DNA from: a virus
Length of the DNA stretch: 64,000 bases
Strand: one strand, 5' to 3'
Virus record (IMG/VR): IMGVR_UViG_3300048592_000418
Location: 38,005 to 102,004 of that record
In this document: piece by piece, positions 1 through 64,000 of the stretch
Numbering within the stretch: the first letter of the stretch is position 1
Layout: each line of letters begins with the position of its first letter
Made by a program: the position numbers and the translations under genes
The notes under the pieces: model-generated
Told to the model about the DNA's origin: nothing
Database searches by the model: none
What the model saw: the letters and a program-made list of their open reading frames with translations, nothing else

Positions 1-1
1 T

Positions 2-418
2 TCTGATTATTACAACGGTTACAAAAGCCGGGACACGTTCCGGCGCTCCGTCCAGTTCAAGCACAACGGCACGCACAACGCTTACGAGGCGACGGAAGTG
101 AAGATCGATGTCGCAGCGCTGCGCGAAAAACTTTCCGAAGTCATGACATTCGCCGAGCACAACGAAGCGCGGCTGGCGCAACGGCGCGAGACGCTGACGG
201 CCGCGGAGCATCACGCGAAAGAGCGCGCGCGGAATTTCAAAGACCGGCTGATCGCGGAAGGCTTGGAAAAATTCCCGGTCAGTCCGTCTGATCTGTGCAT
301 AGAACTGGATCACGACGCGAAGAAGGACATGGATCGGCCGGTGAAAATCGCGCTGCGCATGGACGACGATGACGCGATTCAGGTGATCGCGCTTGTGAAT
401 AAACTGCTGAAAAAATAG
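2..418 (+). CDS. Partial hypothetical protein (5' end outside window)
   Basis: The reading frame is open from the first bases of the window, so the gene starts upstream; a GTG at 98 is only an internal candidate. The sequence upstream of it (SDYYNGYKSRDTFRRSV and on) reads like protein. The visible part is charged and helical, with a coiled-coil-like middle rich in Glu, Arg and Ala. It ends at TAG 416-418, directly before a promoter-operator-like element. I do not recognise the family. Confidence 0.6.
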   Translation, partial: SDYYNGYKSRDTFRRSVQFKHNGTHNAYEATEVKIDVAALREKLSEVMTFAEHNEARLAQRRETLTAAEHHAKERARNFKDRLIAEGLEKFPVSPSDLCIELDHDAKKDMDRPVKIALRMDDDDAIQVIALVNKLLKK

Positions 419-437
419 GCTTGCACGCGTCGCGGCG

Positions 438-455
438 GGAACCATGAATGGTTCC
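438..455. promoter_or_regulatory. 18-bp dyad, copy 1 (GGAACC-ATGAAT-GGTTCC)
   Basis: This is an inverted repeat with 6-bp arms and a 6-bp centre. It follows TTGCAC (421-426) by a spacing that places the dyad centre where a -10 box would fall. It lies in the 79-base gap between the partial first gene and the helicase. The arms and the 18-bp length match ten other copies in the window. In this copy the TTGC is farther from the dyad than in the main group. Confidence 0.7.
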
Positions 456-497
456 GCGACACGAAAAAATCGAATTCAGCGGAGAACCCGCTAACCC

Positions 498-2651
498 ATG
501 ACGACGAACTTAGACGATAAATTCAACCGGCCGGATCCTGTCTTCCGCGCTCCCATTGCGACGGCGCCAGTCTCGAAGGACAAAAACCCGCCGGTCTGGC
601 CGGAGAAATTCCGCGCCGTGCTGTCCGTGCTGAAGTGGGACGAAGAAGATCTGGAAGTCCCGACGAAATACGGTCCGCGGCTGCTGCGGAAGGCATTCCC
701 GACACCGCAGTTTTACGAGCTTTGGCGCGACGAAAAGCCGGCGCTGAAAGAGCTGGGGATCTCGCTCGGACGCAATCCGCGAACGGACGAGTGGGAAGTT
801 TGCCTGTGGCGCGAACTCCCGAAGGAACGCACTGCCGAGCGCGAAGCGGCGAAGGCGGCAAGCCGCGCGACGGATGCCGTGATCGATGTTCCGAAGCCGG
901 ACGGGCTGGAATATCTCGGCTATCAGCGCGCGGGGATCGCGTTTGGCATGCACCGGCCGGCGACGCTGATCGGCGATGAAATGGGACTGGGGAAGACGAT
1001 TCAGGCAATCGGCATCATGAATGTCGACACGGCCGCGAAGCGGATTCTCGTCCTTTGCCCGGCGTCGCTGAAGCTGAACTGGCACCGCGAGCTGACGAAA
1101 TGGCTCGTTCGGAAGCGCATCATTTTCGTCGGCGACTCGAAGGTTTGCCCGGATCTCGCCGACGGGATCGTGATCATCAATTACGACGTGCTGCACAAGC
1201 ACGCGGACTTCCTGCATTCCGTCGTTTGGGACATCGTTGTTGCGGACGAAGCGCACTACCTGAAGAACCGGAAGGCGCGCCGCTCGGAAATGGTTTTCGG
1301 TTACAAGCCGACGAAGAAGGAAGCGTTCAACGGCGCCGTCGAAAAGCCGGCGATTCAGGCGAAGCGGAAGATCTTCCTGACGGGAACGCCGATTGCGAAC
1401 CGCACCGCGGAGCTGTTTCCGATCATTCACTATCTGGATCCGGTTTCATGGCCGACCTTCTTCGGCTACGCGCGGCGCTATTGCGCGGCGACGCAGGGCG
1501 CGCACGGCTGGGACTTTTCCGGCGCGTCGAATCTGGAAGAGCTTCAGGACAAACTTCGGCAAACGATCATGGTTCGCCGGCTGAAAAAAGACGTGCTGAA
1601 GGAACTCCCGCCGAAGCGGCGCCAGATCATCGAAATCCCCGCGGAAAAAGACATGGTTGCGGACATTCGCGCGGAAATGGACGCGTATGATCGCGCCATG
1701 AGCGGCGAGGGGATCGAACAGCTCGAAGTTGAAGCCGAGCTGGCGAAGGCGTCCGACGATCCGGAGGTTTACAAGCGGGCCGTTGAAAAGCTGAAGAAGG
1801 CCGGACAGGCGGCGTTCACGATGATCAGCGCGGTCCGCGCGGCGACGGCGGAGCGCAAGATCCGGATGCAGGCTGTCCGCGATCATCTCGAAGAAGCCGT
1901 TGAGAACAGCGGGAAGGTGATCATTTTCGCGCATCACAAAACCGTCGTTGCCGCGATTCTGGAACAGTTCGGCAACGCGGCCGTGGCAATCGTCGGCGAC
2001 ACGCCGATGAAGGATCGGCAAGACAACGTTGACCGCTTTCAAAAGGATCCGACGTGCAAGGTGATCGTCGGCTCGTTCGGCGCGATGGGAGTCGGGCACA
2101 CGCTGACGGCTTCGAGTCACGTGATCATGGTGGAACTCGACTGGGTTCCCGGCAACGTGACGCAGGCGGAGGATCGCGCGCACCGTATCGGGCAACTGGA
2201 AAACGTGCTCGTGCAACACTTGGTTCTCGAAGGTTCGCTGGACGCGCGGATCGCGAACAAGATCGTCGAAAAGCAGGACATCATTGATCGCGCGCTGGAC
2301 AAAATCACGCTCGCCGCGGCGCCGATCAGCGTTCGGCCGAAGCGGAAGAGCGATGACGCAGCGACGGCCGGCGCGACGCCGGACAAGCTCGCCGAAGTCG
2401 GCGCGAAGCTGACGAACGACCAGATCGCCATGATTCACGAAGGGCTGAAGCGGCTCGCCGGAGTCTGCAACGGCGCCGTGGACTGGGACGGGATGGGTTT
2501 CAGCAAAATCGACACGATGATCGGAAAGTCGCTCGCGTTCTCTGCGTTCCTGTCCCGGAAACAGGCGGCGCTCGGAATGCGCCTGTGCATCAAATACCGC
2601 GGGCAGCTCGGCGACGGCATGATCGCGCGCATCAAAGGGGACATGGTATGA
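498..2651 (+). CDS. SNF2-family DNA helicase/ATPase
   Basis: This is a 717-residue superfamily 2 ATPase of the SNF2 type, which uses ATP to translocate on or remodel DNA. Walker A GDEMGLGKT is at residues 159-167, DEAH at 250-253, and the motif III-like LTGTPIANR follows. The second RecA lobe holds VGHTLTASS and ends in the SNF2 signature HRIGQ at 562-566. Residues of about 620-717 form an extra C-terminal domain with GFSKIDTMIG and a KYRGQL segment, like the tail seen in other phage SNF2 helicases. It heads a run of overlapping genes and overlaps the next gene by ATGA. A role in replication or recombination fork handling is inference. Confidence 0.95.
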   Translation: MTTNLDDKFNRPDPVFRAPIATAPVSKDKNPPVWPEKFRAVLSVLKWDEEDLEVPTKYGPRLLRKAFPTPQFYELWRDEKPALKELGISLGRNPRTDEWEVCLWRELPKERTAEREAAKAASRATDAVIDVPKPDGLEYLGYQRAGIAFGMHRPATLIGDEMGLGKTIQAIGIMNVDTAAKRILVLCPASLKLNWHRELTKWLVRKRIIFVGDSKVCPDLADGIVIINYDVLHKHADFLHSVVWDIVVADEAHYLKNRKARRSEMVFGYKPTKKEAFNGAVEKPAIQAKRKIFLTGTPIANRTAELFPIIHYLDPVSWPTFFGYARRYCAATQGAHGWDFSGASNLEELQDKLRQTIMVRRLKKDVLKELPPKRRQIIEIPAEKDMVADIRAEMDAYDRAMSGEGIEQLEVEAELAKASDDPEVYKRAVEKLKKAGQAAFTMISAVRAATAERKIRMQAVRDHLEEAVENSGKVIIFAHHKTVVAAILEQFGNAAVAIVGDTPMKDRQDNVDRFQKDPTCKVIVGSFGAMGVGHTLTASSHVIMVELDWVPGNVTQAEDRAHRIGQLENVLVQHLVLEGSLDARIANKIVEKQDIIDRALDKITLAAAPISVRPKRKSDDAATAGATPDKLAEVGAKLTNDQIAMIHEGLKRLAGVCNGAVDWDGMGFSKIDTMIGKSLAFSAFLSRKQAALGMRLCIKYRGQLGDGMIARIKGDMV

Positions 2652-3058
2652 CGATCACGGCGGAAATGCAGCGCGCAATTGAACGCGCTCGGCACAACGG
2701 CGGAAAGCTGAAGCGGCTTGTCGGCGGCTACTGGATCGGCGTGAACGATTCGGTTTCCGGCGGACACTTCAGCACGCGCACCGTTGAAGCGCTCGTGTCT
2801 CGCGGAGTCATGATCTACTCGGCGAAGCGCAGCGGCCGGAACGGCGAGTTCCCCGTTGAAGCTACGCTGAAGGAAATCGCGCAGAAGGTGGGCGCCGAGC
2901 CGGTGATCGGAACGCGGCGGGCCGGCGCGGCACGGTTCAGCAAGGGCGCGCGGGAAGCCATTGCCGACTTGCGCGGCGTCACGGACGAGACGCCGGCGCG
3001 AAGCATCGAACGCGAGCCGAAGCGAATCGGGGATTTGCTTCCCGGACTGGACGCATGA
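2648..3058 (+). CDS. Hypothetical protein, possible winged-helix
   Basis: This 136-residue protein starts at an ATG overlapping the helicase stop (ATGA). An upstream in-frame ATG at 2585 would lie inside the helicase gene and is unlikely. The segment GGHFSTRTVEALVSRGVM resembles a recognition-helix and wing pattern found in small phage proteins. Coupling to the helicase suggests co-expression. The function is unknown. Confidence 0.75.
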   Translation: MTITAEMQRAIERARHNGGKLKRLVGGYWIGVNDSVSGGHFSTRTVEALVSRGVMIYSAKRSGRNGEFPVEATLKEIAQKVGAEPVIGTRRAGAARFSKGAREAIADLRGVTDETPARSIEREPKRIGDLLPGLDA

Positions 3059-3519
3059 GCAAGCCGCGAATGAACGAGCAAACGTCTCGGCTTTCCGAGA
3101 CGCTGCTTCACATGGCACCGGGCGAATGCGGAGTGTGCAAGCGCACGGCGAGCGATCCGGACGTGAAGCGCATGGAACTTTGGCAGGAACACGATCACAA
3201 CGATAAGCCGGAACAGCGGTTCGTTTGGTTGTGCGACACGTGCGCAGGACATATTATCGATCCGCATCCGCGGCTTTACGCGCGACTGGATCCGAACGCG
3301 CCGGCGCCGGGCGCAATGGAGATTTGCCGGAAGTGCGTCCATCGCCGCGGCTGGAAATGCACGCAGACAAAGGCGAGCGGCGGGCCGGGGATCGTCGTGA
3401 ACGCAACGAAGGGGATGACGGTTCACATTGACGGCACGAAGAACGGGAAGCGATTCGGATTCTGGCACACGACATTTCCCGCTCCGCCGAGCGGATGCAC
3501 CGGACGAAAGGAACGATGA
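3055..3519 (+). CDS. Cysteine-rich putative zinc-binding protein
   Basis: A protein of 154 residues coupled to its neighbour by ATGA. Two N-terminal Cys pairs (CGVC and CDTC) and further Cys residues (ICRKC, KCTQ) suggest one or two structural zinc sites. The first pair sits in a segment with an EHDH motif, reminiscent of recombination endonuclease VII or HNH-like zinc knuckles, but a complete nuclease motif is not visible. The function is unknown. Confidence 0.75.
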   Translation: MSKPRMNEQTSRLSETLLHMAPGECGVCKRTASDPDVKRMELWQEHDHNDKPEQRFVWLCDTCAGHIIDPHPRLYARLDPNAPAPGAMEICRKCVHRRGWKCTQTKASGGPGIVVNATKGMTVHIDGTKNGKRFGFWHTTFPAPPSGCTGRKER

Positions 3520-3881
3520 AAACGATCAGCGATCATTTTGACAAAGCGCTTCAGGGCTGGGGCGGGACGCCGGTGGCAACGTGTCAATGCGGCCGGATTC
3601 ACTTCGCGGAGAGCGGCGAAAACATGGATCCCGGCGAGCTGGACGCGCTGAAGGCGAAGCGCAAGGCGGACCCGAGCAAATACATCACAGCGGAAGGCGA
3701 TGGCGTCGGCGTGATCACCTTCAACGGCGTCACGCACGTCTGGAATTGTCCGTGCGAATCGCTCGCGCGGATCGAAGAATGGATTTGGGCGCATCGCGAG
3801 ACGATCACGCGTTACCTGCGCGCGCGACTGGACGCCGAAGCGAAGGCGGCAACGGAACAGGCGGAGCGGCTGAAGCTATGA
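3516..3881 (+). CDS. Hypothetical protein
   Basis: A protein of 121 residues. The start at 3516 overlaps the previous stop by ATGA and is preferred over an in-frame ATG at 3495. It contains paired cysteines (TCQCGRIHF and NCPCES) that could bind a metal, then an acidic and Arg-rich C-terminal helix. The family is not recognised. Confidence 0.75.
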   Translation: MKTISDHFDKALQGWGGTPVATCQCGRIHFAESGENMDPGELDALKAKRKADPSKYITAEGDGVGVITFNGVTHVWNCPCESLARIEEWIWAHRETITRYLRARLDAEAKAATEQAERLKL

Positions 3882-4222
3882 TTCCCGACGCCGATTCATT
3901 CCTGAAGCTGATTTCAAATCGCGAGCAAGTGATCGCCGCGATCCTCGCGGACATGGATTCATGCGCGAAGAACGCCGAAGCGTTCGCGAAGCTGTGCGAG
4001 CTGTTCGACGCGGGAAAGGAAGTCAGCACGGAAAAGGCGTTGAAGGCGGCGGCGAAGTCGCTGCGGCACTCGAACGAGGTAAACCGGCGCATGATGTTTC
4101 TGCTGCTGGTTTACGTCAGCGGAAGTCACTTCACCGGCGACGCGGCCGGCATCATGGTAAAGCTCGGACGCGGGGAAGAAGCGCTGAAGGCCGTTTTCGA
4201 CCAAAAGCTGAAGGGCCGCTGA
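3878..4222 (+). CDS. Hypothetical alpha-helical protein
   Basis: 114 residues, starting at the ATGA junction with the previous gene. Mostly helical, with a hydrophobic stretch MMFLLLVYVSG near residue 70 that is too short to call a membrane segment firmly. The function is unknown. Confidence 0.7.
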   Translation: MIPDADSFLKLISNREQVIAAILADMDSCAKNAEAFAKLCELFDAGKEVSTEKALKAAAKSLRHSNEVNRRMMFLLLVYVSGSHFTGDAAGIMVKLGRGEEALKAVFDQKLKGR

Positions 4223-4383
4223 TGGTCGCGATTCGTGAACAGTTCAGTCCGCCGAGCGAAACGCGCCGAGCATGGCGCCGGTTCGTGCAAGCGCTCGCGC
4301 GTTTGTGTTGGCGCCTGAAATTAGGGCTTTACTTGTGCTCACGCTGGAACCATTCATGGTTCCGAATTACGAAACGAAAATGA
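4222..4383 (+). CDS. Small basic hypothetical protein (53 aa)
   Basis: A 53-residue frame is linked to the previous gene by TGATG and to the next by ATGA, which supports it despite its size. It is Arg/Trp-rich. Its 3' third is the dyad element at 4346-4363, so a control site is embedded in the coding sequence. The reading frame could also be incidental. Confidence 0.5.
   Translation: MVAIREQFSPPSETRRAWRRFVQALARLCWRLKLGLYLCSRWNHSWFRITKRK
4346..4363. promoter_or_regulatory. 18-bp dyad, copy 2 (GGAACC-ATTCAT-GGTTCC)
   Basis: The arms and spacing match the other copies. The central hexamer ATTCAT is the exact reverse complement of the centre of copy 1. The start codon of the next gene follows at 4380, 16 bases downstream. 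TTTACT (4328-4333) is a possible -35 box at 18 bp from the centre. The site lies inside the 53-residue frame. Confidence 0.65.
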
Positions 4384-6479
4384 AAACGACACCGATTATC
4401 GCTCAAGTTTGGGCGACAGCGTTCGCCGGCGCGCCGTCAGAATGGCCGGAATGGTTCGCGCTTTGGTATGACACGAACACGCCGATTCCGCGTTGCACGG
4501 AGCCGAGCGCGAACATTCTCGAATCACTCGCGGAAGAATTCCGCGAAGGCGATGAAGCGGCCGGCGAGGTTCGCGCGACATGCCTGAACTGGCAGCGCGA
4601 TCCGTGCTTCGATCTGACGGAATATGATCACGTCGCGAAATGGATCGGTTCGCGTGCGTGGACTGCCGTTCATCAGTGGGAAGACGCTTGGCAAACCTAC
4701 TGGCAGCAAAAGAAGGCTCGCGGCGAGGAAGTCGCTCGCGAAATGTTTTTTCACTGGCGCGAGACATTCGCCAACGAAGCCGTCGCGCGCTTCCTCAAAA
4801 ACGCAAAGCATCCGTCATCATGGCATCATTCGACAAAACGATCCTCATCGGGAATCTCGTCCGGGATCCCGAACTCCGCGTCACGCCGAAAGGCACCCCG
4901 ATCTGTCAGTTCGGGATCGCCATCAATCACACGTATCAGCTCGAAAGTGGAGAAAAGCGCGAAGAAGTCGTCTTTCTCGACTGCGAATGCTGGGGAAAGC
5001 GTGGCGAGACAATCGCGAAATACTTCACGAAAGGAAAACCGATCCTTGTCGAGGGCCGGCACAAGCTCGAACAGTGGGAAGACAAAAACACGAAGCAAAA
5101 GCGCAGCCGGATCAAAATCGTCGTTGAACAGTTCCGCTTCGTTGACTCCGCTCGTTCACGCGAAGACGGCGACGGCGGCGGCGACGAAGACGACGATCAC
5201 CGGACGCCGGCGCGCAGTTCTGGCGGGAGCGCTCCCGGCCGCGGATCAGGCGCGTCTAGACCCGCAAGCAACGAAAATCTCGACGAAGACGTTCCCTTCT
5301 GATCATGGATCCAAACGCAACGACGGTGGAGATCGAAGCGGCGCGCCTGTCGCGGGAACAGTCGCTTCAGATCGGGACGACTCACGACGCGCTGACGCGA
5401 GTCATGCGGGTTCTGGATTGCACGCCGGCGACGGCCGCGGGACTTCTGCGGCAAGCCTTCCTTCGGGACATGGCGAAACCGCCGGCGCAACGGGAAGGGC
5501 TGGCGAACTCGCTCGCGGCCGTGATGGCAGCGCGGTTCCCGCTGCTGATGCGGGACAAAAACGGCCGGCTGACGCTGGCGCGCTGATCCATGAACCCGGA
5601 AGCATGGAAACCGATAAACCCGGAGCCGCCGGGCGAGCCGATGATCGTTCACAAGGGCCGGAGCACGGGGAAAAGCGTGCTGATGGTGGGCGCGAACTTC
5701 GGCAAATCGGAAACGCTGCGGCAGCAAGTCGCGGCGCTGCTGGCAGCGGATCACCGGCTGTTCGTGGTTCCGCAGAACCCGCCGGCGGAAGTGCTCGAAG
5801 CGCTGCGGGCGGAGCGCGCGAGGGAAGCGGAGCACTGGATCTTCCGGGACGAGCTGAAGACGCCGGCGGAAATCCGGGCGCTGCTGGGTCGCGAAGTGGT
5901 GATCGTGGCGCACGAAGCAAACCCGATGATCACGGCGGAAAGCATCCTCGCGGCGAAAGAAAAACTGATGCAGGAACCGCCGGCGTTTCAAAAGATCGTC
6001 GCGGAGCGGATCCCGATCAGCGCGGACACAAACGCAACCGAACCTTGGCCGGAGCCGTCGGACAAGCCGGCGAAACGGCCGCGGGGATTCGCGAAGGCGA
6101 AGGGCTGGAAGGCAAAGCAGCGGGCGAAGCGAAAGGCGCAACGTCGGGCAAGGCAGCGCGCGCGCGGCTGAAGTGGGAATTCGAGGCGCCGCTTTACACC
6201 GGCGACGAACGAGCGCGGGGCGCATGCATCAAAGCGACGGACGCGGCCGGGAAGCTCGTTCACTGGATCCCGCTCGGCGCCTATCCGTCGGACTCGCATC
6301 AGGCGAGCGCGCGCGAAATGGTCCGGCTGCTGAACGACGCGGAAGACATGCGGGCGCCGGTTCCGGAGCTGGAAGGCTCGTTTCCGCTCGTCCTTTACTT
6401 CGGCAGTCAGGCGGACGCGGACGAGTTCACGCGCATCGCGCAGGCGGCACAACCCGGATTGACGGCGAAGCAGCTATGA
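4380..6479 (+). CDS. Hypothetical gene with no stop of its own; frame open to 6479
   Basis: The start at 4380 (ATGA junction, 16 bases after a dyad) opens a frame that reads like protein for about 150 residues (Trp-rich, including WPEWFALWYDT and WRETFANEAVARF). No stop follows before the ssb start at 4820. The frame stays open through ssb and two more genes and ends at 6479, giving a possible 699-residue product. The middle 450 residues are Ser/Arg/Gly/Asp-rich, as in a shadow frame. Only 4380 to about 4830 has convincing coding character for this gene. The last part (6168-6479) is listed separately. A lost stop, a frameshift or a truly nested gene are all possible. Confidence 0.45.
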   Translation: MKTTPIIAQVWATAFAGAPSEWPEWFALWYDTNTPIPRCTEPSANILESLAEEFREGDEAAGEVRATCLNWQRDPCFDLTEYDHVAKWIGSRAWTAVHQWEDAWQTYWQQKKARGEEVAREMFFHWRETFANEAVARFLKNAKHPSSWHHSTKRSSSGISSGIPNSASRRKAPRSVSSGSPSITRISSKVEKSAKKSSFSTANAGESVARQSRNTSRKENRSLSRAGTSSNSGKTKTRSKSAAGSKSSLNSSASLTPLVHAKTATAAATKTTITGRRRAVLAGALPAADQARLDPQATKISTKTFPSDHGSKRNDGGDRSGAPVAGTVASDRDDSRRADASHAGSGLHAGDGRGTSAASLPSGHGETAGATGRAGELARGRDGSAVPAADAGQKRPADAGALIHEPGSMETDKPGAAGRADDRSQGPEHGEKRADGGRELRQIGNAAAASRGAAGSGSPAVRGSAEPAGGSARSAAGGAREGSGALDLPGRAEDAGGNPGAAGSRSGDRGARSKPDDHGGKHPRGERKTDAGTAGVSKDRRGADPDQRGHKRNRTLAGAVGQAGETAAGIREGEGLEGKAAGEAKGATSGKAARARLKWEFEAPLYTGDERARGACIKATDAAGKLVHWIPLGAYPSDSHQASAREMVRLLNDAEDMRAPVPELEGSFPLVLYFGSQADADEFTRIAQAAQPGLTAKQL
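4820..5302 (+). CDS. ssb: Single-stranded DNA-binding protein
   Basis: A protein of 160 residues with the bacterial SSB OB-fold. The N-terminus MASFDKTILIGNLVRDPELR and the core (GKPILVEGRHKLEQWED) are diagnostic. A Gly/Asp-rich linker leads to the acidic tip DEDVPF, the usual tail that recruits replication and repair proteins. It coats ssDNA during phage replication and recombination. It sits behind the SNF2 helicase cluster. The start at 4820 matches the usual SSB N-terminus, so upstream in-frame ATGs are not used. Confidence 0.97.
   Translation: MASFDKTILIGNLVRDPELRVTPKGTPICQFGIAINHTYQLESGEKREEVVFLDCECWGKRGETIAKYFTKGKPILVEGRHKLEQWEDKNTKQKRSRIKIVVEQFRFVDSARSREDGDGGGDEDDDHRTPARSSGGSAPGRGSGASRPASNENLDEDVPF
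5305..5586 (+). CDS. Hypothetical protein
   Basis: 93 residues, two bases after the ssb stop. Helical, with a short motif LDCTPATAAGLLRQAF that could be an HTH-like helix pair. The function is unknown; co-transcription with ssb is likely. Confidence 0.7.
   Translation: MDPNATTVEIEAARLSREQSLQIGTTHDALTRVMRVLDCTPATAAGLLRQAFLRDMAKPPAQREGLANSLAAVMAARFPLLMRDKNGRLTLAR
5590..6171 (+). CDS. Hypothetical protein with basic C-terminal tail
   Basis: A protein of 193 residues. The N-terminus holds GRSTGKS, similar to but shorter than a Walker A motif, followed by an alpha/beta-like region (VVIVAHEANP). The last 35 residues are almost entirely Arg, Lys, Ala and Gln, as in a nucleic-acid-binding tail. It ends at TGA 6169-6171, overlapped by a CTG that seems to start the next gene. 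The function is unknown. Confidence 0.75.
   Translation: MNPEAWKPINPEPPGEPMIVHKGRSTGKSVLMVGANFGKSETLRQQVAALLAADHRLFVVPQNPPAEVLEALRAERAREAEHWIFRDELKTPAEIRALLGREVVIVAHEANPMITAESILAAKEKLMQEPPAFQKIVAERIPISADTNATEPWPEPSDKPAKRPRGFAKAKGWKAKQRAKRKAQRRARQRARG
6168..6479 (+). CDS. Hypothetical protein with apparent CTG start
   Basis: About 103 residues (KWEFEAPLYTG and on to GLTAKQL) with normal codon use, but no ATG, GTG or TTG at the front. The CTG at 6168 overlaps the preceding TGA as CTGA, exactly where other junctions show ATGA or GTGA, so it is probably the start or a mutated ATG. The same frame is continuous with the stopless frame from 4380. The segment LYFGSQADADEFTRIAQ is the most protein-like part. 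The family is unknown. Confidence 0.6.
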   Translation: MKWEFEAPLYTGDERARGACIKATDAAGKLVHWIPLGAYPSDSHQASAREMVRLLNDAEDMRAPVPELEGSFPLVLYFGSQADADEFTRIAQAAQPGLTAKQL

Positions 6480-6721
6480 CGGAAGCCGAACCTGTCCTTC
6501 GCATGCCGGAACACCGGGCGCGCGTCCATCGCTACCGGCGCGCCGGCGGAACGCGTCAGGAATGGCGCTGTGCGGCCGGCTGCGGCTTTCACGCGGCCGG
6601 AAGCACGGAAGGCGATGCACTGTTTAACATGCGCCAGCATTTCGACGGGAAAACGTGCTGCGCTCTCACAACGGGCATGAAGGCGACGGGCCGATTTATG
6701 CCACCCGCGAGCTTCCAATGA
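6476..6721 (+). CDS. Small Cys/His-rich protein
   Basis: 81 residues, starting at the ATGA junction. Cysteines and histidines in CAAGCGFH, QHFDGKTCC and nearby suggest a single zinc finger. It is followed by the DUF1643 gene with ATGA overlap. The function is unknown. Confidence 0.7.
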   Translation: MTEAEPVLRMPEHRARVHRYRRAGGTRQEWRCAAGCGFHAAGSTEGDALFNMRQHFDGKTCCALTTGMKATGRFMPPASFQ

Positions 6722-7224
6722 AGAACGAGTGCGTTTTTTCACCGTGCCGCGGCTGGCGTTACACGCTCGAACACGTGATCGAAGAAGCTCCGCCGCTGAT
6801 CGCCGCTCGGCGCATGCAATGGATCGGGCTGAATCCGAGCACGGCGGACGAGAACGAGCTGGACAACACGCTTCGTCGCGTCCGCGCGTTCTCACTCGCG
6901 GCCGGATTCGGCGGGTTCATCATGACGAACGTGTTCGCATGGCGCGCGACGAAGCCGGCGGACATGAAGAAGCAGCCGGATCCCATCGGGCCGGAGAACG
7001 ACGCTTGGCTGATGCGCGTCGCCGAGCGCTGCGAAGCTCACGTTGCATGCTGGGGAGGCATCGCGAATTTCCCGCGCGCTCTCCGGCCGCGGGCGGCGAC
7101 TGTGCGGCTGATGTTCTCGCGCGCGAATCGGCCGTTGCTGTGCCTGAAGATTGCCGCGGACGGATCGCCGTGGCATCCGCTTTACGTTGACGGCGACACG
7201 CCGCTTAAACCCTACGTGATATGA
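6718..7224 (+). CDS. DUF1643 family protein
   Basis: A protein of 168 residues that carries the hallmark of the DUF1643 family: IGLNPSTAD at residues 36-44, then a leucine-rich LDNTLRRVRAF, GGFIMTNVFAWRAT, and DPIGPEND. The family is common in phages and mobile elements and has no established activity. The start is the ATGA junction at 6718. Confidence 0.9.
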   Translation: MKNECVFSPCRGWRYTLEHVIEEAPPLIAARRMQWIGLNPSTADENELDNTLRRVRAFSLAAGFGGFIMTNVFAWRATKPADMKKQPDPIGPENDAWLMRVAERCEAHVACWGGIANFPRALRPRAATVRLMFSRANRPLLCLKIAADGSPWHPLYVDGDTPLKPYVI

Positions 7225-7469
7225 AAACGGTGAAGATCCTTTCGTCTCGAAGCACGATGGACGGCGAAGAACGTCGCGCGCTCGCACTCGCCGAAGCGCT
7301 CGGCGTCGTTGCGACGAAGGCGAGGAAAAAGGCGCGCGACATAATTCCGATTGCGTGCGTTGAAGTCGCGAAGCGCTTCCCGGCCGGGACTGATTTCAGG
7401 AAGGATCTCACGTCGCGAGCTGAAGCGCGTCAGCTTGTCGAACAGCTTCAACGCGCGACAAAATCATGA
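7221..7469 (+). CDS. Small hypothetical protein
   Basis: 82 residues with ATGA junctions on both sides. Basic and helical. It lies between the DUF1643 and MazG-like genes. The family is not recognised. Confidence 0.7.
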   Translation: MKTVKILSSRSTMDGEERRALALAEALGVVATKARKKARDIIPIACVEVAKRFPAGTDFRKDLTSRAEARQLVEQLQRATKS

Positions 7470-7999
7470 TGAACGAAAACGAACACTTGCTGACCGTGCT
7501 CGGCGAAGAAGGCGGCGAAGTCGCCAAAGAATGCGCGAAGGCGCTGCGCTTCGGCATTGCCGACAAGCTGACGCTGGATCCGGAAGGGCCGCGCGGGACG
7601 GAAGGTCCGACGAACGCGGAAAAGATCGTTGCCGAGCTGAACGACTTGCTCGGCGTCGCGCGCATGCTTGTTTCCCGCGGCGTCATCCCGGCGGGCTGGG
7701 AAAGCGAGGCGCGCCAGCAGCGGAAGATCCGGCGCGTGATCCAATACATGAATTACGCTGTCAGGGTGGACGCGCTCCGCGATTTTACGGTTCGCGACGC
7801 AATCGAAGTTGAAGCGCTTCCCATCGCGCCGGGCGCGTTGACGACGCGGACCGGCGACAAGATCACGCACGTCGGAATGGACGTGCTCGGCATTCATGCC
7901 GGCGAAGACGATTGCGCATGCATCGCGGACACGAACGGCACGCACTGGGCAACGGGCGACAAAGACGGCCGCAAGGTCCGCGTGCGCGTTCAGAACTGA
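7466..7999 (+). CDS. MazG-like nucleotide pyrophosphohydrolase-type protein
   Basis: A protein of 177 residues. The first 90 resemble the all-alpha NTP pyrophosphatase superfamily: EEGGEVAKECAKALRFG supplies the EExxE-like acidic helix, and AELNDLLGVARML the second helix with E and D. Such enzymes hydrolyse (d)NTPs or related alarmones. The C-terminal 80 residues (GDKITHVGMDVLGIHAGEDD) are a separate beta-rich segment I do not recognise. ATG codons at 7466 and 7469 are both possible starts. Confidence 0.7.
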   Translation: MMNENEHLLTVLGEEGGEVAKECAKALRFGIADKLTLDPEGPRGTEGPTNAEKIVAELNDLLGVARMLVSRGVIPAGWESEARQQRKIRRVIQYMNYAVRVDALRDFTVRDAIEVEALPIAPGALTTRTGDKITHVGMDVLGIHAGEDDCACIADTNGTHWATGDKDGRKVRVRVQN

Positions 8000-8009
8000 G
8001 TTTTTCACC

Positions 8010-8228
8010 ATGAACACAATCGCAAAGCAGCTTGTCGCGGACATGGGCGCCGCGTTGATCGGCCGTGAGATTCACACGATTCCGTTCGGCGCATATCCCG
8101 GCGGAGTCGCGAAGGTGACGGAGCTGACGCCGGATCCGCAGGCGCCGGAAATCGTCATGCAAGTCGAACACCCGACGTTCGGATCCATCGGCGTGTTCGA
8201 GGACGAACCCGTTGAACTCGCTTCATGA
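8010..8228 (+). CDS. Small beta-rich protein
   Basis: 72 residues, starting at ATG 8010 just after the previous stop. The alternation of small and hydrophobic residues (REIHTIPFGAYPGG, GVAKVTELTPDP) suggests a small SH3-like barrel. The function is unknown. Confidence 0.7.
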   Translation: MNTIAKQLVADMGAALIGREIHTIPFGAYPGGVAKVTELTPDPQAPEIVMQVEHPTFGSIGVFEDEPVELAS

Positions 8229-9142
8229 AGTCTGAAACGGGCGGGAAGAAGGTCGCGGAATTCGTTTTCGCATACAAGGGACCGGAGACGCAGCGCGCGC
8301 CGGAAGGCGAGCACGCGGAACCCGATGAAGACAGGAAGCCGCTTCCGCTCGTCCGCGATCAGAAATGCCGGATCGCCGTTTACGTCGTCTCGAAGCTGAA
8401 GGAAACGGATTCGCCACCCCATGAAACCGGCGAGTCATATTTCCGTCTGGAATGCGACGCGCCGAAGATGCGGCTCGAAGGAACGGACATCGAACTTTTG
8501 AGGAAGGAAGCGTTCGGCCGGTGCAATGAGCATTACGCGACGAAATGGGAACCCTACTTCATCGTTGAAGTTCGGCGCATCGGATTCTCGAACGGCTACG
8601 GGACGGATCTGGATTTTTGCTATCGCGAATGCTGGAAGGGAACCGCGCATGACGGGACGCTTTTACTGAAGGATCGCCACTGGGGAGAGCGTGACGAAAA
8701 GATCAGCGCATGGCCGGGCGAATTCCGGGACCGCGAAGGCAAGGTGATCGCGTGCATCCCGAAGACGCCGGCGAACAAGGTCGCGCTGGAACAGTTCACC
8801 GCGAAGATTGATCAGATTCGCGGCGCGCTCGCCGACATGCTGCGGCCGGAACTGATCATGCATACGCTTTTGAATCAGAATCAGCTCGCGCTTCGCGCGC
8901 CGAAGACGGCGCCGGCCGAATACGTGACGCACGCGCCAGTTCCGAACGAGATCACGGAGGAAATGATCGCACAGGTGACGGAGGCGATCCGCACTTCGGG
9001 GAAGGCGCACATTCACACGGCATTCGTTCAGCGGCGTTTGAAAATCGGATGGCTGCGCGGTCAGCGCGTGATTGAAGAGCTGAAGAAGCGATCCATTCTC
9101 GGCGACGAAACAGCGGCCGGTTTTATTATTCTTGCATCATGA
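8225..9142 (+). CDS. Protein with C-terminal FtsK-gamma-like winged helix
   Basis: A protein of 305 residues. Residues of about 245-300 (QRRLKIGWLRGQRVIEELKKR) closely resemble the gamma winged-helix domain of FtsK, which reads oriented chromosomal repeats. No ATPase motor motif is visible. The N-terminal 200 residues contain a charged region and an aromatic region (WEPYFIVEVRR) of unknown fold. The gamma-like domain would bind DNA by sequence; what the rest does is unknown. Coupled to the next gene by ATGA. Confidence 0.75.
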   Translation: MKSETGGKKVAEFVFAYKGPETQRAPEGEHAEPDEDRKPLPLVRDQKCRIAVYVVSKLKETDSPPHETGESYFRLECDAPKMRLEGTDIELLRKEAFGRCNEHYATKWEPYFIVEVRRIGFSNGYGTDLDFCYRECWKGTAHDGTLLLKDRHWGERDEKISAWPGEFRDREGKVIACIPKTPANKVALEQFTAKIDQIRGALADMLRPELIMHTLLNQNQLALRAPKTAPAEYVTHAPVPNEITEEMIAQVTEAIRTSGKAHIHTAFVQRRLKIGWLRGQRVIEELKKRSILGDETAAGFIILAS

Positions 9143-9414
9143 AGACGAAAAAACATCCCGAACCCGTCGTTGATCTTCGCGATTGTCCGCTGTGCGGCGC
9201 CGGCAATGCCGACGGCGAAAACAACGTGCGATTTAGCGCGCAGGTTTTCGGCACGATTCACAGCCGGCCGACGCATTCGGACATTGATCCGCCGAATCAC
9301 TTCTTCCAAGCCTGTCAAATGGTCCGGTGCAACGTCTGCGGAATCACGCTGATCGATACGCGTGATGCGAAGAAGGAATGGAACGAAGGGCGCGGCCGTT
9401 ACTCGCGAAAATGA
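9139..9414 (+). CDS. Lar-like zinc-ribbon protein
   Basis: 91 residues. CPLCG at the N-terminus and CNVCG near residue 72, followed by a C-terminal KKEWNEGRG, match the layout of the Lar/restriction-alleviation family of small zinc ribbons. Rac prophage Lar modulates type I restriction; that role here is inference from the pattern only. Confidence 0.6.
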   Translation: MKTKKHPEPVVDLRDCPLCGAGNADGENNVRFSAQVFGTIHSRPTHSDIDPPNHFFQACQMVRCNVCGITLIDTRDAKKEWNEGRGRYSRK

Positions 9415-9701
9415 AGCGCGTGACACTTCACGAAGCCGAACGCCAGATCGTCGCCGGCACGATTGACCGGCTGACGCAGTGCATGGGAAACCCGGATGGG
9501 TGGACGCCGGGCGATCAGGCGTTGCTCGAATCAGCGCTGGAAATCCTTGGCGTTCGGCCGCGCGGATTCGGCGGCAAGGCAACCCCGGAGGAAATGATCG
9601 GATCGGGGAAACCGCCGGCGGCTCCGGAGGAATTCAAAACCGGATGGGCGCCGGAAAACGATGCGGACGATGAAGACGAAATGGACGATCCTTCCCACTG
9701 A
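9411..9701 (+). CDS. Hypothetical protein with acidic C-terminus
   Basis: 96 residues, ATGA start at 9411. Helical first half; the last 15 residues are Asp/Glu-rich. Its 3' end overlaps the next gene by about 40 bases. The function is unknown. Confidence 0.7.
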   Translation: MKRVTLHEAERQIVAGTIDRLTQCMGNPDGWTPGDQALLESALEILGVRPRGFGGKATPEEMIGSGKPPAAPEEFKTGWAPENDADDEDEMDDPSH

Positions 9702-10182
9702 TCGCTTTCTCGAAATCCACGAAGCGGAGCTGAACGCGAAGACGGCCGCGGAGCTGAAGCGGGACGCATGGGCCGGCGACGCGCTGCTTCGCGCGGCCGT
9801 CACGATTATCGTGATCGCGCTCGAACCGAAGGACGCGCAGCGGCGGAACTGGATCGTTTGCCAAGCCGTGAGCAATGAACACATGGCGATTTGTTGCCGC
9901 TCGTTCATGCCGCGCTCGCCGGCGGGACTGAAGCAGAGCACGGCGTAAAACCGCTATCGCGAAGACGTTCACCGACACGGGACGCGGCTCGAAGCGGCTG
10001 TGCTTTACGAATACCGGCGCCGCGGCGGGGCGGAACACGGCGGCATCACGGCCGCGATTGAGATTGCGCGATTCCTGATCTCGAAGACGTGCTTTGCCCG
10101 GACGAACGAAGCGGTAACTGTCCCGATTGACAACACGGCTTTGGCTGCTCTGACTGCCGTGCATGACGCCGAAACGAGCTGA
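9661..10182 (+). pseudogene. RNase III-like gene interrupted by an in-frame TAA
   Basis: The frame from ATG 9661 (or 9670) has an RNase III-like pattern: DAWAGDALLRAAV followed by QAVSNEHMAICC. It meets TAA at 9946-9948. The same frame continues without a gap as NRYREDVHRHGTRLEAAVLY to TGA 10180-10182. The GT-x-LEA segment resembles the second catalytic block of RNase III-type domains. Together the two parts make a plausible 170-residue domain. Some expected acidic residues are replaced, so activity is doubtful. It may be a pseudogene, a readthrough product, or a sequencing error. It overlaps the next gene by 20 bases. Confidence 0.55.
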
Positions 10183-10801
10183 CGGAATTCCAGTCCACTG
10201 CGCGCACTCGAAGCTGGTTGAGATCGGCACGTTAAAGCCGCATCCGAAGAATCCCAACACACATCCCGAGCGGCAAGTGAAGTTGCTCGCGAAGGTGATC
10301 AAGCTGAACGGATGGCGTCGCGCCATCGTCGTGTCAGACCGGAGCGGATACATCGTGAAGGGACACGGCACGCTGATGGCCGCGCAGCTCGCGAAGCTGA
10401 AGGAAGTCCCCGTTGACGTTCAGCACTACGAAGACGACGAAGCGGAGATCCGCGATCTGATCGCCGACAACCGGATCCCGGAATTGTCCTATCGTGAAAA
10501 CCGCAGTGTCGTCGCGCTGCTTCAGCAGCTCGAAGCGAAGGGACAGGACATCGAATCGGCCGGCTACGCGAACGACGAACTTCAGGCATTGATCGCGACG
10601 CTCGAAGCGAACGTGACGGACGGCGCGCAACGCGCGGGCCGGCGCACGCACAACGAAGCGGACACGATGCTAGTTCTCGGACCGTATCGCGTGAAGATCC
10701 CGCGGGCGGATTTCGCGAGCTGGCACGAAAAGATCCGTCAGCAAGTCGGCTTCAAAGCTGAAGACGTTCACGCGGAAATCCGGCGCCGGCTGTCCCTCTG
10801 A
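10163..10801 (+). CDS. ParB-like nuclease-domain protein
   Basis: A protein of 212 residues with a ParB/Srx N-terminal fold. Residues 20-110 contain HPKNPNTHPERQVKLLAK, then GHG at 67-69 in VKGHGTLMAAQL, which corresponds to the nucleotide-binding box of ParB (G-x-R/H-R). The region around NRIPELSYRE is also typical. In phages such proteins often lie beside DNA methyltransferases, as here. No canonical ParB HTH is apparent. DNA or CTP binding is inferred from the family. Confidence 0.88.
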   Translation: MTPKRADGIPVHCAHSKLVEIGTLKPHPKNPNTHPERQVKLLAKVIKLNGWRRAIVVSDRSGYIVKGHGTLMAAQLAKLKEVPVDVQHYEDDEAEIRDLIADNRIPELSYRENRSVVALLQQLEAKGQDIESAGYANDELQALIATLEANVTDGAQRAGRRTHNEADTMLVLGPYRVKIPRADFASWHEKIRQQVGFKAEDVHAEIRRRLSL

Positions 10802-12327
10802 TGAAGCTCGTTCCCGTCAAACTGCTGACGCCGGCGGCATACAATCCGCGCGTCGTTGATCCCGAACGGCTGGCAATGGTCCGGCTGTCGCTGCGGAAGC
10901 TGGGCTGGCTTCTTCCCGTGTTCGCGACGGAGGAAGGCGAGATCCTGAGTGGGCATCAGCGCACGCACGAAGCCGCGGCGCTCGGATACACGCAAGTTCC
11001 CGTTCGGCCGCTCCCACCCATGGCGACGGGGAAGCTGAAGGCGCTGAACATCCTGTTCAATCGTTCCACGAACGACATGGACATTGACGCCGTTCCGGCG
11101 GAGCTGAAGGCGCGCATTTCCGCGGAGGACGTGCGCAAGCTCGCCGCGGCGCTCCCGGATCACCCGATCAGCTCGTTCCCGTGCATGCACGCAAACCGGG
11201 TGGAGATCGGGCCGCTCGTGAAGGCGAACGCCGGCCGCTGGATTCCCTACGCATACACGGTCGCGAAGTCGCTCGCCGCGCAGGGGATCACGATGCCGTT
11301 GATCGTGGGGCCGGATGACGTGGTGATCAACGGCATCGGCCGGTTGCAAATGCTCGCCGAGCGGAAGGAAGAAACGGCGGAAGCGATTTACCTGCGCGCG
11401 GAGCAAGCGGAGTTCGCGCGGCTGATGCTGAACTTCCTTTCGATGGATTTCGACCTGAAGGCGAAATATGCGGATCTTCTGCGTTACGGCAGTTTTCGCC
11501 GGCTGCGGCGGCAGCGCACCGAACTGGGACGCGGCTTCGTCTTCGCGATCACCGGGAACCGGGCCGCGCGTCATTTCGACATCACGGACGCGGCATCGCG
11601 CGAGCGCTGGATCGCCGAGCACGGCCGCAACGTGCTGGACTTCGGCGCCGGACACCTGACGGAAACGAACCTGCTTCGCGCCGTTGGCGTGGAATGCACG
11701 CCGTTCGAGCCGTATCGCGTGAACCCGGACCGGGAGGAAATCGACAAGGCGGAATCGCTGCGCGTCGTCCGCGAATTCCTCGCCGCAGTGGAGAGCAAGC
11801 GCGAGTTCAGCAGCATCTTCATCAGCTCCGTCCTGAACTCCGTTCCGTTCGAGGAAGATCGGCGCGCCATCGTGACGATTCTGCGCGCATGCGCCGGCCG
11901 GCGGACGAAGGTTTACGCCGTCGCCAGCAGCGATCAGCAACGCGGGTTGAAAAACATGGGGAAGAAGTTCCTGAATCAGCGTTCGGAGCAATACGGCTTC
12001 ATGCTCGCGGGTTACGAACCGAACGTGATCGTCGGCGAGCTGGCGACGAAGCCGAAAGCGCAGAAATACCACACGCCGGACGAGTTCCACGCGCTGTTCC
12101 GGACCGGATTCGGCCGCGTGTCCGTGAAGTATGACGGGGAAGGCGGCGCGAACATCAGCGCGATTGCCTGCGACCCGATGCCGTTCCGCTCGAAGGCCGA
12201 TTTCGCGCAGCTCGCCGCGGCGCTGGCGTTCGAGTTTGATCTTCCATACCCGGACGGCTCGCGCATGGGCATGGCGGAGGAAGCGAAGGCGGCGTTCGGC
12301 GAACGGCTGGGGCAGATCATCGCATGA
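10801..12327 (+). CDS. ParB-domain / methyltransferase-like fusion protein
   Basis: A protein of 508 residues. The first 80 form a ParB-like domain with SGHQR at 50-54. A second, weaker ParB-like block lies near 140-190 (NGIGR at 177-181). Residues of about 275-400 look like a Rossmann SAM-binding fold: DFGAGH at 280-285 as motif I, PFEPYRVN as the strand-2 acidic position, and VLNSVPFEEDRRAIV as the strand-4 region. The last part lacks an obvious DNA-methylase NPPY box. The fusion suggests a DNA- or nucleotide-linked modification, but the substrate is unknown. TGATG links it to the previous ParB gene. Confidence 0.8.
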   Translation: MKLVPVKLLTPAAYNPRVVDPERLAMVRLSLRKLGWLLPVFATEEGEILSGHQRTHEAAALGYTQVPVRPLPPMATGKLKALNILFNRSTNDMDIDAVPAELKARISAEDVRKLAAALPDHPISSFPCMHANRVEIGPLVKANAGRWIPYAYTVAKSLAAQGITMPLIVGPDDVVINGIGRLQMLAERKEETAEAIYLRAEQAEFARLMLNFLSMDFDLKAKYADLLRYGSFRRLRRQRTELGRGFVFAITGNRAARHFDITDAASRERWIAEHGRNVLDFGAGHLTETNLLRAVGVECTPFEPYRVNPDREEIDKAESLRVVREFLAAVESKREFSSIFISSVLNSVPFEEDRRAIVTILRACAGRRTKVYAVASSDQQRGLKNMGKKFLNQRSEQYGFMLAGYEPNVIVGELATKPKAQKYHTPDEFHALFRTGFGRVSVKYDGEGGANISAIACDPMPFRSKADFAQLAAALAFEFDLPYPDGSRMGMAEEAKAAFGERLGQIIA

Positions 12328-12479
12328 ACACGAGCTTCCGCATTCCCGGATGGAGTTTTCACGTTCCGATCCCAGTGGGAACGCGCGCAAGCGTCTGCAT
12401 CGTCCGCACGAAGAAGCAGAAGCCGAAAATCTATCTGGACGGGAAGCCGGTGAAGGCGCGCGTCCGGCGCACGACATGA
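12324..12479 (+). CDS. Small basic protein (51 aa)
   Basis: 51 residues bounded by ATGA junctions on both sides. Arg/Lys-rich second half with beta-like N-terminus (FRIPGWSFHVPIPVG). The function is unknown. Confidence 0.6.
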   Translation: MNTSFRIPGWSFHVPIPVGTRASVCIVRTKKQKPKIYLDGKPVKARVRRTT

Positions 12480-12703
12480 CCCCGGCCGCAACGCATTTCT
12501 GGCGATGGAAGACGCGGCTCCCGGAGCGCAAGGGAACCGGCTGCATCATGCTCGCGCGGGGCCGGCTGAATTCATGCCTGATCCAGTTCGTCGCCGACGG
12601 CTGGAAGGTGATCACGTCACGCAATGCCGTTCGCAAAGTCGTCGACACGGACAAGCGAAAACAGAACAACGACTTGCACGCCAAAACATCCGCAAAACTG
12701 TGA
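12476..12703 (+). CDS. Small hypothetical protein
   Basis: 75 residues from the ATGA junction at 12476. Basic, with WRWKTRLPERKGTG near the start. It ends in a GTGA overlap with the methyltransferase gene. The function is unknown. Confidence 0.65.
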   Translation: MTPAATHFWRWKTRLPERKGTGCIMLARGRLNSCLIQFVADGWKVITSRNAVRKVVDTDKRKQNNDLHAKTSAKL

Positions 12704-13428
12704 ATTCGTCGACACCCGAAGCCGAAACAGGCGTTCCCGCTCCGCGCGGGCGCTGGGAATTCAACACAGCCGTCGCCGAAAAGTTCGACGAACACGTTCG
12801 GAAGAGCGTTCCGGATTACGAGGCGATCCAGTTCACGGCCGCGGCGCTGTGCGATTGGTTCGCACCGGCCGGCGGAACCGTCATGGACTTTGGATGCGCG
12901 ACGGGGCAGACGTTGGGCATGATCGCCGGCACGAATGCCGGGAAATCGCTCCGGCTGGTGGGTTACGATGGCAGCGAAGCCATGATCACGAAGGCGCAGA
13001 ACATGCGCGCGAAGGGCATCACGTGGCAACAGGGCTGGCTTCCCGGCTGTCTCGAAATCGGCCGCGATCAGCCGATCAACTTCGCGCTGTTCCTTTACAC
13101 GCTGCAATTCCTGACGCCGGAGGACAGGGCGCGCACGCTGAAAGCGGCGGCGGACCGGCTGGCGCCGGGCGGCGCTCTGTTCGTGGTGGAAAAGGTCTTC
13201 GGCAGCACGCCAGCGTTCCACGATCTGACGAGTCAGCTATACGCGGAAATGAAGCTGACGAACGGGCTGACGCCGGATGAAGTGCAGGCGAAGGCGCGCA
13301 GCCTGCGCGGCGTGATGCATCCGCTGACCGTGGCGGAGAACGAGGCAGCATTCCGCGCGGCCGGGCTGACCCGGCACGAACTGATTTACCGGCGGCTGTC
13401 GTTCGCCGGATGGATCGTGACGAAATAA
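12700..13428 (+). CDS. Class I SAM-dependent methyltransferase (CmoA-like)
   Basis: 242 residues, starting at GTG 12700 (GTGA junction). The N-terminus FDEHVRKSVPDYEAIQ is like that of CmoA-related enzymes. DFGCATG at 63-69 is motif I, GYDGSEAMI the ribose-binding strand 2, and APGGALFVVEKVFG the strand-5 region. CmoA itself transfers carboxymethyl groups to tRNA; here the substrate is unknown. Position behind two ParB-domain genes suggests a shared modification pathway, which is inference. Confidence 0.88.
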   Translation: MNSSTPEAETGVPAPRGRWEFNTAVAEKFDEHVRKSVPDYEAIQFTAAALCDWFAPAGGTVMDFGCATGQTLGMIAGTNAGKSLRLVGYDGSEAMITKAQNMRAKGITWQQGWLPGCLEIGRDQPINFALFLYTLQFLTPEDRARTLKAAADRLAPGGALFVVEKVFGSTPAFHDLTSQLYAEMKLTNGLTPDEVQAKARSLRGVMHPLTVAENEAAFRAAGLTRHELIYRRLSFAGWIVTK

Positions 13429-13440
13429 CCCCCGCACCGC

Positions 13441-13725
13441 ATGAAAGACGAAAATCCACCCTCCGAACCGCCGAAGCCGGCGGCGCCGATCACCATGCTC
13501 GAACTCGAAGAATACCTGTTCGCGCAAACCGCGTCCGACTTCGCGAAACGTTCGAGCGCGGAGCACGCACACGCGCACATCCGGGAATCCTTCCGGATGC
13601 ACCGCTTCTTCGTCTTCACGTGGCTGATGCAGAACGGCGTCTCCATCCCCGTGCATCTCGTCGCGGACGGCGCGCATCCGCCGGTGGGACAGCAGGCGCC
13701 GGACAAACCCGTTTCCCCGTCATGA
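13441..13725 (+). CDS. Hypothetical protein
   Basis: 94 residues, Pro-rich ends around a helical core (LELEEYLFAQTASDF, FFVFTWLMQNG). It is in the same frame as the preceding gene, separated by a TAA and 12 bases. The function is unknown. Confidence 0.7.
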   Translation: MKDENPPSEPPKPAAPITMLELEEYLFAQTASDFAKRSSAEHAHAHIRESFRMHRFFVFTWLMQNGVSIPVHLVADGAHPPVGQQAPDKPVSPS

Positions 13726-14153
13726 GCGAATTCCGAAACAATTTGCGAAAGGGTGATCGCGTCGTTCACGCGGACACGAAGCGGCCGGGAAGCGTGGCAT
13801 TCACGCCAAAGGGCCGGCAGACGGCCGTCACGTGGCAGGGAACGAAGGTTCCCAGTTATTGCGACGTGATGACGCTGCGGCTCGTTCTGGACGATAAAGG
13901 CACGCTGGACGACGTTCCACCCGTTGACGGGGAACCGCCGGCGCTGGAAGGCACGGCCGCGAAGCGCGGGCACGCCGGAAGCATCCCGAAGGCTCCCGCG
14001 GCGCCGGCGAGCGCGCTGGACGCGCTGAAAGCCGAGCGCGACGGCATCGCCGCACGGATGCGAGCGCTCGAAGACGAGTTCCGCGGGCTGAAGCAGCGGC
14101 GCGAAAAGCTGGATCAGGCGATCACCGTCCTGACGGCGCCGGCGGGTGGGTGA
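13722..14153 (+). CDS. Hypothetical protein, SH3-like then coiled coil
   Basis: A protein of 143 residues. The first 60 (LRKGDRVVHADTKRPGSV, then TWQGTKVPSYCDVMTL) look like a small beta-barrel. After an Ala/Pro linker, the last 45 residues (LDALKAERDGIAARMRALED) form a coiled coil. A structural or DNA-bridging role is possible. ATGA start. Confidence 0.75.
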   Translation: MSEFRNNLRKGDRVVHADTKRPGSVAFTPKGRQTAVTWQGTKVPSYCDVMTLRLVLDDKGTLDDVPPVDGEPPALEGTAAKRGHAGSIPKAPAAPASALDALKAERDGIAARMRALEDEFRGLKQRREKLDQAITVLTAPAGG

Positions 14154-14156
14154 ACC

Positions 14157-14852
14157 ATGGCCGAAGAAGCGACAGTAAAACCGCCGATTGAACTGACGGC
14201 CGCGCAGGCGCGCACCGTCCTGAAGGCGAATCGCGCCAACATCCCGAAGCACACGGCCGCGCTGCTGTCCAAGGTCGCGCGGAACAAACCCCTGACGGAC
14301 CGCGAGCGCGGACTGTTGGAAGGCGTTATTGTGAACGCAGAACGGAAACGGCGCGAGGGACAAAACGGGACAAAACGGCGCGCAGGCGCGGACAGAATGG
14401 GCCGGACGGAGCGGGATTTTGCCGTCGCTGTGCGTCGCCGGCGCGTTCTCGAATGCCGGATGCGCATGCTTCCCGTCCGGGACATCGCCGCAGAGCTGGG
14501 AATCGACAAAAAGACCGTCTGCGCGGATCTGAAGGCGCTGGAAAAGGAGTTCGCAGCGTTCGCGCCGACGGAGAACCGGGCGTTGCTCGCACAGCAGATC
14601 GCGCAAATGGACATCCTGATCGGCGAAAACACGGCGATGGCCGCGAAGTTCACGGCGCCGTCGGCGAAGGCGGCGTTCCTGCGCAACGCAGCGCAGGCGA
14701 TGCAGGACAAGACGCGGCTGCTGGAAAACGTCGGCGTGATCAAAGTCGTCCCGAAGGTGATTCACGCGGCCGGGCCGAACGACGGGCCGATCCCCATCGA
14801 AACGACGGCGAAGATCGTGCTTCTGCCGGCGCTGGAAGAAGGGAAGCAGTGA
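14157..14852 (+). CDS. Helix-turn-helix protein, candidate small terminase or regulator
   Basis: A protein of 231 residues. A clear HTH lies near 100-135 (MLPVRDIAAELGIDKKTVC). The N-terminus is basic and the C-terminal half helical, with a beta-like end. The architecture (HTH, helical oligomerisation region, tail) fits a small terminase, although it sits about 6 kb before the large terminase, where one would expect neighbours. It could equally be a regulator, including of the dispersed dyads. Confidence 0.6.
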   Translation: MAEEATVKPPIELTAAQARTVLKANRANIPKHTAALLSKVARNKPLTDRERGLLEGVIVNAERKRREGQNGTKRRAGADRMGRTERDFAVAVRRRRVLECRMRMLPVRDIAAELGIDKKTVCADLKALEKEFAAFAPTENRALLAQQIAQMDILIGENTAMAAKFTAPSAKAAFLRNAAQAMQDKTRLLENVGVIKVVPKVIHAAGPNDGPIPIETTAKIVLLPALEEGKQ

Positions 14853-15124
14853 GCGGGATCAACGCCATGATTGACCGGGCGTGCGGCGTGACGCCGGAAA
14901 TGCGGTCGCAATGGGCGCGCGACGCTGCGGCGCCGAAAATCGTGCTCGCGTGCCAGCGTTGCGGCGCGGAGAAATCGACGACACGGGATCCGGTTTGGCC
15001 GAAGTCTGCGGCGTTCTGTTTGTTCCCGTGCTCGGACTGCATTACGCGCGAGGAACGGCGGAATCTGATTCTGGCGCCGCTGGAATTTTTCGACGCGCTC
15101 GGCGTGCGGATCCCGTTTCCATGA
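14849..15124 (+). CDS. Zinc-finger hypothetical protein
   Basis: 91 residues from GTG 14849 (GTGA junction), or shorter from an internal ATG. CQRCGAE and CSDCI form a CxxC...CxxC pair. The function is unknown. Confidence 0.65.
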   Translation: MSGINAMIDRACGVTPEMRSQWARDAAAPKIVLACQRCGAEKSTTRDPVWPKSAAFCLFPCSDCITREERRNLILAPLEFFDALGVRIPFP

Positions 15125-15303
15125 ACCAAAAACGGTTCAACCCGATGCGGTTTGCCGTTGCATGCGCGGCGCTTGGCGCTTTGCTGGCGCTCGTCTTCTT
15201 CACTTGCTGCGGCGAACGCCTGTGCGCATGGCTGACCGATTGGATCGATCTGCGCATTGATCGCGTTGGCCGATGGCTGAACAACGAACCCAAACGAAAA
15301 TGA
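15121..15303 (+). CDS. Small membrane protein
   Basis: 60 residues with one strong transmembrane segment (FAVACAALGALLALVFFTCC), flanked by basic residues, and an amphipathic C-terminus. ATGA junctions on both sides. It could be a spanin-like or other inner-membrane peptide; the function is unknown. Confidence 0.65.
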   Translation: MNQKRFNPMRFAVACAALGALLALVFFTCCGERLCAWLTDWIDLRIDRVGRWLNNEPKRK

Positions 15304-17045
15304 ACGGAATGCACATCGACACGAGGCGCGAGGGATTTCAGATGACGCGCGAACGCCGGCGCTCGAACGCGGAATGGCCGGCATGGCTGAACGCAGCATG
15401 GAACACCCCGATTGACGAACCGGGCGCGGTTTACCCGGACCCGAATGATCCGGATCGCTCGAACGGGCGCGTTTGCGTCAATGTCCACCCGGACGGCTGT
15501 TCGCGGCAGATAGTCGAATGGAACGAATGGATCATTCGCGAGGCTGACGGCCGGCTGTGGGTGACGGACAGCAGCGATCCGACGATTGCGAACATCGAAA
15601 TCGCGGCCGGTCAGGAGCTGAAGCAAGAGCGGCGCGCATACATCGCCGAGAAATTGCTTCAAACGGCGCCGGAATTGGCCGCTGAACTGGACACGCTCCG
15701 CGCCGAGTTGGCCGAAGCAAAATCGAATTACATCGGCGCATGCCAGACAATCGCGGCGATGCATGCCGCGGCCGTGGGTGGAATTCGGGGACCGAACCGC
15801 GGCGTCGTTGAAGACGTGGCAGACGTTGCCGAGCGGCTTCGCTTGCTCGAACTCTCGCGCACCGATCCCGAAAAAAGTCTCGCCGCGCACGCGATCCAGT
15901 TGAACGCGACGCTGCGCAAGACGCAGGAAGAACTTCAGACCGCGAACGCGCTGCTGGACGGGCTGAAACGGCCGAACCCGGCGGCAATCGATCAAGTCGT
16001 GGAACGGCTTTGGGGGAAGGCTGGCACGAACACGCCGGACACATTCCGGGATGAAGCGCGGCGGATCCTGCGCGAGCACTTCGGCGAGTTCGGCACGAAT
16101 GATCGCGCCGAGCTGGAAAAGCTCCGCGGCTACTATCGCCAGATCGGCGCGACGCTCGGCGATGACGCAGTGATCAGCCGAGTCCGGGCACAGGCGGACA
16201 CGATCAACCGGCTGCGCATGGAGCTTTCCGCGCTCGAAACGCTGAAGACGGACACTGAAGCGCACGCGGACAGGCTGGCGTCTGCGCTCGGATGGCTCGC
16301 GAGCACGTGCGGGACGCAGGTTCCGGCCGTGGTGGACGCGCTGCGAGCGCACGCCATGCGACGCGGCGCCGATTTTCAGGACGCCGGGCCGATCCAGTCG
16401 CCGGCGCTGATTCCCGCGCGAAAGCTCCCGGAGGGAACGGCGTTGCTGTATCCGGGCGTTCATCAGGTTCGCGGCGTTATCTGCGCGCGTGACGTGATCG
16501 TGACGCCGGCGAAGATTCCGGACCGGACGAAGCTCGTGATCTTCGATGGCGTGCTTTTCCACGTCTGGCAGGCGTTCGCGACGGACGCCGGGACTGTGCT
16601 GCTCGCGGCGCCGGATTCTGCCGTGATGGAAACGGACGACGAAGCGGACGCAGCGGAGGCAATGCGGCTCGCGGGAATGGCTGCGACGGATGAACACGTG
16701 ATCGCGCGGCTGCGCGCGTTCCCGCGTCCGCGGCACGTCGGCATTCAGCCGAAGCCGCTCCCGACGCATCCGGTTGACGCGATGAAGGCGATCGGCATTC
16801 CCATGGATCCGGACGTGGAACGCGATCTTCGTGCGCACTGCGACGCACCTGTTGACGTTTCGGCGATGGACGGCGGGCCGAAGCGAATCGGCGACGTGCT
16901 CGAACAGTGCGGCCGGGAACACGCGGAGGCGATGCAGCGGATTGAAATTCAGCGCGCGCAGTTGAACCCGAACCCGCCGGCGGAACTGGCTCGGCAGGCG
17001 ATGGCGAAAGCGCGCGATATAGTCAGCGAAGGGAATCACCCATGA
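15300..17045 (+). CDS. Large hypothetical protein with coiled coil
   Basis: A protein of 581 residues. The start is at ATGA 15300; an ATG at 15273 lies inside the previous gene. The N-terminus carries WIIREADGRLWVTD, a motif seen at the front of many phage accessory proteins. Residues 115-350 are long helices with heptad-like Leu/Glu patterning. The C-terminal third is mixed and ends in a short helical segment. I do not recognise a catalytic site. It is the largest gene of the 13-20 kb region, but its role is unknown. Confidence 0.75.
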   Translation: MNGMHIDTRREGFQMTRERRRSNAEWPAWLNAAWNTPIDEPGAVYPDPNDPDRSNGRVCVNVHPDGCSRQIVEWNEWIIREADGRLWVTDSSDPTIANIEIAAGQELKQERRAYIAEKLLQTAPELAAELDTLRAELAEAKSNYIGACQTIAAMHAAAVGGIRGPNRGVVEDVADVAERLRLLELSRTDPEKSLAAHAIQLNATLRKTQEELQTANALLDGLKRPNPAAIDQVVERLWGKAGTNTPDTFRDEARRILREHFGEFGTNDRAELEKLRGYYRQIGATLGDDAVISRVRAQADTINRLRMELSALETLKTDTEAHADRLASALGWLASTCGTQVPAVVDALRAHAMRRGADFQDAGPIQSPALIPARKLPEGTALLYPGVHQVRGVICARDVIVTPAKIPDRTKLVIFDGVLFHVWQAFATDAGTVLLAAPDSAVMETDDEADAAEAMRLAGMAATDEHVIARLRAFPRPRHVGIQPKPLPTHPVDAMKAIGIPMDPDVERDLRAHCDAPVDVSAMDGGPKRIGDVLEQCGREHAEAMQRIEIQRAQLNPNPPAELARQAMAKARDIVSEGNHP

Positions 17046-17863
17046 TCGCACTCACATTCACTCGCACCGAATGGGCGGCGTTCGGCATGGGCGCCGGCGT
17101 CGTCATTCTTCTGTTCCTGATCGCGGCCGGTCTGCTGTTCTGGCACTGGGGAAGAACGATCCCGCCGGAGTTTCGCGAGAAACCGCCGGGACCGCCGGAG
17201 CATCAGAACTGCCGATGCGTGCCGCGGCCGGAGCTGACGCCGGACGAGCGGGATCGGATGACTCACGGCCGATTTGAGAACACCCCGGATCCGAAACGTG
17301 ACACGCTGGGGCTGATTCTGGCGCGAATGTTCATCTTCGTCCCGACGGAAGGGCCGGCGGCGAACACGCGACGGCTGATCGATGGCGCCGAAGCGCAGGC
17401 GATGGCGCTCGGCGTTTACAAGGAACCGGCGACGGTGATCCGCATGCTCTCGAACCTTCAGCGCGGGGAATGCGCGTGCGTCAGTGTCGCCGGCGGCATG
17501 CTCGAACGGCCGCGCAAGCTCGGCGAGGTTCCGCATCCGACGCCGGGACGGGACAACGTGTCCCCGCTGCGCAATCACCCGGAACTCGCGGAGGATCCGC
17601 AATACATCCGGCAATGCCTGCGCTCGCGGGACATGGCGGAGGACTACGCAGCGCGCACCGGACGCCGGCCGGAGCTGTTCGGCTTGCGCTCGGCGGCGGG
17701 AAGCGGGATCCTGCTGACGCGCAAGCGGGCCGTGGAATTCGCTGCGAAGCATTATCCGCCGTCCGGCGCCGAAGACATCATTGCCAGTCTCGCGCGCGGC
17801 GCATGCAGTCGCGTTGACGTTGGCAGCGGCACGATCACGAGGTTCGAGCTGACGGCGAGCTGA
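17042..17863 (+). CDS. Membrane-anchored hypothetical protein
   Basis: A protein of 273 residues. One transmembrane segment near residues 14-34 (GVVILLFLIAAGLLFW) is followed by a Pro-rich linker with NCRCVPRPE. The remainder is soluble and seems to contain two related blocks, one near 115-150 (LQRGECACVSVAGG) and one near 225-265 (LARGACSRVDVGSG). The function is unknown. Confidence 0.7.
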   Translation: MIALTFTRTEWAAFGMGAGVVILLFLIAAGLLFWHWGRTIPPEFREKPPGPPEHQNCRCVPRPELTPDERDRMTHGRFENTPDPKRDTLGLILARMFIFVPTEGPAANTRRLIDGAEAQAMALGVYKEPATVIRMLSNLQRGECACVSVAGGMLERPRKLGEVPHPTPGRDNVSPLRNHPELAEDPQYIRQCLRSRDMAEDYAARTGRRPELFGLRSAAGSGILLTRKRAVEFAAKHYPPSGAEDIIASLARGACSRVDVGSGTITRFELTAS

Positions 17864-18099
17864 TGCCGCTCGCGCGAATGCATGTCATCCCAGTCGGCGG
17901 AGCGGAGCCGGTTCACGTCGCTTCGCCGAACTGCTGGTGTTATCCCGCGGTGAAGACGCTCGAAAACCCGGCGCCGGCATATCATCCGGACATGATTGTT
18001 CACAACGCCGACGATAAGCGCGAGCGTTGGGAACAGGTGACAGGACGGCCGCGCGATCCCGGCGCGAAATGGGTGAACGTCTGCGAAGAAGTCCCGTGA
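17863..18099 (+). CDS. Small hypothetical protein
   Basis: 78 residues, TGATG-coupled to the previous gene and GTGA-coupled to the next. Contains SPNCWCYPAV. It lies just before the HNH nuclease. The function is unknown. Confidence 0.7.
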   Translation: MPLARMHVIPVGGAEPVHVASPNCWCYPAVKTLENPAPAYHPDMIVHNADDKRERWEQVTGRPRDPGAKWVNVCEEVP

Positions 18100-18890
18100 G
18101 GAACATCCGCCGGCACAATTTGGACGAACCCCGGCCGCGACACGTCGAAAAGGCCGCGCGATCACCCGAAACCGCCGCGCGACGGCCGGAAAAGGTCGCG
18201 CAACCCGTGGAAACGGCACCGCGAACGGCCGCGGAGCCGGTGCGATACCCTCCGGAATTCGTCGGACCGCCGGCGCTCGAAGGCTACGCTCGCGCGCATT
18301 TCACGCGCTGGGGATGGCGCACGGAGATCCCGCGGGACAGGTTCGCGCGGATCGGCAAATGGGGCGAAACCGGGATTCAGGGAATCGGGCCGAACGGCCG
18401 GATCCTGTGCCTGTGCGGCTGCGGCCGGGAAGTTCCCGTGTCGAAACGGCACACGACGAAGTTCCGGCCGGGCTGCTGGGAGGAATGGGCGAAGGTTCAC
18501 GACGCGAGCACGGTCCGACGGCACGTCTGGAAGCGGGACAAGGGCGTTTGCGCGGAATGCAGGGTGGACACCGAAGCGCTGAAGCGCGAGACGGCCGCGA
18601 AGCTCGGCGAAGACGTGCGGCGCAACTGGGACGGGAATTTTTACTTCGTCGGCTTCAGCCGCGCGGCGCGCCGGGCCCACCATATCCCGCCGGGATTCCC
18701 GGACGTTGATCGCGCATGGTGGGAAGCCGATCACCGCGTCCCGGTGATCGAAGGCGGCGGGCTGTGCTCACTCGAAGGCATGCGGACGCTGTGCATCCCC
18801 TGTCACAAAAAGGCGACGGCCGCGCTTGCTGCTAGACGCGCCGCGGCGCGCGTTCCACCCTCCGCGGAATGCCAGCTTCAACTTTCCTGA
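18096..18890 (+). CDS. HNH endonuclease
   Basis: 264 residues from GTG 18096 (GTGA junction). The HNH core has VWKRDKGVCAEC, the ADHRVPVIEGGG histidine block and the closing LCIPCHKKAT with a second zinc pair. An extra CLCGCGREV cluster lies upstream. HNH nucleases near terminases assist DNA packaging in HK97-type phages. Here the terminase is 2 kb downstream beyond two dyads and a hairpin, so the link is inferred. Confidence 0.88.
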   Translation: MRNIRRHNLDEPRPRHVEKAARSPETAARRPEKVAQPVETAPRTAAEPVRYPPEFVGPPALEGYARAHFTRWGWRTEIPRDRFARIGKWGETGIQGIGPNGRILCLCGCGREVPVSKRHTTKFRPGCWEEWAKVHDASTVRRHVWKRDKGVCAECRVDTEALKRETAAKLGEDVRRNWDGNFYFVGFSRAARRAHHIPPGFPDVDRAWWEADHRVPVIEGGGLCSLEGMRTLCIPCHKKATAALAARRAAARVPPSAECQLQLS

Positions 18891-19321
18891 GATCGCGCGA
18901 CTGGCGCGAAAAACTCGGCGGCGTTTCCATCGCCTATTTCTGGAACGAGACGTTCGGCTTCGGCGTTCTGACGTGTTGGCCGATCAACTTCGCGCAGTTC
19001 AAAACGATTGCGCGGCACTACGGCGTTGCGCGAGCTGACATCGCCGCACTGGGAACGACGGAGATCCGGAGCGCGCAGTATTTCTTTTTCCCGGAGCGCG
19101 AAACGCACGTGATCGCGTTCTCGAAGCGGGAAGTCGCGGCGCGTGACGTAGGCGTGATCGCGCATGAGTCGTTCCATTGCGTGCGGAATGCGCTGCGGCG
19201 CCGGGGAATCACGACGGACGGCGGCGACGGCGAGGAAGCGCACGCCTACGCGCTCGGATGGCTGACGAACAAGATCACGGACGCACGCGGGATCGTGCGT
19301 TACCGGGATCCGTCCAAGTAG
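18869..19321 (+). CDS. Putative zinc metallopeptidase-like protein (HExxH)
   Basis: A protein of 150 residues with HESFH at 99-103, a match to the HExxH zinc-binding motif, and a downstream EEAHAYALGWL that could supply the third ligand. Similar small proteins are found in phages with no tested activity. It overlaps the HNH gene by 22 bases and ends at TAG 19319-19321, just before the dyad at 19357. Confidence 0.75.
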   Translation: MPASTFLRSRDWREKLGGVSIAYFWNETFGFGVLTCWPINFAQFKTIARHYGVARADIAALGTTEIRSAQYFFFPERETHVIAFSKREVAARDVGVIAHESFHCVRNALRRRGITTDGGDGEEAHAYALGWLTNKITDARGIVRYRDPSK

Positions 19322-19340
19322 AATCTAATTGGATTCCCGA

Positions 19341-19380
19341 AAAAAGTGCTTGCAAAGGAACCAAACATGGTTCCTAGTGC
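19341..19380 (+). promoter_or_regulatory. Promoter-operator element, copy 3 (dyad 19357-19374)
   Basis: An A-rich run (AAAAAGTG) is followed by CTTGC, AAA, the dyad GGAACC-AAACAT-GGTTCC and TAGTG. TTGCAA reads as a -35 box, and CCTAGT after 17 bases is a possible -10. The ATG of the next gene is at 19403. The arrangement is nearly identical in eight other places. The dyad likely binds a dimeric regulator. Confidence 0.78.
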
Positions 19381-19402
19381 AGTCCACGAAACGAACCCGA
19401 AC

Positions 19403-19993
19403 ATGAAAACATTCCAATTCGTCACTGACATCGCGAAGAACAATTCCGTTGATCCGGAGTTCATCGCGTCCGAACTCGGACACGCCGGGCCGAACGCGGC
19501 AAACGGCGCTTTGCTTGCCGTGCGTCGCGTCTGCGATGGCGGCGAAGTTCGCCGCGTGTTCCAGCTCGGCAACGGCCGCAAGGTTCTCCGGGTAGAGAGC
19601 TACGGCCGCACGATCAGCATTTACGAAAACGCGGAAGACATTCCCGCGGCGCCGCAGACGCTTCCCGTCGGCACGGTGATCGCCGGCTTCACGTATTCGA
19701 CGAGCCGGAAGGATGGACTCCCGACGGCGTTCGCGTCGCGCGACTGCGAAACGTCGTTCAAGATCGAAGACGTGCGCGAGTGGCACGTGTCGCGGGAATA
19801 CGGCAGCGCGATCTATCGGCTCGGCGCGACGCTCGCCGACGGCCGGCTTGTGTTCGTCGTCCGCTCGCAGCTTCCGAATTACATCGCCGATCCGCTCGGC
19901 AAGATCGCGGAAGCCGTGCGGCGGAACACCGTCCGGCACAGCGGCGGAAGCCGTTCGATCCAGTTCTGGCACGGGCCGGCGCTGAAAACCTGA
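19403..19993 (+). CDS. Hypothetical protein, first gene of operator cassette
   Basis: 196 residues. The ATG at 19403 follows the element by 28 bases; the longer frame from within the element is unlikely. The protein is mixed alpha/beta, with RVFQLGNGRKVLRVESYGR and a C-terminal basic segment. The function is unknown. Its stop is followed directly by the next dyad element. Confidence 0.75.
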   Translation: MKTFQFVTDIAKNNSVDPEFIASELGHAGPNAANGALLAVRRVCDGGEVRRVFQLGNGRKVLRVESYGRTISIYENAEDIPAAPQTLPVGTVIAGFTYSTSRKDGLPTAFASRDCETSFKIEDVREWHVSREYGSAIYRLGATLADGRLVFVVRSQLPNYIADPLGKIAEAVRRNTVRHSGGSRSIQFWHGPALKT

Positions 19994-20033
19994 AAAAATG
20001 TCTTGCAAAGGAACCAAACATGGTTCCTACTGT
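19992..20033 (+). promoter_or_regulatory. Promoter-operator element, copy 4 (dyad 20010-20027)
   Basis: GAAAAAATGT, then CTTGC, AAA and the dyad with centre AAACAT, then TACTGTG. The ATG of the next gene lies at 20041, 13 bases after the dyad. If transcription starts 6-8 bases beyond a CCTACT -10 box, the mRNA would have almost no leader. Confidence 0.78.
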
Positions 20034-20040
20034 GCGCACG

Positions 20041-20445
20041 ATGAACACGAACACGACGCAGGGAACCCGGATCGCGGAAGCCTTCGTGATTGAAGGCGAT
20101 CTTTACGCAGGCGTGAACGGCTGGGGCGAGCCGTTCGAGACGTTCAACGCTCAAGTCGGCGTCACGACGGCGGACGGCCGCAAGCTCGTCCATCGCGAAT
20201 TTTGCGCCGTCGGCGTCGTTCACACGGATGAAGGCGATTTCGTCGCTCCGTCTCGCCGTCGCGCTCGCGCTTTCGCGGATCGCGTTGCTGCGGCCGGCGT
20301 GATCGATGAAGCGCGCTGGGAACCGATGGAAGAACCGGAAGCGCTCGAAGTGCGGCTTCATCGTGAATTTCTGCGCGAGGAAGCGGAGCGTCACGGCACG
20401 CAGCCGGCCGGCGCCGCGGCTTATGCTCGCATGCTGGCGCGGTGA
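20041..20445 (+). CDS. Hypothetical protein with MNTNT start
   Basis: 134 residues, starting at ATG 20041 with MNTNTTQG, one of several cassette proteins that begin with Thr/Asn repeats. N-terminal half beta-rich (GVTTADGRKLVHREF), C-terminal half helical. The function is unknown. Confidence 0.75.
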   Translation: MNTNTTQGTRIAEAFVIEGDLYAGVNGWGEPFETFNAQVGVTTADGRKLVHREFCAVGVVHTDEGDFVAPSRRRARAFADRVAAAGVIDEARWEPMEEPEALEVRLHREFLREEAERHGTQPAGAAAYARMLAR

Positions 20446-20591
20446 TGACTCGAAGCGAAGTCTCGAAACTGACGCACGCGAAGCGGCGAATCCGCCGGCA
20501 TTGGCCGCGGCGCTCGAACCCGCGCGTTCGCGAGTGGATTCGCCGCGACATCGCCGTCATTCGATTTCTGAAAACTGGAAGCTGGGAATGA
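20445..20591 (+). CDS. Small basic protein (48 aa)
   Basis: 48 residues, TGATG-linked to the previous gene and ATGA-linked to the next. Very Arg-rich (KRRIRRHWPRRSNPRVRE), consistent with nucleic-acid binding. The small size makes it less certain. Confidence 0.5.
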   Translation: MTRSEVSKLTHAKRRIRRHWPRRSNPRVREWIRRDIAVIRFLKTGSWE

Positions 20592-20803
20592 AGCTCGAAC
20601 CGAAACAGATCACGCGCATGTCGCGACGGCGGAACCCGCGCGTCAAAGGCGGCGACGTTTTGCTTGCCGAGCACGGCGGGAAATGGGTTCGGATTTCAAC
20701 GGCGACGTGGATCCGCGCAATCGAAGCGGGCGTTCCGTGGGATCACACTGGCGAATGGGCCGGCGCTCGCGTTCCCGGAGCGACGGGAGATCCGCCTAAG
20801 TAG
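20588..20803 (+). CDS. Small hypothetical protein
   Basis: 71 residues from the ATGA junction. Basic N-terminus (KQITRMSRRRNPRVKGG) and a beta-like core (VLLAEHGGKWVRIST). It ends with TAG shortly before a GC-rich hairpin. The function is unknown. Confidence 0.65.
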   Translation: MKLEPKQITRMSRRRNPRVKGGDVLLAEHGGKWVRISTATWIRAIEAGVPWDHTGEWAGARVPGATGDPPK

Positions 20804-20830
20804 GCGCACGAAGGTTGACAGGCTCGGCAT

Positions 20831-20870
20831 CCGCCGGCGTTCTCTCACGAGACGCCGGCGGCGTCATTTA
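20831..20870 (+). terminator. GC-rich hairpin, probable terminator
   Basis: CCGCCGGCGT (20831-20840) pairs perfectly with ACGCCGGCGG (20852-20861) across an 11-base loop. The following CGTCATTTAT is only moderately T-rich. It lies between the last gene of a dyad-headed cassette and the terminase block, so it probably ends the cassette transcript. A TTGACA at 20815-20820 just upstream could instead be a -35 box. Confidence 0.65.
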
Positions 20871-20899
20871 TGCGCGGCGCGCGAACCATACATGACGAA

Positions 20900-20959
20900 A
20901 TGATCACGAGAACCGAAGCGAACGCGTGCGCGTTCGAGTCATCCGCGCATCCTGTCTGA
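20900..20959 (+). CDS. Putative 19-aa leader peptide before terminase
   Basis: A short frame starts at ATG 20900 and ends at TGA 20957-20959, overlapping the terminase ATG as TGATG. Such coupling is the rule in this genome, so the peptide may serve to load ribosomes for the terminase. Too short to judge by composition. Confidence 0.35.
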   Translation: MITRTEANACAFESSAHPV

Positions 20960-22341
20960 TGGTGGCACATGCGCCAATTTCGACGGAGCCGGTGACGGTC
21001 TGGAAGCCGAACAGCGGTCCGCAATACAAGTTTCTTGCGTGCGCTGCGCGTGAAGTGCTTTACGGCGGAGCCGCCGGCGGCGGGAAAACTGACGGGCTGC
21101 TGATGGGAGCGATCCGCTTCCGCGAGAACCCGAACATGCGGGCAATCGTGTTTCGGAAAACGTTCCCGATGCTGTCAAAGATCATCGACAGATCGAAGGC
21201 GCTTTATCCGCACCTCGGCGCGCGTTACAACGAATCGAAGCACGTCTGGCGCTTCCCGGCCGGCGGATTCGTGCGCTTCGGCAATCTCGACAAACCCGGC
21301 GCGGAAGAGAACTACCAAGGCGAAGACTTCACTTACATCGCGTTTGACGAGCTGACGCAGTGGGCAACGGCGAAGCAATACACGTATCTGCGATCACGTC
21401 TGCGTTCGAGCGCGGGAAGCGGGATCTCGCACCTGATGATTCGCGGCGCGTGCAATCCCGGCGGGCGCGGGCATGGGTGGGTGAAGTTGCACTTCGGGAT
21501 CGATGACGCCGGCAACGCGGCCGATTTCATTGACACCGGCACGCCGGATCAGCCGGGAACCGGATTCCGTCGCGTGTTCATCCCCGCTCGGCTGCGCGAC
21601 AATCCGTTTTTGTCCGGCACGGATTACGAGCGCGAGCTGATGGCGCTCCCGCACGATCTGCGCGTCGCGCTGTTAGATGGCCGCTGGGATGTCGTCGCCG
21701 GCGCCGTGTTCGGGCATCACTGGAACCCGCGGCTTTGGGATGACAAAGACACGCCGGGCAACGTCTGCGACGCGTTCGAGATTCCGCAGCACTGGAAGAT
21801 CTGGCGCGGAGCTGACGACGGCTTCAATGCGCCGGCGTGCTGTCTATGGTTCGCGCAGAACGATGATCGGATCTTCGTGGTGGATGAACTTTACCGGGAA
21901 GGCATGTCCCCGGAAGCATTCGCGGAAGAAGTCCTGAAGCGGGACAATCAGCTTCGGGCCGGCGGCAGGATCACGGGCGTCATTGATCCGGGCGCGTTCG
22001 CAAAGACGGGCATCACGCACAAGCAAGGGCAGTCCCGCGGGCAAATCATGAACGCGTGCGGCTGTCACTGGGAGGAAGCCGAGAAAGGGCCGCATTCGCG
22101 CGTGAATGACGTTTCGCTTGTCGCAACGTCGCTCTCGAAGGTTTTACCGGACGGCCGGCGGAAAGTGATCGTGTTCCGGCGCTGCAAAAACCTGATCCGA
22201 ACGATTCCGGTTCTCCCGCGTGACGACGTGAACCCGGAAGACGTGGACAGCGATTCGGAAGATCACGCTTATGACGCTTTTCGTTACGGGTTGCAATGGC
22301 GCCGGCGGGAGATCAAACAGGGGAAGCTCTCCGGTCTGTAA
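20959..22341 (+). CDS. terL: Terminase large subunit
   Basis: 460 residues from ATG 20959; a GTG at 20926 would add 11 residues but the TGATG overlap favours 20959. The packaging ATPase has Walker A GGAAGGGKT at 36-44 and Walker B FDE with D130 and E131. The C-terminal RNase H-like nuclease shows the acidic positions D286 (GADDGF), D343 (VIDPGAF) and a late SEDHAYDAFRY block. It cuts and pumps phage DNA into proheads with the portal encoded next. A candidate small subunit is at 14157. Confidence 0.95.
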   Translation: MVAHAPISTEPVTVWKPNSGPQYKFLACAAREVLYGGAAGGGKTDGLLMGAIRFRENPNMRAIVFRKTFPMLSKIIDRSKALYPHLGARYNESKHVWRFPAGGFVRFGNLDKPGAEENYQGEDFTYIAFDELTQWATAKQYTYLRSRLRSSAGSGISHLMIRGACNPGGRGHGWVKLHFGIDDAGNAADFIDTGTPDQPGTGFRRVFIPARLRDNPFLSGTDYERELMALPHDLRVALLDGRWDVVAGAVFGHHWNPRLWDDKDTPGNVCDAFEIPQHWKIWRGADDGFNAPACCLWFAQNDDRIFVVDELYREGMSPEAFAEEVLKRDNQLRAGGRITGVIDPGAFAKTGITHKQGQSRGQIMNACGCHWEEAEKGPHSRVNDVSLVATSLSKVLPDGRRKVIVFRRCKNLIRTIPVLPRDDVNPEDVDSDSEDHAYDAFRYGLQWRRREIKQGKLSGL

Positions 22342-22355
22342 ACCGCTTCCCGAAA

Positions 22356-24023
22356 ATGCCTGTTTCAACCTTTCATCCGCTATACATGAAGGCCGTTCCG
22401 AAGTGGGAACGGATTCGCACGGTTCTCGAAGGCGAAGACAAAGTGAAGGAAGCCGGCGACAAGTATTTGCCGCGGCTGTCCGCGCAGACTGATGACGAAT
22501 ACAACGCTTACAAAATGCGCGCGCAGTTCTTCAATGCGACCGGGCGCACGCATGGCGGTTTGCTGGGGCTGATTTTCGGACAGGATCCGAACGTGATCGT
22601 CCCGAAGGACATCGAAGAATGGCTGGACGACGTGACGCTGACGGGGATGACGTTCTTCGGATTCTCGAAGCACGTCACCGATCAGATTCTCGGACCCGGC
22701 CGCTTCGGGATCTACGTGGATTTTGATCAGGACGCCGGCCGGTCATACTTGGTCGGATACACGACGGAACAGATCATCAACTGGCGCACGGAGCGGCGGA
22801 AGGGGAAGCAGTTCGTGACGATGGTCGTTCTGAAGGAATCCGTCGAATCGGTTCAGGCGGATCCGTTCGTCGCCGAAGTTCAGGAACGTTATCGCGTGCT
22901 TTTGCTCGAACCCGCGGACGGCGGGAACGGCAAGCCGATCTTCAAAGTGCGGCTGTATCAGAAGCGGCCGAACGCGGCGCCGGGGAAGGAATCGCCGACG
23001 AAGCGGGCGCGCACAGCTCGAACGGCGCGACTCGGCAACGATGACGAGCTGATGAAGGAAGCCGCGGCGGCGGCGAAAAAGCCGTCAGAAGTTCCGACGG
23101 AAGGCGACTTCGAGATCACGGAGATCGTCCCGGTGATCCGCGGAACACCGCTCGAATTTATTCCGTTCACGTTCGTCGGCGTGACGCGCAACGAAGCGGA
23201 TCCGGAGCGTCCACCCTTGGAAGACGTGGCAACGGTGAACCTGTCCCACTATCGGACGAGCGCGGATCTCGAACACGGCCGGCACTTCACCGGACTGCCG
23301 ACGGCATGGGTTGCGGGATTTGACACGGACGAAGAGCTTCGGATCGGCAGCGGCACGGCATGGATCAGCAAGGATGCGAGCGCGAAGGCCGGCTTTCTCG
23401 AATTCACCGGGCAAGGGCTGAAGGCGCTCGAAGTCGCGCTGGAACAGAAAGAGAAGCAAATGGCCGTTCTCGGCGCGCGCTTGCTCGAACAGCAGAAGAA
23501 GGAAGCCGAGACGGCCGAAACGCTGAAGCTGCGGCAGGCTGGCGAATCGTCCGTGCTCGCGTCCATCGCAACGACGGTAGGCGAAGCGCTGACAATGGCG
23601 CTGCGGTTTCTCGACTACTGGCGCACGGGCGGCGCGCTCGAAACCGATCCGCAGAAGATCAGCGCGGAAATGAACACCGAATTCATTGACGCGTCGCTGA
23701 CTTCGCAGGAAGTCACCGCGCTCGTTTCGGCGTGGCAGGGCAAAGCGATCTCGCATCTCACCTTGCTTCACAATTTCGCGCGCACCGGAATTCTCCCGCC
23801 GGACATTTCGCCGGAAGACGAGCAAGCTCGGATCGATGACGAAGCTCCGTCGCTTACCGGCGACGCGTTGCCGCTGGATCCCGATGACGGCACTGTTCCG
23901 GCGACGCAGCGCGACGCGCAGACGGCCGCGGCGAAGAAAAAGGCCGCGGACGAAGAAAACGAACGCATGATGCGCGAAAAGGAAATGCAGATGAAGGCGA
24001 AGCCGGGCGCATTCAAAAAGTAG
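22356..24023 (+). CDS. Portal protein (DUF4055-like)
   Basis: 555 residues. The start is ATG 22356, where MPVSTFHPLYMKAVPKWERIR resembles the front of DUF4055 proteins; an upstream frame from 22296 overlaps terminase. Features include GLLGLIFGQDP near 65, FGFSKHVTDQILGPGRFGIYVDF, and a long helix near 350-420 (LEQKEKQMAVLGARLLEQQ). The C-terminus is charged and Met/Lys-rich. It would form the dodecameric DNA gate at the capsid vertex. Confidence 0.88.
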   Translation: MPVSTFHPLYMKAVPKWERIRTVLEGEDKVKEAGDKYLPRLSAQTDDEYNAYKMRAQFFNATGRTHGGLLGLIFGQDPNVIVPKDIEEWLDDVTLTGMTFFGFSKHVTDQILGPGRFGIYVDFDQDAGRSYLVGYTTEQIINWRTERRKGKQFVTMVVLKESVESVQADPFVAEVQERYRVLLLEPADGGNGKPIFKVRLYQKRPNAAPGKESPTKRARTARTARLGNDDELMKEAAAAAKKPSEVPTEGDFEITEIVPVIRGTPLEFIPFTFVGVTRNEADPERPPLEDVATVNLSHYRTSADLEHGRHFTGLPTAWVAGFDTDEELRIGSGTAWISKDASAKAGFLEFTGQGLKALEVALEQKEKQMAVLGARLLEQQKKEAETAETLKLRQAGESSVLASIATTVGEALTMALRFLDYWRTGGALETDPQKISAEMNTEFIDASLTSQEVTALVSAWQGKAISHLTLLHNFARTGILPPDISPEDEQARIDDEAPSLTGDALPLDPDDGTVPATQRDAQTAAAKKKAADEENERMMREKEMQMKAKPGAFKK

Positions 24024-24026
24024 CGA

Positions 24027-24045
24027 TTTAGCGTAAAGCGCTAAA
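24027..24045 (+). promoter_or_regulatory. Hairpin abutting the minor-head start codon
   Basis: TTTAGCG (24027-24033) pairs with CGCTAAA (24039-24045) across a 5-base loop. The last paired base is immediately before the ATG at 24046. If formed in mRNA it would cover the ribosome-binding region. Possible translational control; the stem is short and AT-containing. Confidence 0.4.
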
Positions 24046-25173
24046 ATGCCGACGAAACGAAACCTTCACGAAAAGCTCGCGGACAAGATCACCGCGCATC
24101 AGATCACGCTCGAACGGCTGAAGGCCGGCGAAAAGCAGAGCGTGATCGCCATGCTGCGCGATCTCGAAAAGTCGCTGATTCTCGAACTCGAAAAGTTGGA
24201 CGTTACCGGCGCGGCGTCTCGCTACCATCAGGCGCGGCTCGCGAAGCTGCTTCAGTTCGCGAAGGAAACCATTCGCGGATCGTATCGAGGAATCCGTGAC
24301 GATCAGCGGGAAGCGCTGCAAGGGCTGGCGAAGCTGGAAGACAGCTTCGTTCGCCGGGCCGTGAACGGGACAATCGGCGTTGATCTGATGACGGTGACGC
24401 TTTCGGCCGAAACGCTGAAGACGCTCGCGAGTGATACGCTGATCATGAAGGCGCCGTCTGCCGAATGGTGGAGCCGGCAAGCCGGGGACACGCTTCAGCG
24501 CTTCACGGATAACATGCGCGACGGCGTTTTGCGCGGCGAACCCACCACGGAGCTTGTGCGGCGCGTGCGCGGCCGGCGGGAAAATCAATTTGCCGACGGC
24601 ATCATGCAAACGAGCTATCGGAACGCCGAAGCGCTCGTTCGGACATCCGTTCAGACCGTCGCGAATGAAGCGCGACTGGAAACCTACGCGGCGAACGCCG
24701 ACGTGATCAACGGGACGCAATGGGTTTCGACGCTGGACAGGCGCACAACGAAGATCTGCATCGCACTCGACGGGAAGGTTTGGGATCGCGAGCTGAAACC
24801 CATCGGACACAAGCACAAGTTCCCCGGTCCAACGGCGCACTGGGGATGCCGGAGCACTCAGATCCCCGTGATGAAAACGTTTCAGGAACTCGCCGGCGCG
24901 AAGGAAACGCGTTCGTTGGTGGAGCAAGCGACGGAACAGAGGAAGGACATGCTTCGCGCGTCCATGGACGGACAGGTCGCCGGCGTCCAGACGTTCGACG
25001 AATTCCTGAAGCGGAAGGATGGCAAATATCAGGATCAGCTTTTGGGTCGCGAGCGCGCGAAGCTCTGGCGCGACGGCAAGATCACTGCGGACGATCTGAC
25101 GAATCAGGACAATCGGCCGCTGACCGTGAAGCAGCTTCAGAAGCTCGCCGAGCGGAGAACGGGCGGCGGATGA
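24046..25173 (+). CDS. Minor head protein (SPP1 gp7 / Mu gpF-like)
   Basis: 375 residues. The conserved block near 200-275 has ALVRTSVQTVANEARLETYA, QWVSTLDRRTTKICIALDG and HWGCRSTQIPV, as in the phage head morphogenesis domain of SPP1 gp7 and Mu gpF. These proteins bind the portal and enter the head with DNA. The C-terminus is charged. Placement after the portal fits. It is the last virion gene before the 18-kb island. Confidence 0.93.
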   Translation: MPTKRNLHEKLADKITAHQITLERLKAGEKQSVIAMLRDLEKSLILELEKLDVTGAASRYHQARLAKLLQFAKETIRGSYRGIRDDQREALQGLAKLEDSFVRRAVNGTIGVDLMTVTLSAETLKTLASDTLIMKAPSAEWWSRQAGDTLQRFTDNMRDGVLRGEPTTELVRRVRGRRENQFADGIMQTSYRNAEALVRTSVQTVANEARLETYAANADVINGTQWVSTLDRRTTKICIALDGKVWDRELKPIGHKHKFPGPTAHWGCRSTQIPVMKTFQELAGAKETRSLVEQATEQRKDMLRASMDGQVAGVQTFDEFLKRKDGKYQDQLLGRERAKLWRDGKITADDLTNQDNRPLTVKQLQKLAERRTGGG

Positions 25174-25271
25174 ACGCGAAACGGAAACGGAAGCTCGAAG
25201 CGGCTGGCTGGAAGGTCGGCACTGCGAAAGAATTTTTGCGCAGAGCGCGCAGGAAGCGAAAGGCGAAATGA
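25170..25271 (+). CDS. Very small basic protein (33 aa)
   Basis: 33 residues with ATGA junctions on both sides. KRKLEAAGWKVGTAKEFL matches a short motif found at the front of some small phage HTH-type proteins, here without the rest. Could be a remnant. Confidence 0.5.
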   Translation: MNAKRKRKLEAAGWKVGTAKEFLRRARRKRKAK

Positions 25272-25372
25272 AGGCGCCGGCGTTCGCTGTCCTGCTTCGC
25301 GCCATCGTCGCGGCCGTTATTCCGGCGCGAATCCGGACCGCTTGGCGCGTGCGTTATCTCGGCATCAGGTGA
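25268..25372 (+). CDS. Very small hydrophobic/basic peptide (34 aa)
   Basis: 34 residues from an ATGA junction. A hydrophobic N-terminal half (FAVLLRAIVAAVIPA) and basic C-terminus, membrane-active in appearance. Its existence as a gene is uncertain. Confidence 0.4.
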   Translation: MKAPAFAVLLRAIVAAVIPARIRTAWRVRYLGIR

Positions 25373-25435
25373 ATCGCGCCGCGGCCGGCGCAATAGGGTT
25401 GACGACTACTTCGCGGTTCGGGTTTTTTCTGTGTC

Positions 25436-25696
25436 GTGTCCGGCACGAAACGCAGTCGCGAACAGCTCGAAGAAATGATCGCGGAAGCGCAGCGGCTTCA
25501 CGCAGCGCGCGGCGGCATCCATGACATGAACGCAGCGCTTCACATCCTGACTTCGCTGCGGTTCCTCTTTGAATGCGGCGAGGAATGGCGCATTCGCTGG
25601 GATCGCGCGGATCGGCTGCTGGCGAACATGCGCGTTTGCTTCGCGACTGGATTTTACCCGAAGCATCTCGCGAGCGCTCAACCTGTTTTCGCATGA
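25436..25696 (+). CDS. Hypothetical protein, first gene of the island
   Basis: 86 residues from GTG 25436, after a 63-base gap that ends in a T-rich stretch (GGTTTTTTCTG). Helical, with EEMIAEAQRLHAARGG. Coupled by ATGA to the papain-like gene. The function is unknown; the start is uncertain because GTG 25431 is nearby. Confidence 0.6.
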   Translation: MSGTKRSREQLEEMIAEAQRLHAARGGIHDMNAALHILTSLRFLFECGEEWRIRWDRADRLLANMRVCFATGFYPKHLASAQPVFA

Positions 25697-26217
25697 ACCC
25701 GGAGCGCTGGAATCGGCCGAAGCAGACAATCTTCACGACGGAAACGACGGATGGCGATTGCTGGCGTTGCTGCATCGCCGCGATCCTGAACGTTCCCGCG
25801 GAGAGCGTCCCGCACTTCGGAGCCGATCCGCACTGTGACGCAGAAACGCAAAAATGGCTGAACGCTCGCGGCTACGTGATGATCCAAGTTGAGGGCGGCG
25901 GATTCTATCCGCCGATCCGTTTCCCGCAGTGGGGCAAGCCGGTTCAGGACAAGACGCCGAACACGGCGGTTTATCCGATCATCGCGTGCGGTCCCACCAT
26001 CCGCACGAAGAAGCCGGGCGATCATCATGCCGTCGTTTGGCTGGATCGCCGCGTCGTTTACGATCCGCATCCGAGCTAAGCCGGGCTGATCTGGATTGCT
26101 GAGGCTTACGCCATTGTTCCCGCGTTTGAATTTAAGGCTGAAGCAGGGCCAATCGATCCGGCGGCGATCATGGAAGCTGTGAAGCATAATCACGAAAAGC
26201 CGCTTCGTTTGGACTGA
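25693..26217 (+). pseudogene. Papain-like (C39-type) protein interrupted by in-frame TAA
   Basis: The frame from ATG 25693 has GDCWRCCIAAIL (likely nucleophile Cys), HHAVVWL (His) and VVYDPHPS (Asp), the order of a papain/C39-type triad. TAA at 26077-26079 follows PHPS. The frame then continues as AGLIWIAEAYAIVPAFEF to TGA 26215-26217, which overlaps the next ATG as TGATG. The PHPS-x-AGL continuity and that junction show the ancestral gene ended at 26217. The TAA replaces one codon. All three triad positions precede the TAA, so the 128-residue form may still fold. Confidence 0.7.
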
Positions 26218-26612
26218 TGATCCGGCACGTTTCACAGCACGGCTTCCCGACGGCATGCCAGCAGAGCGTGATCGCCATGCTCGCCGGCGTCGAACTCCGC
26301 GACGTGATCGCGCTGTTCGGCTTCGGGCCGATGTCGTGTTCCGAGCGCGTGAAGGCGTGCGATCACTTCGGGATCGTGCTGGGGGATCGCGTGCTGATCG
26401 AAGGCTACGGGAACGAGACGCTGACTTGCCTGATGGACAGGCACCGCGCGCTGTTCCTTTCGGTTTCCGAGCATGGGAACCCGCAGTTCAGGCACTGCGT
26501 CCTTTGGCATGGTGGGACGCTTTACGATCCGGCGCTCGGCGTGAACCCCGCTTGGCCGTGGCGTTATCACGTGACGATTGCGCAGATCGTCGCCGGCGCT
26601 CCCGCTTTATGA
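26217..26612 (+). CDS. Papain-like (C39-type) protein, second paralogue
   Basis: 131 residues, TGATG-coupled to the first. It has FPTACQQSVIAMLAG (Cys), FRHCVLWHGG (His) and LYDPALG (Asp) in the same order and spacing class as its neighbours. Sequence identity is limited to these blocks. A peptidase or bacteriocin-leader-peptidase-like fold is likely; activity and substrate are unknown. Confidence 0.68.
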   Translation: MIRHVSQHGFPTACQQSVIAMLAGVELRDVIALFGFGPMSCSERVKACDHFGIVLGDRVLIEGYGNETLTCLMDRHRALFLSVSEHGNPQFRHCVLWHGGTLYDPALGVNPAWPWRYHVTIAQIVAGAPAL

Positions 26613-27283
26613 TCCGAGTTTTTCAGCAAGTTATCGACAAGAAAAACGGCGATTGCTGGCGCGCGTGCATCGCTTCGATTCTCGAAATGAAGGCGGACGA
26701 CGTGCCGAACTTCGTCGGACTCGCGGGGAAGAAGTTCGGCGAGGATCCGCACGCGCTCGCGCTCGAATGGCTGCGCGCTCGCGGCGTCGCGTTGCTCGAA
26801 TGTCACGGCCGCGATCCGAAGGACGCGTTCAACTGGCGAATGCTTCCCGGCGTGTTCTGCATCCTTTCCGTTCCATCGCAGAAGTTCCCGAAGGAATGCA
26901 CGCATGCCGTGGTGGGGCAATGGCGCGAACATCCGGAAAACCCGGATTGCACGCAGATCGTGATCGTTCACGATCCGAATCCGGGGAACGTGCCTTATCC
27001 GGTGGACGTGAAGATCAACGGGATCACGTATCTCGTCCCGATGCGGCCGAAGCTCGGACAGCGAATCGACGCGATGCTTCCCGACGGGAAATCCCCATAC
27101 AGCGCGAAGCGCGAGCCGGAACACGGCCGGGCGGCGGAAATACTCGCCGCGGCCGGAGTTCAAAGCAGCTCGCACAGAGGGAAAATTCCCACGAAAACAG
27201 AGGGCGGAAGCAGTGACAGCAAAAGCGCATGCCATAACAAACCCGCGAGCGTGAAACCGGGGCCGAAAAAAACCCGAAAATAG
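26609..27283 (+). CDS. Papain-like (C39-type) protein, third paralogue
   Basis: 224 residues from the ATGA junction at 26609. The core has NGDCWRACIASILEM (Cys), CTHAVVGQW (His) and VIVHDPNPG (Asp). The C-terminal 60 residues are an extra Lys/Ser-rich low-complexity tail not found in the other two. It ends at TAG 27281-27283 inside the A-rich front of the next promoter-operator element. Family is confident; role in the phage is unknown. Confidence 0.72.
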   Translation: MIRVFQQVIDKKNGDCWRACIASILEMKADDVPNFVGLAGKKFGEDPHALALEWLRARGVALLECHGRDPKDAFNWRMLPGVFCILSVPSQKFPKECTHAVVGQWREHPENPDCTQIVIVHDPNPGNVPYPVDVKINGITYLVPMRPKLGQRIDAMLPDGKSPYSAKREPEHGRAAEILAAAGVQSSSHRGKIPTKTEGGSSDSKSACHNKPASVKPGPKKTRK

Positions 27284-27317
27284 TGCTTGCAAAGGAACCA
27301 AACATGGTTCCTAGTGT
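27273..27317 (+). promoter_or_regulatory. Promoter-operator element, copy 5 (dyad 27294-27311)
   Basis: CGAAAATAGTG, CTTGC, AAA, dyad with AAACAT centre, TAGTGTTCG. The stop codon of the preceding gene is the TAG of the A-rich front. The ATG of the next gene is at 27325, 13 bases after the dyad. It starts the first operator-headed cassette of the island. Confidence 0.8.
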
Positions 27318-27324
27318 TCGCACG

Positions 27325-27678
27325 ATGACGACAACGACGAACACGAACCGGGAAACGCAAATCGCGCAGGCGAACGAAATCGCGCGCCAGATCGGCAATC
27401 GCGCCTTCTTCATGATGGGAGCGAAGAACCTGATGGCGACGGAGCACGAAGGGAAAGCGGCGCTGACGTTCAAGATCGCGCGCAATGACAACGGCGTGAC
27501 GCACGTCCGCGTTGTTCTGGAACCCTCGGACACTTACACCGTGCAATTCCTGAAGGTCCGCAATCCGAGCGCGCGCAGCGCTGGCGGGATCTTCACCGTC
27601 TCGGAAGCTGACATGGTTTACTCGGACAGCCTGAACACCTGCATCGAAGCGCACACCGGCTTGCGCCTTTCGCTGTGA
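27325..27678 (+). CDS. Hypothetical protein with MTTTTNTN start
   Basis: 117 residues, starting at ATG 27325. Thr/Asn-rich first residues as in other cassette leaders, then a mixed fold (KAALTFKIARND, TYTVQFLKVRNP). GTGA overlap with the next gene. A starts-in-the-operator frame (27283) is not used. The function is unknown. Confidence 0.75.
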   Translation: MTTTTNTNRETQIAQANEIARQIGNRAFFMMGAKNLMATEHEGKAALTFKIARNDNGVTHVRVVLEPSDTYTVQFLKVRNPSARSAGGIFTVSEADMVYSDSLNTCIEAHTGLRLSL

Positions 27679-28334
27679 ATATCTTCGGCGGCGTCACTTT
27701 CGGGCCGGATGACGTGCGGACGCTCGCGGCCGGCGGCGAGCAAATGCGATGCGTGAAGTTCGCGATCCTCACGTCGCAGACGTGCGGGGAAGCGTGCTGG
27801 CACGCGGCGGAAGAGGTTTGCCGCTGTTCGTGCGGCGGGCGCAATCACGGATGCCTGAAGAGCGCGGACGGCGTGCGGCCGGTGCGAACGGCGAAGATTT
27901 CCGGGCATCGTTACAAGCTCGCGGCCGTTGGCATGCGCTCGGACGTGATGCCGGCCGCAACCGCACTGAACGGCCGGCAATGGCGCGCTGTGATGCCGGC
28001 CGAACTCGTGATCGATGGCATCGGACAGGGGAAGGACTGGACGCCGGCCACCCTTGCCGCGGCACGCGCGGCCGGGAAAGAGGCTTGGATCTCGCAATAC
28101 CGTTACCATTGGACGGAAACGGAAGACGGCGCGCCGGCTCGCGTGAAGTATGCGACGCGCGATCAAGTCGCGCGCTGGGAAGAGCTGAAGGCATGGCGCG
28201 GCACGCCGGACGAACGGAACGTTTGCCTTCTGTGGGAACTCGAAGTGATGCCGGCGGCGCCGACGATCAAGATCGTCAGCAAACAGACGGGCGAACCGCT
28301 CGCGAATCAGTCACCGCTCGGCGAACAGATTTGA
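27675..28334 (+). CDS. Hypothetical protein with Cys cluster
   Basis: 219 residues from GTG 27675. The front holds CGEACWHAAEEVCRCSCGG with five Cys, a pattern shared with uncharacterised phage proteins. The rest is mixed and contains WRAVMPAELVIDGIG. A metal site is likely; the function is unknown. Confidence 0.75.
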   Translation: MNIFGGVTFGPDDVRTLAAGGEQMRCVKFAILTSQTCGEACWHAAEEVCRCSCGGRNHGCLKSADGVRPVRTAKISGHRYKLAAVGMRSDVMPAATALNGRQWRAVMPAELVIDGIGQGKDWTPATLAAARAAGKEAWISQYRYHWTETEDGAPARVKYATRDQVARWEELKAWRGTPDERNVCLLWELEVMPAAPTIKIVSKQTGEPLANQSPLGEQI

Positions 28335-28360
28335 TCAGGAATCCACGAACACGAAATGCC

Positions 28361-28792
28361 ATGACGGACAAAGAACATATCAAACTCGTCAGCGTCGGGA
28401 ACCGCTTTTGGGCGAAGTTCTCGCGCATCGTTGCGGAAGCGCTCGCCGAACTTCCCGCCGGCCGGGAAGACGAGTTCATTCCCTATCTTCAGGACAAAAC
28501 ATCGATCTACGGTTCGACGTATTCGGAAGAGCTGGCGAAGATCGCGAAGCACGGAACGCAGCAGTCGGCCGCGGAGCGATGGACGAAAACGCGTCCGACG
28601 CAGCCGGGGCTTTATCTCGTTCAGTTCCTTTGCGACGCCTTCCCGAAAGGCGATCCGAACAACGTCTGTCATCAGCTCGTGAACGTCGTTCACGACGGCC
28701 GGGTTTTGCATGACGGCCGGTTTCGCGATGAAGCCGAGCTGAAAGGGTGGATTTGGGCGCGCGTTACGCCGGCAAAAGATTTTTCAAAATAG
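28361..28792 (+). CDS. Hypothetical protein
   Basis: 143 residues, ATG 28361. Contains LPAGREDEFIPYLQDKT and a beta-rich second half (LVQFLCDAFP, VNVVHDGRVLHDG). The stop TAG lies in the front of the next operator element. The function is unknown. Confidence 0.72.
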   Translation: MTDKEHIKLVSVGNRFWAKFSRIVAEALAELPAGREDEFIPYLQDKTSIYGSTYSEELAKIAKHGTQQSAAERWTKTRPTQPGLYLVQFLCDAFPKGDPNNVCHQLVNVVHDGRVLHDGRFRDEAELKGWIWARVTPAKDFSK

Positions 28793-28826
28793 CGCTTGCA
28801 AAGGAACCAAACATGGTTCCTAGTGT
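28783..28826 (+). promoter_or_regulatory. Promoter-operator element, copy 6 (dyad 28803-28820)
   Basis: CAAAATAGCG, CTTGC, AAA, dyad with AAACAT centre, TAGTGTTCG. The next ATG is 45 bases beyond the dyad (28866), and the leader between is built from repeated ACGAA/CGAACAC units. It heads a six-gene cassette. Confidence 0.8.
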
Positions 28827-28865
28827 TCGTGTCAGCAACGAAAACGAACCCAAACGAACACGAAA

Positions 28866-29132
28866 ATGGAAACGCTCATCACTGAAGTCCTGAAAAGCGA
28901 AATCGCGACTTACGTCACCGCGACGTGCGACAAAACGACGGCGACGGTTGTGATCGACAAGCCGGCCGCAGCTTATCCCCGCGTTCAGGTGATTTGCCAA
29001 AACGCTTCGCATCGCGTTTGGCGCCGGTCCGGCCGGTTCTTCGCGAACACGGAAGAAGCGCTGAACGGTTACAAGTCCGGCGCGATGAAGGCGATCATCA
29101 TGGCCGCGGCCGGCGCCGCGTTGGCGTCCTGA
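28866..29132 (+). CDS. Hypothetical protein
   Basis: 88 residues. ATG 28866 follows the sequence CACGAAA with no Shine-Dalgarno match. Thr/Lys-rich first half, Ala-rich helical end (AIIMAAAGAALAS). The function is unknown. Confidence 0.7.
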   Translation: METLITEVLKSEIATYVTATCDKTTATVVIDKPAAAYPRVQVICQNASHRVWRRSGRFFANTEEALNGYKSGAMKAIIMAAAGAALAS

Positions 29133-29149
29133 ACCCGGAGGATCCCACG

Positions 29150-29563
29150 ATGCATCCGAAGATCGAATTCACGGTTCACCCGAACGCGCCGGTTGTGATC
29201 AACCGATACGTCGAACGCAACGGCCGGAGGACTTACAACCGGAACGCATGGCGCGCGAAGTATTCGAGCCGCGAGAACGCGCAATGGCTTTGTGACACGA
29301 TGAACCGGACGGCCGGCGACGGCGGAACGGTTTGGTATGTCGCAGGCGAGGGAACGCTTCGCGCTCCGCTCGGAAACACGCCGACGGCCGCGGCGCCCAC
29401 CACGGCGCCGGCCGGCGTCTGCGTCACCTACGCGAACGGCGCGCGCTCGTTCCATCCCGGCTTCAGCATGAAGGCCGGGCACGCGTTCGCGCGCTCCCGG
29501 TCCGACGTGTCCAGCGTCCGCGACTTCGAGATCCGCAACGGCCGGCGCGTGATCATCGCCTGA
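29150..29563 (+). CDS. Hypothetical protein with strong RBS
   Basis: 137 residues. A rare good Shine-Dalgarno sequence, GGAGGA at 29137-29142, sits 7 bases before ATG 29150. The N-terminal half contains VERNGRRTYNRNAWRAKY. The middle is Ala/Thr/Pro-rich. The function is unknown. Confidence 0.75.
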   Translation: MHPKIEFTVHPNAPVVINRYVERNGRRTYNRNAWRAKYSSRENAQWLCDTMNRTAGDGGTVWYVAGEGTLRAPLGNTPTAAAPTTAPAGVCVTYANGARSFHPGFSMKAGHAFARSRSDVSSVRDFEIRNGRRVIIA

Positions 29564-29575
29564 ACATTCTCCACC

Positions 29576-29917
29576 ATGGCAACGCTACTGAAAAAACCCG
29601 TTACGCGCGTCACGAATTCCGCGCTGGACGGATGTTTCGGAAAAGATCGGAATCGGCGGATCGTGATCACGCTGATTCCCGGAACGGACACCGTTCCCGA
29701 TTTGATTCAGCTCCGGCCGCACGGCACGCGCCGCGCGGAGTCCATCGCCGCGATTGACGTTTACCGCATCGCGATCACGCGCCGCGTGAACTGCGAGCGG
29801 CTGAAGAAGGCGAACGAGCGGAAGGAAAAGATCCGCGAGCGTCGCGCGCGCGCACGCATCGCCGCGGCCGATTATCGGATGAAGAAGCAGCTTCAGCGGG
29901 AGAACTCCGGCGCATGA
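29576..29917 (+). CDS. Hypothetical basic protein
   Basis: 113 residues. A beta-rich front (RRIVITLIPGTDTVPDLI) and a long basic C-terminal helix (KKANERKEKIRERRARA) suggest nucleic-acid contact. The function is unknown. Confidence 0.7.
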   Translation: MATLLKKPVTRVTNSALDGCFGKDRNRRIVITLIPGTDTVPDLIQLRPHGTRRAESIAAIDVYRIAITRRVNCERLKKANERKEKIRERRARARIAAADYRMKKQLQRENSGA

Positions 29918-30147
29918 AGAAGGCGAAGCGACGCTTCCCGCCGGGACTGGCAACGGATCCCGTCCACCCTCCGGAGCTGCGCGGCTGGACGCGCGAGCGG
30001 CGTCTGGACTGCTGGATTTACACGCGTGACGCCGGCGAAGTCATCATGCACTTCCCGAAGGGTGGAAAATGGAAGGCCGTCCGCGGGAACGCCGACGGCG
30101 TTGCGGTCGCGAGCGCGGAGGAAGCGGCGGCGCTGTTCGAGCCATGA
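29914..30147 (+). CDS. Small hypothetical protein
   Basis: 77 residues from an ATGA junction. Basic start and a beta-like core (CWIYTRDAGEVIMHFPKGG). The function is unknown. Confidence 0.68.
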   Translation: MKKAKRRFPPGLATDPVHPPELRGWTRERRLDCWIYTRDAGEVIMHFPKGGKWKAVRGNADGVAVASAEEAAALFEP

Positions 30148-30395
30148 ACGCGAGAACGAGACGGCTTTTGACGGACGTTTCGCGGATGCTGTCCGCGGGA
30201 TTCATGACATGGGACGGAGAAGCGCGCGGCGTTGAAATCCCTGCAACGGAAGCGAAGCGCATGCTCCGCCGAGTGAACGCGGCGCTTCAGCGCGAGACGA
30301 AGCCGACGCCGGCGCCAGTGCCGAAGCGCGTGCGCATTTTTTCGCTAGGGCCGGAGCATTTGCCGGCGGATCCGGTCGGGGAATCTGTGCAATGA
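30144..30395 (+). CDS. Small hypothetical protein
   Basis: 83 residues from the ATGA junction at 30144. Helical front (RRLLTDVSRMLSAGF), Pro-rich end. The function is unknown. Confidence 0.65.
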   Translation: MNARTRRLLTDVSRMLSAGFMTWDGEARGVEIPATEAKRMLRRVNAALQRETKPTPAPVPKRVRIFSLGPEHLPADPVGESVQ

Positions 30396-30616
30396 GCGCA
30401 AGCACGCAAAAGGCGATGGCCGGAACGCGGGCCGCAGTTGCCGCGACGCATGCGCGCTGCGCGGAAGCCGTGCGGCGGTTTGACGCGGCGAAGACTGGCG
30501 CCGATGTCGCGGCCGTGCTGACGTGGGCGCGCGGGCAAAGCTGGTTTTGGCGAAGCTCGGACGATGATCGGGCGATGCGGGAAGCGCACGCGCGAGCGCG
30601 CGAGCGGACAAAATGA
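30392..30616 (+). CDS. Small helical protein
   Basis: 74 residues, Ala/Arg-rich helices throughout, ATGA junctions at both ends. The function is unknown. Confidence 0.6.
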   Translation: MSASTQKAMAGTRAAVAATHARCAEAVRRFDAAKTGADVAAVLTWARGQSWFWRSSDDDRAMREAHARARERTK

Positions 30617-30945
30617 AATCGCCGCGCATGCTCGAAATCGAAGCTCGCCGGAACGAGCTGACGGCCGCGGCGGACGCACGGCGCGAGCAAGCCGGGCCGG
30701 ACATGCGCGGACTTCTGCCGACGGCGCATGACTGGATGACGCCGGCGGAACGCTGGGAAGATCACGCGCTCGCGCTCGAAGCCGTCGCGCTCGAACGTGG
30801 ATGGTGGGGAATTCCGGCGGAGCGAATCGCGCTGAAACGGCAGCTCCGCGCGGCCGGCGCAACCTTCGAGCTGGACGCACCGATCCGCGTGCTCCGCGAA
30901 ATTCTCGACAATAGTGCTTGCGTCGGAACCAAACATGGTTCCTAA
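30613..30945 (+). CDS. Hypothetical protein ending inside the operator
   Basis: 110 residues from the ATGA junction. Helical, with WWGIPAERIALKRQLRAAG. The coding sequence runs through the next dyad and stops at TAA 30943-30945, one base after it, so the last residues are encoded by the operator. The function is unknown. Confidence 0.65.
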   Translation: MKSPRMLEIEARRNELTAAADARREQAGPDMRGLLPTAHDWMTPAERWEDHALALEAVALERGWWGIPAERIALKRQLRAAGATFELDAPIRVLREILDNSACVGTKHGS

Positions 30946-30948
30946 CTG
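30909..30948 (+). promoter_or_regulatory. Promoter-operator element, copy 7 (dyad 30925-30942)
   Basis: ACAATAGTG, CTTGC, GTC, dyad with AAACAT centre, TAACTGTTCG. It differs from the common form at the three bases between TTGC and the dyad. The next ATG is 28 bases away (30971). It heads the ten-gene cassette, the longest in the island. Confidence 0.78.
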
Positions 30949-30970
30949 TTCGCGACGATACGAAACGAAC

Positions 30971-31267
30971 ATGAATATGACAACCGCTCCGCTGTCCGAA
31001 ACTCAGATTCAGCAACTCGAAGCGCGGGTTTCCGCGCTCTGCAATTCCGTGATGCACGCCGTTGCGGCCGGCATCCGGAACGCCAAGCGCAAGCCGCGCG
31101 ACTTGGATCAAGTCGTTGCCGTGATGCGCGAGGAACTGAAGGCGTTCATCTTCGGCGACAGCTACGCCGCGGAGCGCGAAGCCGTGCTGATGCGCAGCGT
31201 CGGCGACGGTTACATTGTGGGCAGCATCGCCGCGAGCTGCATCAGCCGGATCGAATTCGCCGAATGA
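30971..31267 (+). CDS. Hypothetical helical protein
   Basis: 98 residues from ATG 30971 (or 30977). Helical, with ETQIQQLEARVSALCNSVMH. First gene of its cassette. The function is unknown. Confidence 0.72.
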   Translation: MNMTTAPLSETQIQQLEARVSALCNSVMHAVAAGIRNAKRKPRDLDQVVAVMREELKAFIFGDSYAAEREAVLMRSVGDGYIVGSIAASCISRIEFAE

Positions 31268-31584
31268 CACGGCGCCAGCAGCGCGCGATCCTCCGGTCGC
31301 TGGACGCGATCAATCAGGGGATCGCGCGCGGCGAGTATGCGCAGGAAGACTTTTCGCACATGGCACAACCGAAAAACATCCCGAAGGCGTCACCGGCTGA
31401 CGCGGAATTCATCCTGAAGAACCGCGACATCGGCGTGACGAAGATCGCCGAAAAGCTGACGCACCTGACGACGGATCAGATCCGCGGCGTGCTGAAGCGC
31501 GGCGGCGTTCCGAACCTGAAATTCAACCGGCACGCGGCGCGGCGCTTGCATGGCGCGCCGGGGCCGAAATTCACGAAGGAATGA
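31264..31584 (+). CDS. Putative HTH DNA-binding protein
   Basis: 106 residues. The segment NRDIGVTKIAEKLTHLTTDQIRGVLKRGG reads as a helix-turn-helix with two flanking basic regions. It could be a regulator, including of the dispersed dyads. ATGA start. Confidence 0.6.
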   Translation: MTRRQQRAILRSLDAINQGIARGEYAQEDFSHMAQPKNIPKASPADAEFILKNRDIGVTKIAEKLTHLTTDQIRGVLKRGGVPNLKFNRHAARRLHGAPGPKFTKE

Positions 31585-31799
31585 ACGCGGCCGAATTCCT
31601 CCCGGCGCCGGAGCCGAAGCGCGGCGTGATGTTCCTTCATCGGCGCATCATTTATCCGGACACGAAGACGCCGGCGAAAATGATCGTTACGGCCGTCCGC
31701 AAGGGCTGCGTTTATTATCGGTTTTTCGGCGGCGGCGGGCATGAGTTCGCCACCCGCGAGCGTTGGCCGCAGATCGCCGCAGCAATTCCCGAAGCATGA
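31581..31799 (+). CDS. Small hypothetical protein
   Basis: 72 residues from an ATGA junction. Beta-rich (VMFLHRRIIYPD, KGCVYYRFFGGGGHEF). The function is unknown. Confidence 0.68.
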   Translation: MNAAEFLPAPEPKRGVMFLHRRIIYPDTKTPAKMIVTAVRKGCVYYRFFGGGGHEFATRERWPQIAAAIPEA

Positions 31800-32299
31800 A
31801 AACCCTGATCATCCCTCCGGCGGAAACGAAGCTCGGCTTCGTCGTCTGCGAATGCAACTCGACAGGCGGAGCGCTCGAAGAAGTCGCGCGGAAAGACGCC
31901 GCGGCCGAAGCGCTGAATCTGGCGCGCCAGCTCGCCGCGATGGACGAGCACGTTCGCGTTTTCCATGAAATCGCGCTGACGGTTGACCCGTCGGACGTGC
32001 GCGCGACGGCGCCGCAATCGACGCAGCCGCGCGCGGACGCTCGCGACGTGCTGATTCGCCGTCTCGTGAACTGCGTCAATCGCGCGGGGATCGAAGTGCT
32101 CGCCGAGCGGATGCCGTCGCTGATCGAAATCACCGAAGCACTGATCGAAGCGAAGGCGCTCGGATACACGCCAGACGGCGCGGCTCCGGCGATCAAATAT
32201 CCGGACACGCCGGCCGGTCGCGAGCTGCGTTCGCTTCACGAACGCCAGCGTGCCGAATTGCGGCGGATTCAGGACGCGGAGCGCGCGAACTTCCGATGA
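31796..32299 (+). CDS. Hypothetical protein
   Basis: 167 residues from the ATGA junction at 31796. Helical C-terminus (RELRSLHERQRAELRRIQD). The function is unknown. Confidence 0.7.
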   Translation: MKTLIIPPAETKLGFVVCECNSTGGALEEVARKDAAAEALNLARQLAAMDEHVRVFHEIALTVDPSDVRATAPQSTQPRADARDVLIRRLVNCVNRAGIEVLAERMPSLIEITEALIEAKALGYTPDGAAPAIKYPDTPAGRELRSLHERQRAELRRIQDAERANFR

Positions 32300-32763
32300 C
32301 ACGCACGCAGGACAAGGATCGCGAGGCGTCGGAATCGTTTCGGCTGCATCACGACGCGCTGATCGCGACGATTCAGACGGAGTTCCCGCCGGGCCGGCGC
32401 GTGAAGTGGCGAACGTATGCGCGCGGCGGAAAAGGCGTTCATTGGCATCACGGCCGCGTTGAAGAGACGGCGCGCTTCGGAACGAGCGTTCGAGTCCGCA
32501 ACACGAAGACGCAGACCGTTCAGGACAAGGAAGCGAAGGATCTCGAACTGGACGAGCCGATCACCGCTCCGCCGGACCCGCTGACGCCGGAAATCGACGC
32601 GGCCGGATATTCGCTCGGCGATTTGCATACGGCATTGATCACCGGCCGGCTTTCGCTTCCGCTCTGGATTCGCTCCGGCCGGTCGCGACATCGCGTCACA
32701 CTCGAAACCCGTGACGCGTTTTGCCGCGGTTTGCTGCTGGCGCTCGAAATGAATTCACCATGA
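32296..32763 (+). CDS. Hypothetical protein
   Basis: 155 residues. A beta-rich first half (KWRTYARGGKGVHWHHGRVEE) followed by a helical part. ATGA junctions at both ends. The function is unknown. Confidence 0.7.
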   Translation: MTRTQDKDREASESFRLHHDALIATIQTEFPPGRRVKWRTYARGGKGVHWHHGRVEETARFGTSVRVRNTKTQTVQDKEAKDLELDEPITAPPDPLTPEIDAAGYSLGDLHTALITGRLSLPLWIRSGRSRHRVTLETRDAFCRGLLLALEMNSP

Positions 32764-33188
32764 ACGACGAAGCGATCACGAACCCGAAACTGAACACGCT
32801 GACCGGATTCCGGACGGAAAACATCGGCGCGCCGGATGAAAACACGCGCGCGCTTGTCGTGCAATTCGACGGCGGCGGCATTTCGATCACCGTCTCGAAG
32901 GGCGATCAGATCCCGCGCGTCGTCCAGCAGTTCGAGCTTGTCGCAGCGCACCTTCGCGCGATCTACCTCGGCGAAAAGCAATTCAGCGATCAGCCGGCGA
33001 CGCTGGCGCCGCACGAAACGACGCTGGAAGAGCTGAAGCGGCGAATCACCTATTGCGTCCGACAGCTCGCCGCTGCGCGTTGCGTCATGAGCGTCGCGCA
33101 GCTTCAGGACGAAGTTCAGCGCGTGCTAACGCAGGCGGAGCTTTGCGCGCATGACGTGGAATTCCTGATCGCGGGGATGAAGCGATGA
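32760..33188 (+). CDS. Hypothetical protein, related to the next gene
   Basis: 142 residues from the ATGA junction. N-terminal beta sheet (ALVVQFDGGGISITVSKGD) and a helical C-terminus ending LCAHDVEFLIAGMKR. That ending resembles the end of the following gene (LCVHDVLFLKGEK), so the pair may be duplicated. Confidence 0.7.
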   Translation: MNDEAITNPKLNTLTGFRTENIGAPDENTRALVVQFDGGGISITVSKGDQIPRVVQQFELVAAHLRAIYLGEKQFSDQPATLAPHETTLEELKRRITYCVRQLAAARCVMSVAQLQDEVQRVLTQAELCAHDVEFLIAGMKR

Positions 33189-33490
33189 ACACGGCGTTCC
33201 GCGGGAACCTTGTCGCGCTCGGCACGCCGACGGGAGAGACGCAGCCGCGCGCGCTGATTCATTGCACGCAGCAGGAAATTCAATCGCTGAAGTTCCTCGC
33301 GCTCGGCGCCGTGATCGTGGTGGGCGAATCCGAGCTGAAGAACACGCTCGCCGAGCTGGAACGCCGGCTGAAATACATCGCGGACACGCTGATCACGACG
33401 CCGGAGCCGAAGCAGGACGTGATCGAAAAACTCTGTCACAACGTCGGGCTGTGCGTGCATGACGTGCTTTTCCTGAAGGGCGAAAAATGA
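33185..33490 (+). CDS. Hypothetical protein, related to the previous gene
   Basis: 101 residues. The C-terminal helix pair (LAELERRLKYIADTL ... LCVHDVLFLKGEK) parallels that of its neighbour. ATGA junctions at both ends. The function is unknown. Confidence 0.7.
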   Translation: MNTAFRGNLVALGTPTGETQPRALIHCTQQEIQSLKFLALGAVIVVGESELKNTLAELERRLKYIADTLITTPEPKQDVIEKLCHNVGLCVHDVLFLKGEK

Positions 33491-33708
33491 AACCCGACGA
33501 ACCGAAGAAACCGGAGCCGGCGCCGATGGACGGGATCCGCGTTGGCGCGCACCTGATCAGCATGAAGCAGATCCGCGAATCGCTCGCGGCCGAAGAAATG
33601 CGAACGCGCGGATGCACCTACGATCACGCGATGAAAATTCTCGGCATTGGATCGGCCGCGGTTCAGATCCGCGCATACCGGATGCTGAAGAAGCTCCCCG
33701 AAAAATGA
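33487..33708 (+). CDS. Small protein with possible HTH
   Basis: 73 residues. CTYDHAMKILGIGSAAVQIR could form a helix-turn-helix. Pro-rich N-terminus. The function is unknown; a regulator is possible. Confidence 0.6.
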   Translation: MKPDEPKKPEPAPMDGIRVGAHLISMKQIRESLAAEEMRTRGCTYDHAMKILGIGSAAVQIRAYRMLKKLPEK

Positions 33709-33959
33709 TTCACGAAGGCACAGTGAACGGCGAGCCGGCGCTGATTGAAAACGAACAGGGCCGCGGCGGGGACGCGACACGCGTCGCGATCATTCCGCGG
33801 GAACATAGTTTGCGACGCACTGGGGACGGTCAGATCGTCGGCGTGATTGACAGGACCGGCCGGACGCCGAAGCGCTTCGATCCCGTCTGGCGCGAAGTCA
33901 CGCTGAACGACAGGATCCAGATCGTGAAGCAGAGCTGGAATCAATCGTCATGGCTGTGA
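33705..33959 (+). CDS. Small hypothetical protein
   Basis: 84 residues from the ATGA junction. Beta-rich with GDGQIVGVIDRTGRTPKRF. It overlaps the next gene by 10 bases. The function is unknown. Confidence 0.65.
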   Translation: MIHEGTVNGEPALIENEQGRGGDATRVAIIPREHSLRRTGDGQIVGVIDRTGRTPKRFDPVWREVTLNDRIQIVKQSWNQSSWL

Positions 33960-34207
33960 CGCGCTACCGGAACCCATGGCACCGGCCGGAGGATAGGAAC
34001 AGCGGGCCGGAGTATTACGAGACGGACGCACGGCCGCGCATGGTGGCGGGGCTGGCGATTTACAAGCGCTTGCCGAACTGCTGGGACATCGTGCGGGACG
34101 GCGTTTGCATTTGCCAGCGTGCCGGGCCGAAGGGCGCGAAGGAAGCAGCCGAGCGGCTGGGGAACTCTCGGAAACTGAAGCGAAAAACGGCGCCGAAAGA
34201 TTTTTGA
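33950..34207 (+). CDS. Small hypothetical protein
   Basis: 85 residues. NCWDIVRDGVCICQRAG in the middle, basic C-terminus. It ends just before the next operator element. The function is unknown. Confidence 0.68.
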   Translation: MAVTRYRNPWHRPEDRNSGPEYYETDARPRMVAGLAIYKRLPNCWDIVRDGVCICQRAGPKGAKEAAERLGNSRKLKRKTAPKDF

Positions 34208-34247
34208 AAATAGATCTTGCGCGGGAACCATGTTTGGTTCCTAGTCC
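34205..34247 (+). promoter_or_regulatory. Promoter-operator element, copy 8 (dyad 34224-34241)
   Basis: TGAAAATAGAT, CTTGC, GCG, dyad with centre ATGTTT, TAGTCCG. The centre is the reverse complement of the common AAACAT while the arms and TTGC keep their orientation. The next ATG is at 34253, only 11 bases after the dyad. Confidence 0.78.
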
Positions 34248-34252
34248 GTGAC

Positions 34253-34558
34253 ATGGAAACGAACACGATGACGAACGCGGCGAAAACGACGGTGCAAAAT
34301 TTCTGGCCTGAAATGGGCCGAGCGAATCCGAACGCTCAATGCGAGATCCGGAGCGGCTTCGAGAAAATGACGGTCTGGACGCGTAAGACGTTCCCGGCGA
34401 TGCGCGGCGTGAAGCTCGTTCGCGTGCTGCAATCCGCGGATCTCGTTCCGCAGTCGCAGCGCCGGATCGGAACCAACGAATACACCGTGACGGCCGCGGC
34501 GCTCGAAGTGCTCCGCTCGAAGGGTTTCACGTTCCAGCGCGAATGCCTGCTGGACTGA
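34253..34558 (+). CDS. Hypothetical protein with METNTMTN start
   Basis: 101 residues from ATG 34253, or 96 from ATG 34268. The Thr/Asn-rich front again resembles other cassette leaders. The rest has TRKTFPAMRGVKLVRVLQ. The function is unknown. Confidence 0.72.
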   Translation: METNTMTNAAKTTVQNFWPEMGRANPNAQCEIRSGFEKMTVWTRKTFPAMRGVKLVRVLQSADLVPQSQRRIGTNEYTVTAAALEVLRSKGFTFQRECLLD

Positions 34559-34597
34559 GGCACGGGCGACAATTTCAACCACGAAACGAATACGAAC

Positions 34598-35299
34598 ATG
34601 AATCACGCGAATCCCCATCAGGAAAAAGCGATGTCGCCGGATCAGGCGGCATTTTTCAAAAAGCACGGCTTCGAGCGCGGACCGGCCGGCGGCGTCGTGC
34701 TGCGCACGTGCCAGATCGCCGTTTACGTTGTCGAAAGCCGCGGTGACATCCGCAGCAGCTTCGGCGTTTACGTGCGGCACGGCGAAGCGGCCGGCGCGTT
34801 CTGGCGCGACGTTGAACCCATCGTTCGGAAGGACTCACTCGCCGAAGCGATCAACGTCGGCGCCGGCATCCTCGGGATCGTCGGATGCGAGCGCTTCGTG
34901 AAGGTGATCACCGCGGACGGTTCCAGCCTGTCGGGCTGGCGCGTTGACGAGACGGAAACGAATCCGCTGAAGGGCGAGCCGGTGACGCGCTCGCCGAAAT
35001 CGAACACCGTTCCAGTTCGCGAAGTCCCCGTGAAGCTCGCCGCGCTCCGTGAATTGCACGCGGCCGGCAAGGGCGCCGATTATTACGATCTGGCGCACGC
35101 GCTGCATAACACCGCGGACAAGCTGACGCGCGAGCACACGGCGTTCAGCGGCATCGAAGACATGGTGGCGAGCGCTGCGGATCATGGTTACAAGCCGAGC
35201 GTCCAGACGAGCAAGCATCCGAGCCGGACCGCGCTCGCGGATCTGTTCGATGCGATTTGCGAACTGCGCGGCATCGCGTCGCGGGCGTATCGTTACTGA
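34598..35299 (+). CDS. Hypothetical protein
   Basis: 233 residues. ATG 34598 follows an ACGAAACGAATACGAAC leader without a Shine-Dalgarno sequence. The front (QAAFFKKHGFERGPAGGVV) and the middle (AEAINVGAGILGIVG) look folded. The function is unknown. Confidence 0.72.
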   Translation: MNHANPHQEKAMSPDQAAFFKKHGFERGPAGGVVLRTCQIAVYVVESRGDIRSSFGVYVRHGEAAGAFWRDVEPIVRKDSLAEAINVGAGILGIVGCERFVKVITADGSSLSGWRVDETETNPLKGEPVTRSPKSNTVPVREVPVKLAALRELHAAGKGADYYDLAHALHNTADKLTREHTAFSGIEDMVASAADHGYKPSVQTSKHPSRTALADLFDAICELRGIASRAYRY

Positions 35300-35302
35300 C
35301 CA

Positions 35303-35539
35303 ATGCCGCAAGAACTCGCATCAATGACGCTCGCGCAGCTTCGCGAGGAACACGATCACGGCCGCGGCGGACTGAAGATCTACGCGGAAACCGCGTGGGG
35401 ATGGTCCGAGCTGAAAGTTGCGCCGTTCCTGAAGCAGCTCGAACGTGACGACGGCAGCGAAGATCTCCCTGTCGTGCTGGCGATCATGACGATTCGTCGC
35501 GGCGGTTCCGCCACCCTGAAGATTCCACGCCGCGCATGA
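35303..35539 (+). CDS. Small hypothetical protein
   Basis: 78 residues. LAQLREEHDHGRGGLKIYAE at the front and a beta-like end. ATGA overlap with the next gene. The function is unknown. Confidence 0.68.
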   Translation: MPQELASMTLAQLREEHDHGRGGLKIYAETAWGWSELKVAPFLKQLERDDGSEDLPVVLAIMTIRRGGSATLKIPRRA

Positions 35540-35814
35540 TCATCCCGGAAGAAATGGACGCGAAAGCAGTCCGCGCGATCAACGCGGCCGGCGAGTGCAA
35601 TTTCTCCGGCTGGATCGTTGACCGTGCTCGAATCCGGGAAGGCGTGTTTGAAGTAAGGATTCGCGAAATGCCTTGGCACAAAGAAAAGGAATGGATGGGA
35701 GTGCGAGGCTGGATCAGAGCGCTGTATGCGCCGGAAGATTTTGCGGACGCGCTGCGCGGAGCATTCACCAAAGACGGGGACCGATTCGACGTTTGGGCAC
35801 CGCAAAAACCATGA
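35536..35814 (+). CDS. Small hypothetical protein
   Basis: 92 residues, two related aromatic segments (CNFSGWIVDRARIREG, EWMGVRGWIRALYAPEDF). ATGA junctions. The function is unknown. Confidence 0.68.
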   Translation: MIIPEEMDAKAVRAINAAGECNFSGWIVDRARIREGVFEVRIREMPWHKEKEWMGVRGWIRALYAPEDFADALRGAFTKDGDRFDVWAPQKP

Positions 35815-36125
35815 ACGAGCAATCCGAGCTTCCGCTGGAACGTTGGCTTAACTCCGGCCGTGACAGGCCGAAGGATCTCACGATCCGGCATTGGCTGGAT
35901 CTGCTGGCGCTGATCGTTCACGGCGCCGGCGTCAGGTTTACGGAAGGCGACATGCTGGCGGATTTGCACGCGTCCGTTCCGTCCGCGAAGGGGATCACTC
36001 GTCTTGCCGATTTGGACTCCGTAACGGCGACGCATTGGCGCTGGCACTGGGAAATGAAGCGGCCGGACATCGCGCGGGAAGTCGAACGGAGACGGGAGGA
36101 AAAAAAGAATGAACTTCACGACTGA
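35811..36125 (+). CDS. Hypothetical protein
   Basis: 104 residues from the ATGA junction. Helical; ends in a charged RREEKK tail. It overlaps the next gene by 17 bases. The function is unknown. Confidence 0.68.
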   Translation: MNEQSELPLERWLNSGRDRPKDLTIRHWLDLLALIVHGAGVRFTEGDMLADLHASVPSAKGITRLADLDSVTATHWRWHWEMKRPDIAREVERRREEKKNELHD

Positions 36126-36447
36126 AACCGCACTGCGCGAGCTGTCGCCGGAAGCCGCGGACGCCGAAGCGGCGAAGTTCTTCCCGCTCTCCGATGCTGA
36201 AAAAGACGACGTGCGGCGCCGGGCCGCGCTGAACCTGTGCCGGAAAATGGATCGGTGCATCGCGTCGTTCATTCTCGGCGAGTCCAGCAAGCGCGACGTG
36301 AACCGATGGCTGAAGGAAGAGATCGAACAGCTCACGCGCTGGCAGCAGGCGGAGAAATGGCGCGCCGCAGCCTGTGCGACGTTCGACAATCACCGGCACG
36401 CATACATTGCGAACCGGCGGCTGATTCGGGCGCCGAAAAATTCCTGA
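36109..36447 (+). CDS. Hypothetical helical protein
   Basis: 112 residues. ALRELSPEAADAEAAKFF and long helices. Its stop precedes the next operator element directly. The function is unknown. Confidence 0.7.
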   Translation: MNFTTETALRELSPEAADAEAAKFFPLSDAEKDDVRRRAALNLCRKMDRCIASFILGESSKRDVNRWLKEEIEQLTRWQQAEKWRAAACATFDNHRHAYIANRRLIRAPKNS

Positions 36448-36487
36448 AAATAGATCTTGCAAAGGAACCAAACATGGTTCCCAGTGT
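36446..36487 (+). promoter_or_regulatory. Promoter-operator element, copy 9 (dyad 36464-36481)
   Basis: GAAAATAGAT, CTTGC, AAA, dyad with AAACAT centre, then CAGTG, one base different from TAGTG. The next ATG is 13 bases away at 36495. Confidence 0.8.
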
Positions 36488-36494
36488 TGGAACG

Positions 36495-36956
36495 ATGACG
36501 ACAACGAACACGATTTCAGAGCTGATCAAACAGGCGAACGCGCTCGGCGCCGACGCCTTCGCGACGGGCGGCAAGCGCGCACCGGCCGCGAGCGTGAAGT
36601 TTGACGGGCTGATGAAGGCGAACCGCGAGCTGTTCAACGCGAACGCGCTCGCCGTGCTGGATGCCTTTTTGAATGGATGGGACGCCGCGAATCTGGCGAA
36701 CCCGGTTCCTTCGGAGCTGATGGCGCGGGCGACGGATGCGCACAGCCAAACCCGCCGCGAAAAGAACCGCGTGACGCTGACGGCCGCGTTCCGGGCCGGT
36801 TTCACGCACTGCGCGATCCTCGGCGAGTATTACCATTTTTTCCGCAGCGAATCCGATCTGAACGAGTTCCTGAAGCTCCCGAACGTCGTGAAGGCGGATC
36901 CCGTCAACGGCGCGCTTCGCGTTGATCACTCGAACAATCTCGCTTTTTTCGACTGA
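36495..36956 (+). CDS. Hypothetical protein with MTTTNT start
   Basis: 153 residues from ATG 36495. Helical, with FRAGFTHCAILGEYYHFFRS in the middle. First gene of a seven-gene cassette. The function is unknown. Confidence 0.73.
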   Translation: MTTTNTISELIKQANALGADAFATGGKRAPAASVKFDGLMKANRELFNANALAVLDAFLNGWDAANLANPVPSELMARATDAHSQTRREKNRVTLTAAFRAGFTHCAILGEYYHFFRSESDLNEFLKLPNVVKADPVNGALRVDHSNNLAFFD

Positions 36957-37360
36957 TGAACGCCGCGATTATTCCCCCGGACGTAGCGGCATACCTGATC
37001 GCCGCGGCTCGCGAGCTGATGGCTGAACAGCAGTTCGAGCCGAACGCCGAGCGCGATCTGAAAACTTGGCTGCAATGCGAGCGCGTCAGGATTTGCGAGC
37101 GCGCGCTGGAAAAAATGCACGGGCTGATCGAGTCCGTTCTATGCCACCCGGAGCGGAAGCGCGCTGTCTGCGAGCATATCGGCGCGCAGGTTTGGCAACG
37201 GCTGCGGGACACGATCCCCGCGGACGCTCCGCAGCGGTTCCAGCCGCGTTTCGTGGCGTATGCCGCGAGTCAGGGGATGACGCCGGCCGAAGTGCTGAAG
37301 CGTGACGTGAACATGACGAATTTCATTTGCTGGGCACACTCTAACCCGTCGAAACGATGA
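36956..37360 (+). CDS. Hypothetical protein
   Basis: 134 residues, TGATG-coupled. Helical with several Cys (WLQCERVRICERALEK). The function is unknown. Confidence 0.7.
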   Translation: MNAAIIPPDVAAYLIAAARELMAEQQFEPNAERDLKTWLQCERVRICERALEKMHGLIESVLCHPERKRAVCEHIGAQVWQRLRDTIPADAPQRFQPRFVAYAASQGMTPAEVLKRDVNMTNFICWAHSNPSKR

Positions 37361-37689
37361 ATCACACGAACCTGATGGATCTCGAACTCGTGAATCCCCG
37401 CCGGCCGGGGAAAGCGATCTATGTCGAAACCAAAGTTCTCGGCGGAAAACTGTTTTTCATCTTCGAGCGCATGCGCTGGGATGACACAACGCAGGACAAC
37501 GTTTCGGAATCGACGCATCAGATCGCGCCGGCGGACTTCACGAAGCGCTGGCGCGTGCTCGAACGTGCGGGCTGGCGCGTCAGCGTGCCGAAGAAGGCGC
37601 CGGAAGTCGTGCGCGGCCGTTACGTCGCGCCGTCGCACTGCGATTGCCACCCGCTCCCGAAAACCGTCGGCAAACCGCTGAAGCTATGA
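37357..37689 (+). CDS. Hypothetical protein
   Basis: 110 residues from the ATGA junction. Beta-rich front (AIYVETKVLGGKLFFIFE) and a C-terminal HCDCHP. The function is unknown. Confidence 0.7.
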   Translation: MNHTNLMDLELVNPRRPGKAIYVETKVLGGKLFFIFERMRWDDTTQDNVSESTHQIAPADFTKRWRVLERAGWRVSVPKKAPEVVRGRYVAPSHCDCHPLPKTVGKPLKL

Positions 37690-37835
37690 TGACGACGATC
37701 TTCGTCACCCTGTTAATTCTCGCGCTCTTTTGCCTGTTTGGATTTTGGATCCTAGTTTGGGCGGCGAAGATCATCGGCTTCACGATTGGCCTATTCATTT
37801 CCCTGTTCAGAGATCTATTCACGAAACGAAAATGA
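37686..37835 (+). CDS. Small hydrophobic membrane protein (holin-like candidate)
   Basis: 49 residues, almost entirely hydrophobic: two transmembrane stretches (TIFVTLLILALFCLFGFWIL and KIIGFTIGLFISLF) followed by a basic tail FTKRK. Size and charge layout would suit a small holin or pinholin. Its place among accessory genes rather than next to an endolysin argues for caution. Confidence 0.6.
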   Translation: MMTTIFVTLLILALFCLFGFWILVWAAKIIGFTIGLFISLFRDLFTKRK

Positions 37836-38177
37836 GAATCCCGTTCACGCTCGCCGAAAACGGCTATCGCATCGATCCGGAGAATCCATCCGGCGCGCTT
37901 CATCAGCACGCGCGGACATCCGTTCTATCCCGTCGCCTATGGTGGCGATCAGCATCGCAACGCCGGCGAGCACGTGAAGGACATGCTCGAAGCTGCGCAC
38001 GCGGCCGGGCTGGACGCCGGCAAGGCTTACGGCGTCGGCTTCGCTGCGGCCGAAATCATTCGCCAGTCCGGCGACGTGGAAAGCGCGCGCGGACTGCTGC
38101 GCGTCTGGACGTGCGAGGCTTCGCGAGCCGATCCGGAAGATCTGAAAGTGCTTCGCGAGCACAAGCTGATCCCGTGA
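37832..38177 (+). pseudogene. Small gene split by a one-base frameshift
   Basis: From ATG 37832 (ATGA junction) the frame reads RIPFTLAENGYRIDPENPSG, then loses protein character. The next frame picks up as STRGHPFYPVAYGGDQHRN and continues to TGA 38175-38177, which is GTGA-coupled to the next gene. Removing one C near 37901 would join them as GALISTRGHPF. About 114 residues in all. A mutation, an assembly error, or programmed +1 shifting are possible. The internal GTG at 37974 is a weaker alternative start. Confidence 0.65.
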
Positions 38178-38542
38178 AGCGCACCGTTCACAAGCTCCGC
38201 GAGTTCGCCGCGCTCCCGGAGTTCGAGGGGACGCAGACGGCCGCGCTGATGATCGCTGCGGCGGATGAACTGGACGCCGAGCGCGCGAAGGCCGCGAAGG
38301 TTTCCCGCTGGATCCTGCGCGAGCGCGCACGGCTGACAGTCGGCGAGACGGACGAACAGCGCGCGGAGAAAATGCGTTCCCCGCTCCCGGTCCGGCTTTG
38401 GATGATCGCCGGAGAGCTGACGGACGATCTGACGGCGCGCATCGCGTCGGACGAAATATGCAACGAACAGCGTCGAAAATTAGGGGTGCCGGCCGCTCCG
38501 CCGGACCCGATGATCGCGCTACTCCATGGAACCCCGCGATGA
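38174..38542 (+). CDS. Hypothetical protein
   Basis: 122 residues from GTG 38174 (GTGA junction). Helical with AALMIAAADELDAERAK; such an ...A.ELD..R front is common in small phage proteins. The function is unknown. Confidence 0.68.
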   Translation: MKRTVHKLREFAALPEFEGTQTAALMIAAADELDAERAKAAKVSRWILRERARLTVGETDEQRAEKMRSPLPVRLWMIAGELTDDLTARIASDEICNEQRRKLGVPAAPPDPMIALLHGTPR

Positions 38543-39072
38543 CAGCAACCGATCAAATGCTCTGGCTCAACGGCGAGCCGTATTCGAGCGCGAAGCGATT
38601 CGGCTTCGCTGACGGAGGCGTTTTCATCGCGGAACTCGTTCCGCCCATCGCCAGCGACGGCGAGACAGTCACGGTTTCCCTCACGCTCTCGAAGCGTGAA
38701 ACCCGCGAGCGCATCGGCGGCACGGCCGCGCGTGCGACGCTGGACGCTCCGCACCGGCTGACGATCTTCGATGACTTCGGCACGCCGCACGAAGTTGCCG
38801 GCGAAACCGGGTTCATCGCGCGCTTGTCGGACGAGCTGCGCGCGCAAGGCTTGGTCGGACCGGAGCGCGCGATCCATCGCTTCGGCGACTATCGCACGGA
38901 ACTGAAATACGTTCCGGGGCCGGGCGCTGAAATTTTCCGCATCATTTCCAGCAAGACGGTGGGACCGTGGGCACGCTCGAAGGCGCTTGCTTGGAAAGGA
39001 TACAAGCGCAAGCGTAAGGGACAGCCGATGCCGCACGAAGAACTGATGCGGCGTCAGCTTGCTCCCGTATGA
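38539..39072 (+). CDS. Hypothetical protein
   Basis: 177 residues from the ATGA junction. Contains GRRFG-like turns (SAKRFGFADGG) and a basic end (KGYKRKRKGQP). The function is unknown. Confidence 0.7.
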   Translation: MTATDQMLWLNGEPYSSAKRFGFADGGVFIAELVPPIASDGETVTVSLTLSKRETRERIGGTAARATLDAPHRLTIFDDFGTPHEVAGETGFIARLSDELRAQGLVGPERAIHRFGDYRTELKYVPGPGAEIFRIISSKTVGPWARSKALAWKGYKRKRKGQPMPHEELMRRQLAPV

Positions 39073-39431
39073 AAACGAAAACGAAAAATCCCACAATGGC
39101 GCGCGTCGAACGGCGCGTGACTGAACTTGCGCACCGGCGGGACATCGCTGTCCCGCCGCGTTCGCTCCCGAAGATGAAAGGGCCGATCACAAGCCGGTTT
39201 TGGGCTTGGCCGAATCACCTGAATGAAGGCCGGATCGTCTATCTCGATCACAAACGCGTCAGCAAAGGCCGCGAGCGCGTCGCGCTCGTTCGCATCAGGA
39301 ACCCGGCGCGAGTGATTGCACGCGGCGCCGCGGCGCTCCGCCGGCGCGGATACGCGACGAAGGCGAACGCGGACACGATTGCGCGCGCAGTGCTCGAAGG
39401 CGTCGGCGTGCTCTGGCGTCCGCGCGAGTAA
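39069..39431 (+). CDS. Hypothetical basic protein
   Basis: 120 residues from the ATGA junction. Strongly basic, with WAWPNHLNEGRIVYLDHKRV. It ends with TAA just before the next operator element. The function is unknown. Confidence 0.68.
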   Translation: MKTKTKNPTMARVERRVTELAHRRDIAVPPRSLPKMKGPITSRFWAWPNHLNEGRIVYLDHKRVSKGRERVALVRIRNPARVIARGAAALRRRGYATKANADTIARAVLEGVGVLWRPRE

Positions 39432-39434
39432 GGC

Positions 39435-39480
39435 GCGAAAAAAAGTGCTTGCACTGGGAACCAAAAAGGGTTCCAGTGCT
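39435..39480 (+). promoter_or_regulatory. Promoter-operator element, copy 10, divergent (dyad 39457-39474)
   Basis: GCGAAAAAAAGTG, CTTGC, ACTG, then GGAACC-AAAAAG-GGTTCC and CAGTG. The arms are intact but the centre differs and the TTGC-to-dyad spacing is one base longer. The next ATG is 12 bases away at 39487. Confidence 0.72.
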
Positions 39481-39486
39481 CGCACG

Positions 39487-39666
39487 ATGACGAACACGAA
39501 AACACCCGAAGCGCTGGCAACGTTGCCGAATGCGCGCCTAATGCGCCGGCATGATGCCGTTTTATCTGTCTGGCGGAATACGAAATCCGCGAACACCGCT
39601 CGCCGTTGCGAGTGCCGCCTTTCTGTGATTCGCACTGCGGCGCAACTTCAGGACTTCAGCCGATGA
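39487..39666 (+). CDS. Small protein with MTNTKT start
   Basis: 59 residues from ATG 39487. The Thr/Asn/Lys front matches other cassette leaders. The remainder is basic and has CECRLSVIR. The function is unknown. Confidence 0.62.
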   Translation: MTNTKTPEALATLPNARLMRRHDAVLSVWRNTKSANTARRCECRLSVIRTAAQLQDFSR

Positions 39667-40322
39667 ACGCCGCGACGATGAAGATCACGCGGATCATCCG
39701 GATCGAAGATACGCGCCAGTATGAAGAAGGGCCGGATGATCGTTGGTATCCCATTCCCGGTTCAGGCGTCGAAAATCAGTGTGCGCGCTGCGGCCGGATG
39801 CATGAAGTTCACGCGCTCGTCGAACTCGAAGACAATACGTCCGCCGTGGTGGGAACCGGCTGCGCTCGCGGCGACGATTTGATCAAGTGCGCGCAGTTCG
39901 CCAGCGCTGCGAATGCGGCGAAGCGGCTGCGGGGACTCCGCGCGAAGTTGGCGAAGGCGGAAGCGAACGCCGCGATCTACTCCGAAGCGCTCCGCGTGGT
40001 GGACGCACTGACTCCGCCGGCCGCGGTCTGGACGAAGGCGCCGAACAAATGCAGCGCGGGCGATCATCACGTGATCGCCGTCGGCGAGGGGAAGGCGTAT
40101 TCGTATCAGCCGGGCGAACTTTCTCCGTCGGATCGGCGCGAGCGTGAAGACTGCGCGCGCAACGGGTGGAGAGCGGCGCGCATGACGGAAGCGCTCCCGG
40201 CCGGCTTCAAAGGCGCCGCGTGCGGTTACTCGTTCAAATACGAAGCCGAGCGGCTGAAGCAGGACATCGCCAAAGTTGAAAAGCGACTTGCCGCGCTGAT
40301 GGCGCCGGCCGTTGCGGTCTGA
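39663..40322 (+). CDS. Hypothetical protein with Cys pair
   Basis: 219 residues from the ATGA junction. NQCARCGRMHEVHALVE and VVGTGCARGDD suggest a metal-binding front; a helical middle (AKRLRGLRAKLAKAEAN) and a C-terminal coil follow. The function is unknown. Confidence 0.72.
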   Translation: MNAATMKITRIIRIEDTRQYEEGPDDRWYPIPGSGVENQCARCGRMHEVHALVELEDNTSAVVGTGCARGDDLIKCAQFASAANAAKRLRGLRAKLAKAEANAAIYSEALRVVDALTPPAAVWTKAPNKCSAGDHHVIAVGEGKAYSYQPGELSPSDRREREDCARNGWRAARMTEALPAGFKGAACGYSFKYEAERLKQDIAKVEKRLAALMAPAVAV

Positions 40323-40326
40323 ATTT

Positions 40327-40806
40327 ATGTCCCCTGACGAAATCCGCGCGGCAATCGCGCAAGTGAAGGAACATCCGGCGGCGCTTTACGAGTTCCGCAA
40401 AACGTGCGCGATGCACAACCTCGCGGCTATGCTCGCGGGGAATTACGCGAACCCGTCGGACGGCTGCGGATCGCTGTCCGAGAAATCGGCAGCGCGGGCC
40501 GTGAAGCACGCGGACGACTTGATCGCCGCGCTCGGCTTGCAACTCGAACCGCCGGCCGCGGAAGCGGCATCGGAGGAACCGCCACCCGTTATCACGCCGA
40601 AGGAATGGCGCGATCCGCGTGAAATCGTCGTTTGGGACGAAGCGAAAGCGCTGCAATGGGGCGAGCGCGGGAAGAATGGCGAAGTTTACGCGACGGACAT
40701 CGATCAGCAGGTTCGCGCCGCAATCATTCGCCAGATCGAATCCGGCGAAGACAGCGGCAGCGTTGACGTTCTCGGCATCCTTTACCGCTTCAGCTTCACG
40801 CCATGA
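40327..40806 (+). CDS. Hypothetical protein
   Basis: 159 residues. ATG 40327 follows the previous stop by 4 bases. SPDEIRAAIAQVKEHPAAL at the front, then a Pro/Glu linker. ATGA with the next gene. The function is unknown. Confidence 0.7.
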   Translation: MSPDEIRAAIAQVKEHPAALYEFRKTCAMHNLAAMLAGNYANPSDGCGSLSEKSAARAVKHADDLIAALGLQLEPPAAEAASEEPPPVITPKEWRDPREIVVWDEAKALQWGERGKNGEVYATDIDQQVRAAIIRQIESGEDSGSVDVLGILYRFSFTP

Positions 40807-41789
40807 TCCCCGCATACATCCGAGTTTTCATCCTGCGTCCCGGCGAGCTGATGGACGCCAGCAAGCGGCCGGCGGACGAACCGCGGCCGAACGAGATCAC
40901 AATGATCGGCGATCATGAACACGACGGCTTCGCGATGGTGGAGAGCGACGGCCGCGCGATCTACTCCGTCGAACGCGGAATTCGGCTGAAGGACGAATGG
41001 AAGGGGAAGGCGCGCGTGACGGCGCTCGAACAGATCCAGATCGATCTTTTCGGCCGGCTCGCGGAAACGCTGCTGTGCATCGAATCCGTGACGGAGCTTC
41101 CGGACGCGGCGCTTTTGCACGCGGACGGATCGGATCCGTTTTGGCTTCACAGCACGCTTTCGGAATGCGGCTGGGACTTGCTGTCCGATGCCGATCTTCA
41201 GGCGATTCACGAAGACGCGGCGAAGCTGATCGCGCATGAAGCCGCGCAAGCGCTCGAACGCGCCGGCCGCGCTCCCGATGAAATGCGCGCGCGAATCGAC
41301 GCGCAAACGAACATCACCGTTTCATGGCCGTGCTTCTTTACCGTTGAAACGTCGCGCGACTGGGAAACGAGTCACACGGACATCGAAGCGATCAACTACG
41401 CCGGCGCCGCGACACTCGTGAACGCTGACATCGCTGGACAGCTCGCCGCGGCCGAAATCGCGCACAAGGCCGTTGCGCACACGCTCGGCGCAATCTGCGA
41501 CGATCCGCGGAAGTTTTACCTGATGGGACCGCTGACCGGCTCGCGCGAAACGCTGCTGAAGGCATGGGCCGCGAAGCACGGGAAGACGGAAGACGAAGCG
41601 GATGAATTCTGGCAGGTTCATGATCGCGAGCGATACAAGCGGCATTGCTCGGAAATCGAACTGTGCGAACAACTGCTTCAGGCGTATCGTGACGGCCGGA
41701 TCGGCATGCCGGAACACGAAGCGCGCGCCGTCGGCTTCAGCGAAGAAGCGGCGGCACGACTCGCCGCGGTTCACGAAAAAAGGCGCTGA
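40803..41789 (+). CDS. Hypothetical protein
   Basis: 328 residues. A beta-rich N-terminus (YIRVFILRPGELMD), a long helical middle and a C-terminal segment with WAAKHGKTEDEADEFW. The largest intact island gene. The function is unknown. Confidence 0.72.
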   Translation: MIPAYIRVFILRPGELMDASKRPADEPRPNEITMIGDHEHDGFAMVESDGRAIYSVERGIRLKDEWKGKARVTALEQIQIDLFGRLAETLLCIESVTELPDAALLHADGSDPFWLHSTLSECGWDLLSDADLQAIHEDAAKLIAHEAAQALERAGRAPDEMRARIDAQTNITVSWPCFFTVETSRDWETSHTDIEAINYAGAATLVNADIAGQLAAAEIAHKAVAHTLGAICDDPRKFYLMGPLTGSRETLLKAWAAKHGKTEDEADEFWQVHDRERYKRHCSEIELCEQLLQAYRDGRIGMPEHEARAVGFSEEAAARLAAVHEKRR

Positions 41790-41829
41790 ACCCATGTCGA
41801 AACGGCGGAAATCCGGGACTGCATTTTCC

Positions 41830-41873
41830 CGAAAAAAAGTGCTTGCAAAGGAACCAAACATGGTTCCTAGTGC
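41830..41873 (+). promoter_or_regulatory. Promoter-operator element, copy 11 (dyad 41850-41867)
   Basis: CGAAAAAAAGTG, CTTGC, AAA, dyad with AAACAT centre, TAGTG. The next ATG is 10 bases after the dyad at 41878. It heads the last island cassette, which ends at the hairpin near 42700. A small frame from ATG 41794 reads through the element and is probably not used. Confidence 0.8.
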
Positions 41874-41877
41874 TCGC

Positions 41878-42177
41878 ATGAAGACGAACACGAACGAAAT
41901 CCTCCCGGTGAACCCGCTGACGGAATGCGGCTGCAAAAACGCTCGCACGCTTCACGCGATGTTCGGCGAGCTGATAGCGCTGAAGTGGATTCGTCAGATC
42001 ACGAACGTTGACTTGCTCCGCGCGAAGAACGCGCTCGCGGACATTCTGGCGAATGAAAGCTGGACGTATCCGCACGCGAAAGCGGATCTGAACGACCGGG
42101 AGCTTCCCCGCGGCGTGCGTCGCGTCGCGCTTCCGAGCGGATGGGCAATGTTCATCGGCTCAACTCGGATTTCCTGA
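41878..42177 (+). CDS. Hypothetical protein with MKTNTN start
   Basis: 99 residues from ATG 41878. After the Thr/Asn front come LTECGCKNARTLHAMFGEL and a helical body. The function is unknown. Confidence 0.72.
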   Translation: MKTNTNEILPVNPLTECGCKNARTLHAMFGELIALKWIRQITNVDLLRAKNALADILANESWTYPHAKADLNDRELPRGVRRVALPSGWAMFIGSTRIS

Positions 42178-42188
42178 TTTTCACGATC

Positions 42189-42659
42189 ATGAACACGAAC
42201 ACGAAAAACGACACGCGCGGGACGAAGCTGAATCAGCTCGTTTCGAGTTGGGTGAACATCGGACGGCCGGAGTCTTTCGGCTGTCGCGAGCATTACATGA
42301 AGGCGGACGGGCACGAAGTCCGTTGCAGCGGAACGTTCGTCGTCCTGCGTTCGAGTCTGCCGGCCGAAGCGCTCGAAGCTCTGCCTGATGATCGCGAACT
42401 GTGCGTTTGGGCGCAGAGCGAGAACGGCAAGCGCTCGCTTGTGATCGGCTACGGCGTCGCCGGCGATCTTTACGGCTGCGTGCGCATCACGGATCTTCCG
42501 CTCGGCGTGTTCTGGCCGCATCCGTATCGCATGGCTTACGAGGAAACGCGCGAGTTCCGCCGATTCGCCGAATACGGCGAGATCTTCGGCTGGGGAAAAA
42601 TGATCCAGTCGGACAATCAGAAAAAACTTTCCGCGGTCACTCCCGCAAGTGCGGGCTGA
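42189..42659 (+). CDS. Hypothetical protein with MNTNTKN start
   Basis: 156 residues from ATG 42189. A second gene in the cassette with the Thr/Asn front. The body has SLPAEALEALPDDRELCVW and aromatic turns. The last gene before the hairpin. The function is unknown. Confidence 0.72.
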   Translation: MNTNTKNDTRGTKLNQLVSSWVNIGRPESFGCREHYMKADGHEVRCSGTFVVLRSSLPAEALEALPDDRELCVWAQSENGKRSLVIGYGVAGDLYGCVRITDLPLGVFWPHPYRMAYEETREFRRFAEYGEIFGWGKMIQSDNQKKLSAVTPASAG

Positions 42660-42688
42660 TGCGCGTTCGTTAGTTCGTAAATCGTCAC

Positions 42689-42722
42689 AATCCCCGGCTG
42701 GAAACGGCCGGGGATTCGTGTT
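42689..42722 (+). terminator. Hairpin terminator closing the island
   Basis: AATCCCCGGC (42689-42698) pairs with GCCGGGGATT (42707-42716) across an 8-base loop. The tail CGTGTTGTG is only weakly T-rich. It sits in the 97-base gap between the last cassette and the next gene. Confidence 0.72.
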
Positions 42723-42756
42723 GTGAACCGGCCGCGCGCGTCCACCATCCGACGGC

Positions 42757-43170
42757 ATGGCAGACGAGATCAAAGGCGTCGCGGTTCTGGATGATCGTCC
42801 GGGCGTGCCGCAACGTCTGTTCGTTGTGTGCTGTTCCGGGCACTACGGGCCGGGCCGCGGACCGCACAACTTCATTTGTGCGATTGCGTGTCACTCACAC
42901 GACGCGCCGCGCTCGCGCGATCCGGAATGGACGTATCGCATCGAAGGGAACCTGATGCACCTGTTCCCGTCGCTGCATGTCACGTCGCCGAGCTGGAACG
43001 AGCGCGATCAACTTTTCAACGGTCCGCCGGAAACGCTTTTTCACAACGGTTACAACTGGACGATCCCGTTCGTGCGATGGACTGAGAGCGGACGGCCGGA
43101 CACCGAAGACGAATTTCGCGGCGGACGCTGGAACCTGTGCCACGATCTGAACGCTGCGCTGCTGGGTTGA
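42757..43170 (+). CDS. Hypothetical protein before the scaffold
   Basis: 137 residues. RLFVVCCSGHYGPGRGPHNF and aromatic segments (NGYNWTIPFVRW). It stands alone between the hairpin and the scaffold gene. The function is unknown. Confidence 0.7.
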   Translation: MADEIKGVAVLDDRPGVPQRLFVVCCSGHYGPGRGPHNFICAIACHSHDAPRSRDPEWTYRIEGNLMHLFPSLHVTSPSWNERDQLFNGPPETLFHNGYNWTIPFVRWTESGRPDTEDEFRGGRWNLCHDLNAALLG

Positions 43171-43269
43171 CAACACGCCGAAGCGGGTCTGAGAGTCGCG
43201 GCGTTGCGCGTCCCGGTGGGCACGCACAAAAAACCAAACGCAGATCGCGCCGGCGGCGCACATCACAAA

Positions 43270-44079
43270 ATGAAGCTGAAACGAGTATATGACACCCAAG
43301 CCGAGATCCCGAAAGAATACCTCGCGCTTTACGAGGAACGGGAAGGCAAATGGCACCTGAAGCTCGAATTCGAGGGCTTGGCGCCGAAAGAGAAAGTTGA
43401 CGAGTTCCGCGACAACAACGTCAAGCTGACGAAGGAACTCGAAGATCTGAAAAAGCAATACGGCGACGTGACGCCGGAGAAGCTGAAGCAGATCCAGAAG
43501 GAAGCGCAGGACGCGAAAGACGCGGCGCGAAAAAAGGAAGAAGAAGCCGCGATCAAGGAAGGGAAGATCGATCAGGTTCTCGCGTCCCGGACGCAGGAAA
43601 TGAAATCCGGATACGAGCAAAAAGTCGCCGAGCTGGAAAAGACAGTGAAGCAGCGCGACGCCGAGCTTGAACGGATCATCGTCGAACGCGGGATCGCCGA
43701 AGCGGCGGCGAAAAAGAAAGTTCTTCCGACGGCCGTTGAAGACGTGATCATGCGCGGCAAGACGGTCTGGAAGCTGAAAGACGGTCAGCCGGTTCCCGTC
43801 GAACAGAAGGACGGCAAGGAAGAGCTGCGTTATGGCAAGGATGGTAAAGTGTTGACTTTCGAGACGTGGCTGGATCAGCTCTCGACATCGGCACCTCATC
43901 TTTTCGAGGCGTCCGCTGGAAGCGGTGCTTCCGGCAAAGGTGGCGGAGCTACCGGAGCACAAGCGAACCCTTGGAAAAAGGAGACGTTCAATCTCACGCG
44001 GCAGGGCGAGATCGCGCGCAATAATCCGGAGCTGGCAAGAAAGTTGGCGGCGGAAGCGGGCGCGAAGATCAACCTCTGA
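43270..44079 (+). CDS. Scaffolding protein
   Basis: 269 residues from ATG 43270; the upstream frame from 43204 lacks support. Highly charged, with an extended coiled coil at about 35-150 (Lys/Glu-rich), a Gly/Ala-rich linker and a basic C-terminal end (ARNNPELARKLAAEAG). Composition and its place directly before the capsid gene are typical of head scaffolds, which shape the prohead and are then removed. Confidence 0.85.
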   Translation: MKLKRVYDTQAEIPKEYLALYEEREGKWHLKLEFEGLAPKEKVDEFRDNNVKLTKELEDLKKQYGDVTPEKLKQIQKEAQDAKDAARKKEEEAAIKEGKIDQVLASRTQEMKSGYEQKVAELEKTVKQRDAELERIIVERGIAEAAAKKKVLPTAVEDVIMRGKTVWKLKDGQPVPVEQKDGKEELRYGKDGKVLTFETWLDQLSTSAPHLFEASAGSGASGKGGGATGAQANPWKKETFNLTRQGEIARNNPELARKLAAEAGAKINL

Positions 44080-44124
44080 AGCACAATCCCTTCAGAACCG
44101 TTTTTCGTTTAGCTTCACACTCCC

Positions 44125-45108
44125 ATGTCAACCACCAAAGTCGCGGACGTTATCGTCCCGGAAGTTTTCCAGCCCTACGTGATCAATCGCACGATGGAGC
44201 TGTCCGAACTCGTCACGAGCGGCATCGTCGCGAATGATGCCGTGTTCGACGAAAAGGCCAACGGCGGCGGTCAGACCGTCAACATGCCGTTCTGGAACGA
44301 TCTGACCGGCGATGACGAAGTGCTGTCCGACAGCGCGGGTCTGACGCCGGGCAAGATCACGGCGTCCAGCGACGTTGCGGTTATCATGAACCGCGGCCGT
44401 GCGTGGGGCGCGAACGATCTCGCGAAGTGGCTCGCCGGTGACGATCCGATGGCCGCAATCGGCACGCTGGTCGGCGCCTACTGGGCGCGCCGGCTGCAAG
44501 CGACCGTTCTCGCGATCCTGAAGGGCATCTTCACGATTGCGAGCATGGCCGGCAATCTTCATGACATCGCCGCGGCGAACGTCACGAACCCGGCCGACAA
44601 GATCCTGATGGACGGCAACGTCATGATCGATGCGCTCGGCAAGCTCGGCGACGCGGCCGGCGGTCTGACCGCGATGATCGTTCACTCCGCCGTCGAACAG
44701 GGCATGCGGAAGAAGGATCTGATCGACGACATCCCGGACAGCGAAGGCAAGGGCAAGATCGCGACGTATCAGGGCCGGCGCGTCATCGTTGACGACGGCA
44801 TGCCGAAGGCGGCTGTCACCGGCGGGTTCAAATACACGAGCTATCTGTTCGGCGCCGGCGCCTTCGCGCTCGGCAACGCGACGCTGGATCCGAACGAGGC
44901 TGTCGAGACGGACCGCGATTCGCTCGCCGGCGAGGATTATCTCGTGAACCGCAAGCGCTCGATCCTGCATCCGCGTGGCGTGAAATGGCTCGGCGCTTCG
45001 ATGGCCGGCACGTCGCCGACGAACGCGGAGTTCGAGACGACGGCGAACTGGCTGCGCGTGTTCGAGGCGAAGCAAGTCCGCATCGTCGCCGTCACGACGA
45101 ACGGCTAA
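44125..45108 (+). CDS. Major capsid protein
   Basis: 327 residues. The front VADVIVPEVFQPYVINRTME and GGQTVNMPFWNDL, then TASSDVAVIMNRGRAW and KWLAGDDPMAAI, match a family of HK97-fold capsid proteins. The gene is followed by a strong terminator, consistent with high expression. No Shine-Dalgarno sequence lies before ATG 44125, unexpected for the most abundant product. Confidence 0.93.
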   Translation: MSTTKVADVIVPEVFQPYVINRTMELSELVTSGIVANDAVFDEKANGGGQTVNMPFWNDLTGDDEVLSDSAGLTPGKITASSDVAVIMNRGRAWGANDLAKWLAGDDPMAAIGTLVGAYWARRLQATVLAILKGIFTIASMAGNLHDIAAANVTNPADKILMDGNVMIDALGKLGDAAGGLTAMIVHSAVEQGMRKKDLIDDIPDSEGKGKIATYQGRRVIVDDGMPKAAVTGGFKYTSYLFGAGAFALGNATLDPNEAVETDRDSLAGEDYLVNRKRSILHPRGVKWLGASMAGTSPTNAEFETTANWLRVFEAKQVRIVAVTTNG

Positions 45109-45131
45109 ACCGGAAACGGTTCGCATTCTCG

Positions 45132-45170
45132 AAGCCGGGCGAAGGGCGCTGACCCCGCCCGGCTTTTTTT
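45132..45170 (+). terminator. Rho-independent terminator after the capsid gene
   Basis: AAGCCGGGCG (45132-45141) pairs with CGCCCGGCTT (45156-45165), followed by a T run to 45170. The classic form: GC-rich stem and T tract. Confidence 0.93.
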
Positions 45171-45238
45171 GTCAGCTCGTTCTTTTCTCTCTCTGTCCGC
45201 ACTCAAAACGTTAGCTCGATTCGGAGGCTCGAAAAATC

Positions 45239-45670
45239 ATGATCATCCTTAACTACTTCGCCCGCGGTCAGCGCTCGTTCGAGCGTCTGAACGAACTCGT
45301 CTTGGCGCTTTTGCGCGGTGCGCGCGCACCCGCTGCGGCTGCAACAAATGTCACGACGGCCGCTGACGTGACTTTCACGGCCGCGCAGTTGAAAACCGGA
45401 TTCATTACGCGCGATCCCGCCGGCGGCGCGCGCGCTGATTTGGTGGATACGGCCGCAAACCTGATCGCCGCGGCCGGTCTGAACCTCGCGGCGAATGGGC
45501 AGGCGGCGCAGTGCTTGATCCAGAACACGGCGGACGCAGCCGAAACGATCACGCTGACGGCGAACACTGGCGTAACACTGAAGGGCACGATCACGATTGA
45601 GCAGGATTGCGCGATTCGGATTGAGATCGTGCGGACGAGCGCAACAACGGTCTGCGTCCGTCAGGTCTAA
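45239..45670 (+). CDS. Hypothetical structural protein (possible head decoration)
   Basis: 143 residues. A Shine-Dalgarno GGAGG at 45223-45227 precedes ATG 45239 by 11 bases. After a short helix come Ala/Thr-rich beta strands (AETITLTANTGVTLKGTITIE). Position after the capsid gene suggests a virion role, possibly decoration. Its beta pattern resembles that of the gene at 46303. Confidence 0.7.
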   Translation: MIILNYFARGQRSFERLNELVLALLRGARAPAAAATNVTTAADVTFTAAQLKTGFITRDPAGGARADLVDTAANLIAAAGLNLAANGQAAQCLIQNTADAAETITLTANTGVTLKGTITIEQDCAIRIEIVRTSATTVCVRQV

Positions 45671-45714
45671 AAATCCGCGCTCCCGGCGCACAACTCACGA
45701 AAGGACTCCGAATC

Positions 45715-46137
45715 ATGGGACTCGCCGCATTCAATCTGAAACGCCGTCAACTCGCAGCCGCAGCCGAAGCGGCGGCTGCAAAGCTCACGCCGACGCCGAA
45801 GCCGGCCGCGAATCTGAACCCGGAGCCGCTGAAGCCGGCGGCGCCGGCCGCGATCAGCAACCCGGCCGTTACCACTGCCGACGTTGCCGGAACGCAGGAA
45901 ACGAAGCCGGACGGCGCCGCAGCGGGCGCGCAGACGAGCGGCGCGACGGCCGAAGGCGGCACGCTTCCGCCGGCGGCTGACGGCGGCGGCGAGCCGAACG
46001 TTGCGGAAATGACGATTCCGGAAGTCATCGAAGCCGTGAAGTCCGGTAAGGTCAGCCGGGAGCGGGCGGCGGAACTCGAAGCGGCCGGGAAGAACCGTCA
46101 GACGTTGATCAAGCGGCTGACGGAAGAGCTGGACTGA
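45715..46137 (+). CDS. Ala/Pro-rich hypothetical protein
   Basis: 140 residues, preceded by AAAGGA as a modest ribosome site. Low-complexity Ala/Pro middle, then a compact C-terminal helical domain (IPEVIEAVKSGKVSRERAAE). TGATG with the next frame. A head-linked role is possible. Confidence 0.7.
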   Translation: MGLAAFNLKRRQLAAAAEAAAAKLTPTPKPAANLNPEPLKPAAPAAISNPAVTTADVAGTQETKPDGAAAGAQTSGATAEGGTLPPAADGGGEPNVAEMTIPEVIEAVKSGKVSRERAAELEAAGKNRQTLIKRLTEELD

Positions 46138-46298
46138 TGCCGAGTCGAAAAAAGTCATCCCGCGAGCCGGCTGCGAAACTGTCGCGGCCGGCTCGCGTGC
46201 GTTATGCACAGCGGCGCAATCACTGGCGCCGGGATCGCCGTTTGCTGCTGAACGGCGGTTCCCCGTTACTCTTCAGCGGCGTCGCGCTGAAATTCTGA
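46137..46298 (+). CDS. Small basic protein (53 aa)
   Basis: 53 residues from the TGATG junction. Arg-rich throughout (RVRYAQRRNHWRRDRR). It could contact DNA or be an incidental frame. Confidence 0.5.
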   Translation: MPSRKKSSREPAAKLSRPARVRYAQRRNHWRRDRRLLLNGGSPLLFSGVALKF

Positions 46299-46302
46299 AG
46301 TC

Positions 46303-46734
46303 ATGAGCGTCCCCGGAACCGAATTCCAAGATCTGACCGCGCTGTCTGGCAACGTGCTGGACTCCGACGAAATCATTGTGGTGCGCGGCGGCGTGCCATA
46401 CCGCGGCACGGGCGCACAGGTTTTCGCGTCAACGCCGAACGCGCAGACGGACAGTTACACGCTCGTTCTCGCCGACGCTCGCAAGACCGTCACGATCAAC
46501 AAAGCGACGGCCGTGAACCTAACGGTTCCGCCGAACGCGGATGTCGCGTTCCCCATCGGGACGAAGATCCCCGTCGAACAGCTCGGCGCCGGTCAGATCA
46601 CCTTCGTCGCAGGGACGGGCGTGACAATCAATTCGCTCGCGGGGAACCTGAAGATCTCCGGTCAGTATGGCGCGGCCGTGCTGACGAAGCACGCAACGAA
46701 CGTCTGGACACTCTCCGGAAATCTCGCAGCCTGA
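46303..46734 (+). CDS. Structural beta-rich protein
   Basis: 143 residues. The repeated strand-turn pattern (SYTLVLADARKTVTINKATA, AGQITFVAGTGVTINSL, KHATNVWTLSGNL) is common in phage decoration and fibre-base proteins. Placed between capsid and connectors. A head-decoration role is inferred. Confidence 0.7.
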   Translation: MSVPGTEFQDLTALSGNVLDSDEIIVVRGGVPYRGTGAQVFASTPNAQTDSYTLVLADARKTVTINKATAVNLTVPPNADVAFPIGTKIPVEQLGAGQITFVAGTGVTINSLAGNLKISGQYGAAVLTKHATNVWTLSGNLAA

Positions 46735-46738
46735 CGCC

Positions 46739-46825
46739 ATGGCACAGGCGACGACAGCGAAGACGTTCAAACGGAAACGCGCGGTCAAAAAGCCGCGGCT
46801 GATTCCGAACCCGAAAGTGAACTGA
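46739..46825 (+). CDS. Very small basic peptide (28 aa)
   Basis: 28 residues, TTAKTFKRKRAVKKPR core. It fills the gap between two structural genes, so it may be real, but size limits confidence. Confidence 0.4.
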   Translation: MAQATTAKTFKRKRAVKKPRLIPNPKVN

Positions 46826-46826
46826 C

Positions 46827-47339
46827 ATGCCGATCACGGTCACAGTCGAAGACGGAAGCGGAAAGACGGACGCGAACAGCTACGTCAGCGTTGCGGACGC
46901 GACGGCGATTCTCGCGCTGGATCCGCACGTCACGAATTGGCCGGCGGCGCTGACGGCCGATCAGAAATCGCAATACGTGATCAAGGCGACGGCGCTGATC
47001 GATGCCCATTTTGATTTTCGCGGCCGTCGGGTCTGGAAGGAACAGGCGCTTGCATGGCCGCGCAGCGGAGCGCAGGACAACGACGGCGTTGAAATTCTGG
47101 AAAACGAAATGCCGGCCGTGCTCGCGAAAGCGGCGGCAACTCTCGCGTCGCTGATCATCGAAGAAAACCCTGAAGCCGTTGACGACACACGCGGCTTCAC
47201 GCGGATCAAGGCGGACACGGTTGAACTGGACATCGATCCGAACGACCGGAAACCCGTGATGCCTGATCAGATCTCCGCGATGCTTCGCAGCATCGGGAGC
47301 CGCAAGGGAAGCACTGTGCGCAAACTCGTTCGCGCGTGA
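46827..47339 (+). CDS. Head-tail connector (DnaT-like family)
   Basis: 170 residues. DANSYVSVADATAIL at the front, then KATALIDAHFDFRGRR and ALAWPRSGAQDNDG, as in the 'DnaT-like' adaptor proteins found after capsid genes. It would form the first ring under the portal. Despite the name, no replication role is implied. Confidence 0.88.
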   Translation: MPITVTVEDGSGKTDANSYVSVADATAILALDPHVTNWPAALTADQKSQYVIKATALIDAHFDFRGRRVWKEQALAWPRSGAQDNDGVEILENEMPAVLAKAAATLASLIIEENPEAVDDTRGFTRIKADTVELDIDPNDRKPVMPDQISAMLRSIGSRKGSTVRKLVRA

Positions 47340-47342
47340 GTC

Positions 47343-47939
47343 ATGGGACTGAAAAGCGTAATTCAGCGCGCGGCAGTGACCGCGTTCCGTGCCATCGGCG
47401 ACATTCCGAAGGCCGCAACGCTCGTTTGCAAAAACGTCCGCGAGTATGATCCCGAAGCCGGCGGGAACCTCGCGCTCGCGCTGGTTTCCGACGCTGCGCA
47501 GGACGCGACGCTAACCGCCGGGAACGGCGAAAGTCTCGCGGCGCCGTATCCGACTTTCCGGATGACGGTGGACGAGCGCGAACCCGTCGGCGTTGTCCCG
47601 GCGACGCCGGCCGTCACCGTGCTTTCGGCGATCACGGAAACCGCGGACGAAATCAGCTTCACGTTTGGCGCCGACAACACGCTTCAGGAAGTGACGGTTC
47701 AGCTCGAAAGCGCCATGTTCGGCAATTTCGACGCACAGGAAATCAGCCGGGCGATTCAGCGCGGCGACGAACTGCTTTCGACGGATCGCAAGATCACGAT
47801 CCCTCGGCTGTTCCTCGGCGGGATTCAGCCGCAGAAGGGGGACAGGATCACGGCCGCGGATGAAGACTGGATCGTTTCCGGCGTCGTCTCGAAGGATCCG
47901 GCCGCTGCGCTCGTGACACTGGCAGGACGAAAACCCTGA
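47343..47939 (+). CDS. Head closure / connector protein
   Basis: 198 residues. The C-terminal beta domain (ITIPRLFLGGIQPQKGDRIT, DEDWIVSGVVSKDP) matches the stopper-type connectors that seal the head after packaging. The order after the adaptor and before a gp10-like gene fits this role. Confidence 0.72.
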   Translation: MGLKSVIQRAAVTAFRAIGDIPKAATLVCKNVREYDPEAGGNLALALVSDAAQDATLTAGNGESLAAPYPTFRMTVDEREPVGVVPATPAVTVLSAITETADEISFTFGADNTLQEVTVQLESAMFGNFDAQEISRAIQRGDELLSTDRKITIPRLFLGGIQPQKGDRITAADEDWIVSGVVSKDPAAALVTLAGRKP

Positions 47940-48484
47940 TGGCCGAATACACGCGAAGTCTGAAGCTGTTCAATGCAGACATCGCGCGCTTTTCCGAAAA
48001 GTCCGCGGTTCAGGTTGAACTTTTAGTTCGGCGTCTCGCGATTGAAATTTACACGCGTATCACGCTGAAGACTCCCGTTGACACGGGCCGCGCGCGCGCG
48101 AGCTGGAATCTCGCACGCGGCGCGCCGGATCTTACCGTCGCGCCGGAGCGCGCGAAGTTCGCCGAGAAAGTCGTTTGGAAGGGCAGCGCGACAAGCGGCA
48201 TACAAACGCCGTCGCGGATCATCACCGTCGAACAGCAGCGCGGCGCCATGAACAAGCGATTCGCGGCAAATCAATCGGCGAAGATCGGCGCGCTGAAGGG
48301 CGCAAAACTTGTCGGCAAGTTCAATCTCGCGACGGTCTGGCTAGTCGAACCCGCGTTCATCACGAACAATCTGGATTACGTGATCTATCTCGAACACGGC
48401 AGCAGCAAACAGGCGCCGAACGGCATGGTCGCGATTTCGCTGATGGAAGTTGAAGCTGGCGTGCGGCGCGCGCTCGCCGCATAG
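47939..48484 (+). CDS. Tail completion / neck protein (HK97 gp10-like)
   Basis: 181 residues. The motif TPVDTGRARASWNLARG and the end NLDYVIYLEHGSSKQAPNGM are diagnostic of the HK97 gp10 family, which joins head and tail. TGATG-coupled to the previous connector. Confidence 0.9.
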   Translation: MAEYTRSLKLFNADIARFSEKSAVQVELLVRRLAIEIYTRITLKTPVDTGRARASWNLARGAPDLTVAPERAKFAEKVVWKGSATSGIQTPSRIITVEQQRGAMNKRFAANQSAKIGALKGAKLVGKFNLATVWLVEPAFITNNLDYVIYLEHGSSKQAPNGMVAISLMEVEAGVRRALAA

Positions 48485-48495
48485 AAAGGGACATC

Positions 48496-48909
48496 ATGGC
48501 AGGATTCGACAAAGAGCGGGAAACGCTGGAAGCCTACTTCAAAGCACAGTTCAAAGCTGTGTCGGATTGGCCGGTGCAATATCAGAACATTCCGTTCACG
48601 GAGCCGGCTGACGGAAAGTTTGTGCGCTTCACGATCCTGAACGGCGAAAGCACGCGGCGGAGTCTCGGCGAGAACCCGAACCGCCGGCATCCGGGCGCCG
48701 TGATGATCCAGATCTTCGTGCCGGACGGCGGCGGCACGAAGTCCGCGCGTGAGATCGCCGACAAGATCGAACCGCTGTTTGCGGACAAATCCATTCAGTC
48801 CGGGACGAGCTGGATTTCATTCGATGACGTGAGCATTGTTCCGGTCGGAAAAGTGGAGAACGGCCGGTTTCAGCTTAACGTGTCCGCGCCGTTCCTGCGC
48901 GATGATTAA
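48496..48909 (+). CDS. Tail terminator protein
   Basis: 137 residues, preceded by AAAGGGA. RFTILNGESTRRSLGENP, GAVMIQIFVPDGGGTKS and AREIADKIEPLF match the tail terminator family (lambda U type), which caps the tube at its final length. Placed between gp10-like and tube genes as expected. Confidence 0.85.
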   Translation: MAGFDKERETLEAYFKAQFKAVSDWPVQYQNIPFTEPADGKFVRFTILNGESTRRSLGENPNRRHPGAVMIQIFVPDGGGTKSAREIADKIEPLFADKSIQSGTSWISFDDVSIVPVGKVENGRFQLNVSAPFLRDD

Positions 48910-48968
48910 CTTTGACCGTTCCGGCGGAGCGGTTCACAACACACATGCAGCCTTAACCCGTTACCGTC

Positions 48969-50129
48969 ATGCCTGAAGCCATCACAAATCGCACGAATCT
49001 TTATTTCGCGGAAGAAACGGTTTTCAACGAAACGCCGGCGACTCCGCAGTTGATCGAACTCCCGTTTACGGGCGAGTCGCTGAAGCACAACAAGGCCACT
49101 GACACGAGCGCCGAAATCGATCCGAATCGGAACATTGAAGATTTGGTCGAGATCGGCGTGGACACGAACGGACAGATCAACTTCGAGCTTCAGCATTCGG
49201 CGTATGACAAGTTTTTCGAGTCCGCGTTTTGCAGCACGTTCCTTGCGGACACCGTTGCGGCCGTGACGTGCGCAATCGCGACGGCCGGTCAGACGATCAC
49301 CCGCAACACTGGCACGTTCAGCGCGCAGCAGCAGGGCGCGAAATACGTGAAGGTGGCGGGCGCCGCTACGCCGGCGAACAACGGGATCAAGCGCGTCGTG
49401 AGCTGGTCAGATACCGTCATCACGTGCGCGGCCGGATCGTTCACGGCAATCGAAGCGACGCCTTCGCTTACGCTGACGACGAAATACATTCGGAACGGCG
49501 TCAGTCCGAAATCATTTCTGATCGAAAAGAAGTTTGGGGACATCGCGCAGTTCATTCACTACCGCGGGCAAATCGTGAACGCGTTCGCGCTGGAAGTTAC
49601 GGCAAAGCAAAAGATCAACGGCAACTTCGCGTTCATCGGAGCGAAGGGCGTGACGCCGAGCGGAACGACAATCGGCAACGGCTCGCCGACGGCGAAGACG
49701 ACGGATCCAATCTTCCGGGCCGGCGCCAACGTGGGCGCGTTACTCGCCGACGGCACCGCGATCAGCTCCGGCATTCGCGCGCTGAATCTCGCCGTCGGAA
49801 ACAATTTCCGCGGCCGGGACGTGATCAACTCGAAGGAATGGGCGTCGCTCGGCATGGGCGATTTCGACGTGACGGGCGCGATCAACGCCTACTTTGTGGA
49901 TGCGGCTTTGCTCGCGAAATACTACGCGCACACGGCGCTGGCGCTGCACACGGGCTTCGTTGACGATCTGTCGCAGTTGATCGCGTTCACGTATCCGAAG
50001 ATCTATTTCACCGAAGGCGACCCGGAAATCTCCGCGAAAAACGAAGACGTGATGCTGAACCTTCCTTTCCGCGCTGTTTACGGCGGCGCGTCGAATCCAT
50101 TCACGCTTCAGATGGATTATCTGAAGTAA
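48969..50129 (+). CDS. Major tail tube protein
   Basis: 386 residues. LYFAEETVFNETPATPQLIELPFTGES-type front, NGQINFELQHSAYDKFFESA and a C-terminal domain with DVMLNLPFRAVYGG follow the pattern of the Phage_tail_3-like tube proteins. It is larger than lambda V. A TAA stop is followed in the same frame by the next gene. Confidence 0.9.
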   Translation: MPEAITNRTNLYFAEETVFNETPATPQLIELPFTGESLKHNKATDTSAEIDPNRNIEDLVEIGVDTNGQINFELQHSAYDKFFESAFCSTFLADTVAAVTCAIATAGQTITRNTGTFSAQQQGAKYVKVAGAATPANNGIKRVVSWSDTVITCAAGSFTAIEATPSLTLTTKYIRNGVSPKSFLIEKKFGDIAQFIHYRGQIVNAFALEVTAKQKINGNFAFIGAKGVTPSGTTIGNGSPTAKTTDPIFRAGANVGALLADGTAISSGIRALNLAVGNNFRGRDVINSKEWASLGMGDFDVTGAINAYFVDAALLAKYYAHTALALHTGFVDDLSQLIAFTYPKIYFTEGDPEISAKNEDVMLNLPFRAVYGGASNPFTLQMDYLK

Positions 50130-50153
50130 TTCCGAAACCAATACGATCCCGCC

Positions 50154-50396
50154 ATGAATCCACCGCTCGAAGTCATCATGTTCGTCAACGACCGCGGCGA
50201 AAGCGCTCCCCAGCCGGGCACGCCGACGCAACGCGTGAACCTGATTCCCGTTCAGGGCCAAAACTCGGATCTCGTTCCCGTGTCCGCGCAGGGGAATCTT
50301 TCCGGCAACGTCAACTTTAGCAACCTGACGCCGGAAGCGGCGGCGTTGCTCCCCGGAGGAAAAAAGTTCAGGGTCACGTTCGAGGAAATCCCGTAA
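50154..50396 (+). CDS. Small hypothetical tail-region protein
   Basis: 80 residues. Beta-rich (GNLSGNVNFSNLTPEAAALL). In frame with the tube gene across a TAA and 8 codons, so it might be an add-on domain made by readthrough; more likely a separate small gene. Followed by a terminator. Confidence 0.65.
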   Translation: MNPPLEVIMFVNDRGESAPQPGTPTQRVNLIPVQGQNSDLVPVSAQGNLSGNVNFSNLTPEAAALLPGGKKFRVTFEEIP

Positions 50397-50433
50397 CGGG
50401 GATCGGGCTGCAATTTGGGTTTGGGGTTTCAGT

Positions 50434-50470
50434 CCCGCCGGGCGTAGCGCATGCGCTCGGCGGGTTTTTT
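50434..50470 (+). terminator. Rho-independent terminator after the tail tube genes
   Basis: CCCGCCG (50434-50440) pairs with CGGCGGG (50458-50464), and the intervening loop holds a second self-complementary segment AGCGCATGCGCT. A T6 run ends at 50470. Confidence 0.88.
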
Positions 50471-50536
50471 ATTGCCGCGCGGCCGGCGCCGGCGCACAAC
50501 ACGATCCGAACAGAACCAAAACGAAAGCGAATCACC

Positions 50537-50995
50537 ATGGATCTTCGAGCAATTGAAAAACGCGAGGAACGCGAACGCGAAGGCGTTTGGATCCCGCTGC
50601 ACAGTGGCGTTTCCGATGACAAAGCCGAAGTGCTCGTGATCGGGCTGGATTCCCCGAAATACACGCAGACGCTTTACACGCGCATGATGCCGCTGCGGGC
50701 GAAATACGGGAAAGACGAACTTCCCGAATCGGAAATGAACACGCTGATTTCCGACGTGACCGTTGACATCGTGCTTTTGAATTGGCGCGGGATCGAACTG
50801 GACGGAAAGCCGCTCGAATTCTCGAAGGAAATCGCGCGCGAATGGATGCGGAAGAGCGATCACTTCCGGGACATGGTTTCATCCGCGGCGATCCGCGCGT
50901 CGCGCATGCTGAAGGAAGAGTTCGAGAAGGACGTTGCCGCGCTAAAAAAAGTCTCCGCGCCAGTCTCGACGCAACCGAGCATTCCGGCGAAGTAA
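50537..50995 (+). CDS. Tail assembly chaperone (lambda G-like)
   Basis: 152 residues. Charged front, then SPKYTQTLYTRMMPLRAKYG and a DIVLLNWRGIELDG segment as in phage tail chaperones. It ends at TAA 50993-50995. Ribosomes that slip at 50944-50950 make the longer GT product instead. It binds the tape measure during tail assembly. Confidence 0.88.
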   Translation: MDLRAIEKREEREREGVWIPLHSGVSDDKAEVLVIGLDSPKYTQTLYTRMMPLRAKYGKDELPESEMNTLISDVTVDIVLLNWRGIELDGKPLEFSKEIAREWMRKSDHFRDMVSSAAIRASRMLKEEFEKDVAALKKVSAPVSTQPSIPAK

Positions 50996-51303
50996 ATTGG
51001 CTTGCCGAGCTGGCGCGGGAACAGGGCAAGGATCCCGCCGAATTTCCCATGGTCCGGAAGGCGATGGCCGCAGCGGGCGAGCTGTCCGTTCCGGCGCATT
51101 TGCTTCCCGTGTGGGACGCGTTCGATCTGCTGTGCCGCGGCCGAATGCTCGGATTCACTTCGATTCAGCGCATTCCAATTTCCGAAATCGAAGCGTGTCG
51201 GCGAATGCTCGACATCACCGGCGGTCTGCGTTTCTGTCGGCTTGTTCAGGCGATGGACGACGTTTACATTTCGGCGTTCATCGAAAGCCGGCCGAAACGT
51301 TGA
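50537..51303 (+). CDS. Tail assembly chaperone, frameshift fusion (lambda GT-like)
   Basis: Made by a -1 ribosomal frameshift from the chaperone frame. After the slip the frame reads KKSLRASLDATEHSGEVNWL and continues (DPAEFPMVRKAMAAAGEL ... DVYISAFIESRPKR) to TGA 51301-51303, three bases before the tape measure. The T part has no start codon of its own that fits. Both G and GT are needed in lambda. About 255 residues. Confidence 0.85.
50944..50950 (+). promoter_or_regulatory. -1 frameshift slippery site A-AAA-AAA
   Basis: The seven A residues fall in the correct phase (CTA AAA AAA in the chaperone frame), so P- and A-site tRNA-Lys can both slip back one base. The position, shortly before the end of the first frame, is the same as in other G/GT genes. 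Confidence 0.9.
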
Positions 51304-51306
51304 CGC

Positions 51307-54300
51307 ATGGATCTCGCAGTTCTCGGAGTTAAAATTGACCCGACGGCAGCAAAGGCCGGCGGGAGGCAAGCTGAAGACGCCTTCGAGCGAATGAAGGCGA
51401 AGGCGAAGTCATCGCTCGACACGATTGACCGGCACGTCAACGCGCTGCGTTCGACGATGTTCAACGTTCAGAACGCCGTGATTGCACTCGGCGCGACGTT
51501 TGCGGCGACGCAGGGGATCCGAGTGTTCGCCGGCTTCGAGCGCGAAATGTCTAACGTCAAAGCGCTGACGAATGCGACAGAGCAGGAAATGGCTGAACTT
51601 ACGATGGCCGCGCGGGAACTCGGCGCGACTACTGAGTTCACCGCGCGGCAAGCTGGCGAGGCGATGCGATACCTCGGACAAGCCGGATTCAGCACGAATC
51701 AAATTCTCGCGGCGACGCCGGCGGCGCTGGATCTGGCGATGGCCGCGAGCATTGATCTCGGGCGCGCGGCCGGAGTCACGGCAAACATCATGGCCGCGTT
51801 CGGAAAGGACGCGAGCAAGACGCGCGAAATCGTTGACGTTCTCGCCGTCGCAGCTTCGTCGTCACAGACGGACATTCAGCAGCTCGCCGACGCGATGAAA
51901 TACGCGGGTCCGGTGGCAAGTTCGCTCGGCATTTCGATCAACGATGCAGCCGCGGCAATGGGCGTTCTGTCGAACAACGGTCTGCAAGGCAGCATGGCCG
52001 GCACAGGACTGCGGCGCGTGCTGTCCGAGCTTGCGGATCCGTCGCGCGAAGCGGAGATCGCGATTCAGTCACTCGGATTGACGCTGCAAGATCTGAACCC
52101 GCAGACGAACAGCGTGCTCGAAATTATTTCGCGTCTCGCGCTCGCCGGACTGGACGCCGGGAAGGCGTTCACGATTTTCGGGGACCGCGGCGCGCCGGCG
52201 ATTCTGGCGCTGACGCGCAGCGTTCCGAAGCTCGCGGAATTGACGGCGAAGATGCAGGACACGACGGGCGCCGCGAAGCGAATGTCAGACACGATGCACG
52301 ACAATCTGATCGGCGACTTCCGAACGTTGATCTCCGTCGTTGAAGAAGTCGCAATCCGGTTTGGGACAAACGGACTCGGCGGATCGCTTCGTTCCATCGT
52401 TCAGGAAACGACGGCCGTGATTCAGGCGTTCGCCGGCATGTCCGATCCGCTGGACGAAGCGAATCGCGGCGCCTACGAAATGGTTGAAAACCTGAAGTTG
52501 CTCGGCGCAGTCGCGGCCGGCTTCGTCGCTGCGAAGCTCGCGTTTCACCTGATCAGCATCGGAACCGCGGCCGTTCAGGCGGCAATCGCGATGCGTTCGC
52601 TGAACCTGATCATCGCCGCGAATCCCATCGGGATCATTGCGACCGGAATCGGACTGGCGACGGCCGCGCTGATCGCGCATTCGACGCAGACGACGGAAGC
52701 CGAGCGGAAGCAAAAGGCATACAACGAGACGCTGGAAAAACACCGCAAGCTGATGGACGACGGCGCCGAAGCCGGCGAAGCCGCGCTGAAGCGTTCGATG
52801 ATGGATCTTCGGCAGCGCGGCATTCAGGCGCATCTCGAAATTCAATCGCTCGAAGAAAAGATCGGAATTCAGAAGAAGCTCGCCGCGGTGGAAAAAGAGC
52901 GCGTTGACGCCGAGTCCATCGCTGACGAGCGGAATCGGCGCGTTCACCGCCGGCCGGAGCGGGACAAACTTTCCGCGCTCGAAAGCGAACTCGCCGCGAC
53001 GAAAAAGGCTTACGCCGAGATCGTGAAAGCGCGTGAGCAAGCAGGGGCGCAGCTCGAAGATCTTCAGATGGAACAACTGGCGCGCGAAGCCGGGATCAGC
53101 GAGAAGATCGAAGCTGAATATCAGTCGTTGCGGCAGAAAACAATTGAGCGCTGGCAGGGTCAGCCGGAGAAATTACAGCGTGCTCTCGACGCGCTGGATG
53201 CGCGGTTCAAGCGGATCAAGGAAAACGCGCCAATTGATAACGAAGGGCTGTCCAAGCTGGAGGAGTTCGTTCGCACCTTGGACATTGGCAGCTCGAAGGC
53301 GCAAAACCTCTCGCTCTTCACTGGGAATCTCGAACAGGCGATAAAAAAACTTGGGCTGTCGCAGGAAGAAGCGAACGAGGCGCTGATCATGGCGCGTTAC
53401 AGTCTCACGGCTACGCCGATCCAGCGCTACGCGGACGGGCTGGACGTTGCCAGTTCCCACACTCGCTTACTCACACGCGAAACCGAGCTGATGGATCTCG
53501 CGCTGAAGAAAAATCTGATCACGCAAGAGGAATACAACGAAGTTCTGAACGAGCTGAAACGCGCATTGTCGCGCGGCGGGCCGCTTCAGCAATACGTTGA
53601 CAGTCTCGACATCGCCGAGTCGCGCGTGAAGGCAATCCGGATCGAACAGCAGAAATTGAACGAGGCGCTGAAGTCTGGCGTCATCAGCATCTCCGGATAC
53701 GATGAAGCGATGCGAGCGCTGAACGACGCGCTGCGAACCTCGCAGTCGCTTATGATGCGCACGAACGATTCGCTGATTCAGGACATCGCGAACGAGCGCG
53801 TGCTGTCCGACGAAAAGGGGCGGATCCGTGACGAGCTGAACCGCCGGATCGAACGCGGTGACGTGACGCAGACGGAGGCGTTCAAAGCCGGCGTTGCCGA
53901 TCAGATCGCGACATGGGGCAACGCGCAGCAAAGAATGATGGAACTCGGCCGCGGAACCGCGCAGGCGTTGGAAAACGACTTCGGAACGTTCTTCGATGCA
54001 CTGATCGATGACATCGGCAGCGCTGGCGACGCGTTCAAAAACCTTGTCTCGTCCATCCTGAAGGACATGGCGCGGCTGATCGCGCAGGAACAGCTAACGA
54101 AGCCGCTTCTTTCCGCGCTGTTCGCCGGATTCGGCGGCATCGGCGGGAAAAGTCCGATCCCGGCGAGCGCAGGTTTCGGCGATGGCGTCAGCGCTGGCGC
54201 GTCTGTCGGACTGGCGCACACGGGCGGAGTGATCGGCCGCGATGCGCTCGCGGCGCGAAACGTCAGCATGGACATTTTCCGCGGCGCTCCGCGCTTCCAT

Positions 54301-54588
54301 GGCGGCGGCATCGCCGGCGACGAAGTTCCGATCATCGCGAAGCGCGGCGAAGGCGTGTTCACGCCGGAGCAAATGAAGGCGCTCGGCTCCGCCGGCGGCA
54401 ATCAGATCAGCGTTCAGAACACGATCATCGTGAATCGCGACGGGACGACGAAGCAGAAGAGCACGGCAACGGGGATGGAGGATCCCGCGATGGCTCGGAA
54501 GCTCGCCGAATTCATTGACAATCGCACGCGTCAGACGGTGATCGCCATGGCGGCGCCGGGCGGGCCGCTTTATCAATCACGCGTTTAA
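51307..54588 (+). CDS. Tape measure protein
   Basis: 1,093 residues. The N-terminal TP901-type region (FEREMSNVKALTNATEQEMA, GATTEFTARQAGEAMRYLG, SLGISINDAAAAMGVLSN) is diagnostic. One hydrophobic stretch near 395-460 spans the membrane-inserting part (LNLIIAANPIGIIATG). Long helical coils follow, then a Gly-rich C-terminus (GGVIGRDALAA, GGGIAGDEVPIIAKRGEGVF) as in lambda H. Its length sets tail length. Confidence 0.95.
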   Translation: MDLAVLGVKIDPTAAKAGGRQAEDAFERMKAKAKSSLDTIDRHVNALRSTMFNVQNAVIALGATFAATQGIRVFAGFEREMSNVKALTNATEQEMAELTMAARELGATTEFTARQAGEAMRYLGQAGFSTNQILAATPAALDLAMAASIDLGRAAGVTANIMAAFGKDASKTREIVDVLAVAASSSQTDIQQLADAMKYAGPVASSLGISINDAAAAMGVLSNNGLQGSMAGTGLRRVLSELADPSREAEIAIQSLGLTLQDLNPQTNSVLEIISRLALAGLDAGKAFTIFGDRGAPAILALTRSVPKLAELTAKMQDTTGAAKRMSDTMHDNLIGDFRTLISVVEEVAIRFGTNGLGGSLRSIVQETTAVIQAFAGMSDPLDEANRGAYEMVENLKLLGAVAAGFVAAKLAFHLISIGTAAVQAAIAMRSLNLIIAANPIGIIATGIGLATAALIAHSTQTTEAERKQKAYNETLEKHRKLMDDGAEAGEAALKRSMMDLRQRGIQAHLEIQSLEEKIGIQKKLAAVEKERVDAESIADERNRRVHRRPERDKLSALESELAATKKAYAEIVKAREQAGAQLEDLQMEQLAREAGISEKIEAEYQSLRQKTIERWQGQPEKLQRALDALDARFKRIKENAPIDNEGLSKLEEFVRTLDIGSSKAQNLSLFTGNLEQAIKKLGLSQEEANEALIMARYSLTATPIQRYADGLDVASSHTRLLTRETELMDLALKKNLITQEEYNEVLNELKRALSRGGPLQQYVDSLDIAESRVKAIRIEQQKLNEALKSGVISISGYDEAMRALNDALRTSQSLMMRTNDSLIQDIANERVLSDEKGRIRDELNRRIERGDVTQTEAFKAGVADQIATWGNAQQRMMELGRGTAQALENDFGTFFDALIDDIGSAGDAFKNLVSSILKDMARLIAQEQLTKPLLSALFAGFGGIGGKSPIPASAGFGDGVSAGASVGLAHTGGVIGRDALAARNVSMDIFRGAPRFHGGGIAGDEVPIIAKRGEGVFTPEQMKALGSAGGNQISVQNTIIVNRDGTTKQKSTATGMEDPAMARKLAEFIDNRTRQTVIAMAAPGGPLYQSRV

Positions 54589-54591
54589 CCC

Positions 54592-54942
54592 ATGGCCGCA
54601 GACGAATTCACTTGGACGCCTTCAAACAGTTCCCGCGTGACGCGCGAACCGCGCGTGGTGGGCGTGCAATACGGCGACGGCTACGCGCAGGAATCGCCGG
54701 ACGGGATCAACAACAACCCGCTCGTTTTGGATCTCGTGTTCCGGAACGTGAATCAGACGGACATTGCGGGGCCGATTGACACGTTCCTGTCATCGAAAAA
54801 GGGCAGCATTTCGTTTTTGTGGACACCGCCGGCGCCGTTCGCCACCCAGCGACGTTTCAAGTGCAAGGCGTGGGATTTCGTTTGGGAAGGCGGCGTGATC
54901 ATGGGAGTCACCGCAAGGTTCGCGGAAGCGTTCCAGTTGTGA
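54592..54942 (+). CDS. Minor tail protein (lambda M-like)
   Basis: 116 residues. TWTPSNSSRVTREPRVVGVQ, YGDGYAQESPDGIN, and SFLWTPPAP match the lambda M / minor tail family. First tail-tip gene after the tape measure. GTGA with the next gene. Confidence 0.92.
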   Translation: MAADEFTWTPSNSSRVTREPRVVGVQYGDGYAQESPDGINNNPLVLDLVFRNVNQTDIAGPIDTFLSSKKGSISFLWTPPAPFATQRRFKCKAWDFVWEGGVIMGVTARFAEAFQL

Positions 54943-55532
54943 TCCGCGCAGCGTTCATGCTCGCGGCCGTGACGATGGCGCCGACGGCCGCGGCGCTGGA
55001 CGTGGAACGGACGATTGACGCGATCCGCGTTGTGGAAAACTCGTCCGTCGGCCGCATCGGCGACGCCGGCGAGCGCAGTCCGTGGCAGTTCATGCCGGGC
55101 ACATGGCGCCAGTTCTCGAAGAAGCCGTTCGCGTGGGCATCGCTCCGCGGCGAACCCTACGAAACCGAACAGCGGCGCGTTGCGCGCGCGCATGCGAGCT
55201 GGATTCTCGAACGATTGCCGCGGCTGCGGCTCCCGCAGACGGCGCGATCCGTCGGACTCGTCTGGAACGCAGGTTACGGCGCCGTGCGAGCCGGCCGCAT
55301 CGCGGCACGGCATCGGGATTACGCGCAGCGGGTTCAGAACGTCTATGATTCCGGCGCCGGGTTGACACTCCATTCCCGCGGGTTCAGATCGTTCACACGA
55401 TGGGAATACGCGCCGACATTCAGCTTTTGGAGGTGGACGCCGAAGTCTCGCTGTTCACCTTGGACGCGACGATCAAGGGCGGCGACGTTTTTCGCTGGCA
55501 CAACGAACAGGCGCTTAACGGCTCGAATCTGA
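54939..55532 (+). CDS. Secreted lytic transglycosylase-like protein
   Basis: Up to 197 residues from GTG 54939 (GTGA junction); ATG 54957 is an alternative. A signal-peptide-like front (FMLAAVTMAPTAAA) precedes a lysozyme/SLT-like domain: IRVVENSSVGRIGDAGERSP with a candidate catalytic Glu, then QFMPGTWRQFS, and AGYGAVRAGRI. The frame overlaps the L-like gene by 133 bases, and its last 45 residues are not protein-like, so the functional end is probably near residue 150. It would degrade peptidoglycan, either in entry or in lysis. Insertion between M and L is unusual. Confidence 0.78.
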   Translation: MIRAAFMLAAVTMAPTAAALDVERTIDAIRVVENSSVGRIGDAGERSPWQFMPGTWRQFSKKPFAWASLRGEPYETEQRRVARAHASWILERLPRLRLPQTARSVGLVWNAGYGAVRAGRIAARHRDYAQRVQNVYDSGAGLTLHSRGFRSFTRWEYAPTFSFWRWTPKSRCSPWTRRSRAATFFAGTTNRRLTARI

Positions 55533-56242
55533 CGGGGGAACTCGTCTGGCAGGGCGTCACGTATCAGCCGCGGCCGATCACCGTTGAAGGGCTGGAAATC
55601 AAAAGCACGGGCGAAAAGAACCGCCCGAAGCTGAAGATCTCGAACATTGAAGCGCTCGTCACGGGGCTGATCATTGATTACGATGACATGATCGGCGTGA
55701 AGGTGACGCGGAAGCGCACGCTCGCGAAGTATCTGGACGGCGAGCCGGGCGCGGATCCCGCGGAGCGGTTCGCGGATGACGTTTACTTCATCGTTCAGAA
55801 GGAAAGCGAATCGCGGATCGAAGTCGTGTTCGTGCTCGGCGACCCCAGCGATCTTCCCGGCAAGACAGTTCCCGGCCGCAAGGTCAGCGCGAACTTTTGC
55901 ATCGCGGAATATCGCGGGGAAGTGTGCCAATGGGCCGGCGGACCCGTCGCCGAGCTGAACGACGTTCCGATTGTCGGGCCGTTCGTTGATCGCGGCGCCT
56001 ATGACGAAAACGCGTCTTACGGCGCCGGCGATCAGGTGTTCGTCATCGATCCGATTGGCGTCCCGCACGTCTTCGTTGCGCGCGGCGGACTGGGGACATT
56101 CTCCGGCATTCATCCGAGCAATGGGGCTTACTGGATGGCGGATCGTTGCTCGAAGAAACTCAGCCGGTGCAAGCTAACGTTCGGCGAAGCGGAAGCGCTC
56201 CCGTTCGACGCGTTCGTTGCCGCGGCGCGGCTCCCGCAATGA
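55400..56242 (+). CDS. Minor tail protein (lambda L-like, Fe-S)
   Basis: 280 residues. The front (ADIQLLEVDAEVSLFTLDAT) and ITVEGLEIKSTGEKNRPKL match lambda L. Four cysteines at 167, 176, 250 and 257 keep lambda L's pair spacings of 9 and 7, which there bind a [4Fe-4S] cluster. The gap between pairs is 74, against 23 in lambda, because of an inserted beta segment (NASYGAGDQVFVIDPIG) like a small carbohydrate-binding module. Confidence 0.9.
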   Translation: MGIRADIQLLEVDAEVSLFTLDATIKGGDVFRWHNEQALNGSNLTGELVWQGVTYQPRPITVEGLEIKSTGEKNRPKLKISNIEALVTGLIIDYDDMIGVKVTRKRTLAKYLDGEPGADPAERFADDVYFIVQKESESRIEVVFVLGDPSDLPGKTVPGRKVSANFCIAEYRGEVCQWAGGPVAELNDVPIVGPFVDRGAYDENASYGAGDQVFVIDPIGVPHVFVARGGLGTFSGIHPSNGAYWMADRCSKKLSRCKLTFGEAEALPFDAFVAAARLPQ

Positions 56243-56985
56243 CGCTGACGCCTGAGATCACGGCCGCGATTGCGGCGCACGCGGCCGAAGCGGCGCCGGC
56301 GGAATGCTGCGGCTTCGTCATCGCGACGAACCTGAAGCGGCTCGAAGTCATGCGCGCGCGGAACGTCGCGGCGAAGCCGCTCGTGAACTGGCGCATTCAC
56401 GTTGACGATCAGCAAGCCGCGGAGGAAGCCGGCGAAATCATCGCCGTTTATCATTCGCACGTGAACGCGCGCGCGATTGCCTCGGAAGCGGACAAAGTTT
56501 CGTGCGAGGCGAGCGGATACAAGTTCCTGATCTACTCGCATCCGCTCGGCGAGCTGACGGAAATTGTCCCGTGCGGATACCGGGCGCCGCTGATCGGCCG
56601 CGAGTTCGTTCACGGCGTCACGGACTGTTACGCGGCGATCCGTGACGACTACTTCGAGAACGACGGGATCGAACTCCCGGACTTTCATCGCGAAGATCGA
56701 TGGTGGGAGGATCCGAACGGGCCGGATCTTTACATGGAACACGTGAAGAACCCGGCGAACGGCTTCACGATCATCGGCACGGACTGGCGCAAGGCACGGC
56801 CGCGCGACTTGCTGCTGATGCGGCTTTTCTCGAAACACGGCCGCGTCAACCACTCCGCGATCCTACTCGACGGAATGCGCATCTTCCACCACGTTCCGAA
56901 TCGCCTTTCCGGCCGCGAGACGTTTTCGCAGTTCTGGCAGCAGTGCGTTGCATACGTGGCGCGGCATCAGAAGTTCAACCCATGA
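56239..56985 (+). CDS. Tail assembly protein (lambda K-like: JAMM plus NlpC/P60)
   Basis: 248 residues. A JAMM metalloprotease-type domain comes first: E22, then H72, H74, S82 and D85 in HSHVNARAIASEAD, an exact H-x-H-x7-S-x2-D motif. An NlpC/P60 domain follows with C130 (GVTDCYAAIRD) and H205 (RVNHSAILLDG). In lambda K-like proteins the second half cleaves peptidoglycan peptides. Both active sites look intact. ATGA junctions. Confidence 0.95.
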   Translation: MTLTPEITAAIAAHAAEAAPAECCGFVIATNLKRLEVMRARNVAAKPLVNWRIHVDDQQAAEEAGEIIAVYHSHVNARAIASEADKVSCEASGYKFLIYSHPLGELTEIVPCGYRAPLIGREFVHGVTDCYAAIRDDYFENDGIELPDFHREDRWWEDPNGPDLYMEHVKNPANGFTIIGTDWRKARPRDLLLMRLFSKHGRVNHSAILLDGMRIFHHVPNRLSGRETFSQFWQQCVAYVARHQKFNP

Positions 56986-57680
56986 TGACGACGATCAATC
57001 TCCGCGGTGAAATGGGCCGGATGTTCACGAAAAAGCTGCGGCTGGACGTGAAGTCACCGGCGGAAGCGGCGCGCGCGATGGAAGCGAACTTCCCCGGCCG
57101 CTTTTTCAAGTATTTGTTCGAGGCACAAAAGCGCGGCGTCGCGTTTCAGGTGTTTGTCGGGAAGGAATCCATCCCGGAACACGAGCTGAAGACGAAGACG
57201 GTCGGGCAGACGATCACCTTCGCGCCAGTGCTTCAGGGCGCCAAGGAAGGCGGCTTGCTGAACGTGATCATCGGCGTCGTGATCATCGCTGCGGCAACGA
57301 TCATCTCGCAAGGCACGCTGACGGGCGCCGCGATCTCCGCGACATTCTCCGGCGGCGGCGTCGCAGCGTTCGCCGCAAACTTCGGCTTGGCGATGGCGCT
57401 CGGCGGCGTGGCAACGATGATCGCCGGCAAGCCAAAGGCCGCGACACCGAACGAGCGGCCGGAGAATCAGCCGAGTTACATTTTCGACGGGCCGAAGAAC
57501 CGGACGCGTCAGGGCAACGTTTATCCGCTCGTTTACGGTCACATGATGGTCGGATCGCAGCGCGTCAGCGCGAGCGTGCGGAATGAAGATTACGTTCCGG
57601 GCGGCGGCGATGGCAGCGGCGGCGATGGCGAATTTGATCCAAACCTCGGCGATGGATATGGCGGCTACGCTTCAAGCTAA
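56982..57680 (+). CDS. Tail assembly protein (lambda I-like)
   Basis: 232 residues. RFFKYLFEAQKRGVAFQVFV and the tail QGNVYPLVYGHMMVGSQRVSA match the lambda I family. A hydrophobic Gly/Ala-rich centre (LLNVIIGVVIIAAATIIS) is typical. Gly/Asp-rich end overlapping the J-like gene. Confidence 0.92.
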   Translation: MMTTINLRGEMGRMFTKKLRLDVKSPAEAARAMEANFPGRFFKYLFEAQKRGVAFQVFVGKESIPEHELKTKTVGQTITFAPVLQGAKEGGLLNVIIGVVIIAAATIISQGTLTGAAISATFSGGGVAAFAANFGLAMALGGVATMIAGKPKAATPNERPENQPSYIFDGPKNRTRQGNVYPLVYGHMMVGSQRVSASVRNEDYVPGGGDGSGGDGEFDPNLGDGYGGYASS

Positions 57681-60600
57681 CCTTCGGAAATACCGCGCAC
57701 CGGCACGCTTTCGCACGCCGCGCGGAGATTTCTTCAATCTCGCCGGCGCCGGCGGCGGCAAGGGCGGCGGCGGGAGCACGCGCGCACCGCACGAAGCTCC
57801 GGACAGCGTGCGCTCGAAGGCATACGGACGCACGAAAGAAGTTGTTTCCGAAGGTCCGATTGTGGGGCCGATTGACGCGGACGGCGTTGCGCTCGCGGCG
57901 GAGAACTACGGCAAAGCGATCTTTTTCGACGAAACGCCGCTTCAGAATGCGGACGGCAGTTTCAATTTCAAAAACGTCACGGTTCACTTCGTTCCCGGCA
58001 CGGCCGATCAGGGACACATTCCCGGATTCGATTCGGAGGAAGCGGAAATTGCCGTCGGCGTCCGCGCCATCGAAGCCGGCGACGTAGTTGTTCGCAGCGT
58101 CACGAATCAGGACATTGACGCCGTGCGCGTCACAGTGCGGATCCCGGCGCTGATTAAACAGGATTCGAGCACGGGCGACATCACGGGATATTCGGTCGCG
58201 TTCGCGATTGACGTGAATGACAACGGCGCCGGCTGGGTGGAGAAGGTGAACCGCACCGTCTCGGACAAAATCAGTCAGGCGTATTTGACGAGTCACCGGA
58301 TCGATCTCGAAGGAACCGGGCCGTGGCAAATTCGCCTTCGCCGCATTTCCGCGAAGTCCAGCACAAGCGCGATCCAGAACGAGACATGGTTTGAATCGTA
58401 TTCGGAAATCATTGACGGGAAATTCCGCCATCCGTTCACGGCGATGTTCGGGCTGGAAATCGACGCGGAACAGTTCTCGCGGATCCCGAACGTCGCGTTC
58501 CGGCTCGGCGGGCGCATCATTCGCGTCCCGACGAACTACGATCCAGTTGCGCGCACGTATTCGGGAGTTTGGGACGGCACTTTCAAACTCGCATGGTCAA
58601 ATTGTCCGCCGTGGGTTTATTACGATCTGCTGACGAGCAAGCGCTACGGGCTTGGGAAGTGGATTGACGAAGACATTGTTGACAAGTGGGCGCTGTATGC
58701 AATCGGCGTTGTCTGTGACACAATGGTTCCGAACGGCCGCGGCGGCACGGAACCGCTTTACACGTGCAATCTGTGCGTCGAACAGGAAGTTGACGCTTAC
58801 CGCGCGCTGTATGATCTCGCGAGCGTCTTTCACGGGCTGGCGATTTGGGCCGGCGGTCAGTTCAGCGCGCTTCAGGACGCGCCGCGCGATGCCGTCGCGA
58901 TCTTCGGCAACGCGAACGTTGAAGGCGGGCTGTTTGAATACACCGGCACTTCAAAGGAAGCGCGGCATACCGTCTGCAATGTTTGGTGGAACAATCCCGC
59001 GAACTTCTATCGCCGGGAACCGCTATACGTTCCCGACGAAAAGGGGATTTTCGATTACGGGATCAATCCGACGGATCTGACCGCGTTCGGATGCACGAGC
59101 GAAGGACAGGCAGTCCGCCGCGGCCGTCATTTGTTGCTGTCCGAACAGCTCGCGAAGTCGGCTGTGACGTTCATCACCGGACAGGAAGGCGCATTTTTGC
59201 GGCCGAATCAGGTGTTCAAAGTGATGGACGCGGACAAGGCCGGGAAGCCGTTCTTCGGCCGGCTGAAGGCCGTCAATTCTACTTCCTCGCTTCAGCTTGA
59301 TCGCAGCGTCGTCATCGAAGCCGGCAAGACTTACAAGCTGACATGCGTGAAGCCGGACGGGACGCCGATGCAGTCGGACGTTTCCAATGCGCCGGGAACG
59401 ACGGACACGCTGACGCTTTCCGTCGCGTTTCCGACGGCGCCGCTCGTGTCCGGCGTTTGGCTACTGCAATCGAATTCACTCGTCCCGCAGGAATTCGAGT
59501 GCATCGGATGGAAGCCGGAGGGGAAGGGGAAATATCGGATCGCCGGCATTGCTTACAACGTCAGCAAGTTCGACGGGATCCTGAACGGCTGGCAATTGGA
59601 CACTCCGCCCGTTTCGGAGCTTCAGCCGGCGCGGCTCGTGAAACCGCCGGGCGCCGTCACGATCACGGAGGAATCGATCAGCAACCCGATCAGCTTCCGC
59701 ACGTTCCTGAACCTGTCATGGGTTCCGAGCGAAGACGCGTATCTTCGCGGGTATCGGGTTTATTGGCGTTACGAATCGGGCAACTGGCAACCGATGCCGG
59801 AAGTCAGCGCGCCGAATCAGCGGCTCGAAACAATCGGACTTGGCGTCTATGATTTCAAAGTCGTTGCGGTGAATTCGCTCGGCTTCGAGTCCGGGCCGTC
59901 GTCCGCGTCGCACACCGTTGAAGCCGATTCGCCGATTGAAAACGCGCGCGTGACGGGACTCGAAATCTTCGGGAAGGGCAACGATCAGACGTTCGAGGGA
60001 CGCGATTGCAAATTCGTTTGGCGGATGAACTCCGCGCTGTGGCACGAACTCGGCGAGGAACCGAACGGCGGCGATTCGGGTTTTGCCCACCCATTGTTCC
60101 GGGACTATCTCGTCACGGTTTATGATTGGCAGACTTCGGAGATTCTTCGTCAGGAATCCGTTCAGGATCCGTCATGGACATACACCTACGAAAAGAACGC
60201 TGAAGACGCGCTGCGCTACGCACAGCAGGGCGGGAGCACGTCCGCGCGCCGCAAGTTCCGGATCACAGTTCAGATTCGGGATCGGTTCAACAATCTGAGC
60301 GTGCCGGCGTCCCTGCTGGTGGAGAACCCGGCGCCGGCGGCTCCCGTGTTCACGCTGACGCCGGATCTCGCGGCCGTCGTTGTCCGCTTCACGCCGAGCG
60401 CGGATCTGGATTTCGTCGGCTTCGTCGTTCACGCTTCGCAGACGGCCGGATTCACTGTTAGCGATGCGAACAAGGTTTATGACGGGCCGGACACGCTGAC
60501 GCGGATCAAGCTGGATCCCGGCGTCACTTGGTATTTCCGGCTCGCAGCGTATGACGCTTTCGGGAAATCGGGGCTGAACTTTTCCGTTCAGCAAAGTGCG

Positions 60601-63600
60601 ATCCCTGCGATCACGCTGGACACGACTCCGCCGGCGGTTCCGACCGGCGTTGCGTTGACTTCCGAGCTGGTGAACGAGCAGGACGGCACGCAGCGGATCA
60701 AGCTGATCGGTTCGTGGACTGCGAACACGGAAGAAGATTTCTCGAAGTATCACTGGCGGATCAAGGAAGTCGCGGCCGGGCCGTTCGACTGGGTTCACGG
60801 CACAGCGTCAGGGAAGGATTCGACGCGGATCGAATTCACGGCGAAGGCGAACACGAATTACGAGCTTCAGGTTGCCGCTTCGGACCGCGATGAAAACAAG
60901 TCGGCTTACTCCGCGAGCGCGACGCACATCACGACGCGGGACACGACTCCGCCGGCCGTGCCGGTCTGGATCGCCGGGAACGCGAGCTTCAGGAACATTT
61001 TTCTCGCGTGGCAGAATCCGACAGACTCGGACTTCGATTCCGTCGAACTATACGAAAACACCGTCAACGACAGCGGGACGGCAACGCGCATTTTCCCCGC
61101 GGCCGATGATCAGCCGGGACTTCGCGGCACGTCGCACATTGTCAGCAAGCCGGCGACGGGCGACTTCACCGGCGCGACGTTTTATTATTGGCTGAAGTCG
61201 CGCGACACGTCCGGGAACCGCTCTGGATTTTCGCTCGTTCAGGCTGTCACAATGTCCGGCGTGCCGACGCCGACAGGGCTGACGCTTTCGACGGATCTCG
61301 TCACGAATCCGGACCGCACGCAAACGAGCTACCTGAACGCGAGCGTGGACACGTCGGGATTCGCCGAGTTCGGCGGCTTCACGTGGGAAGTCGAAAAGGT
61401 TGACGCTTCGATTGTCTGGCGCGGAGACACGAAGACGAATTCCATCCGGATCCCGGTTCCGGGGAACACGCTGCTTTTCGTCCGAGTGCGGATGAACGAT
61501 CAAAGCACGGGCCGCAGTGCGTTCACTGCGTTTTCGTCCATCGTCAGCGCGAAAGACACGACGGCGCCGGACGCACCGTCCGGATTCGTTGCGAATTCCG
61601 CAGTCGCGAGCGTGTTTCTCGAATGGACGATCCCGCCGGTGATCGATTGCGCGGAGATCTGGATCTATCGGAACACGACGGGAACACCGCCGACGCCGGG
61701 CGTGACGACGCCTTACAAAAAGCTCGGACGTGATTCCGGGTGGACGGATGACGGCGTGACGCAGGGCGTGACGTATTACTATTGGCTGACCGCTCGGGAC
61801 ACGTCGCAAAACGAGTCCGTTCTTTCGACGGTTCAGAGCACAACGCCGGGCAAGGTTCAGACGACGGACATCAATGACTATGCGGTGACGCTGACAAAGC
61901 GCTTCAACGCGACAATCGCGCTGTCCGGTGACGTTTGGTCAAACAACTCGCCGGGCGCCGGGAAAATCGCGTGGAACGCGCACACGCTGCATTTTCAGGG
62001 CACGGCGTATTCGATTTCCGCCGGCGACACGAACGCCATTGCCGGCGATGCGTGGGTTTACTGGGATCCGGCGACGCCGACGGTTTACCAAGTCAGCGCG
62101 ACGAACCCGACGCTGACGGATGCGCAGTTCATGATCGCGACGAATGTCGCAGGCGTTCACGATCTCGCGTGGAACGCGATGGCGAACGCGCTGATCGGGA
62201 CGGCATACATTGAAAATCTCGCCGTCACGAACGCGAAGATCCTTTCCCTCGCCGTGGACAAGCTCACGGCCGGGACGATCAACGCGAAAGAGATCATCAT
62301 TGCCGGCGGGACGGCGGGCATCATTCGCAGCGCTGACTATTCGGCCGGCTCCGCCGGGTGGGCGATCTGGCACGGCGGCGCGGAGTTCAACAACGTCACC
62401 GTTCGCGGTTCGATCACGGGTTCAACGATCAGCATCGGCGCCGGCGCGAACGACGTTTTCAAAGTTGATCTGTCCGGTAACATTTGGAGCGGACACGCGA
62501 ACTTCGCGAGCGCGCCGTTCAAAGTCTCGAACTCCGGCGTTCTCACGGCGACCGGCGCGACGATCAGCGGCAACGTTCAGGCGCGCAGCATCGAAGCCGG
62601 TCAGACCGTCGTGATCGGTTCGACGGGACTCGAAGCATCGTCCATCATTCAGAGCTTCGGCTTCAGCTCGGGAAGCACGGGCTGGCGCATCGTCGGGAAC
62701 GGGACCGGCGAATTCAATTCGCTGACGCTGCGCGGCGTCGCACTGATCACCGGCAGCATTTCCAACACCGCGACGATTGACGGCGCGAACGCGGGAACCG
62801 TTGCGACGGGCGGATCGCGCGCGGCGACCGCGTTGAACAGCTCGAACAATCTCGTGACGGCGTTCGCTCCGGGAAGCGTCGCGCCGGCGGCGGGAACCGG
62901 GCTGTTCCTCGGATCGGACAAACTCGGGTTTTATGACGCCGGCACGTGGAAAACTTACATGGACAACGCCGGCCGGTTCTATCTCGGCGGCACGTCCGGG
63001 AAGCTCCGCTGGGACGGCGCGGCACTGATCGTTGAAGGATCTATTCTCGCGGCGAGCACGATTGACGGCACGGCCGCAAGCACGGTGAAGGACGGCGCGG
63101 CGCGCGCGAACGCCGGTCTGGACAACGCGGGGAAGCTGATCACGGCCGTCCTTCCGGGCGCAACGGTTGGCGCGGCGCCGGCGACGAACGGCTTGTTCCT
63201 CGGATCGGATTACCTCGGCTATTACAACGCCGGTTGGAAGACGTTCATGGACAATTCCGGGAATTTCTACCTCGGCGGCACGGGGGGAAATCTCACATGG
63301 AGCGCGGGGACAAGCACGCTGACGATTCAGGGAACTTCGATCTTCAAAGGCTCCGTTGACATTGGAAGCGGGCTGAACCGTGTTGCCGTTGACAGCTCGA
63401 ACGGACTGCGCGTCGGCGATCTCAGCGGGAATCACACCGTCATTTGGAACAATGGAACTTACGGGCTGCTGAACATGGTTCACAGCGGGATTCCGCGCGT
63501 CACGCTCGGCTTCGGCGGCGGCGCGACGGCCTACGGAAGCGTTGGACTTTACGACGGCGCCGGCGGCGGAACGCTGCGCTGCGCCTTGCGCGCAACGACT

Positions 63601-63990
63601 ACGCCGGAATTGGAACTCGGATCCGGCGGCATCCTGCGATCCGACGGTGGGAACCAACTGAGCATTTACACGGCCGGGAGTCAGCGCTTCCGGGTGGACG
63701 CGACAGACATTCGCGCGTTCATGGACTTTTCCACGAACGGCAATCACAAGATCAAACTGAACGTTTCGGCGACATCCGTCGTTTACTCGGATGAAAACTG
63801 GGGATGGAACATCCATGGGGACGGAACGCATCCGCTCACGCTCGTTTCCTGCGCGCTGAAGCTGAACGGCGCCGGCAGCGGCGGCACTTACACCGCCGGC
63901 CGAATCTACTTCACGGATTCAGTTTACCTCTACGAAAGCGCTGGCGTGCTCTACCTGAATGACGGCAACGGAGACCGTGCTTTGACGTAG
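57652..63990 (+). CDS. Tail tip / central fibre protein (lambda J-like)
   Basis: 2,112 residues from ATG 57652 (or 57658); the in-frame ATG at 57583 lies inside the I-like gene. Residues 1-650 are the J base (KAYGRTKEVVSEGPIVGPID, VPGTADQGHIPGFDSEEAE). Residues of about 660-1400 contain roughly six fibronectin-III-like modules (VPTGVALTS, YELQVAASDRDENKS, YYYWLTARDTSQNES). Residues 1400-1700 follow the central-fibre pattern (YIENLAVTNAKILSLAVDKL). Two similar modules come next, then a C-terminal cap. It should bind the host receptor. The frame is complete. Confidence 0.95.
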   Translation: MDMAATLQANLRKYRAPARFRTPRGDFFNLAGAGGGKGGGGSTRAPHEAPDSVRSKAYGRTKEVVSEGPIVGPIDADGVALAAENYGKAIFFDETPLQNADGSFNFKNVTVHFVPGTADQGHIPGFDSEEAEIAVGVRAIEAGDVVVRSVTNQDIDAVRVTVRIPALIKQDSSTGDITGYSVAFAIDVNDNGAGWVEKVNRTVSDKISQAYLTSHRIDLEGTGPWQIRLRRISAKSSTSAIQNETWFESYSEIIDGKFRHPFTAMFGLEIDAEQFSRIPNVAFRLGGRIIRVPTNYDPVARTYSGVWDGTFKLAWSNCPPWVYYDLLTSKRYGLGKWIDEDIVDKWALYAIGVVCDTMVPNGRGGTEPLYTCNLCVEQEVDAYRALYDLASVFHGLAIWAGGQFSALQDAPRDAVAIFGNANVEGGLFEYTGTSKEARHTVCNVWWNNPANFYRREPLYVPDEKGIFDYGINPTDLTAFGCTSEGQAVRRGRHLLLSEQLAKSAVTFITGQEGAFLRPNQVFKVMDADKAGKPFFGRLKAVNSTSSLQLDRSVVIEAGKTYKLTCVKPDGTPMQSDVSNAPGTTDTLTLSVAFPTAPLVSGVWLLQSNSLVPQEFECIGWKPEGKGKYRIAGIAYNVSKFDGILNGWQLDTPPVSELQPARLVKPPGAVTITEESISNPISFRTFLNLSWVPSEDAYLRGYRVYWRYESGNWQPMPEVSAPNQRLETIGLGVYDFKVVAVNSLGFESGPSSASHTVEADSPIENARVTGLEIFGKGNDQTFEGRDCKFVWRMNSALWHELGEEPNGGDSGFAHPLFRDYLVTVYDWQTSEILRQESVQDPSWTYTYEKNAEDALRYAQQGGSTSARRKFRITVQIRDRFNNLSVPASLLVENPAPAAPVFTLTPDLAAVVVRFTPSADLDFVGFVVHASQTAGFTVSDANKVYDGPDTLTRIKLDPGVTWYFRLAAYDAFGKSGLNFSVQQSAIPAITLDTTPPAVPTGVALTSELVNEQDGTQRIKLIGSWTANTEEDFSKYHWRIKEVAAGPFDWVHGTASGKDSTRIEFTAKANTNYELQVAASDRDENKSAYSASATHITTRDTTPPAVPVWIAGNASFRNIFLAWQNPTDSDFDSVELYENTVNDSGTATRIFPAADDQPGLRGTSHIVSKPATGDFTGATFYYWLKSRDTSGNRSGFSLVQAVTMSGVPTPTGLTLSTDLVTNPDRTQTSYLNASVDTSGFAEFGGFTWEVEKVDASIVWRGDTKTNSIRIPVPGNTLLFVRVRMNDQSTGRSAFTAFSSIVSAKDTTAPDAPSGFVANSAVASVFLEWTIPPVIDCAEIWIYRNTTGTPPTPGVTTPYKKLGRDSGWTDDGVTQGVTYYYWLTARDTSQNESVLSTVQSTTPGKVQTTDINDYAVTLTKRFNATIALSGDVWSNNSPGAGKIAWNAHTLHFQGTAYSISAGDTNAIAGDAWVYWDPATPTVYQVSATNPTLTDAQFMIATNVAGVHDLAWNAMANALIGTAYIENLAVTNAKILSLAVDKLTAGTINAKEIIIAGGTAGIIRSADYSAGSAGWAIWHGGAEFNNVTVRGSITGSTISIGAGANDVFKVDLSGNIWSGHANFASAPFKVSNSGVLTATGATISGNVQARSIEAGQTVVIGSTGLEASSIIQSFGFSSGSTGWRIVGNGTGEFNSLTLRGVALITGSISNTATIDGANAGTVATGGSRAATALNSSNNLVTAFAPGSVAPAAGTGLFLGSDKLGFYDAGTWKTYMDNAGRFYLGGTSGKLRWDGAALIVEGSILAASTIDGTAASTVKDGAARANAGLDNAGKLITAVLPGATVGAAPATNGLFLGSDYLGYYNAGWKTFMDNSGNFYLGGTGGNLTWSAGTSTLTIQGTSIFKGSVDIGSGLNRVAVDSSNGLRVGDLSGNHTVIWNNGTYGLLNMVHSGIPRVTLGFGGGATAYGSVGLYDGAGGGTLRCALRATTTPELELGSGGILRSDGGNQLSIYTAGSQRFRVDATDIRAFMDFSTNGNHKIKLNVSATSVVYSDENWGWNIHGDGTHPLTLVSCALKLNGAGSGGTYTAGRIYFTDSVYLYESAGVLYLNDGNGDRALT
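62761..63333 (+). repeat. Tandem duplication in the tail-tip protein
   Basis: Two adjacent modules of about 95 residues share TIDG, GLFLGSD-LG-Y-AG, WKT-MDN-G-FYLGGT and a Leu-Trp ending. The first runs from about 62761 to 63055, the second to about 63333. Sequence between the shared blocks has diverged. They probably form repeating units of the fibre shaft. Confidence 0.75.
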
Positions 63991-64000
63991 CGGTTTCGGG

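Follow-up and report, generated by a model that had tools for sequence, protein, structure and literature searches.

What does an 18-bp dyad, GGAACC-N6-GGTTCC, do when it recurs ahead of one gene after another in a phage genome? The question is raised by IMG/VR record IMGVR_UViG_3300048592_000418, a virus record of 102,004 bases, of which positions 38,005 to 102,004 form the 64-kb stretch analysed here (the window); coordinates refer to the window unless given as record positions. The predicted gene content is that of a siphophage-type particle and includes a terminase large subunit (20926-22341), a portal (22296-24023) and a major head protein (44125-45108). All called genes lie on one strand, and both record ends fall in the tail-gene region, so the record is probably near complete. 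An original prediction, made from the sequence alone, read the dyads as a phage-wide system of promoter-linked operators bound by a protein dimer. Here, we examine how the dyads are built and placed, what might bind them and how this arrangement compares with dispersed sites in other phages.

Results

The window contains 11 dyads, all where the original prediction had placed them and all with both 6-bp arms perfect. Three more exact dyads lie outside it, at record positions 20571, 24676 and 37106 (L017:1071, L017:5176 and L017:17606), giving 14 in the record over a span of approximately 20.6-79.9 kb. Chance can be ruled out as their origin, given that the expected counts are far below the observed one: matches with up to two mismatches in the window number 22 compared with 2.6 +/- 1.7 in dinucleotide shuffles (shuffle maximum 8), and an order-3 Markov model predicts 0.014 exact dyads per 64 kb. 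The shuffled-sequence comparison proposed with the original prediction therefore gave a result that is not random-like. GGAACC forms by far the most frequent 6-N6-6 dyad in the record; no GGAACC/GGTTCC pair was found at any other gap from 0 to 15 bp, and none in the reversed arm arrangement with the same 6-bp gap.

The arms had been described as invariant, and the conserved arm proved to be longer than the six bases first noted. It measures 7 bp (GGAACCA-N4-TGGTTCC) in 13 of the 14 copies, the exception being 39457 with 6 bp, which leaves a free centre of 4 bp. When the sites are aligned, the arm positions carry 2.0 bits each, while the flanks and the centre vary. The N6 centres in the window are AAACAT (seven copies), ATGTTT (one, at 34224), ATGAAT (one), ATTCAT (one) and AAAAAG (one, at 39457); the first ten had been reported correctly and the last had been left out. 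Every copy stands just before a gene, as predicted, with an ORF start 10-45 bp downstream, and all read toward the next gene. The description 'phage-wide' was too broad, given that the structural and tail region (window ~42.2-64 kb; record 0-8.6 kb) has no dyad.

All 14 dyads are located within one recurring predicted promoter, which consists of an A-rich tract, CTTGC(A) or CTTTAC as the -35 element, the dyad, a short leader and an ATG. The A-rich tract often holds the stop codon of the preceding gene. Two registers can be distinguished. In register I (11 of 14), the dyad lies 8-9 bp past the C of CTT and is directly followed by a TAGTGT-like hexamer, and the same composite module surrounds every copy. 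Taking TTGCAN as the predicted -35 and the TAGTGT-like hexamer as the predicted -10, the spacer is 19 bp and the dyad fills it. In register II (438, 4346 and record position 37106), the dyad lies 18-19 bp past CTT, which is 10-11 bp further downstream, and its centre falls where a -10 element with 17-18 bp spacing is expected. The two registers are thus one DNA turn apart and on about the same face of the DNA. We infer that the CTTGC(A)/CTTTAC and TAGTGT-like hexamers are probably real -35 and -10 elements.

In the window, where every dyad lies on the plus strand, the register II copies are 438-455 (centre ATGAAT, candidate -35 CTTGCA at 420-425, followed by a SNF2-type helicase gene at 498-2651) and 4346-4363 (ATTCAT, candidate -35 CTTTAC at 4327-4332, ORF from the ATG at 4380). 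The register I copies with an AAACAT centre are 19357-19374 (CTTGCA at 19349-19354, -10-like TAGTGC at 19375-19380), 20010-20027 (CTTGCA at 20002-20007, TACTGT; upstream of an ORF at 20041-20445 and of the terminase large subunit gene at 20926-22341), 27294-27311 (CTTGCA at 27286-27291, TAGTGT at 27312-27317, ATG at 27325), 28803-28820 (CTTGCA at 28795-28800, TAGTGT, ATG at 28866), 30925-30942 (CTTGCG at 30917-30922, TAACTG), 36464-36481 (CTTGCA at 36456-36461, CAGTGT) and 41850-41867 (CTTGCA at 41842-41847, TAGTGC), the last being the final copy ahead of the capsid and tail genes. The register I copy at 34224-34241 (CTTGCG at 34216-34221, TAGTCC) has ATGTTT, the reverse complement of the common centre. 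A representative composite promoter, at 27269-27330 (+), runs from the A-rich tract through CTTGCA, the dyad in the spacer and TAGTGT to a near-leaderless ATG. Several of the register I promoters would give near-leaderless messages, as their predicted start falls almost at the ATG. The ATG within AAACATGG is in frame in about six of nine AAACAT copies, yet we do not accept it as the true start, because three of the in-frame copies owe their spacing to common inheritance and no start codon stands there in other copies.

Operator and promoter appear to be separable. At record position 24676 and at 39457-39474 (centre AAAAAG, CTTGCA at 39448-39453), the dyad is displaced by 1 bp away from the -35, while the -10-like hexamers (CATTGT and CAGTGC, respectively) are still found at 19 bp, so the dyad moves and the distance between the two promoter elements stays constant. 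The converse, a copy of the promoter module without a dyad, was not found: the best 14 matches to a matrix of the -35 module, searched over the whole record on both strands, are exactly the 14 dyad sites, of which the lowest scores 16.6 bits, and the next match (14.0 bits) lies inside a gene. Two degenerate sites keep the register II geometry. One, L016:8713 (TGAACCAAACACGGTTCC), has one mismatch and is intergenic, before an Erf-like annealing gene; the other, L017:8465, is a single GGAACC half-site 19 bp after CTTTAC, before the gene at L017:8488. Both support the register scheme.

Profile HMM searches of the record gave no match to integrase, HTH_3, S24, MerR, RHH_1 (ribbon-helix-helix) or sigma region 4 families; families that such profiles miss may be present, and a small part of the genome may be missing. 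No repressor was found among approximately 100 proteins scanned with Pfam (in one scan, among the best 25 of 31 families). The sole convincing helix-turn-helix (HTH) in the record is in the 231-aa product of 14157-14852 (+), at residues ~92-135. When all ORFs of both strands were scanned with an HTH position matrix, this protein alone was both above shuffled controls and plausible; a UvrD-type helicase ORF with an equal score was taken as chance. Its structure, predicted without alignments, has a local HTH with weak matches that include response-regulator HTHs and a small terminase, and no sequence homologue was found; it may be a regulator or a terminase small subunit. This protein was one of three HTH candidates named earlier, and the other two (31264 and 33487) gave no family match. 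The product of L017:8805, the second gene of the unit begun by L017:8488, is HTH-like by eye only, and its structure model, also made without alignments, was too poor for use (mean pLDDT 56). The proteins encoded at 10163 and 10801 were rejected as binders, since they combine ParB_N and methyltransferase domains and have no HTH family match.

The record has no DNA-level relative in the phage collection, and its protein relatives are below 60% identity. Viral contigs that contain the dyad have one copy each (40 of 40 in a scan with the 7-bp arm and 8 of 8 in an earlier scan), and no multi-copy viral record was among the matches listed for exact or looser dyad and promoter patterns. Relatives identified through the capsid, portal and helicase either have no dyad or are distant. 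A search of 84,980 species genomes with the strict promoter/operator composite gave no match.

Discussion

We consider it probable that one dimeric DNA-binding protein has its operators in the dyads; most likely, it is a repressor that keeps RNA polymerase away. The arms stay unchanged where the centre, the register and the flanks change, and the centres occur in both orientations, which fits a symmetric dimer bound to DNA. In either register, a bound dimer would occupy the position of RNA polymerase, which makes repression the most likely action; the spacer and the -10 are classical positions for a repressor, and repression tolerates small operator shifts. One sequence-specific dimer would thus bind in the core of about 14 near-identical promoters read by the host RNA polymerase, and would exclude the polymerase from the spacer (register I) or from over the -10 (register II). 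Many small operons would then be repressed in coordination, with repression released or imposed together during infection, and the binder may be either a phage protein not yet recognised or a factor of the host. The number of sites, their invariance, the exact spacing, the strict linkage to the promoter module and the two registers count in favour of repressor operators; that profile searches recognised no binder family in the record counts against them, as do the length of the spacer and the absence, among the collections searched, of a relative with the same sites. The original prediction is partly supported: symmetric sites in a promoter-like module have held up, while the operator system of a phage regulator, and its repressive action, are putative.

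For a sigma-70 promoter that works unassisted, 19 bp is a long spacer, and an activator would fit it equally. The main alternative, possible though unlikely, is that a MerR-like activator is at work, in which case the long spacer would make the promoters weak until a dimer on the 7-4-7 palindrome distorts the DNA, as an early-to-middle switch. Register I matches the published MerR signal, a palindrome with 7-bp half-sites and a 4-bp centre in a 19-bp spacer (PMC1526738). A palindrome within a -35/-10 spacer of 19-20 bp, as expected of a MerR-type promoter, is present at 11 of the 14 sites. However, no MerR domain was found in the record (PF13411, E<=1, control matches obtained), which would leave a host MerR, and here 14 promoters of one phage carry the palindrome. 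Its register to the two hexamers is also not fixed: the dyad is shifted by 1 bp in two promoters (24676 and 39457) and by 10-11 bp in three (438, 4346 and 37106), whereas MerR-type promoters tolerate little register change. In the mer promoter, furthermore, the palindrome centre is approximately 2 bp further from the -10 than the dyad centre is here. Activation and repression could also be combined, with one dimeric regulator activating long-spacer promoters by distortion and repressing the others from the -10 position. We regard such a two-way transcription switch as doubtful, and the same holds for the joint proposition that its regulator would be a new kind of DNA-binding protein using the same operator in two registers.

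The lack of a recognisable phage binder in the record would also agree with sites for a host regulator, such as a repressor of the stress or SOS response, by which the phage would time or silence its own genes. The GAAC of the half-site resembles LexA half-sites of some phyla, which we take as a lead only. This origin seems improbable, given that the exact composite is absent from the species genomes searched with the strict pattern and that 14 host-factor sites would be unusual in a seemingly lytic phage.

The dyad might instead act in RNA, as a processing or stability hairpin with a 7-bp stem and a 4-nt loop in read-through transcripts. All copies are intergenic and on the coding strand, and the predicted fold is modestly stable (-8 to -9 kcal/mol). 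However, the seven stem pairs never vary among nine aligned register I sites and show no compensatory changes, pairing of the outer or extended stem is no better than in shuffles, and no Rfam match was found. With real promoters, transcription would begin at the dyad or downstream of it, and a hairpin would leave the tight coupling of the dyad to the -35 spacing unexplained. We therefore consider an RNA element very unlikely; the earlier preference for a DNA-bound dimer over a hairpin is supported by the invariant arms, both centre orientations, the absence of covariation and the promoter module. Least credible of all is a recent duplication of promoter cassettes in which the dyad has no separate role, given that, despite flanks alike over 59-86 bp among several copies, the register II and shifted copies share only the arms, with different flanks and centres, and the arms are still 100% identical where flank identity is down to 60-70%.

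The putative operators are symmetric and overlap predicted core promoter elements, as in lambda-type control, but no cI/Cro-like HTH, S24 repressor or integrase was found in the record, which is probably near complete. A repressor of lysogeny is not expected in a phage whose called genes all share one strand and in which no integrase was found. The C1 operators of P1 are likewise many and dispersed over the promoters of one phage, but they are asymmetric and belong to a temperate phage with a known repressor. The nearest parallel, for which we claim no homology, is the cluster O mycobacteriophage Corndog, which has 34 copies of a 17-bp palindrome, TGTTCGG-N3-CCGAACA, of unknown function (PMC4351075). 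Both phages have many dispersed copies with invariant 7-bp arms and a variable A/T-rich centre in both orientations (AAA/TTT in Corndog), and both encode a ParB-like domain protein and have predicted leaderless promoters (PMC4351075). The Corndog palindromes differ in sequence and have a 3-bp centre; approximately one-third fall within genes, and a location in core promoters is not described for them (PMC4351075). Here, each of the 14 dyads lies in a promoter-like core, in one of two fixed registers.

The L5 'stoperators', the parallel first suggested, are less close than the Corndog palindromes. These sites of cluster A phages are also dispersed over the genome, but they are asymmetric 13-mers, bound by a monomer and oriented with transcription, and many are intergenic and stop elongation (PMC9283540). 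Because of this asymmetry and orientation, they are not of the same kind as the perfect dyads described here, which have centres in both orientations and occur only in promoter cores. In SPbeta, the repeated element SPBRE is likewise found at promoters, approximately ten in the prophage. Analysis of repeats revealed SPBRE long before MrpR became known as the protein that binds it, an unexpected repressor that is not of the classical HTH type (PMC10516654). SPBRE is a 15-bp motif of a temperate phage and MrpR has a tyrosine-recombinase fold (PMC10516654), while the record here has no integrase-family match. The SAS and ESAS repeats of cluster K phages also directly precede start codons, and some of them include inverted repeats, but SAS is asymmetric and proposed to act in translation, and ESAS has imperfect 17-bp arms and a variable spacer (PMC3203893).

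Dispersed palindromes are known in few phages, usually without a sign of how they act. New here is the strict placement of every copy within the core of a predicted promoter, with two registers that differ by one DNA turn. Since every copy has a defined register relative to its promoter, the choice between blocking and activation is directly testable, and the phage itself provides 14 natural variants, including displacements of 1 bp and of one turn. Identification of the binder would likely uncover a regulator family missed by current profile libraries. Such a finding would further help to explain the coordination of many small operons in a large single-strand-coded phage in which no repressor, integrase or protein with sigma region 4 can be recognised.

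Most copies of the GGAACC-N6-GGTTCC dyad are located in a stretch of approximately 20 kb that is made up of small orphan genes and lies between the terminase and portal genes on one side and the major head protein gene on the other (window positions 20926-44125). At window positions 15122-15139, within a coding region, TGAACC-N6-GGTTCA forms a perfect dyad in which the two outer bases are symmetrically altered, and it is either a chance occurrence or a coding relic. Beyond the window, in segment L016 of the same record, degenerate dyad or half-site sequences cluster about the start of the Erf-like gene (8713, 8739 and 8812, within L016:8713-8830).

Across the whole record, Shine-Dalgarno motifs are almost absent (21 of 113 genes, versus 10 of 113 in the control), and many leaders instead carry ACGAAACGAACACGAA, which either precedes the ATG or makes up the opening codons of the gene (MTTTNTN).

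Pfam and PHROG searches returned no match for the large proteins of 590-700 aa encoded at window positions 4380-6479 and 15273-17045 and, in segment L017 of the record, at L017:5725-7671. The product of 8225-9142 has an FtsK gamma-like C-terminal domain that scores slightly below the Pfam cut-off. Adjacent genes at 10163-12327 encode a pair of ParB_N-domain proteins, the second of which is a methyltransferase fusion that is 34-44% related to proteins of Gordonia phage Evaa and Pseudomonas phage SM1.

Also outside the window, TGTTCCACGTGGAACA at L016:9695-9710 perfectly matches the general chromosomal parS consensus, TGTTNCACGTGNAACA. The match is present as a single copy in the record and is intergenic, with an SbcC-like gene beginning 32 bp downstream. 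This site may allow the phage to recruit a host ParB.

Follow-up and report, generated by a model that had tools for sequence, protein, structure and literature searches.

A repeated dyad at the operon starts of a tailed phage is probably the operator of a shared promoter switch

We find that an exact dyad, GGAACC-N6-GGTTCC, occurs 14 times in the 102,004-bp virus record IMGVR_UViG_3300048592_000418, and that all 14 copies lie at the start of an operon on the coding strand. The conserved block around each copy is likely a promoter that contains a dimeric operator; the cassette behind it would be an operon driven by that block, and the operons together would answer to one shared switch. The sites themselves, their spacing, their orientation and the coupling of the genes that follow are directly observed. 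An earlier note on this DNA had viewed the cassettes as exchangeable units with the blocks as possible recombination sites; modularity may instead be a consequence of operon structure, and recombination between blocks a possible by-product rather than the reason that the blocks exist.

The phage and its island of orphan genes

The window, the whole stretch of DNA that was analysed, is 64,000 nucleotides long and corresponds to positions 38005-102004 of the record; positions below are those of the window unless given as contig positions. The two ends of the record match each other over 127 bp, and therefore the phage genome is probably complete. Every called gene is on the + strand. Terminase, portal, head-morphogenesis, scaffold, head and tape measure genes place the virus among tailed phages with SPP1-like heads:

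20959, + strand, terminase gene
22386, + strand, portal gene
24046-25173, + strand, head-morphogenesis gene
25174-43269, + strand, island made up almost entirely of orphan genes, flanked by the head-morphogenesis and scaffold genes
43270-44079, + strand, scaffold gene, by family match and, by tblastn, as neighbour of the capsid gene
44125, + strand, major head protein gene
51307, + strand, tape measure gene

The phage also encodes an ERF-family protein (E 8.7e-13) and an SSB. A further gene of the same phage (L002:1763-2341) resembles a GIY-YIG homing endonuclease and has a NUMOD3 motif.

The island separates genes that are close together in related phages. In 35 of the 36 relative loci that have both genes on one strand, the head-morphogenesis match lies 750-2880 bp from the start of the major head gene (in the remaining one it follows the head gene, at -2277), as opposed to 18,952 bp here, and therefore some 18 kb were gained here or lost elsewhere. 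In L126, the locus nearest by portal (36%) and head-morphogenesis protein (38%), no gene is called in the interval that separates head-morphogenesis from scaffold. Searches of IMG/VR and GTDB with the capsid, terminase, helicase, portal and two island proteins returned no close relative, the best capsid identity being 59% in both collections, over 77 IMG/VR loci and 17 loci of GTDB genomes. Phage and plasmid records compared by DNA, and phage records compared by protein, contain no close relative either, although near records may be omitted from these sets.

In the loci compared, matches are confined to two island proteins, neither of them encoded in the ten-gene cassette at 30971-34207 described below. 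The product of 27304-27678 is matched at 38% over 107 aa and that of 27675-28334 at 46% over 164 aa, and both matches are in Tunturi_5, a phage of Tunturiibacter, where the two relatives sit a few genes apart; here the genes are adjacent in one cassette. The second protein is also matched in three IMG/VR loci. These matches to a jumbo phage of Tunturiibacter, an Acidobacterium, hint at the host range. Near the left edge of the island, the genes at 25693 and 26609 form a paralogous pair (40% over 62 aa) with a GDCWRxCIAxIL stretch; together with 26217 between them they resemble, to our eye, papain-like or C39-like cysteine peptidases, and the peptidase-like genes of 25693-27283 have no Pfam match.

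The dyad blocks and the operons that they open

Eleven of the 14 exact dyads are in the window:

438-455 (contig 38442), atypical copy before a helicase-like gene (498-2651), whose -35-like box is set some 10 bp farther upstream of the dyad
4346-4363 (contig 42350), atypical copy, its centre the reverse complement of the centre at 438
19357-19374, dyad upstream of the island
20010-20027, dyad upstream of the island
27294-27311, first dyad in the island, CTTGC at -8, ATG at +31
28803-28820, island dyad, CTTGC at -8
30925-30942, dyad GGAACCAAACATGGTTCC opening a ten-gene cassette, centre AAACAT
34224-34241, dyad closing that cassette and opening the next, centre ATGTTT
36464-36481, island dyad, CTTGC at -8, ATG at +31
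39457-39474 (contig 77461), island dyad shifted by 1 bp, CTTGC at -9, ATG at +30
41850-41867, last dyad in the island

The motif read backwards, as a control, has no exact occurrence in the whole record. When up to two mismatches are allowed the window contains 22 dyads, compared with 2.6 expected, and none of 100 shuffles reached as many. At 44-64 kb, where the late structural genes lie, exact dyads are absent. The commonest centre, AAACAT, is found in one orientation in nine of the 14 copies. Centres also pair as reverse complements, AAACAT (nine copies) with ATGTTT (34224) and ATGAAT (438) with ATTCAT (4346), which looks like a spacer turned round between its arms.

The cassette opened at 30925 illustrates the arrangement:

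30897-30970, + strand, putative promoter-operator block: A-rich front, CTTGC at 30917, dyad at 30925-30942, TAACTG, purine-rich leader, followed by ATG at 30971
30943-30945, + strand, TAA at which the preceding gene ends, immediately behind the dyad
30971-31267, 31264-31584, 31581-31799, 31796-32299, 32296-32763, + strand, cassette genes 1-5
32760-33188, 33185-33490, 33487-33708, 33705-33959, 33950-34207, + strand, cassette genes 6-10

All nine junctions between 30971 and 34207 overlap; the overlap is 4 nt long at eight of them and 10 nt at the other. None of the ten genes is matched in Pfam or PHROGs at an E threshold of 0.01 (for the ninth, a longer reading with the same frame and stop, 33612-33956, was scanned). 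Two of them, 32760 and the adjoining 33185, are distantly paralogous (25% over 109 aa, E 1.4e-4). Over the island, none of seven gene boundaries at dyads overlaps, compared with 18 of 32 elsewhere, a count made with a simple gene caller that missed some small ORFs, for example within the 480-nt "gap" before 30628. Thus the earlier description of each dyad as the start of a closed run of coupled genes is borne out. So is its remark that the preceding gene often stops in the A-rich front or past the dyad: the stop is 13-28 nt before the dyad, that is, in the A-rich front, in nine of the 14 copies, and in the other five it is at -38 (one copy), further upstream (three) or just past the dyad (one, the TAA at 30943).

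Alignment of the blocks reveals conserved columns in a fixed order, an A-rich tract, CTTGC, the dyad, TAGTG and a purine-rich leader, after which similarity falls to background. The left half, GAAAAWARNGCTTG, occurs eight times in the window with at most one mismatch, compared with 0.38 expected, and all eight adjoin a dyad. In 11 of the 14 copies the dyad occupies the spacer of about 19 nt between a -35-like TTGCAA or TTGCAC and a weak -10 element (consensus yAGTGT), the standard copies having the geometry TTGCAA-19-TAGTGT with the dyad inside the 19-nt spacer. The gap between CTTGC and the dyad is three bases in nine copies and four in two (contig 24676 and 77461); in the three others (contig 37106, 38442 and 42350) a CTTGC or CTTTAC box lies about 10 bp further upstream. 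In both copies shifted by 1 bp the distance from CTTGC to ATG is 39, a value also found in three of eight standard copies that were measured (the rest have 36, 37, 54, 54 and 71). Given that the dyad slides while this distance stays at 39, the box and start codon on the one hand and the dyad on the other are separate parts. In seven of the 13 copies listed the first ATG comes at +28 to +31 relative to the dyad, approximately where transcription is expected to start.

Promoter activity, a regulator and a leaderless start are what we infer from this arrangement. One dimeric DNA-binding protein, encoded by the phage or by the host, would switch all the dyad operons together, and several of their mRNAs may be leaderless, because the start codon is often at or beside the expected transcription start. 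In the three copies that have their -35-like box farther upstream, by about one turn of the helix, the dyad would cover the -10 element. Repression by occlusion seems somewhat likelier than MerR-type activation through distortion of the spacer. Block copying is likely to have contributed to the conservation of AAACAT as well, since its single orientation in nine copies exceeds what a symmetric operator alone demands. Against the promoter reading, the -10 element is weak, the 19-nt spacer is long and the distance from CTTGC to ATG varies from 36 to 71 among copies; a consensus promoter scan, which covered spacers of 16-18 nt only, does not pick the dyad blocks. A search of six frames for the regulator gave no MerR- or HTH_17-like pattern, and the 25 of 30 families listed include one weak HTH_23 match and no MerR family.

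Two other functions have to be weighed against that of operator. The dyads might serve one of two ParB-like proteins as centromere-like sites scattered over the genome, and influence promoters secondarily. A ParB-like gene at 10163-10801 does match ParB_N, below Pfam's cut-off (E 2.8e-4), and Spo0J (E 5.7e-4), and a second one, at 10801-12327, adjoins it. We hold this very improbable; partition sites need no promoter context, whereas every dyad is fixed in a promoter-like block at an operon start, and no ParA appears among the first 25 families of each list. The product of 10801-12327 matches PHROG 5475, of unknown function, over its full length. Alternatively, a perfect six-pair dyad located at operon boundaries could form an intrinsic terminator or stem-loop at operon ends, but the dyads are tied to starts and not ends; this explanation is hardly credible and was dropped, as no copy is followed by a T run and terminator-like sites are at chance level (31 compared with 27.6 expected).

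Identity between blocks and the exchange of cassettes

A question remains of whether the blocks, besides acting as promoters, are exchange sites at which cassettes are gained, lost and shuffled by a relaxed Erf-type recombination, which we regard as unlikely though conceivable. The ERF-family protein and the SSB would provide the machinery. The earlier note relied on identical 40-bp blocks between cassettes, a claim that fails for all but one of the 91 copy pairs: exact identity is at least 40 bp in one pair, at least 30 bp in six and at least 20 bp in 33, the longest stretch being 41 bp (19357 and 41850). Still, some blocks share 26-41 bp, and random stretches compared likewise share 9 bp on average and 13 bp at most. 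Reading frames would mostly survive a swap, given that the upstream gene terminates ahead of the dyad in 13 of 14 cases, and the exceptional gene that ends at 30943 would stop at the same place (+18) with six of the 13 other copies as partner.

The blocks that bound the ten-gene cassette tell otherwise. Aligned in the same direction, the blocks at 30925 and 34224 have 10 bp in common, a background level; aligned in opposite directions they share 18 bp, since the dyad at 34224 is the common one in reverse complement. Homologous recombination there would therefore invert the cassette and not excise it. Only four of the 13 neighbouring dyad pairs reach at least 20 bp of direct identity. GC3 is even across the 15 segments between dyads (0.74-0.79), and terminator-like sites, as counted above, show no excess. 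The paralogue pairs 25693/26609 and 32760/33185 each lie inside one dyad-free stretch, and the island edges (25173 and 43270) are 2.1 kb before the first dyad and 1.4 kb after the last. The flanks favour neither side: among the nine standard copies, resemblance on the left does not correlate with that on the right (Mantel r 0.03, P 0.43) and each side has excess structure, as exchange would have it, but the within-side controls for these nine are also non-significant, which leaves the test little power, and over all 14 copies the two flanks are correlated (r 0.38, P 0.009). Given that the bounding blocks are inverted, composition is even, and island edges and duplications are away from dyads, the evidence at hand leans against free exchange of this cassette.

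In a wider form, the 18-kb island would have grown and been reshuffled by Erf-type annealing between operator-promoters, and some cassettes could also invert, because dyads occur in both orientations (30925 as opposed to 34224). We give this history a rather small chance. If true, each incoming operon would arrive already under the phage's own switch. Annealing recombinases and mosaicism are the subject of PMC3945230 and PMC2327257.

Comparison with known phage repeats

Dyad regulation in this phage would be a further case of dispersed phage operator-promoters, a known kind. In SPBRE, the 15-bp operator of Bacillus phage SPbeta, one element recurs in several promoters under one master regulator, MrpR, a repressor with a tyrosine-recombinase fold, and the genes driven are mostly of unknown function (PMC10516654). 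Likewise, the same dyad stands here in all 14 operon-start blocks, with a fixed order of elements and putative promoters; the likeness is one of kind. MerR-type promoters (PMC11049809) carry a dyad inside the 19-bp spacer that separates -35 from -10, which is the geometry found here, yet they need a MerR-family regulator, for which six frames gave no pattern match; a host regulator could serve. Cluster A stoperators are asymmetric, oriented sites, unlike the symmetric dyad at 14 of 14 operon starts.

PeSL promoter and stem-loop cassettes of T4-type phages were reportedly described in Arbiol 2010 and Comeau 2014. Like the blocks here, PeSLs are regulatory units repeated between accessory genes, and they are reported to mediate shuffling (PMC4503421); they include a terminator, whereas the dyad blocks have no T run and terminator-like sites are at chance. 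The 17-bp dyad repeats of Cluster O, the Corndog group, resemble ours in having invariant arms, many copies per phage, a centre in both orientations and a suggested role as site of a dimeric regulator; Corndog has 34, and two indels in Cluster O phages were explained by recombination between them, which favours exchange (PMC4351075). Their sequence, TGTTCGG-N3-CCGAACA, differs in arms and spacing from GGAACC-N6-GGTTCC, which places our dyad outside that family, and ten of the 34 fall inside genes, midway or in the 3' part, with few near promoters, whereas all 14 here open operons. The SAS/ESAS elements of Cluster K mycobacteriophages are tied to gene starts, and about half have inverted repeats; these are 17-bp, imperfect and of variable spacer, unlike the exact 6+6+6 dyad here. 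Their authors proposed that the repeats could be targets of homologous recombination (PMC3203893). Given these precedents in Cluster O and K mycobacteriophages and in the PeSLs, the idea of repeats as exchange points is not new.

Within the databases searched, the common dyad block is absent from IMG/VR and GTDB genomes, and the dyad itself from Tunturi_5 and nine other records (none of ten). CTTGC-N3-dyad does occur at six IMG/VR loci, all with other centres and no A-rich front, and is read as chance.

The operator that opens most accessory operons offers a handle on the timing of the orphan genes of an otherwise unannotatable phage. Shared repeats as recombination points have already been raised for other phage groups (PMC3203893 and PMC4351075), and the dyad blocks are a clean place to ask whether shared promoters double as such points.
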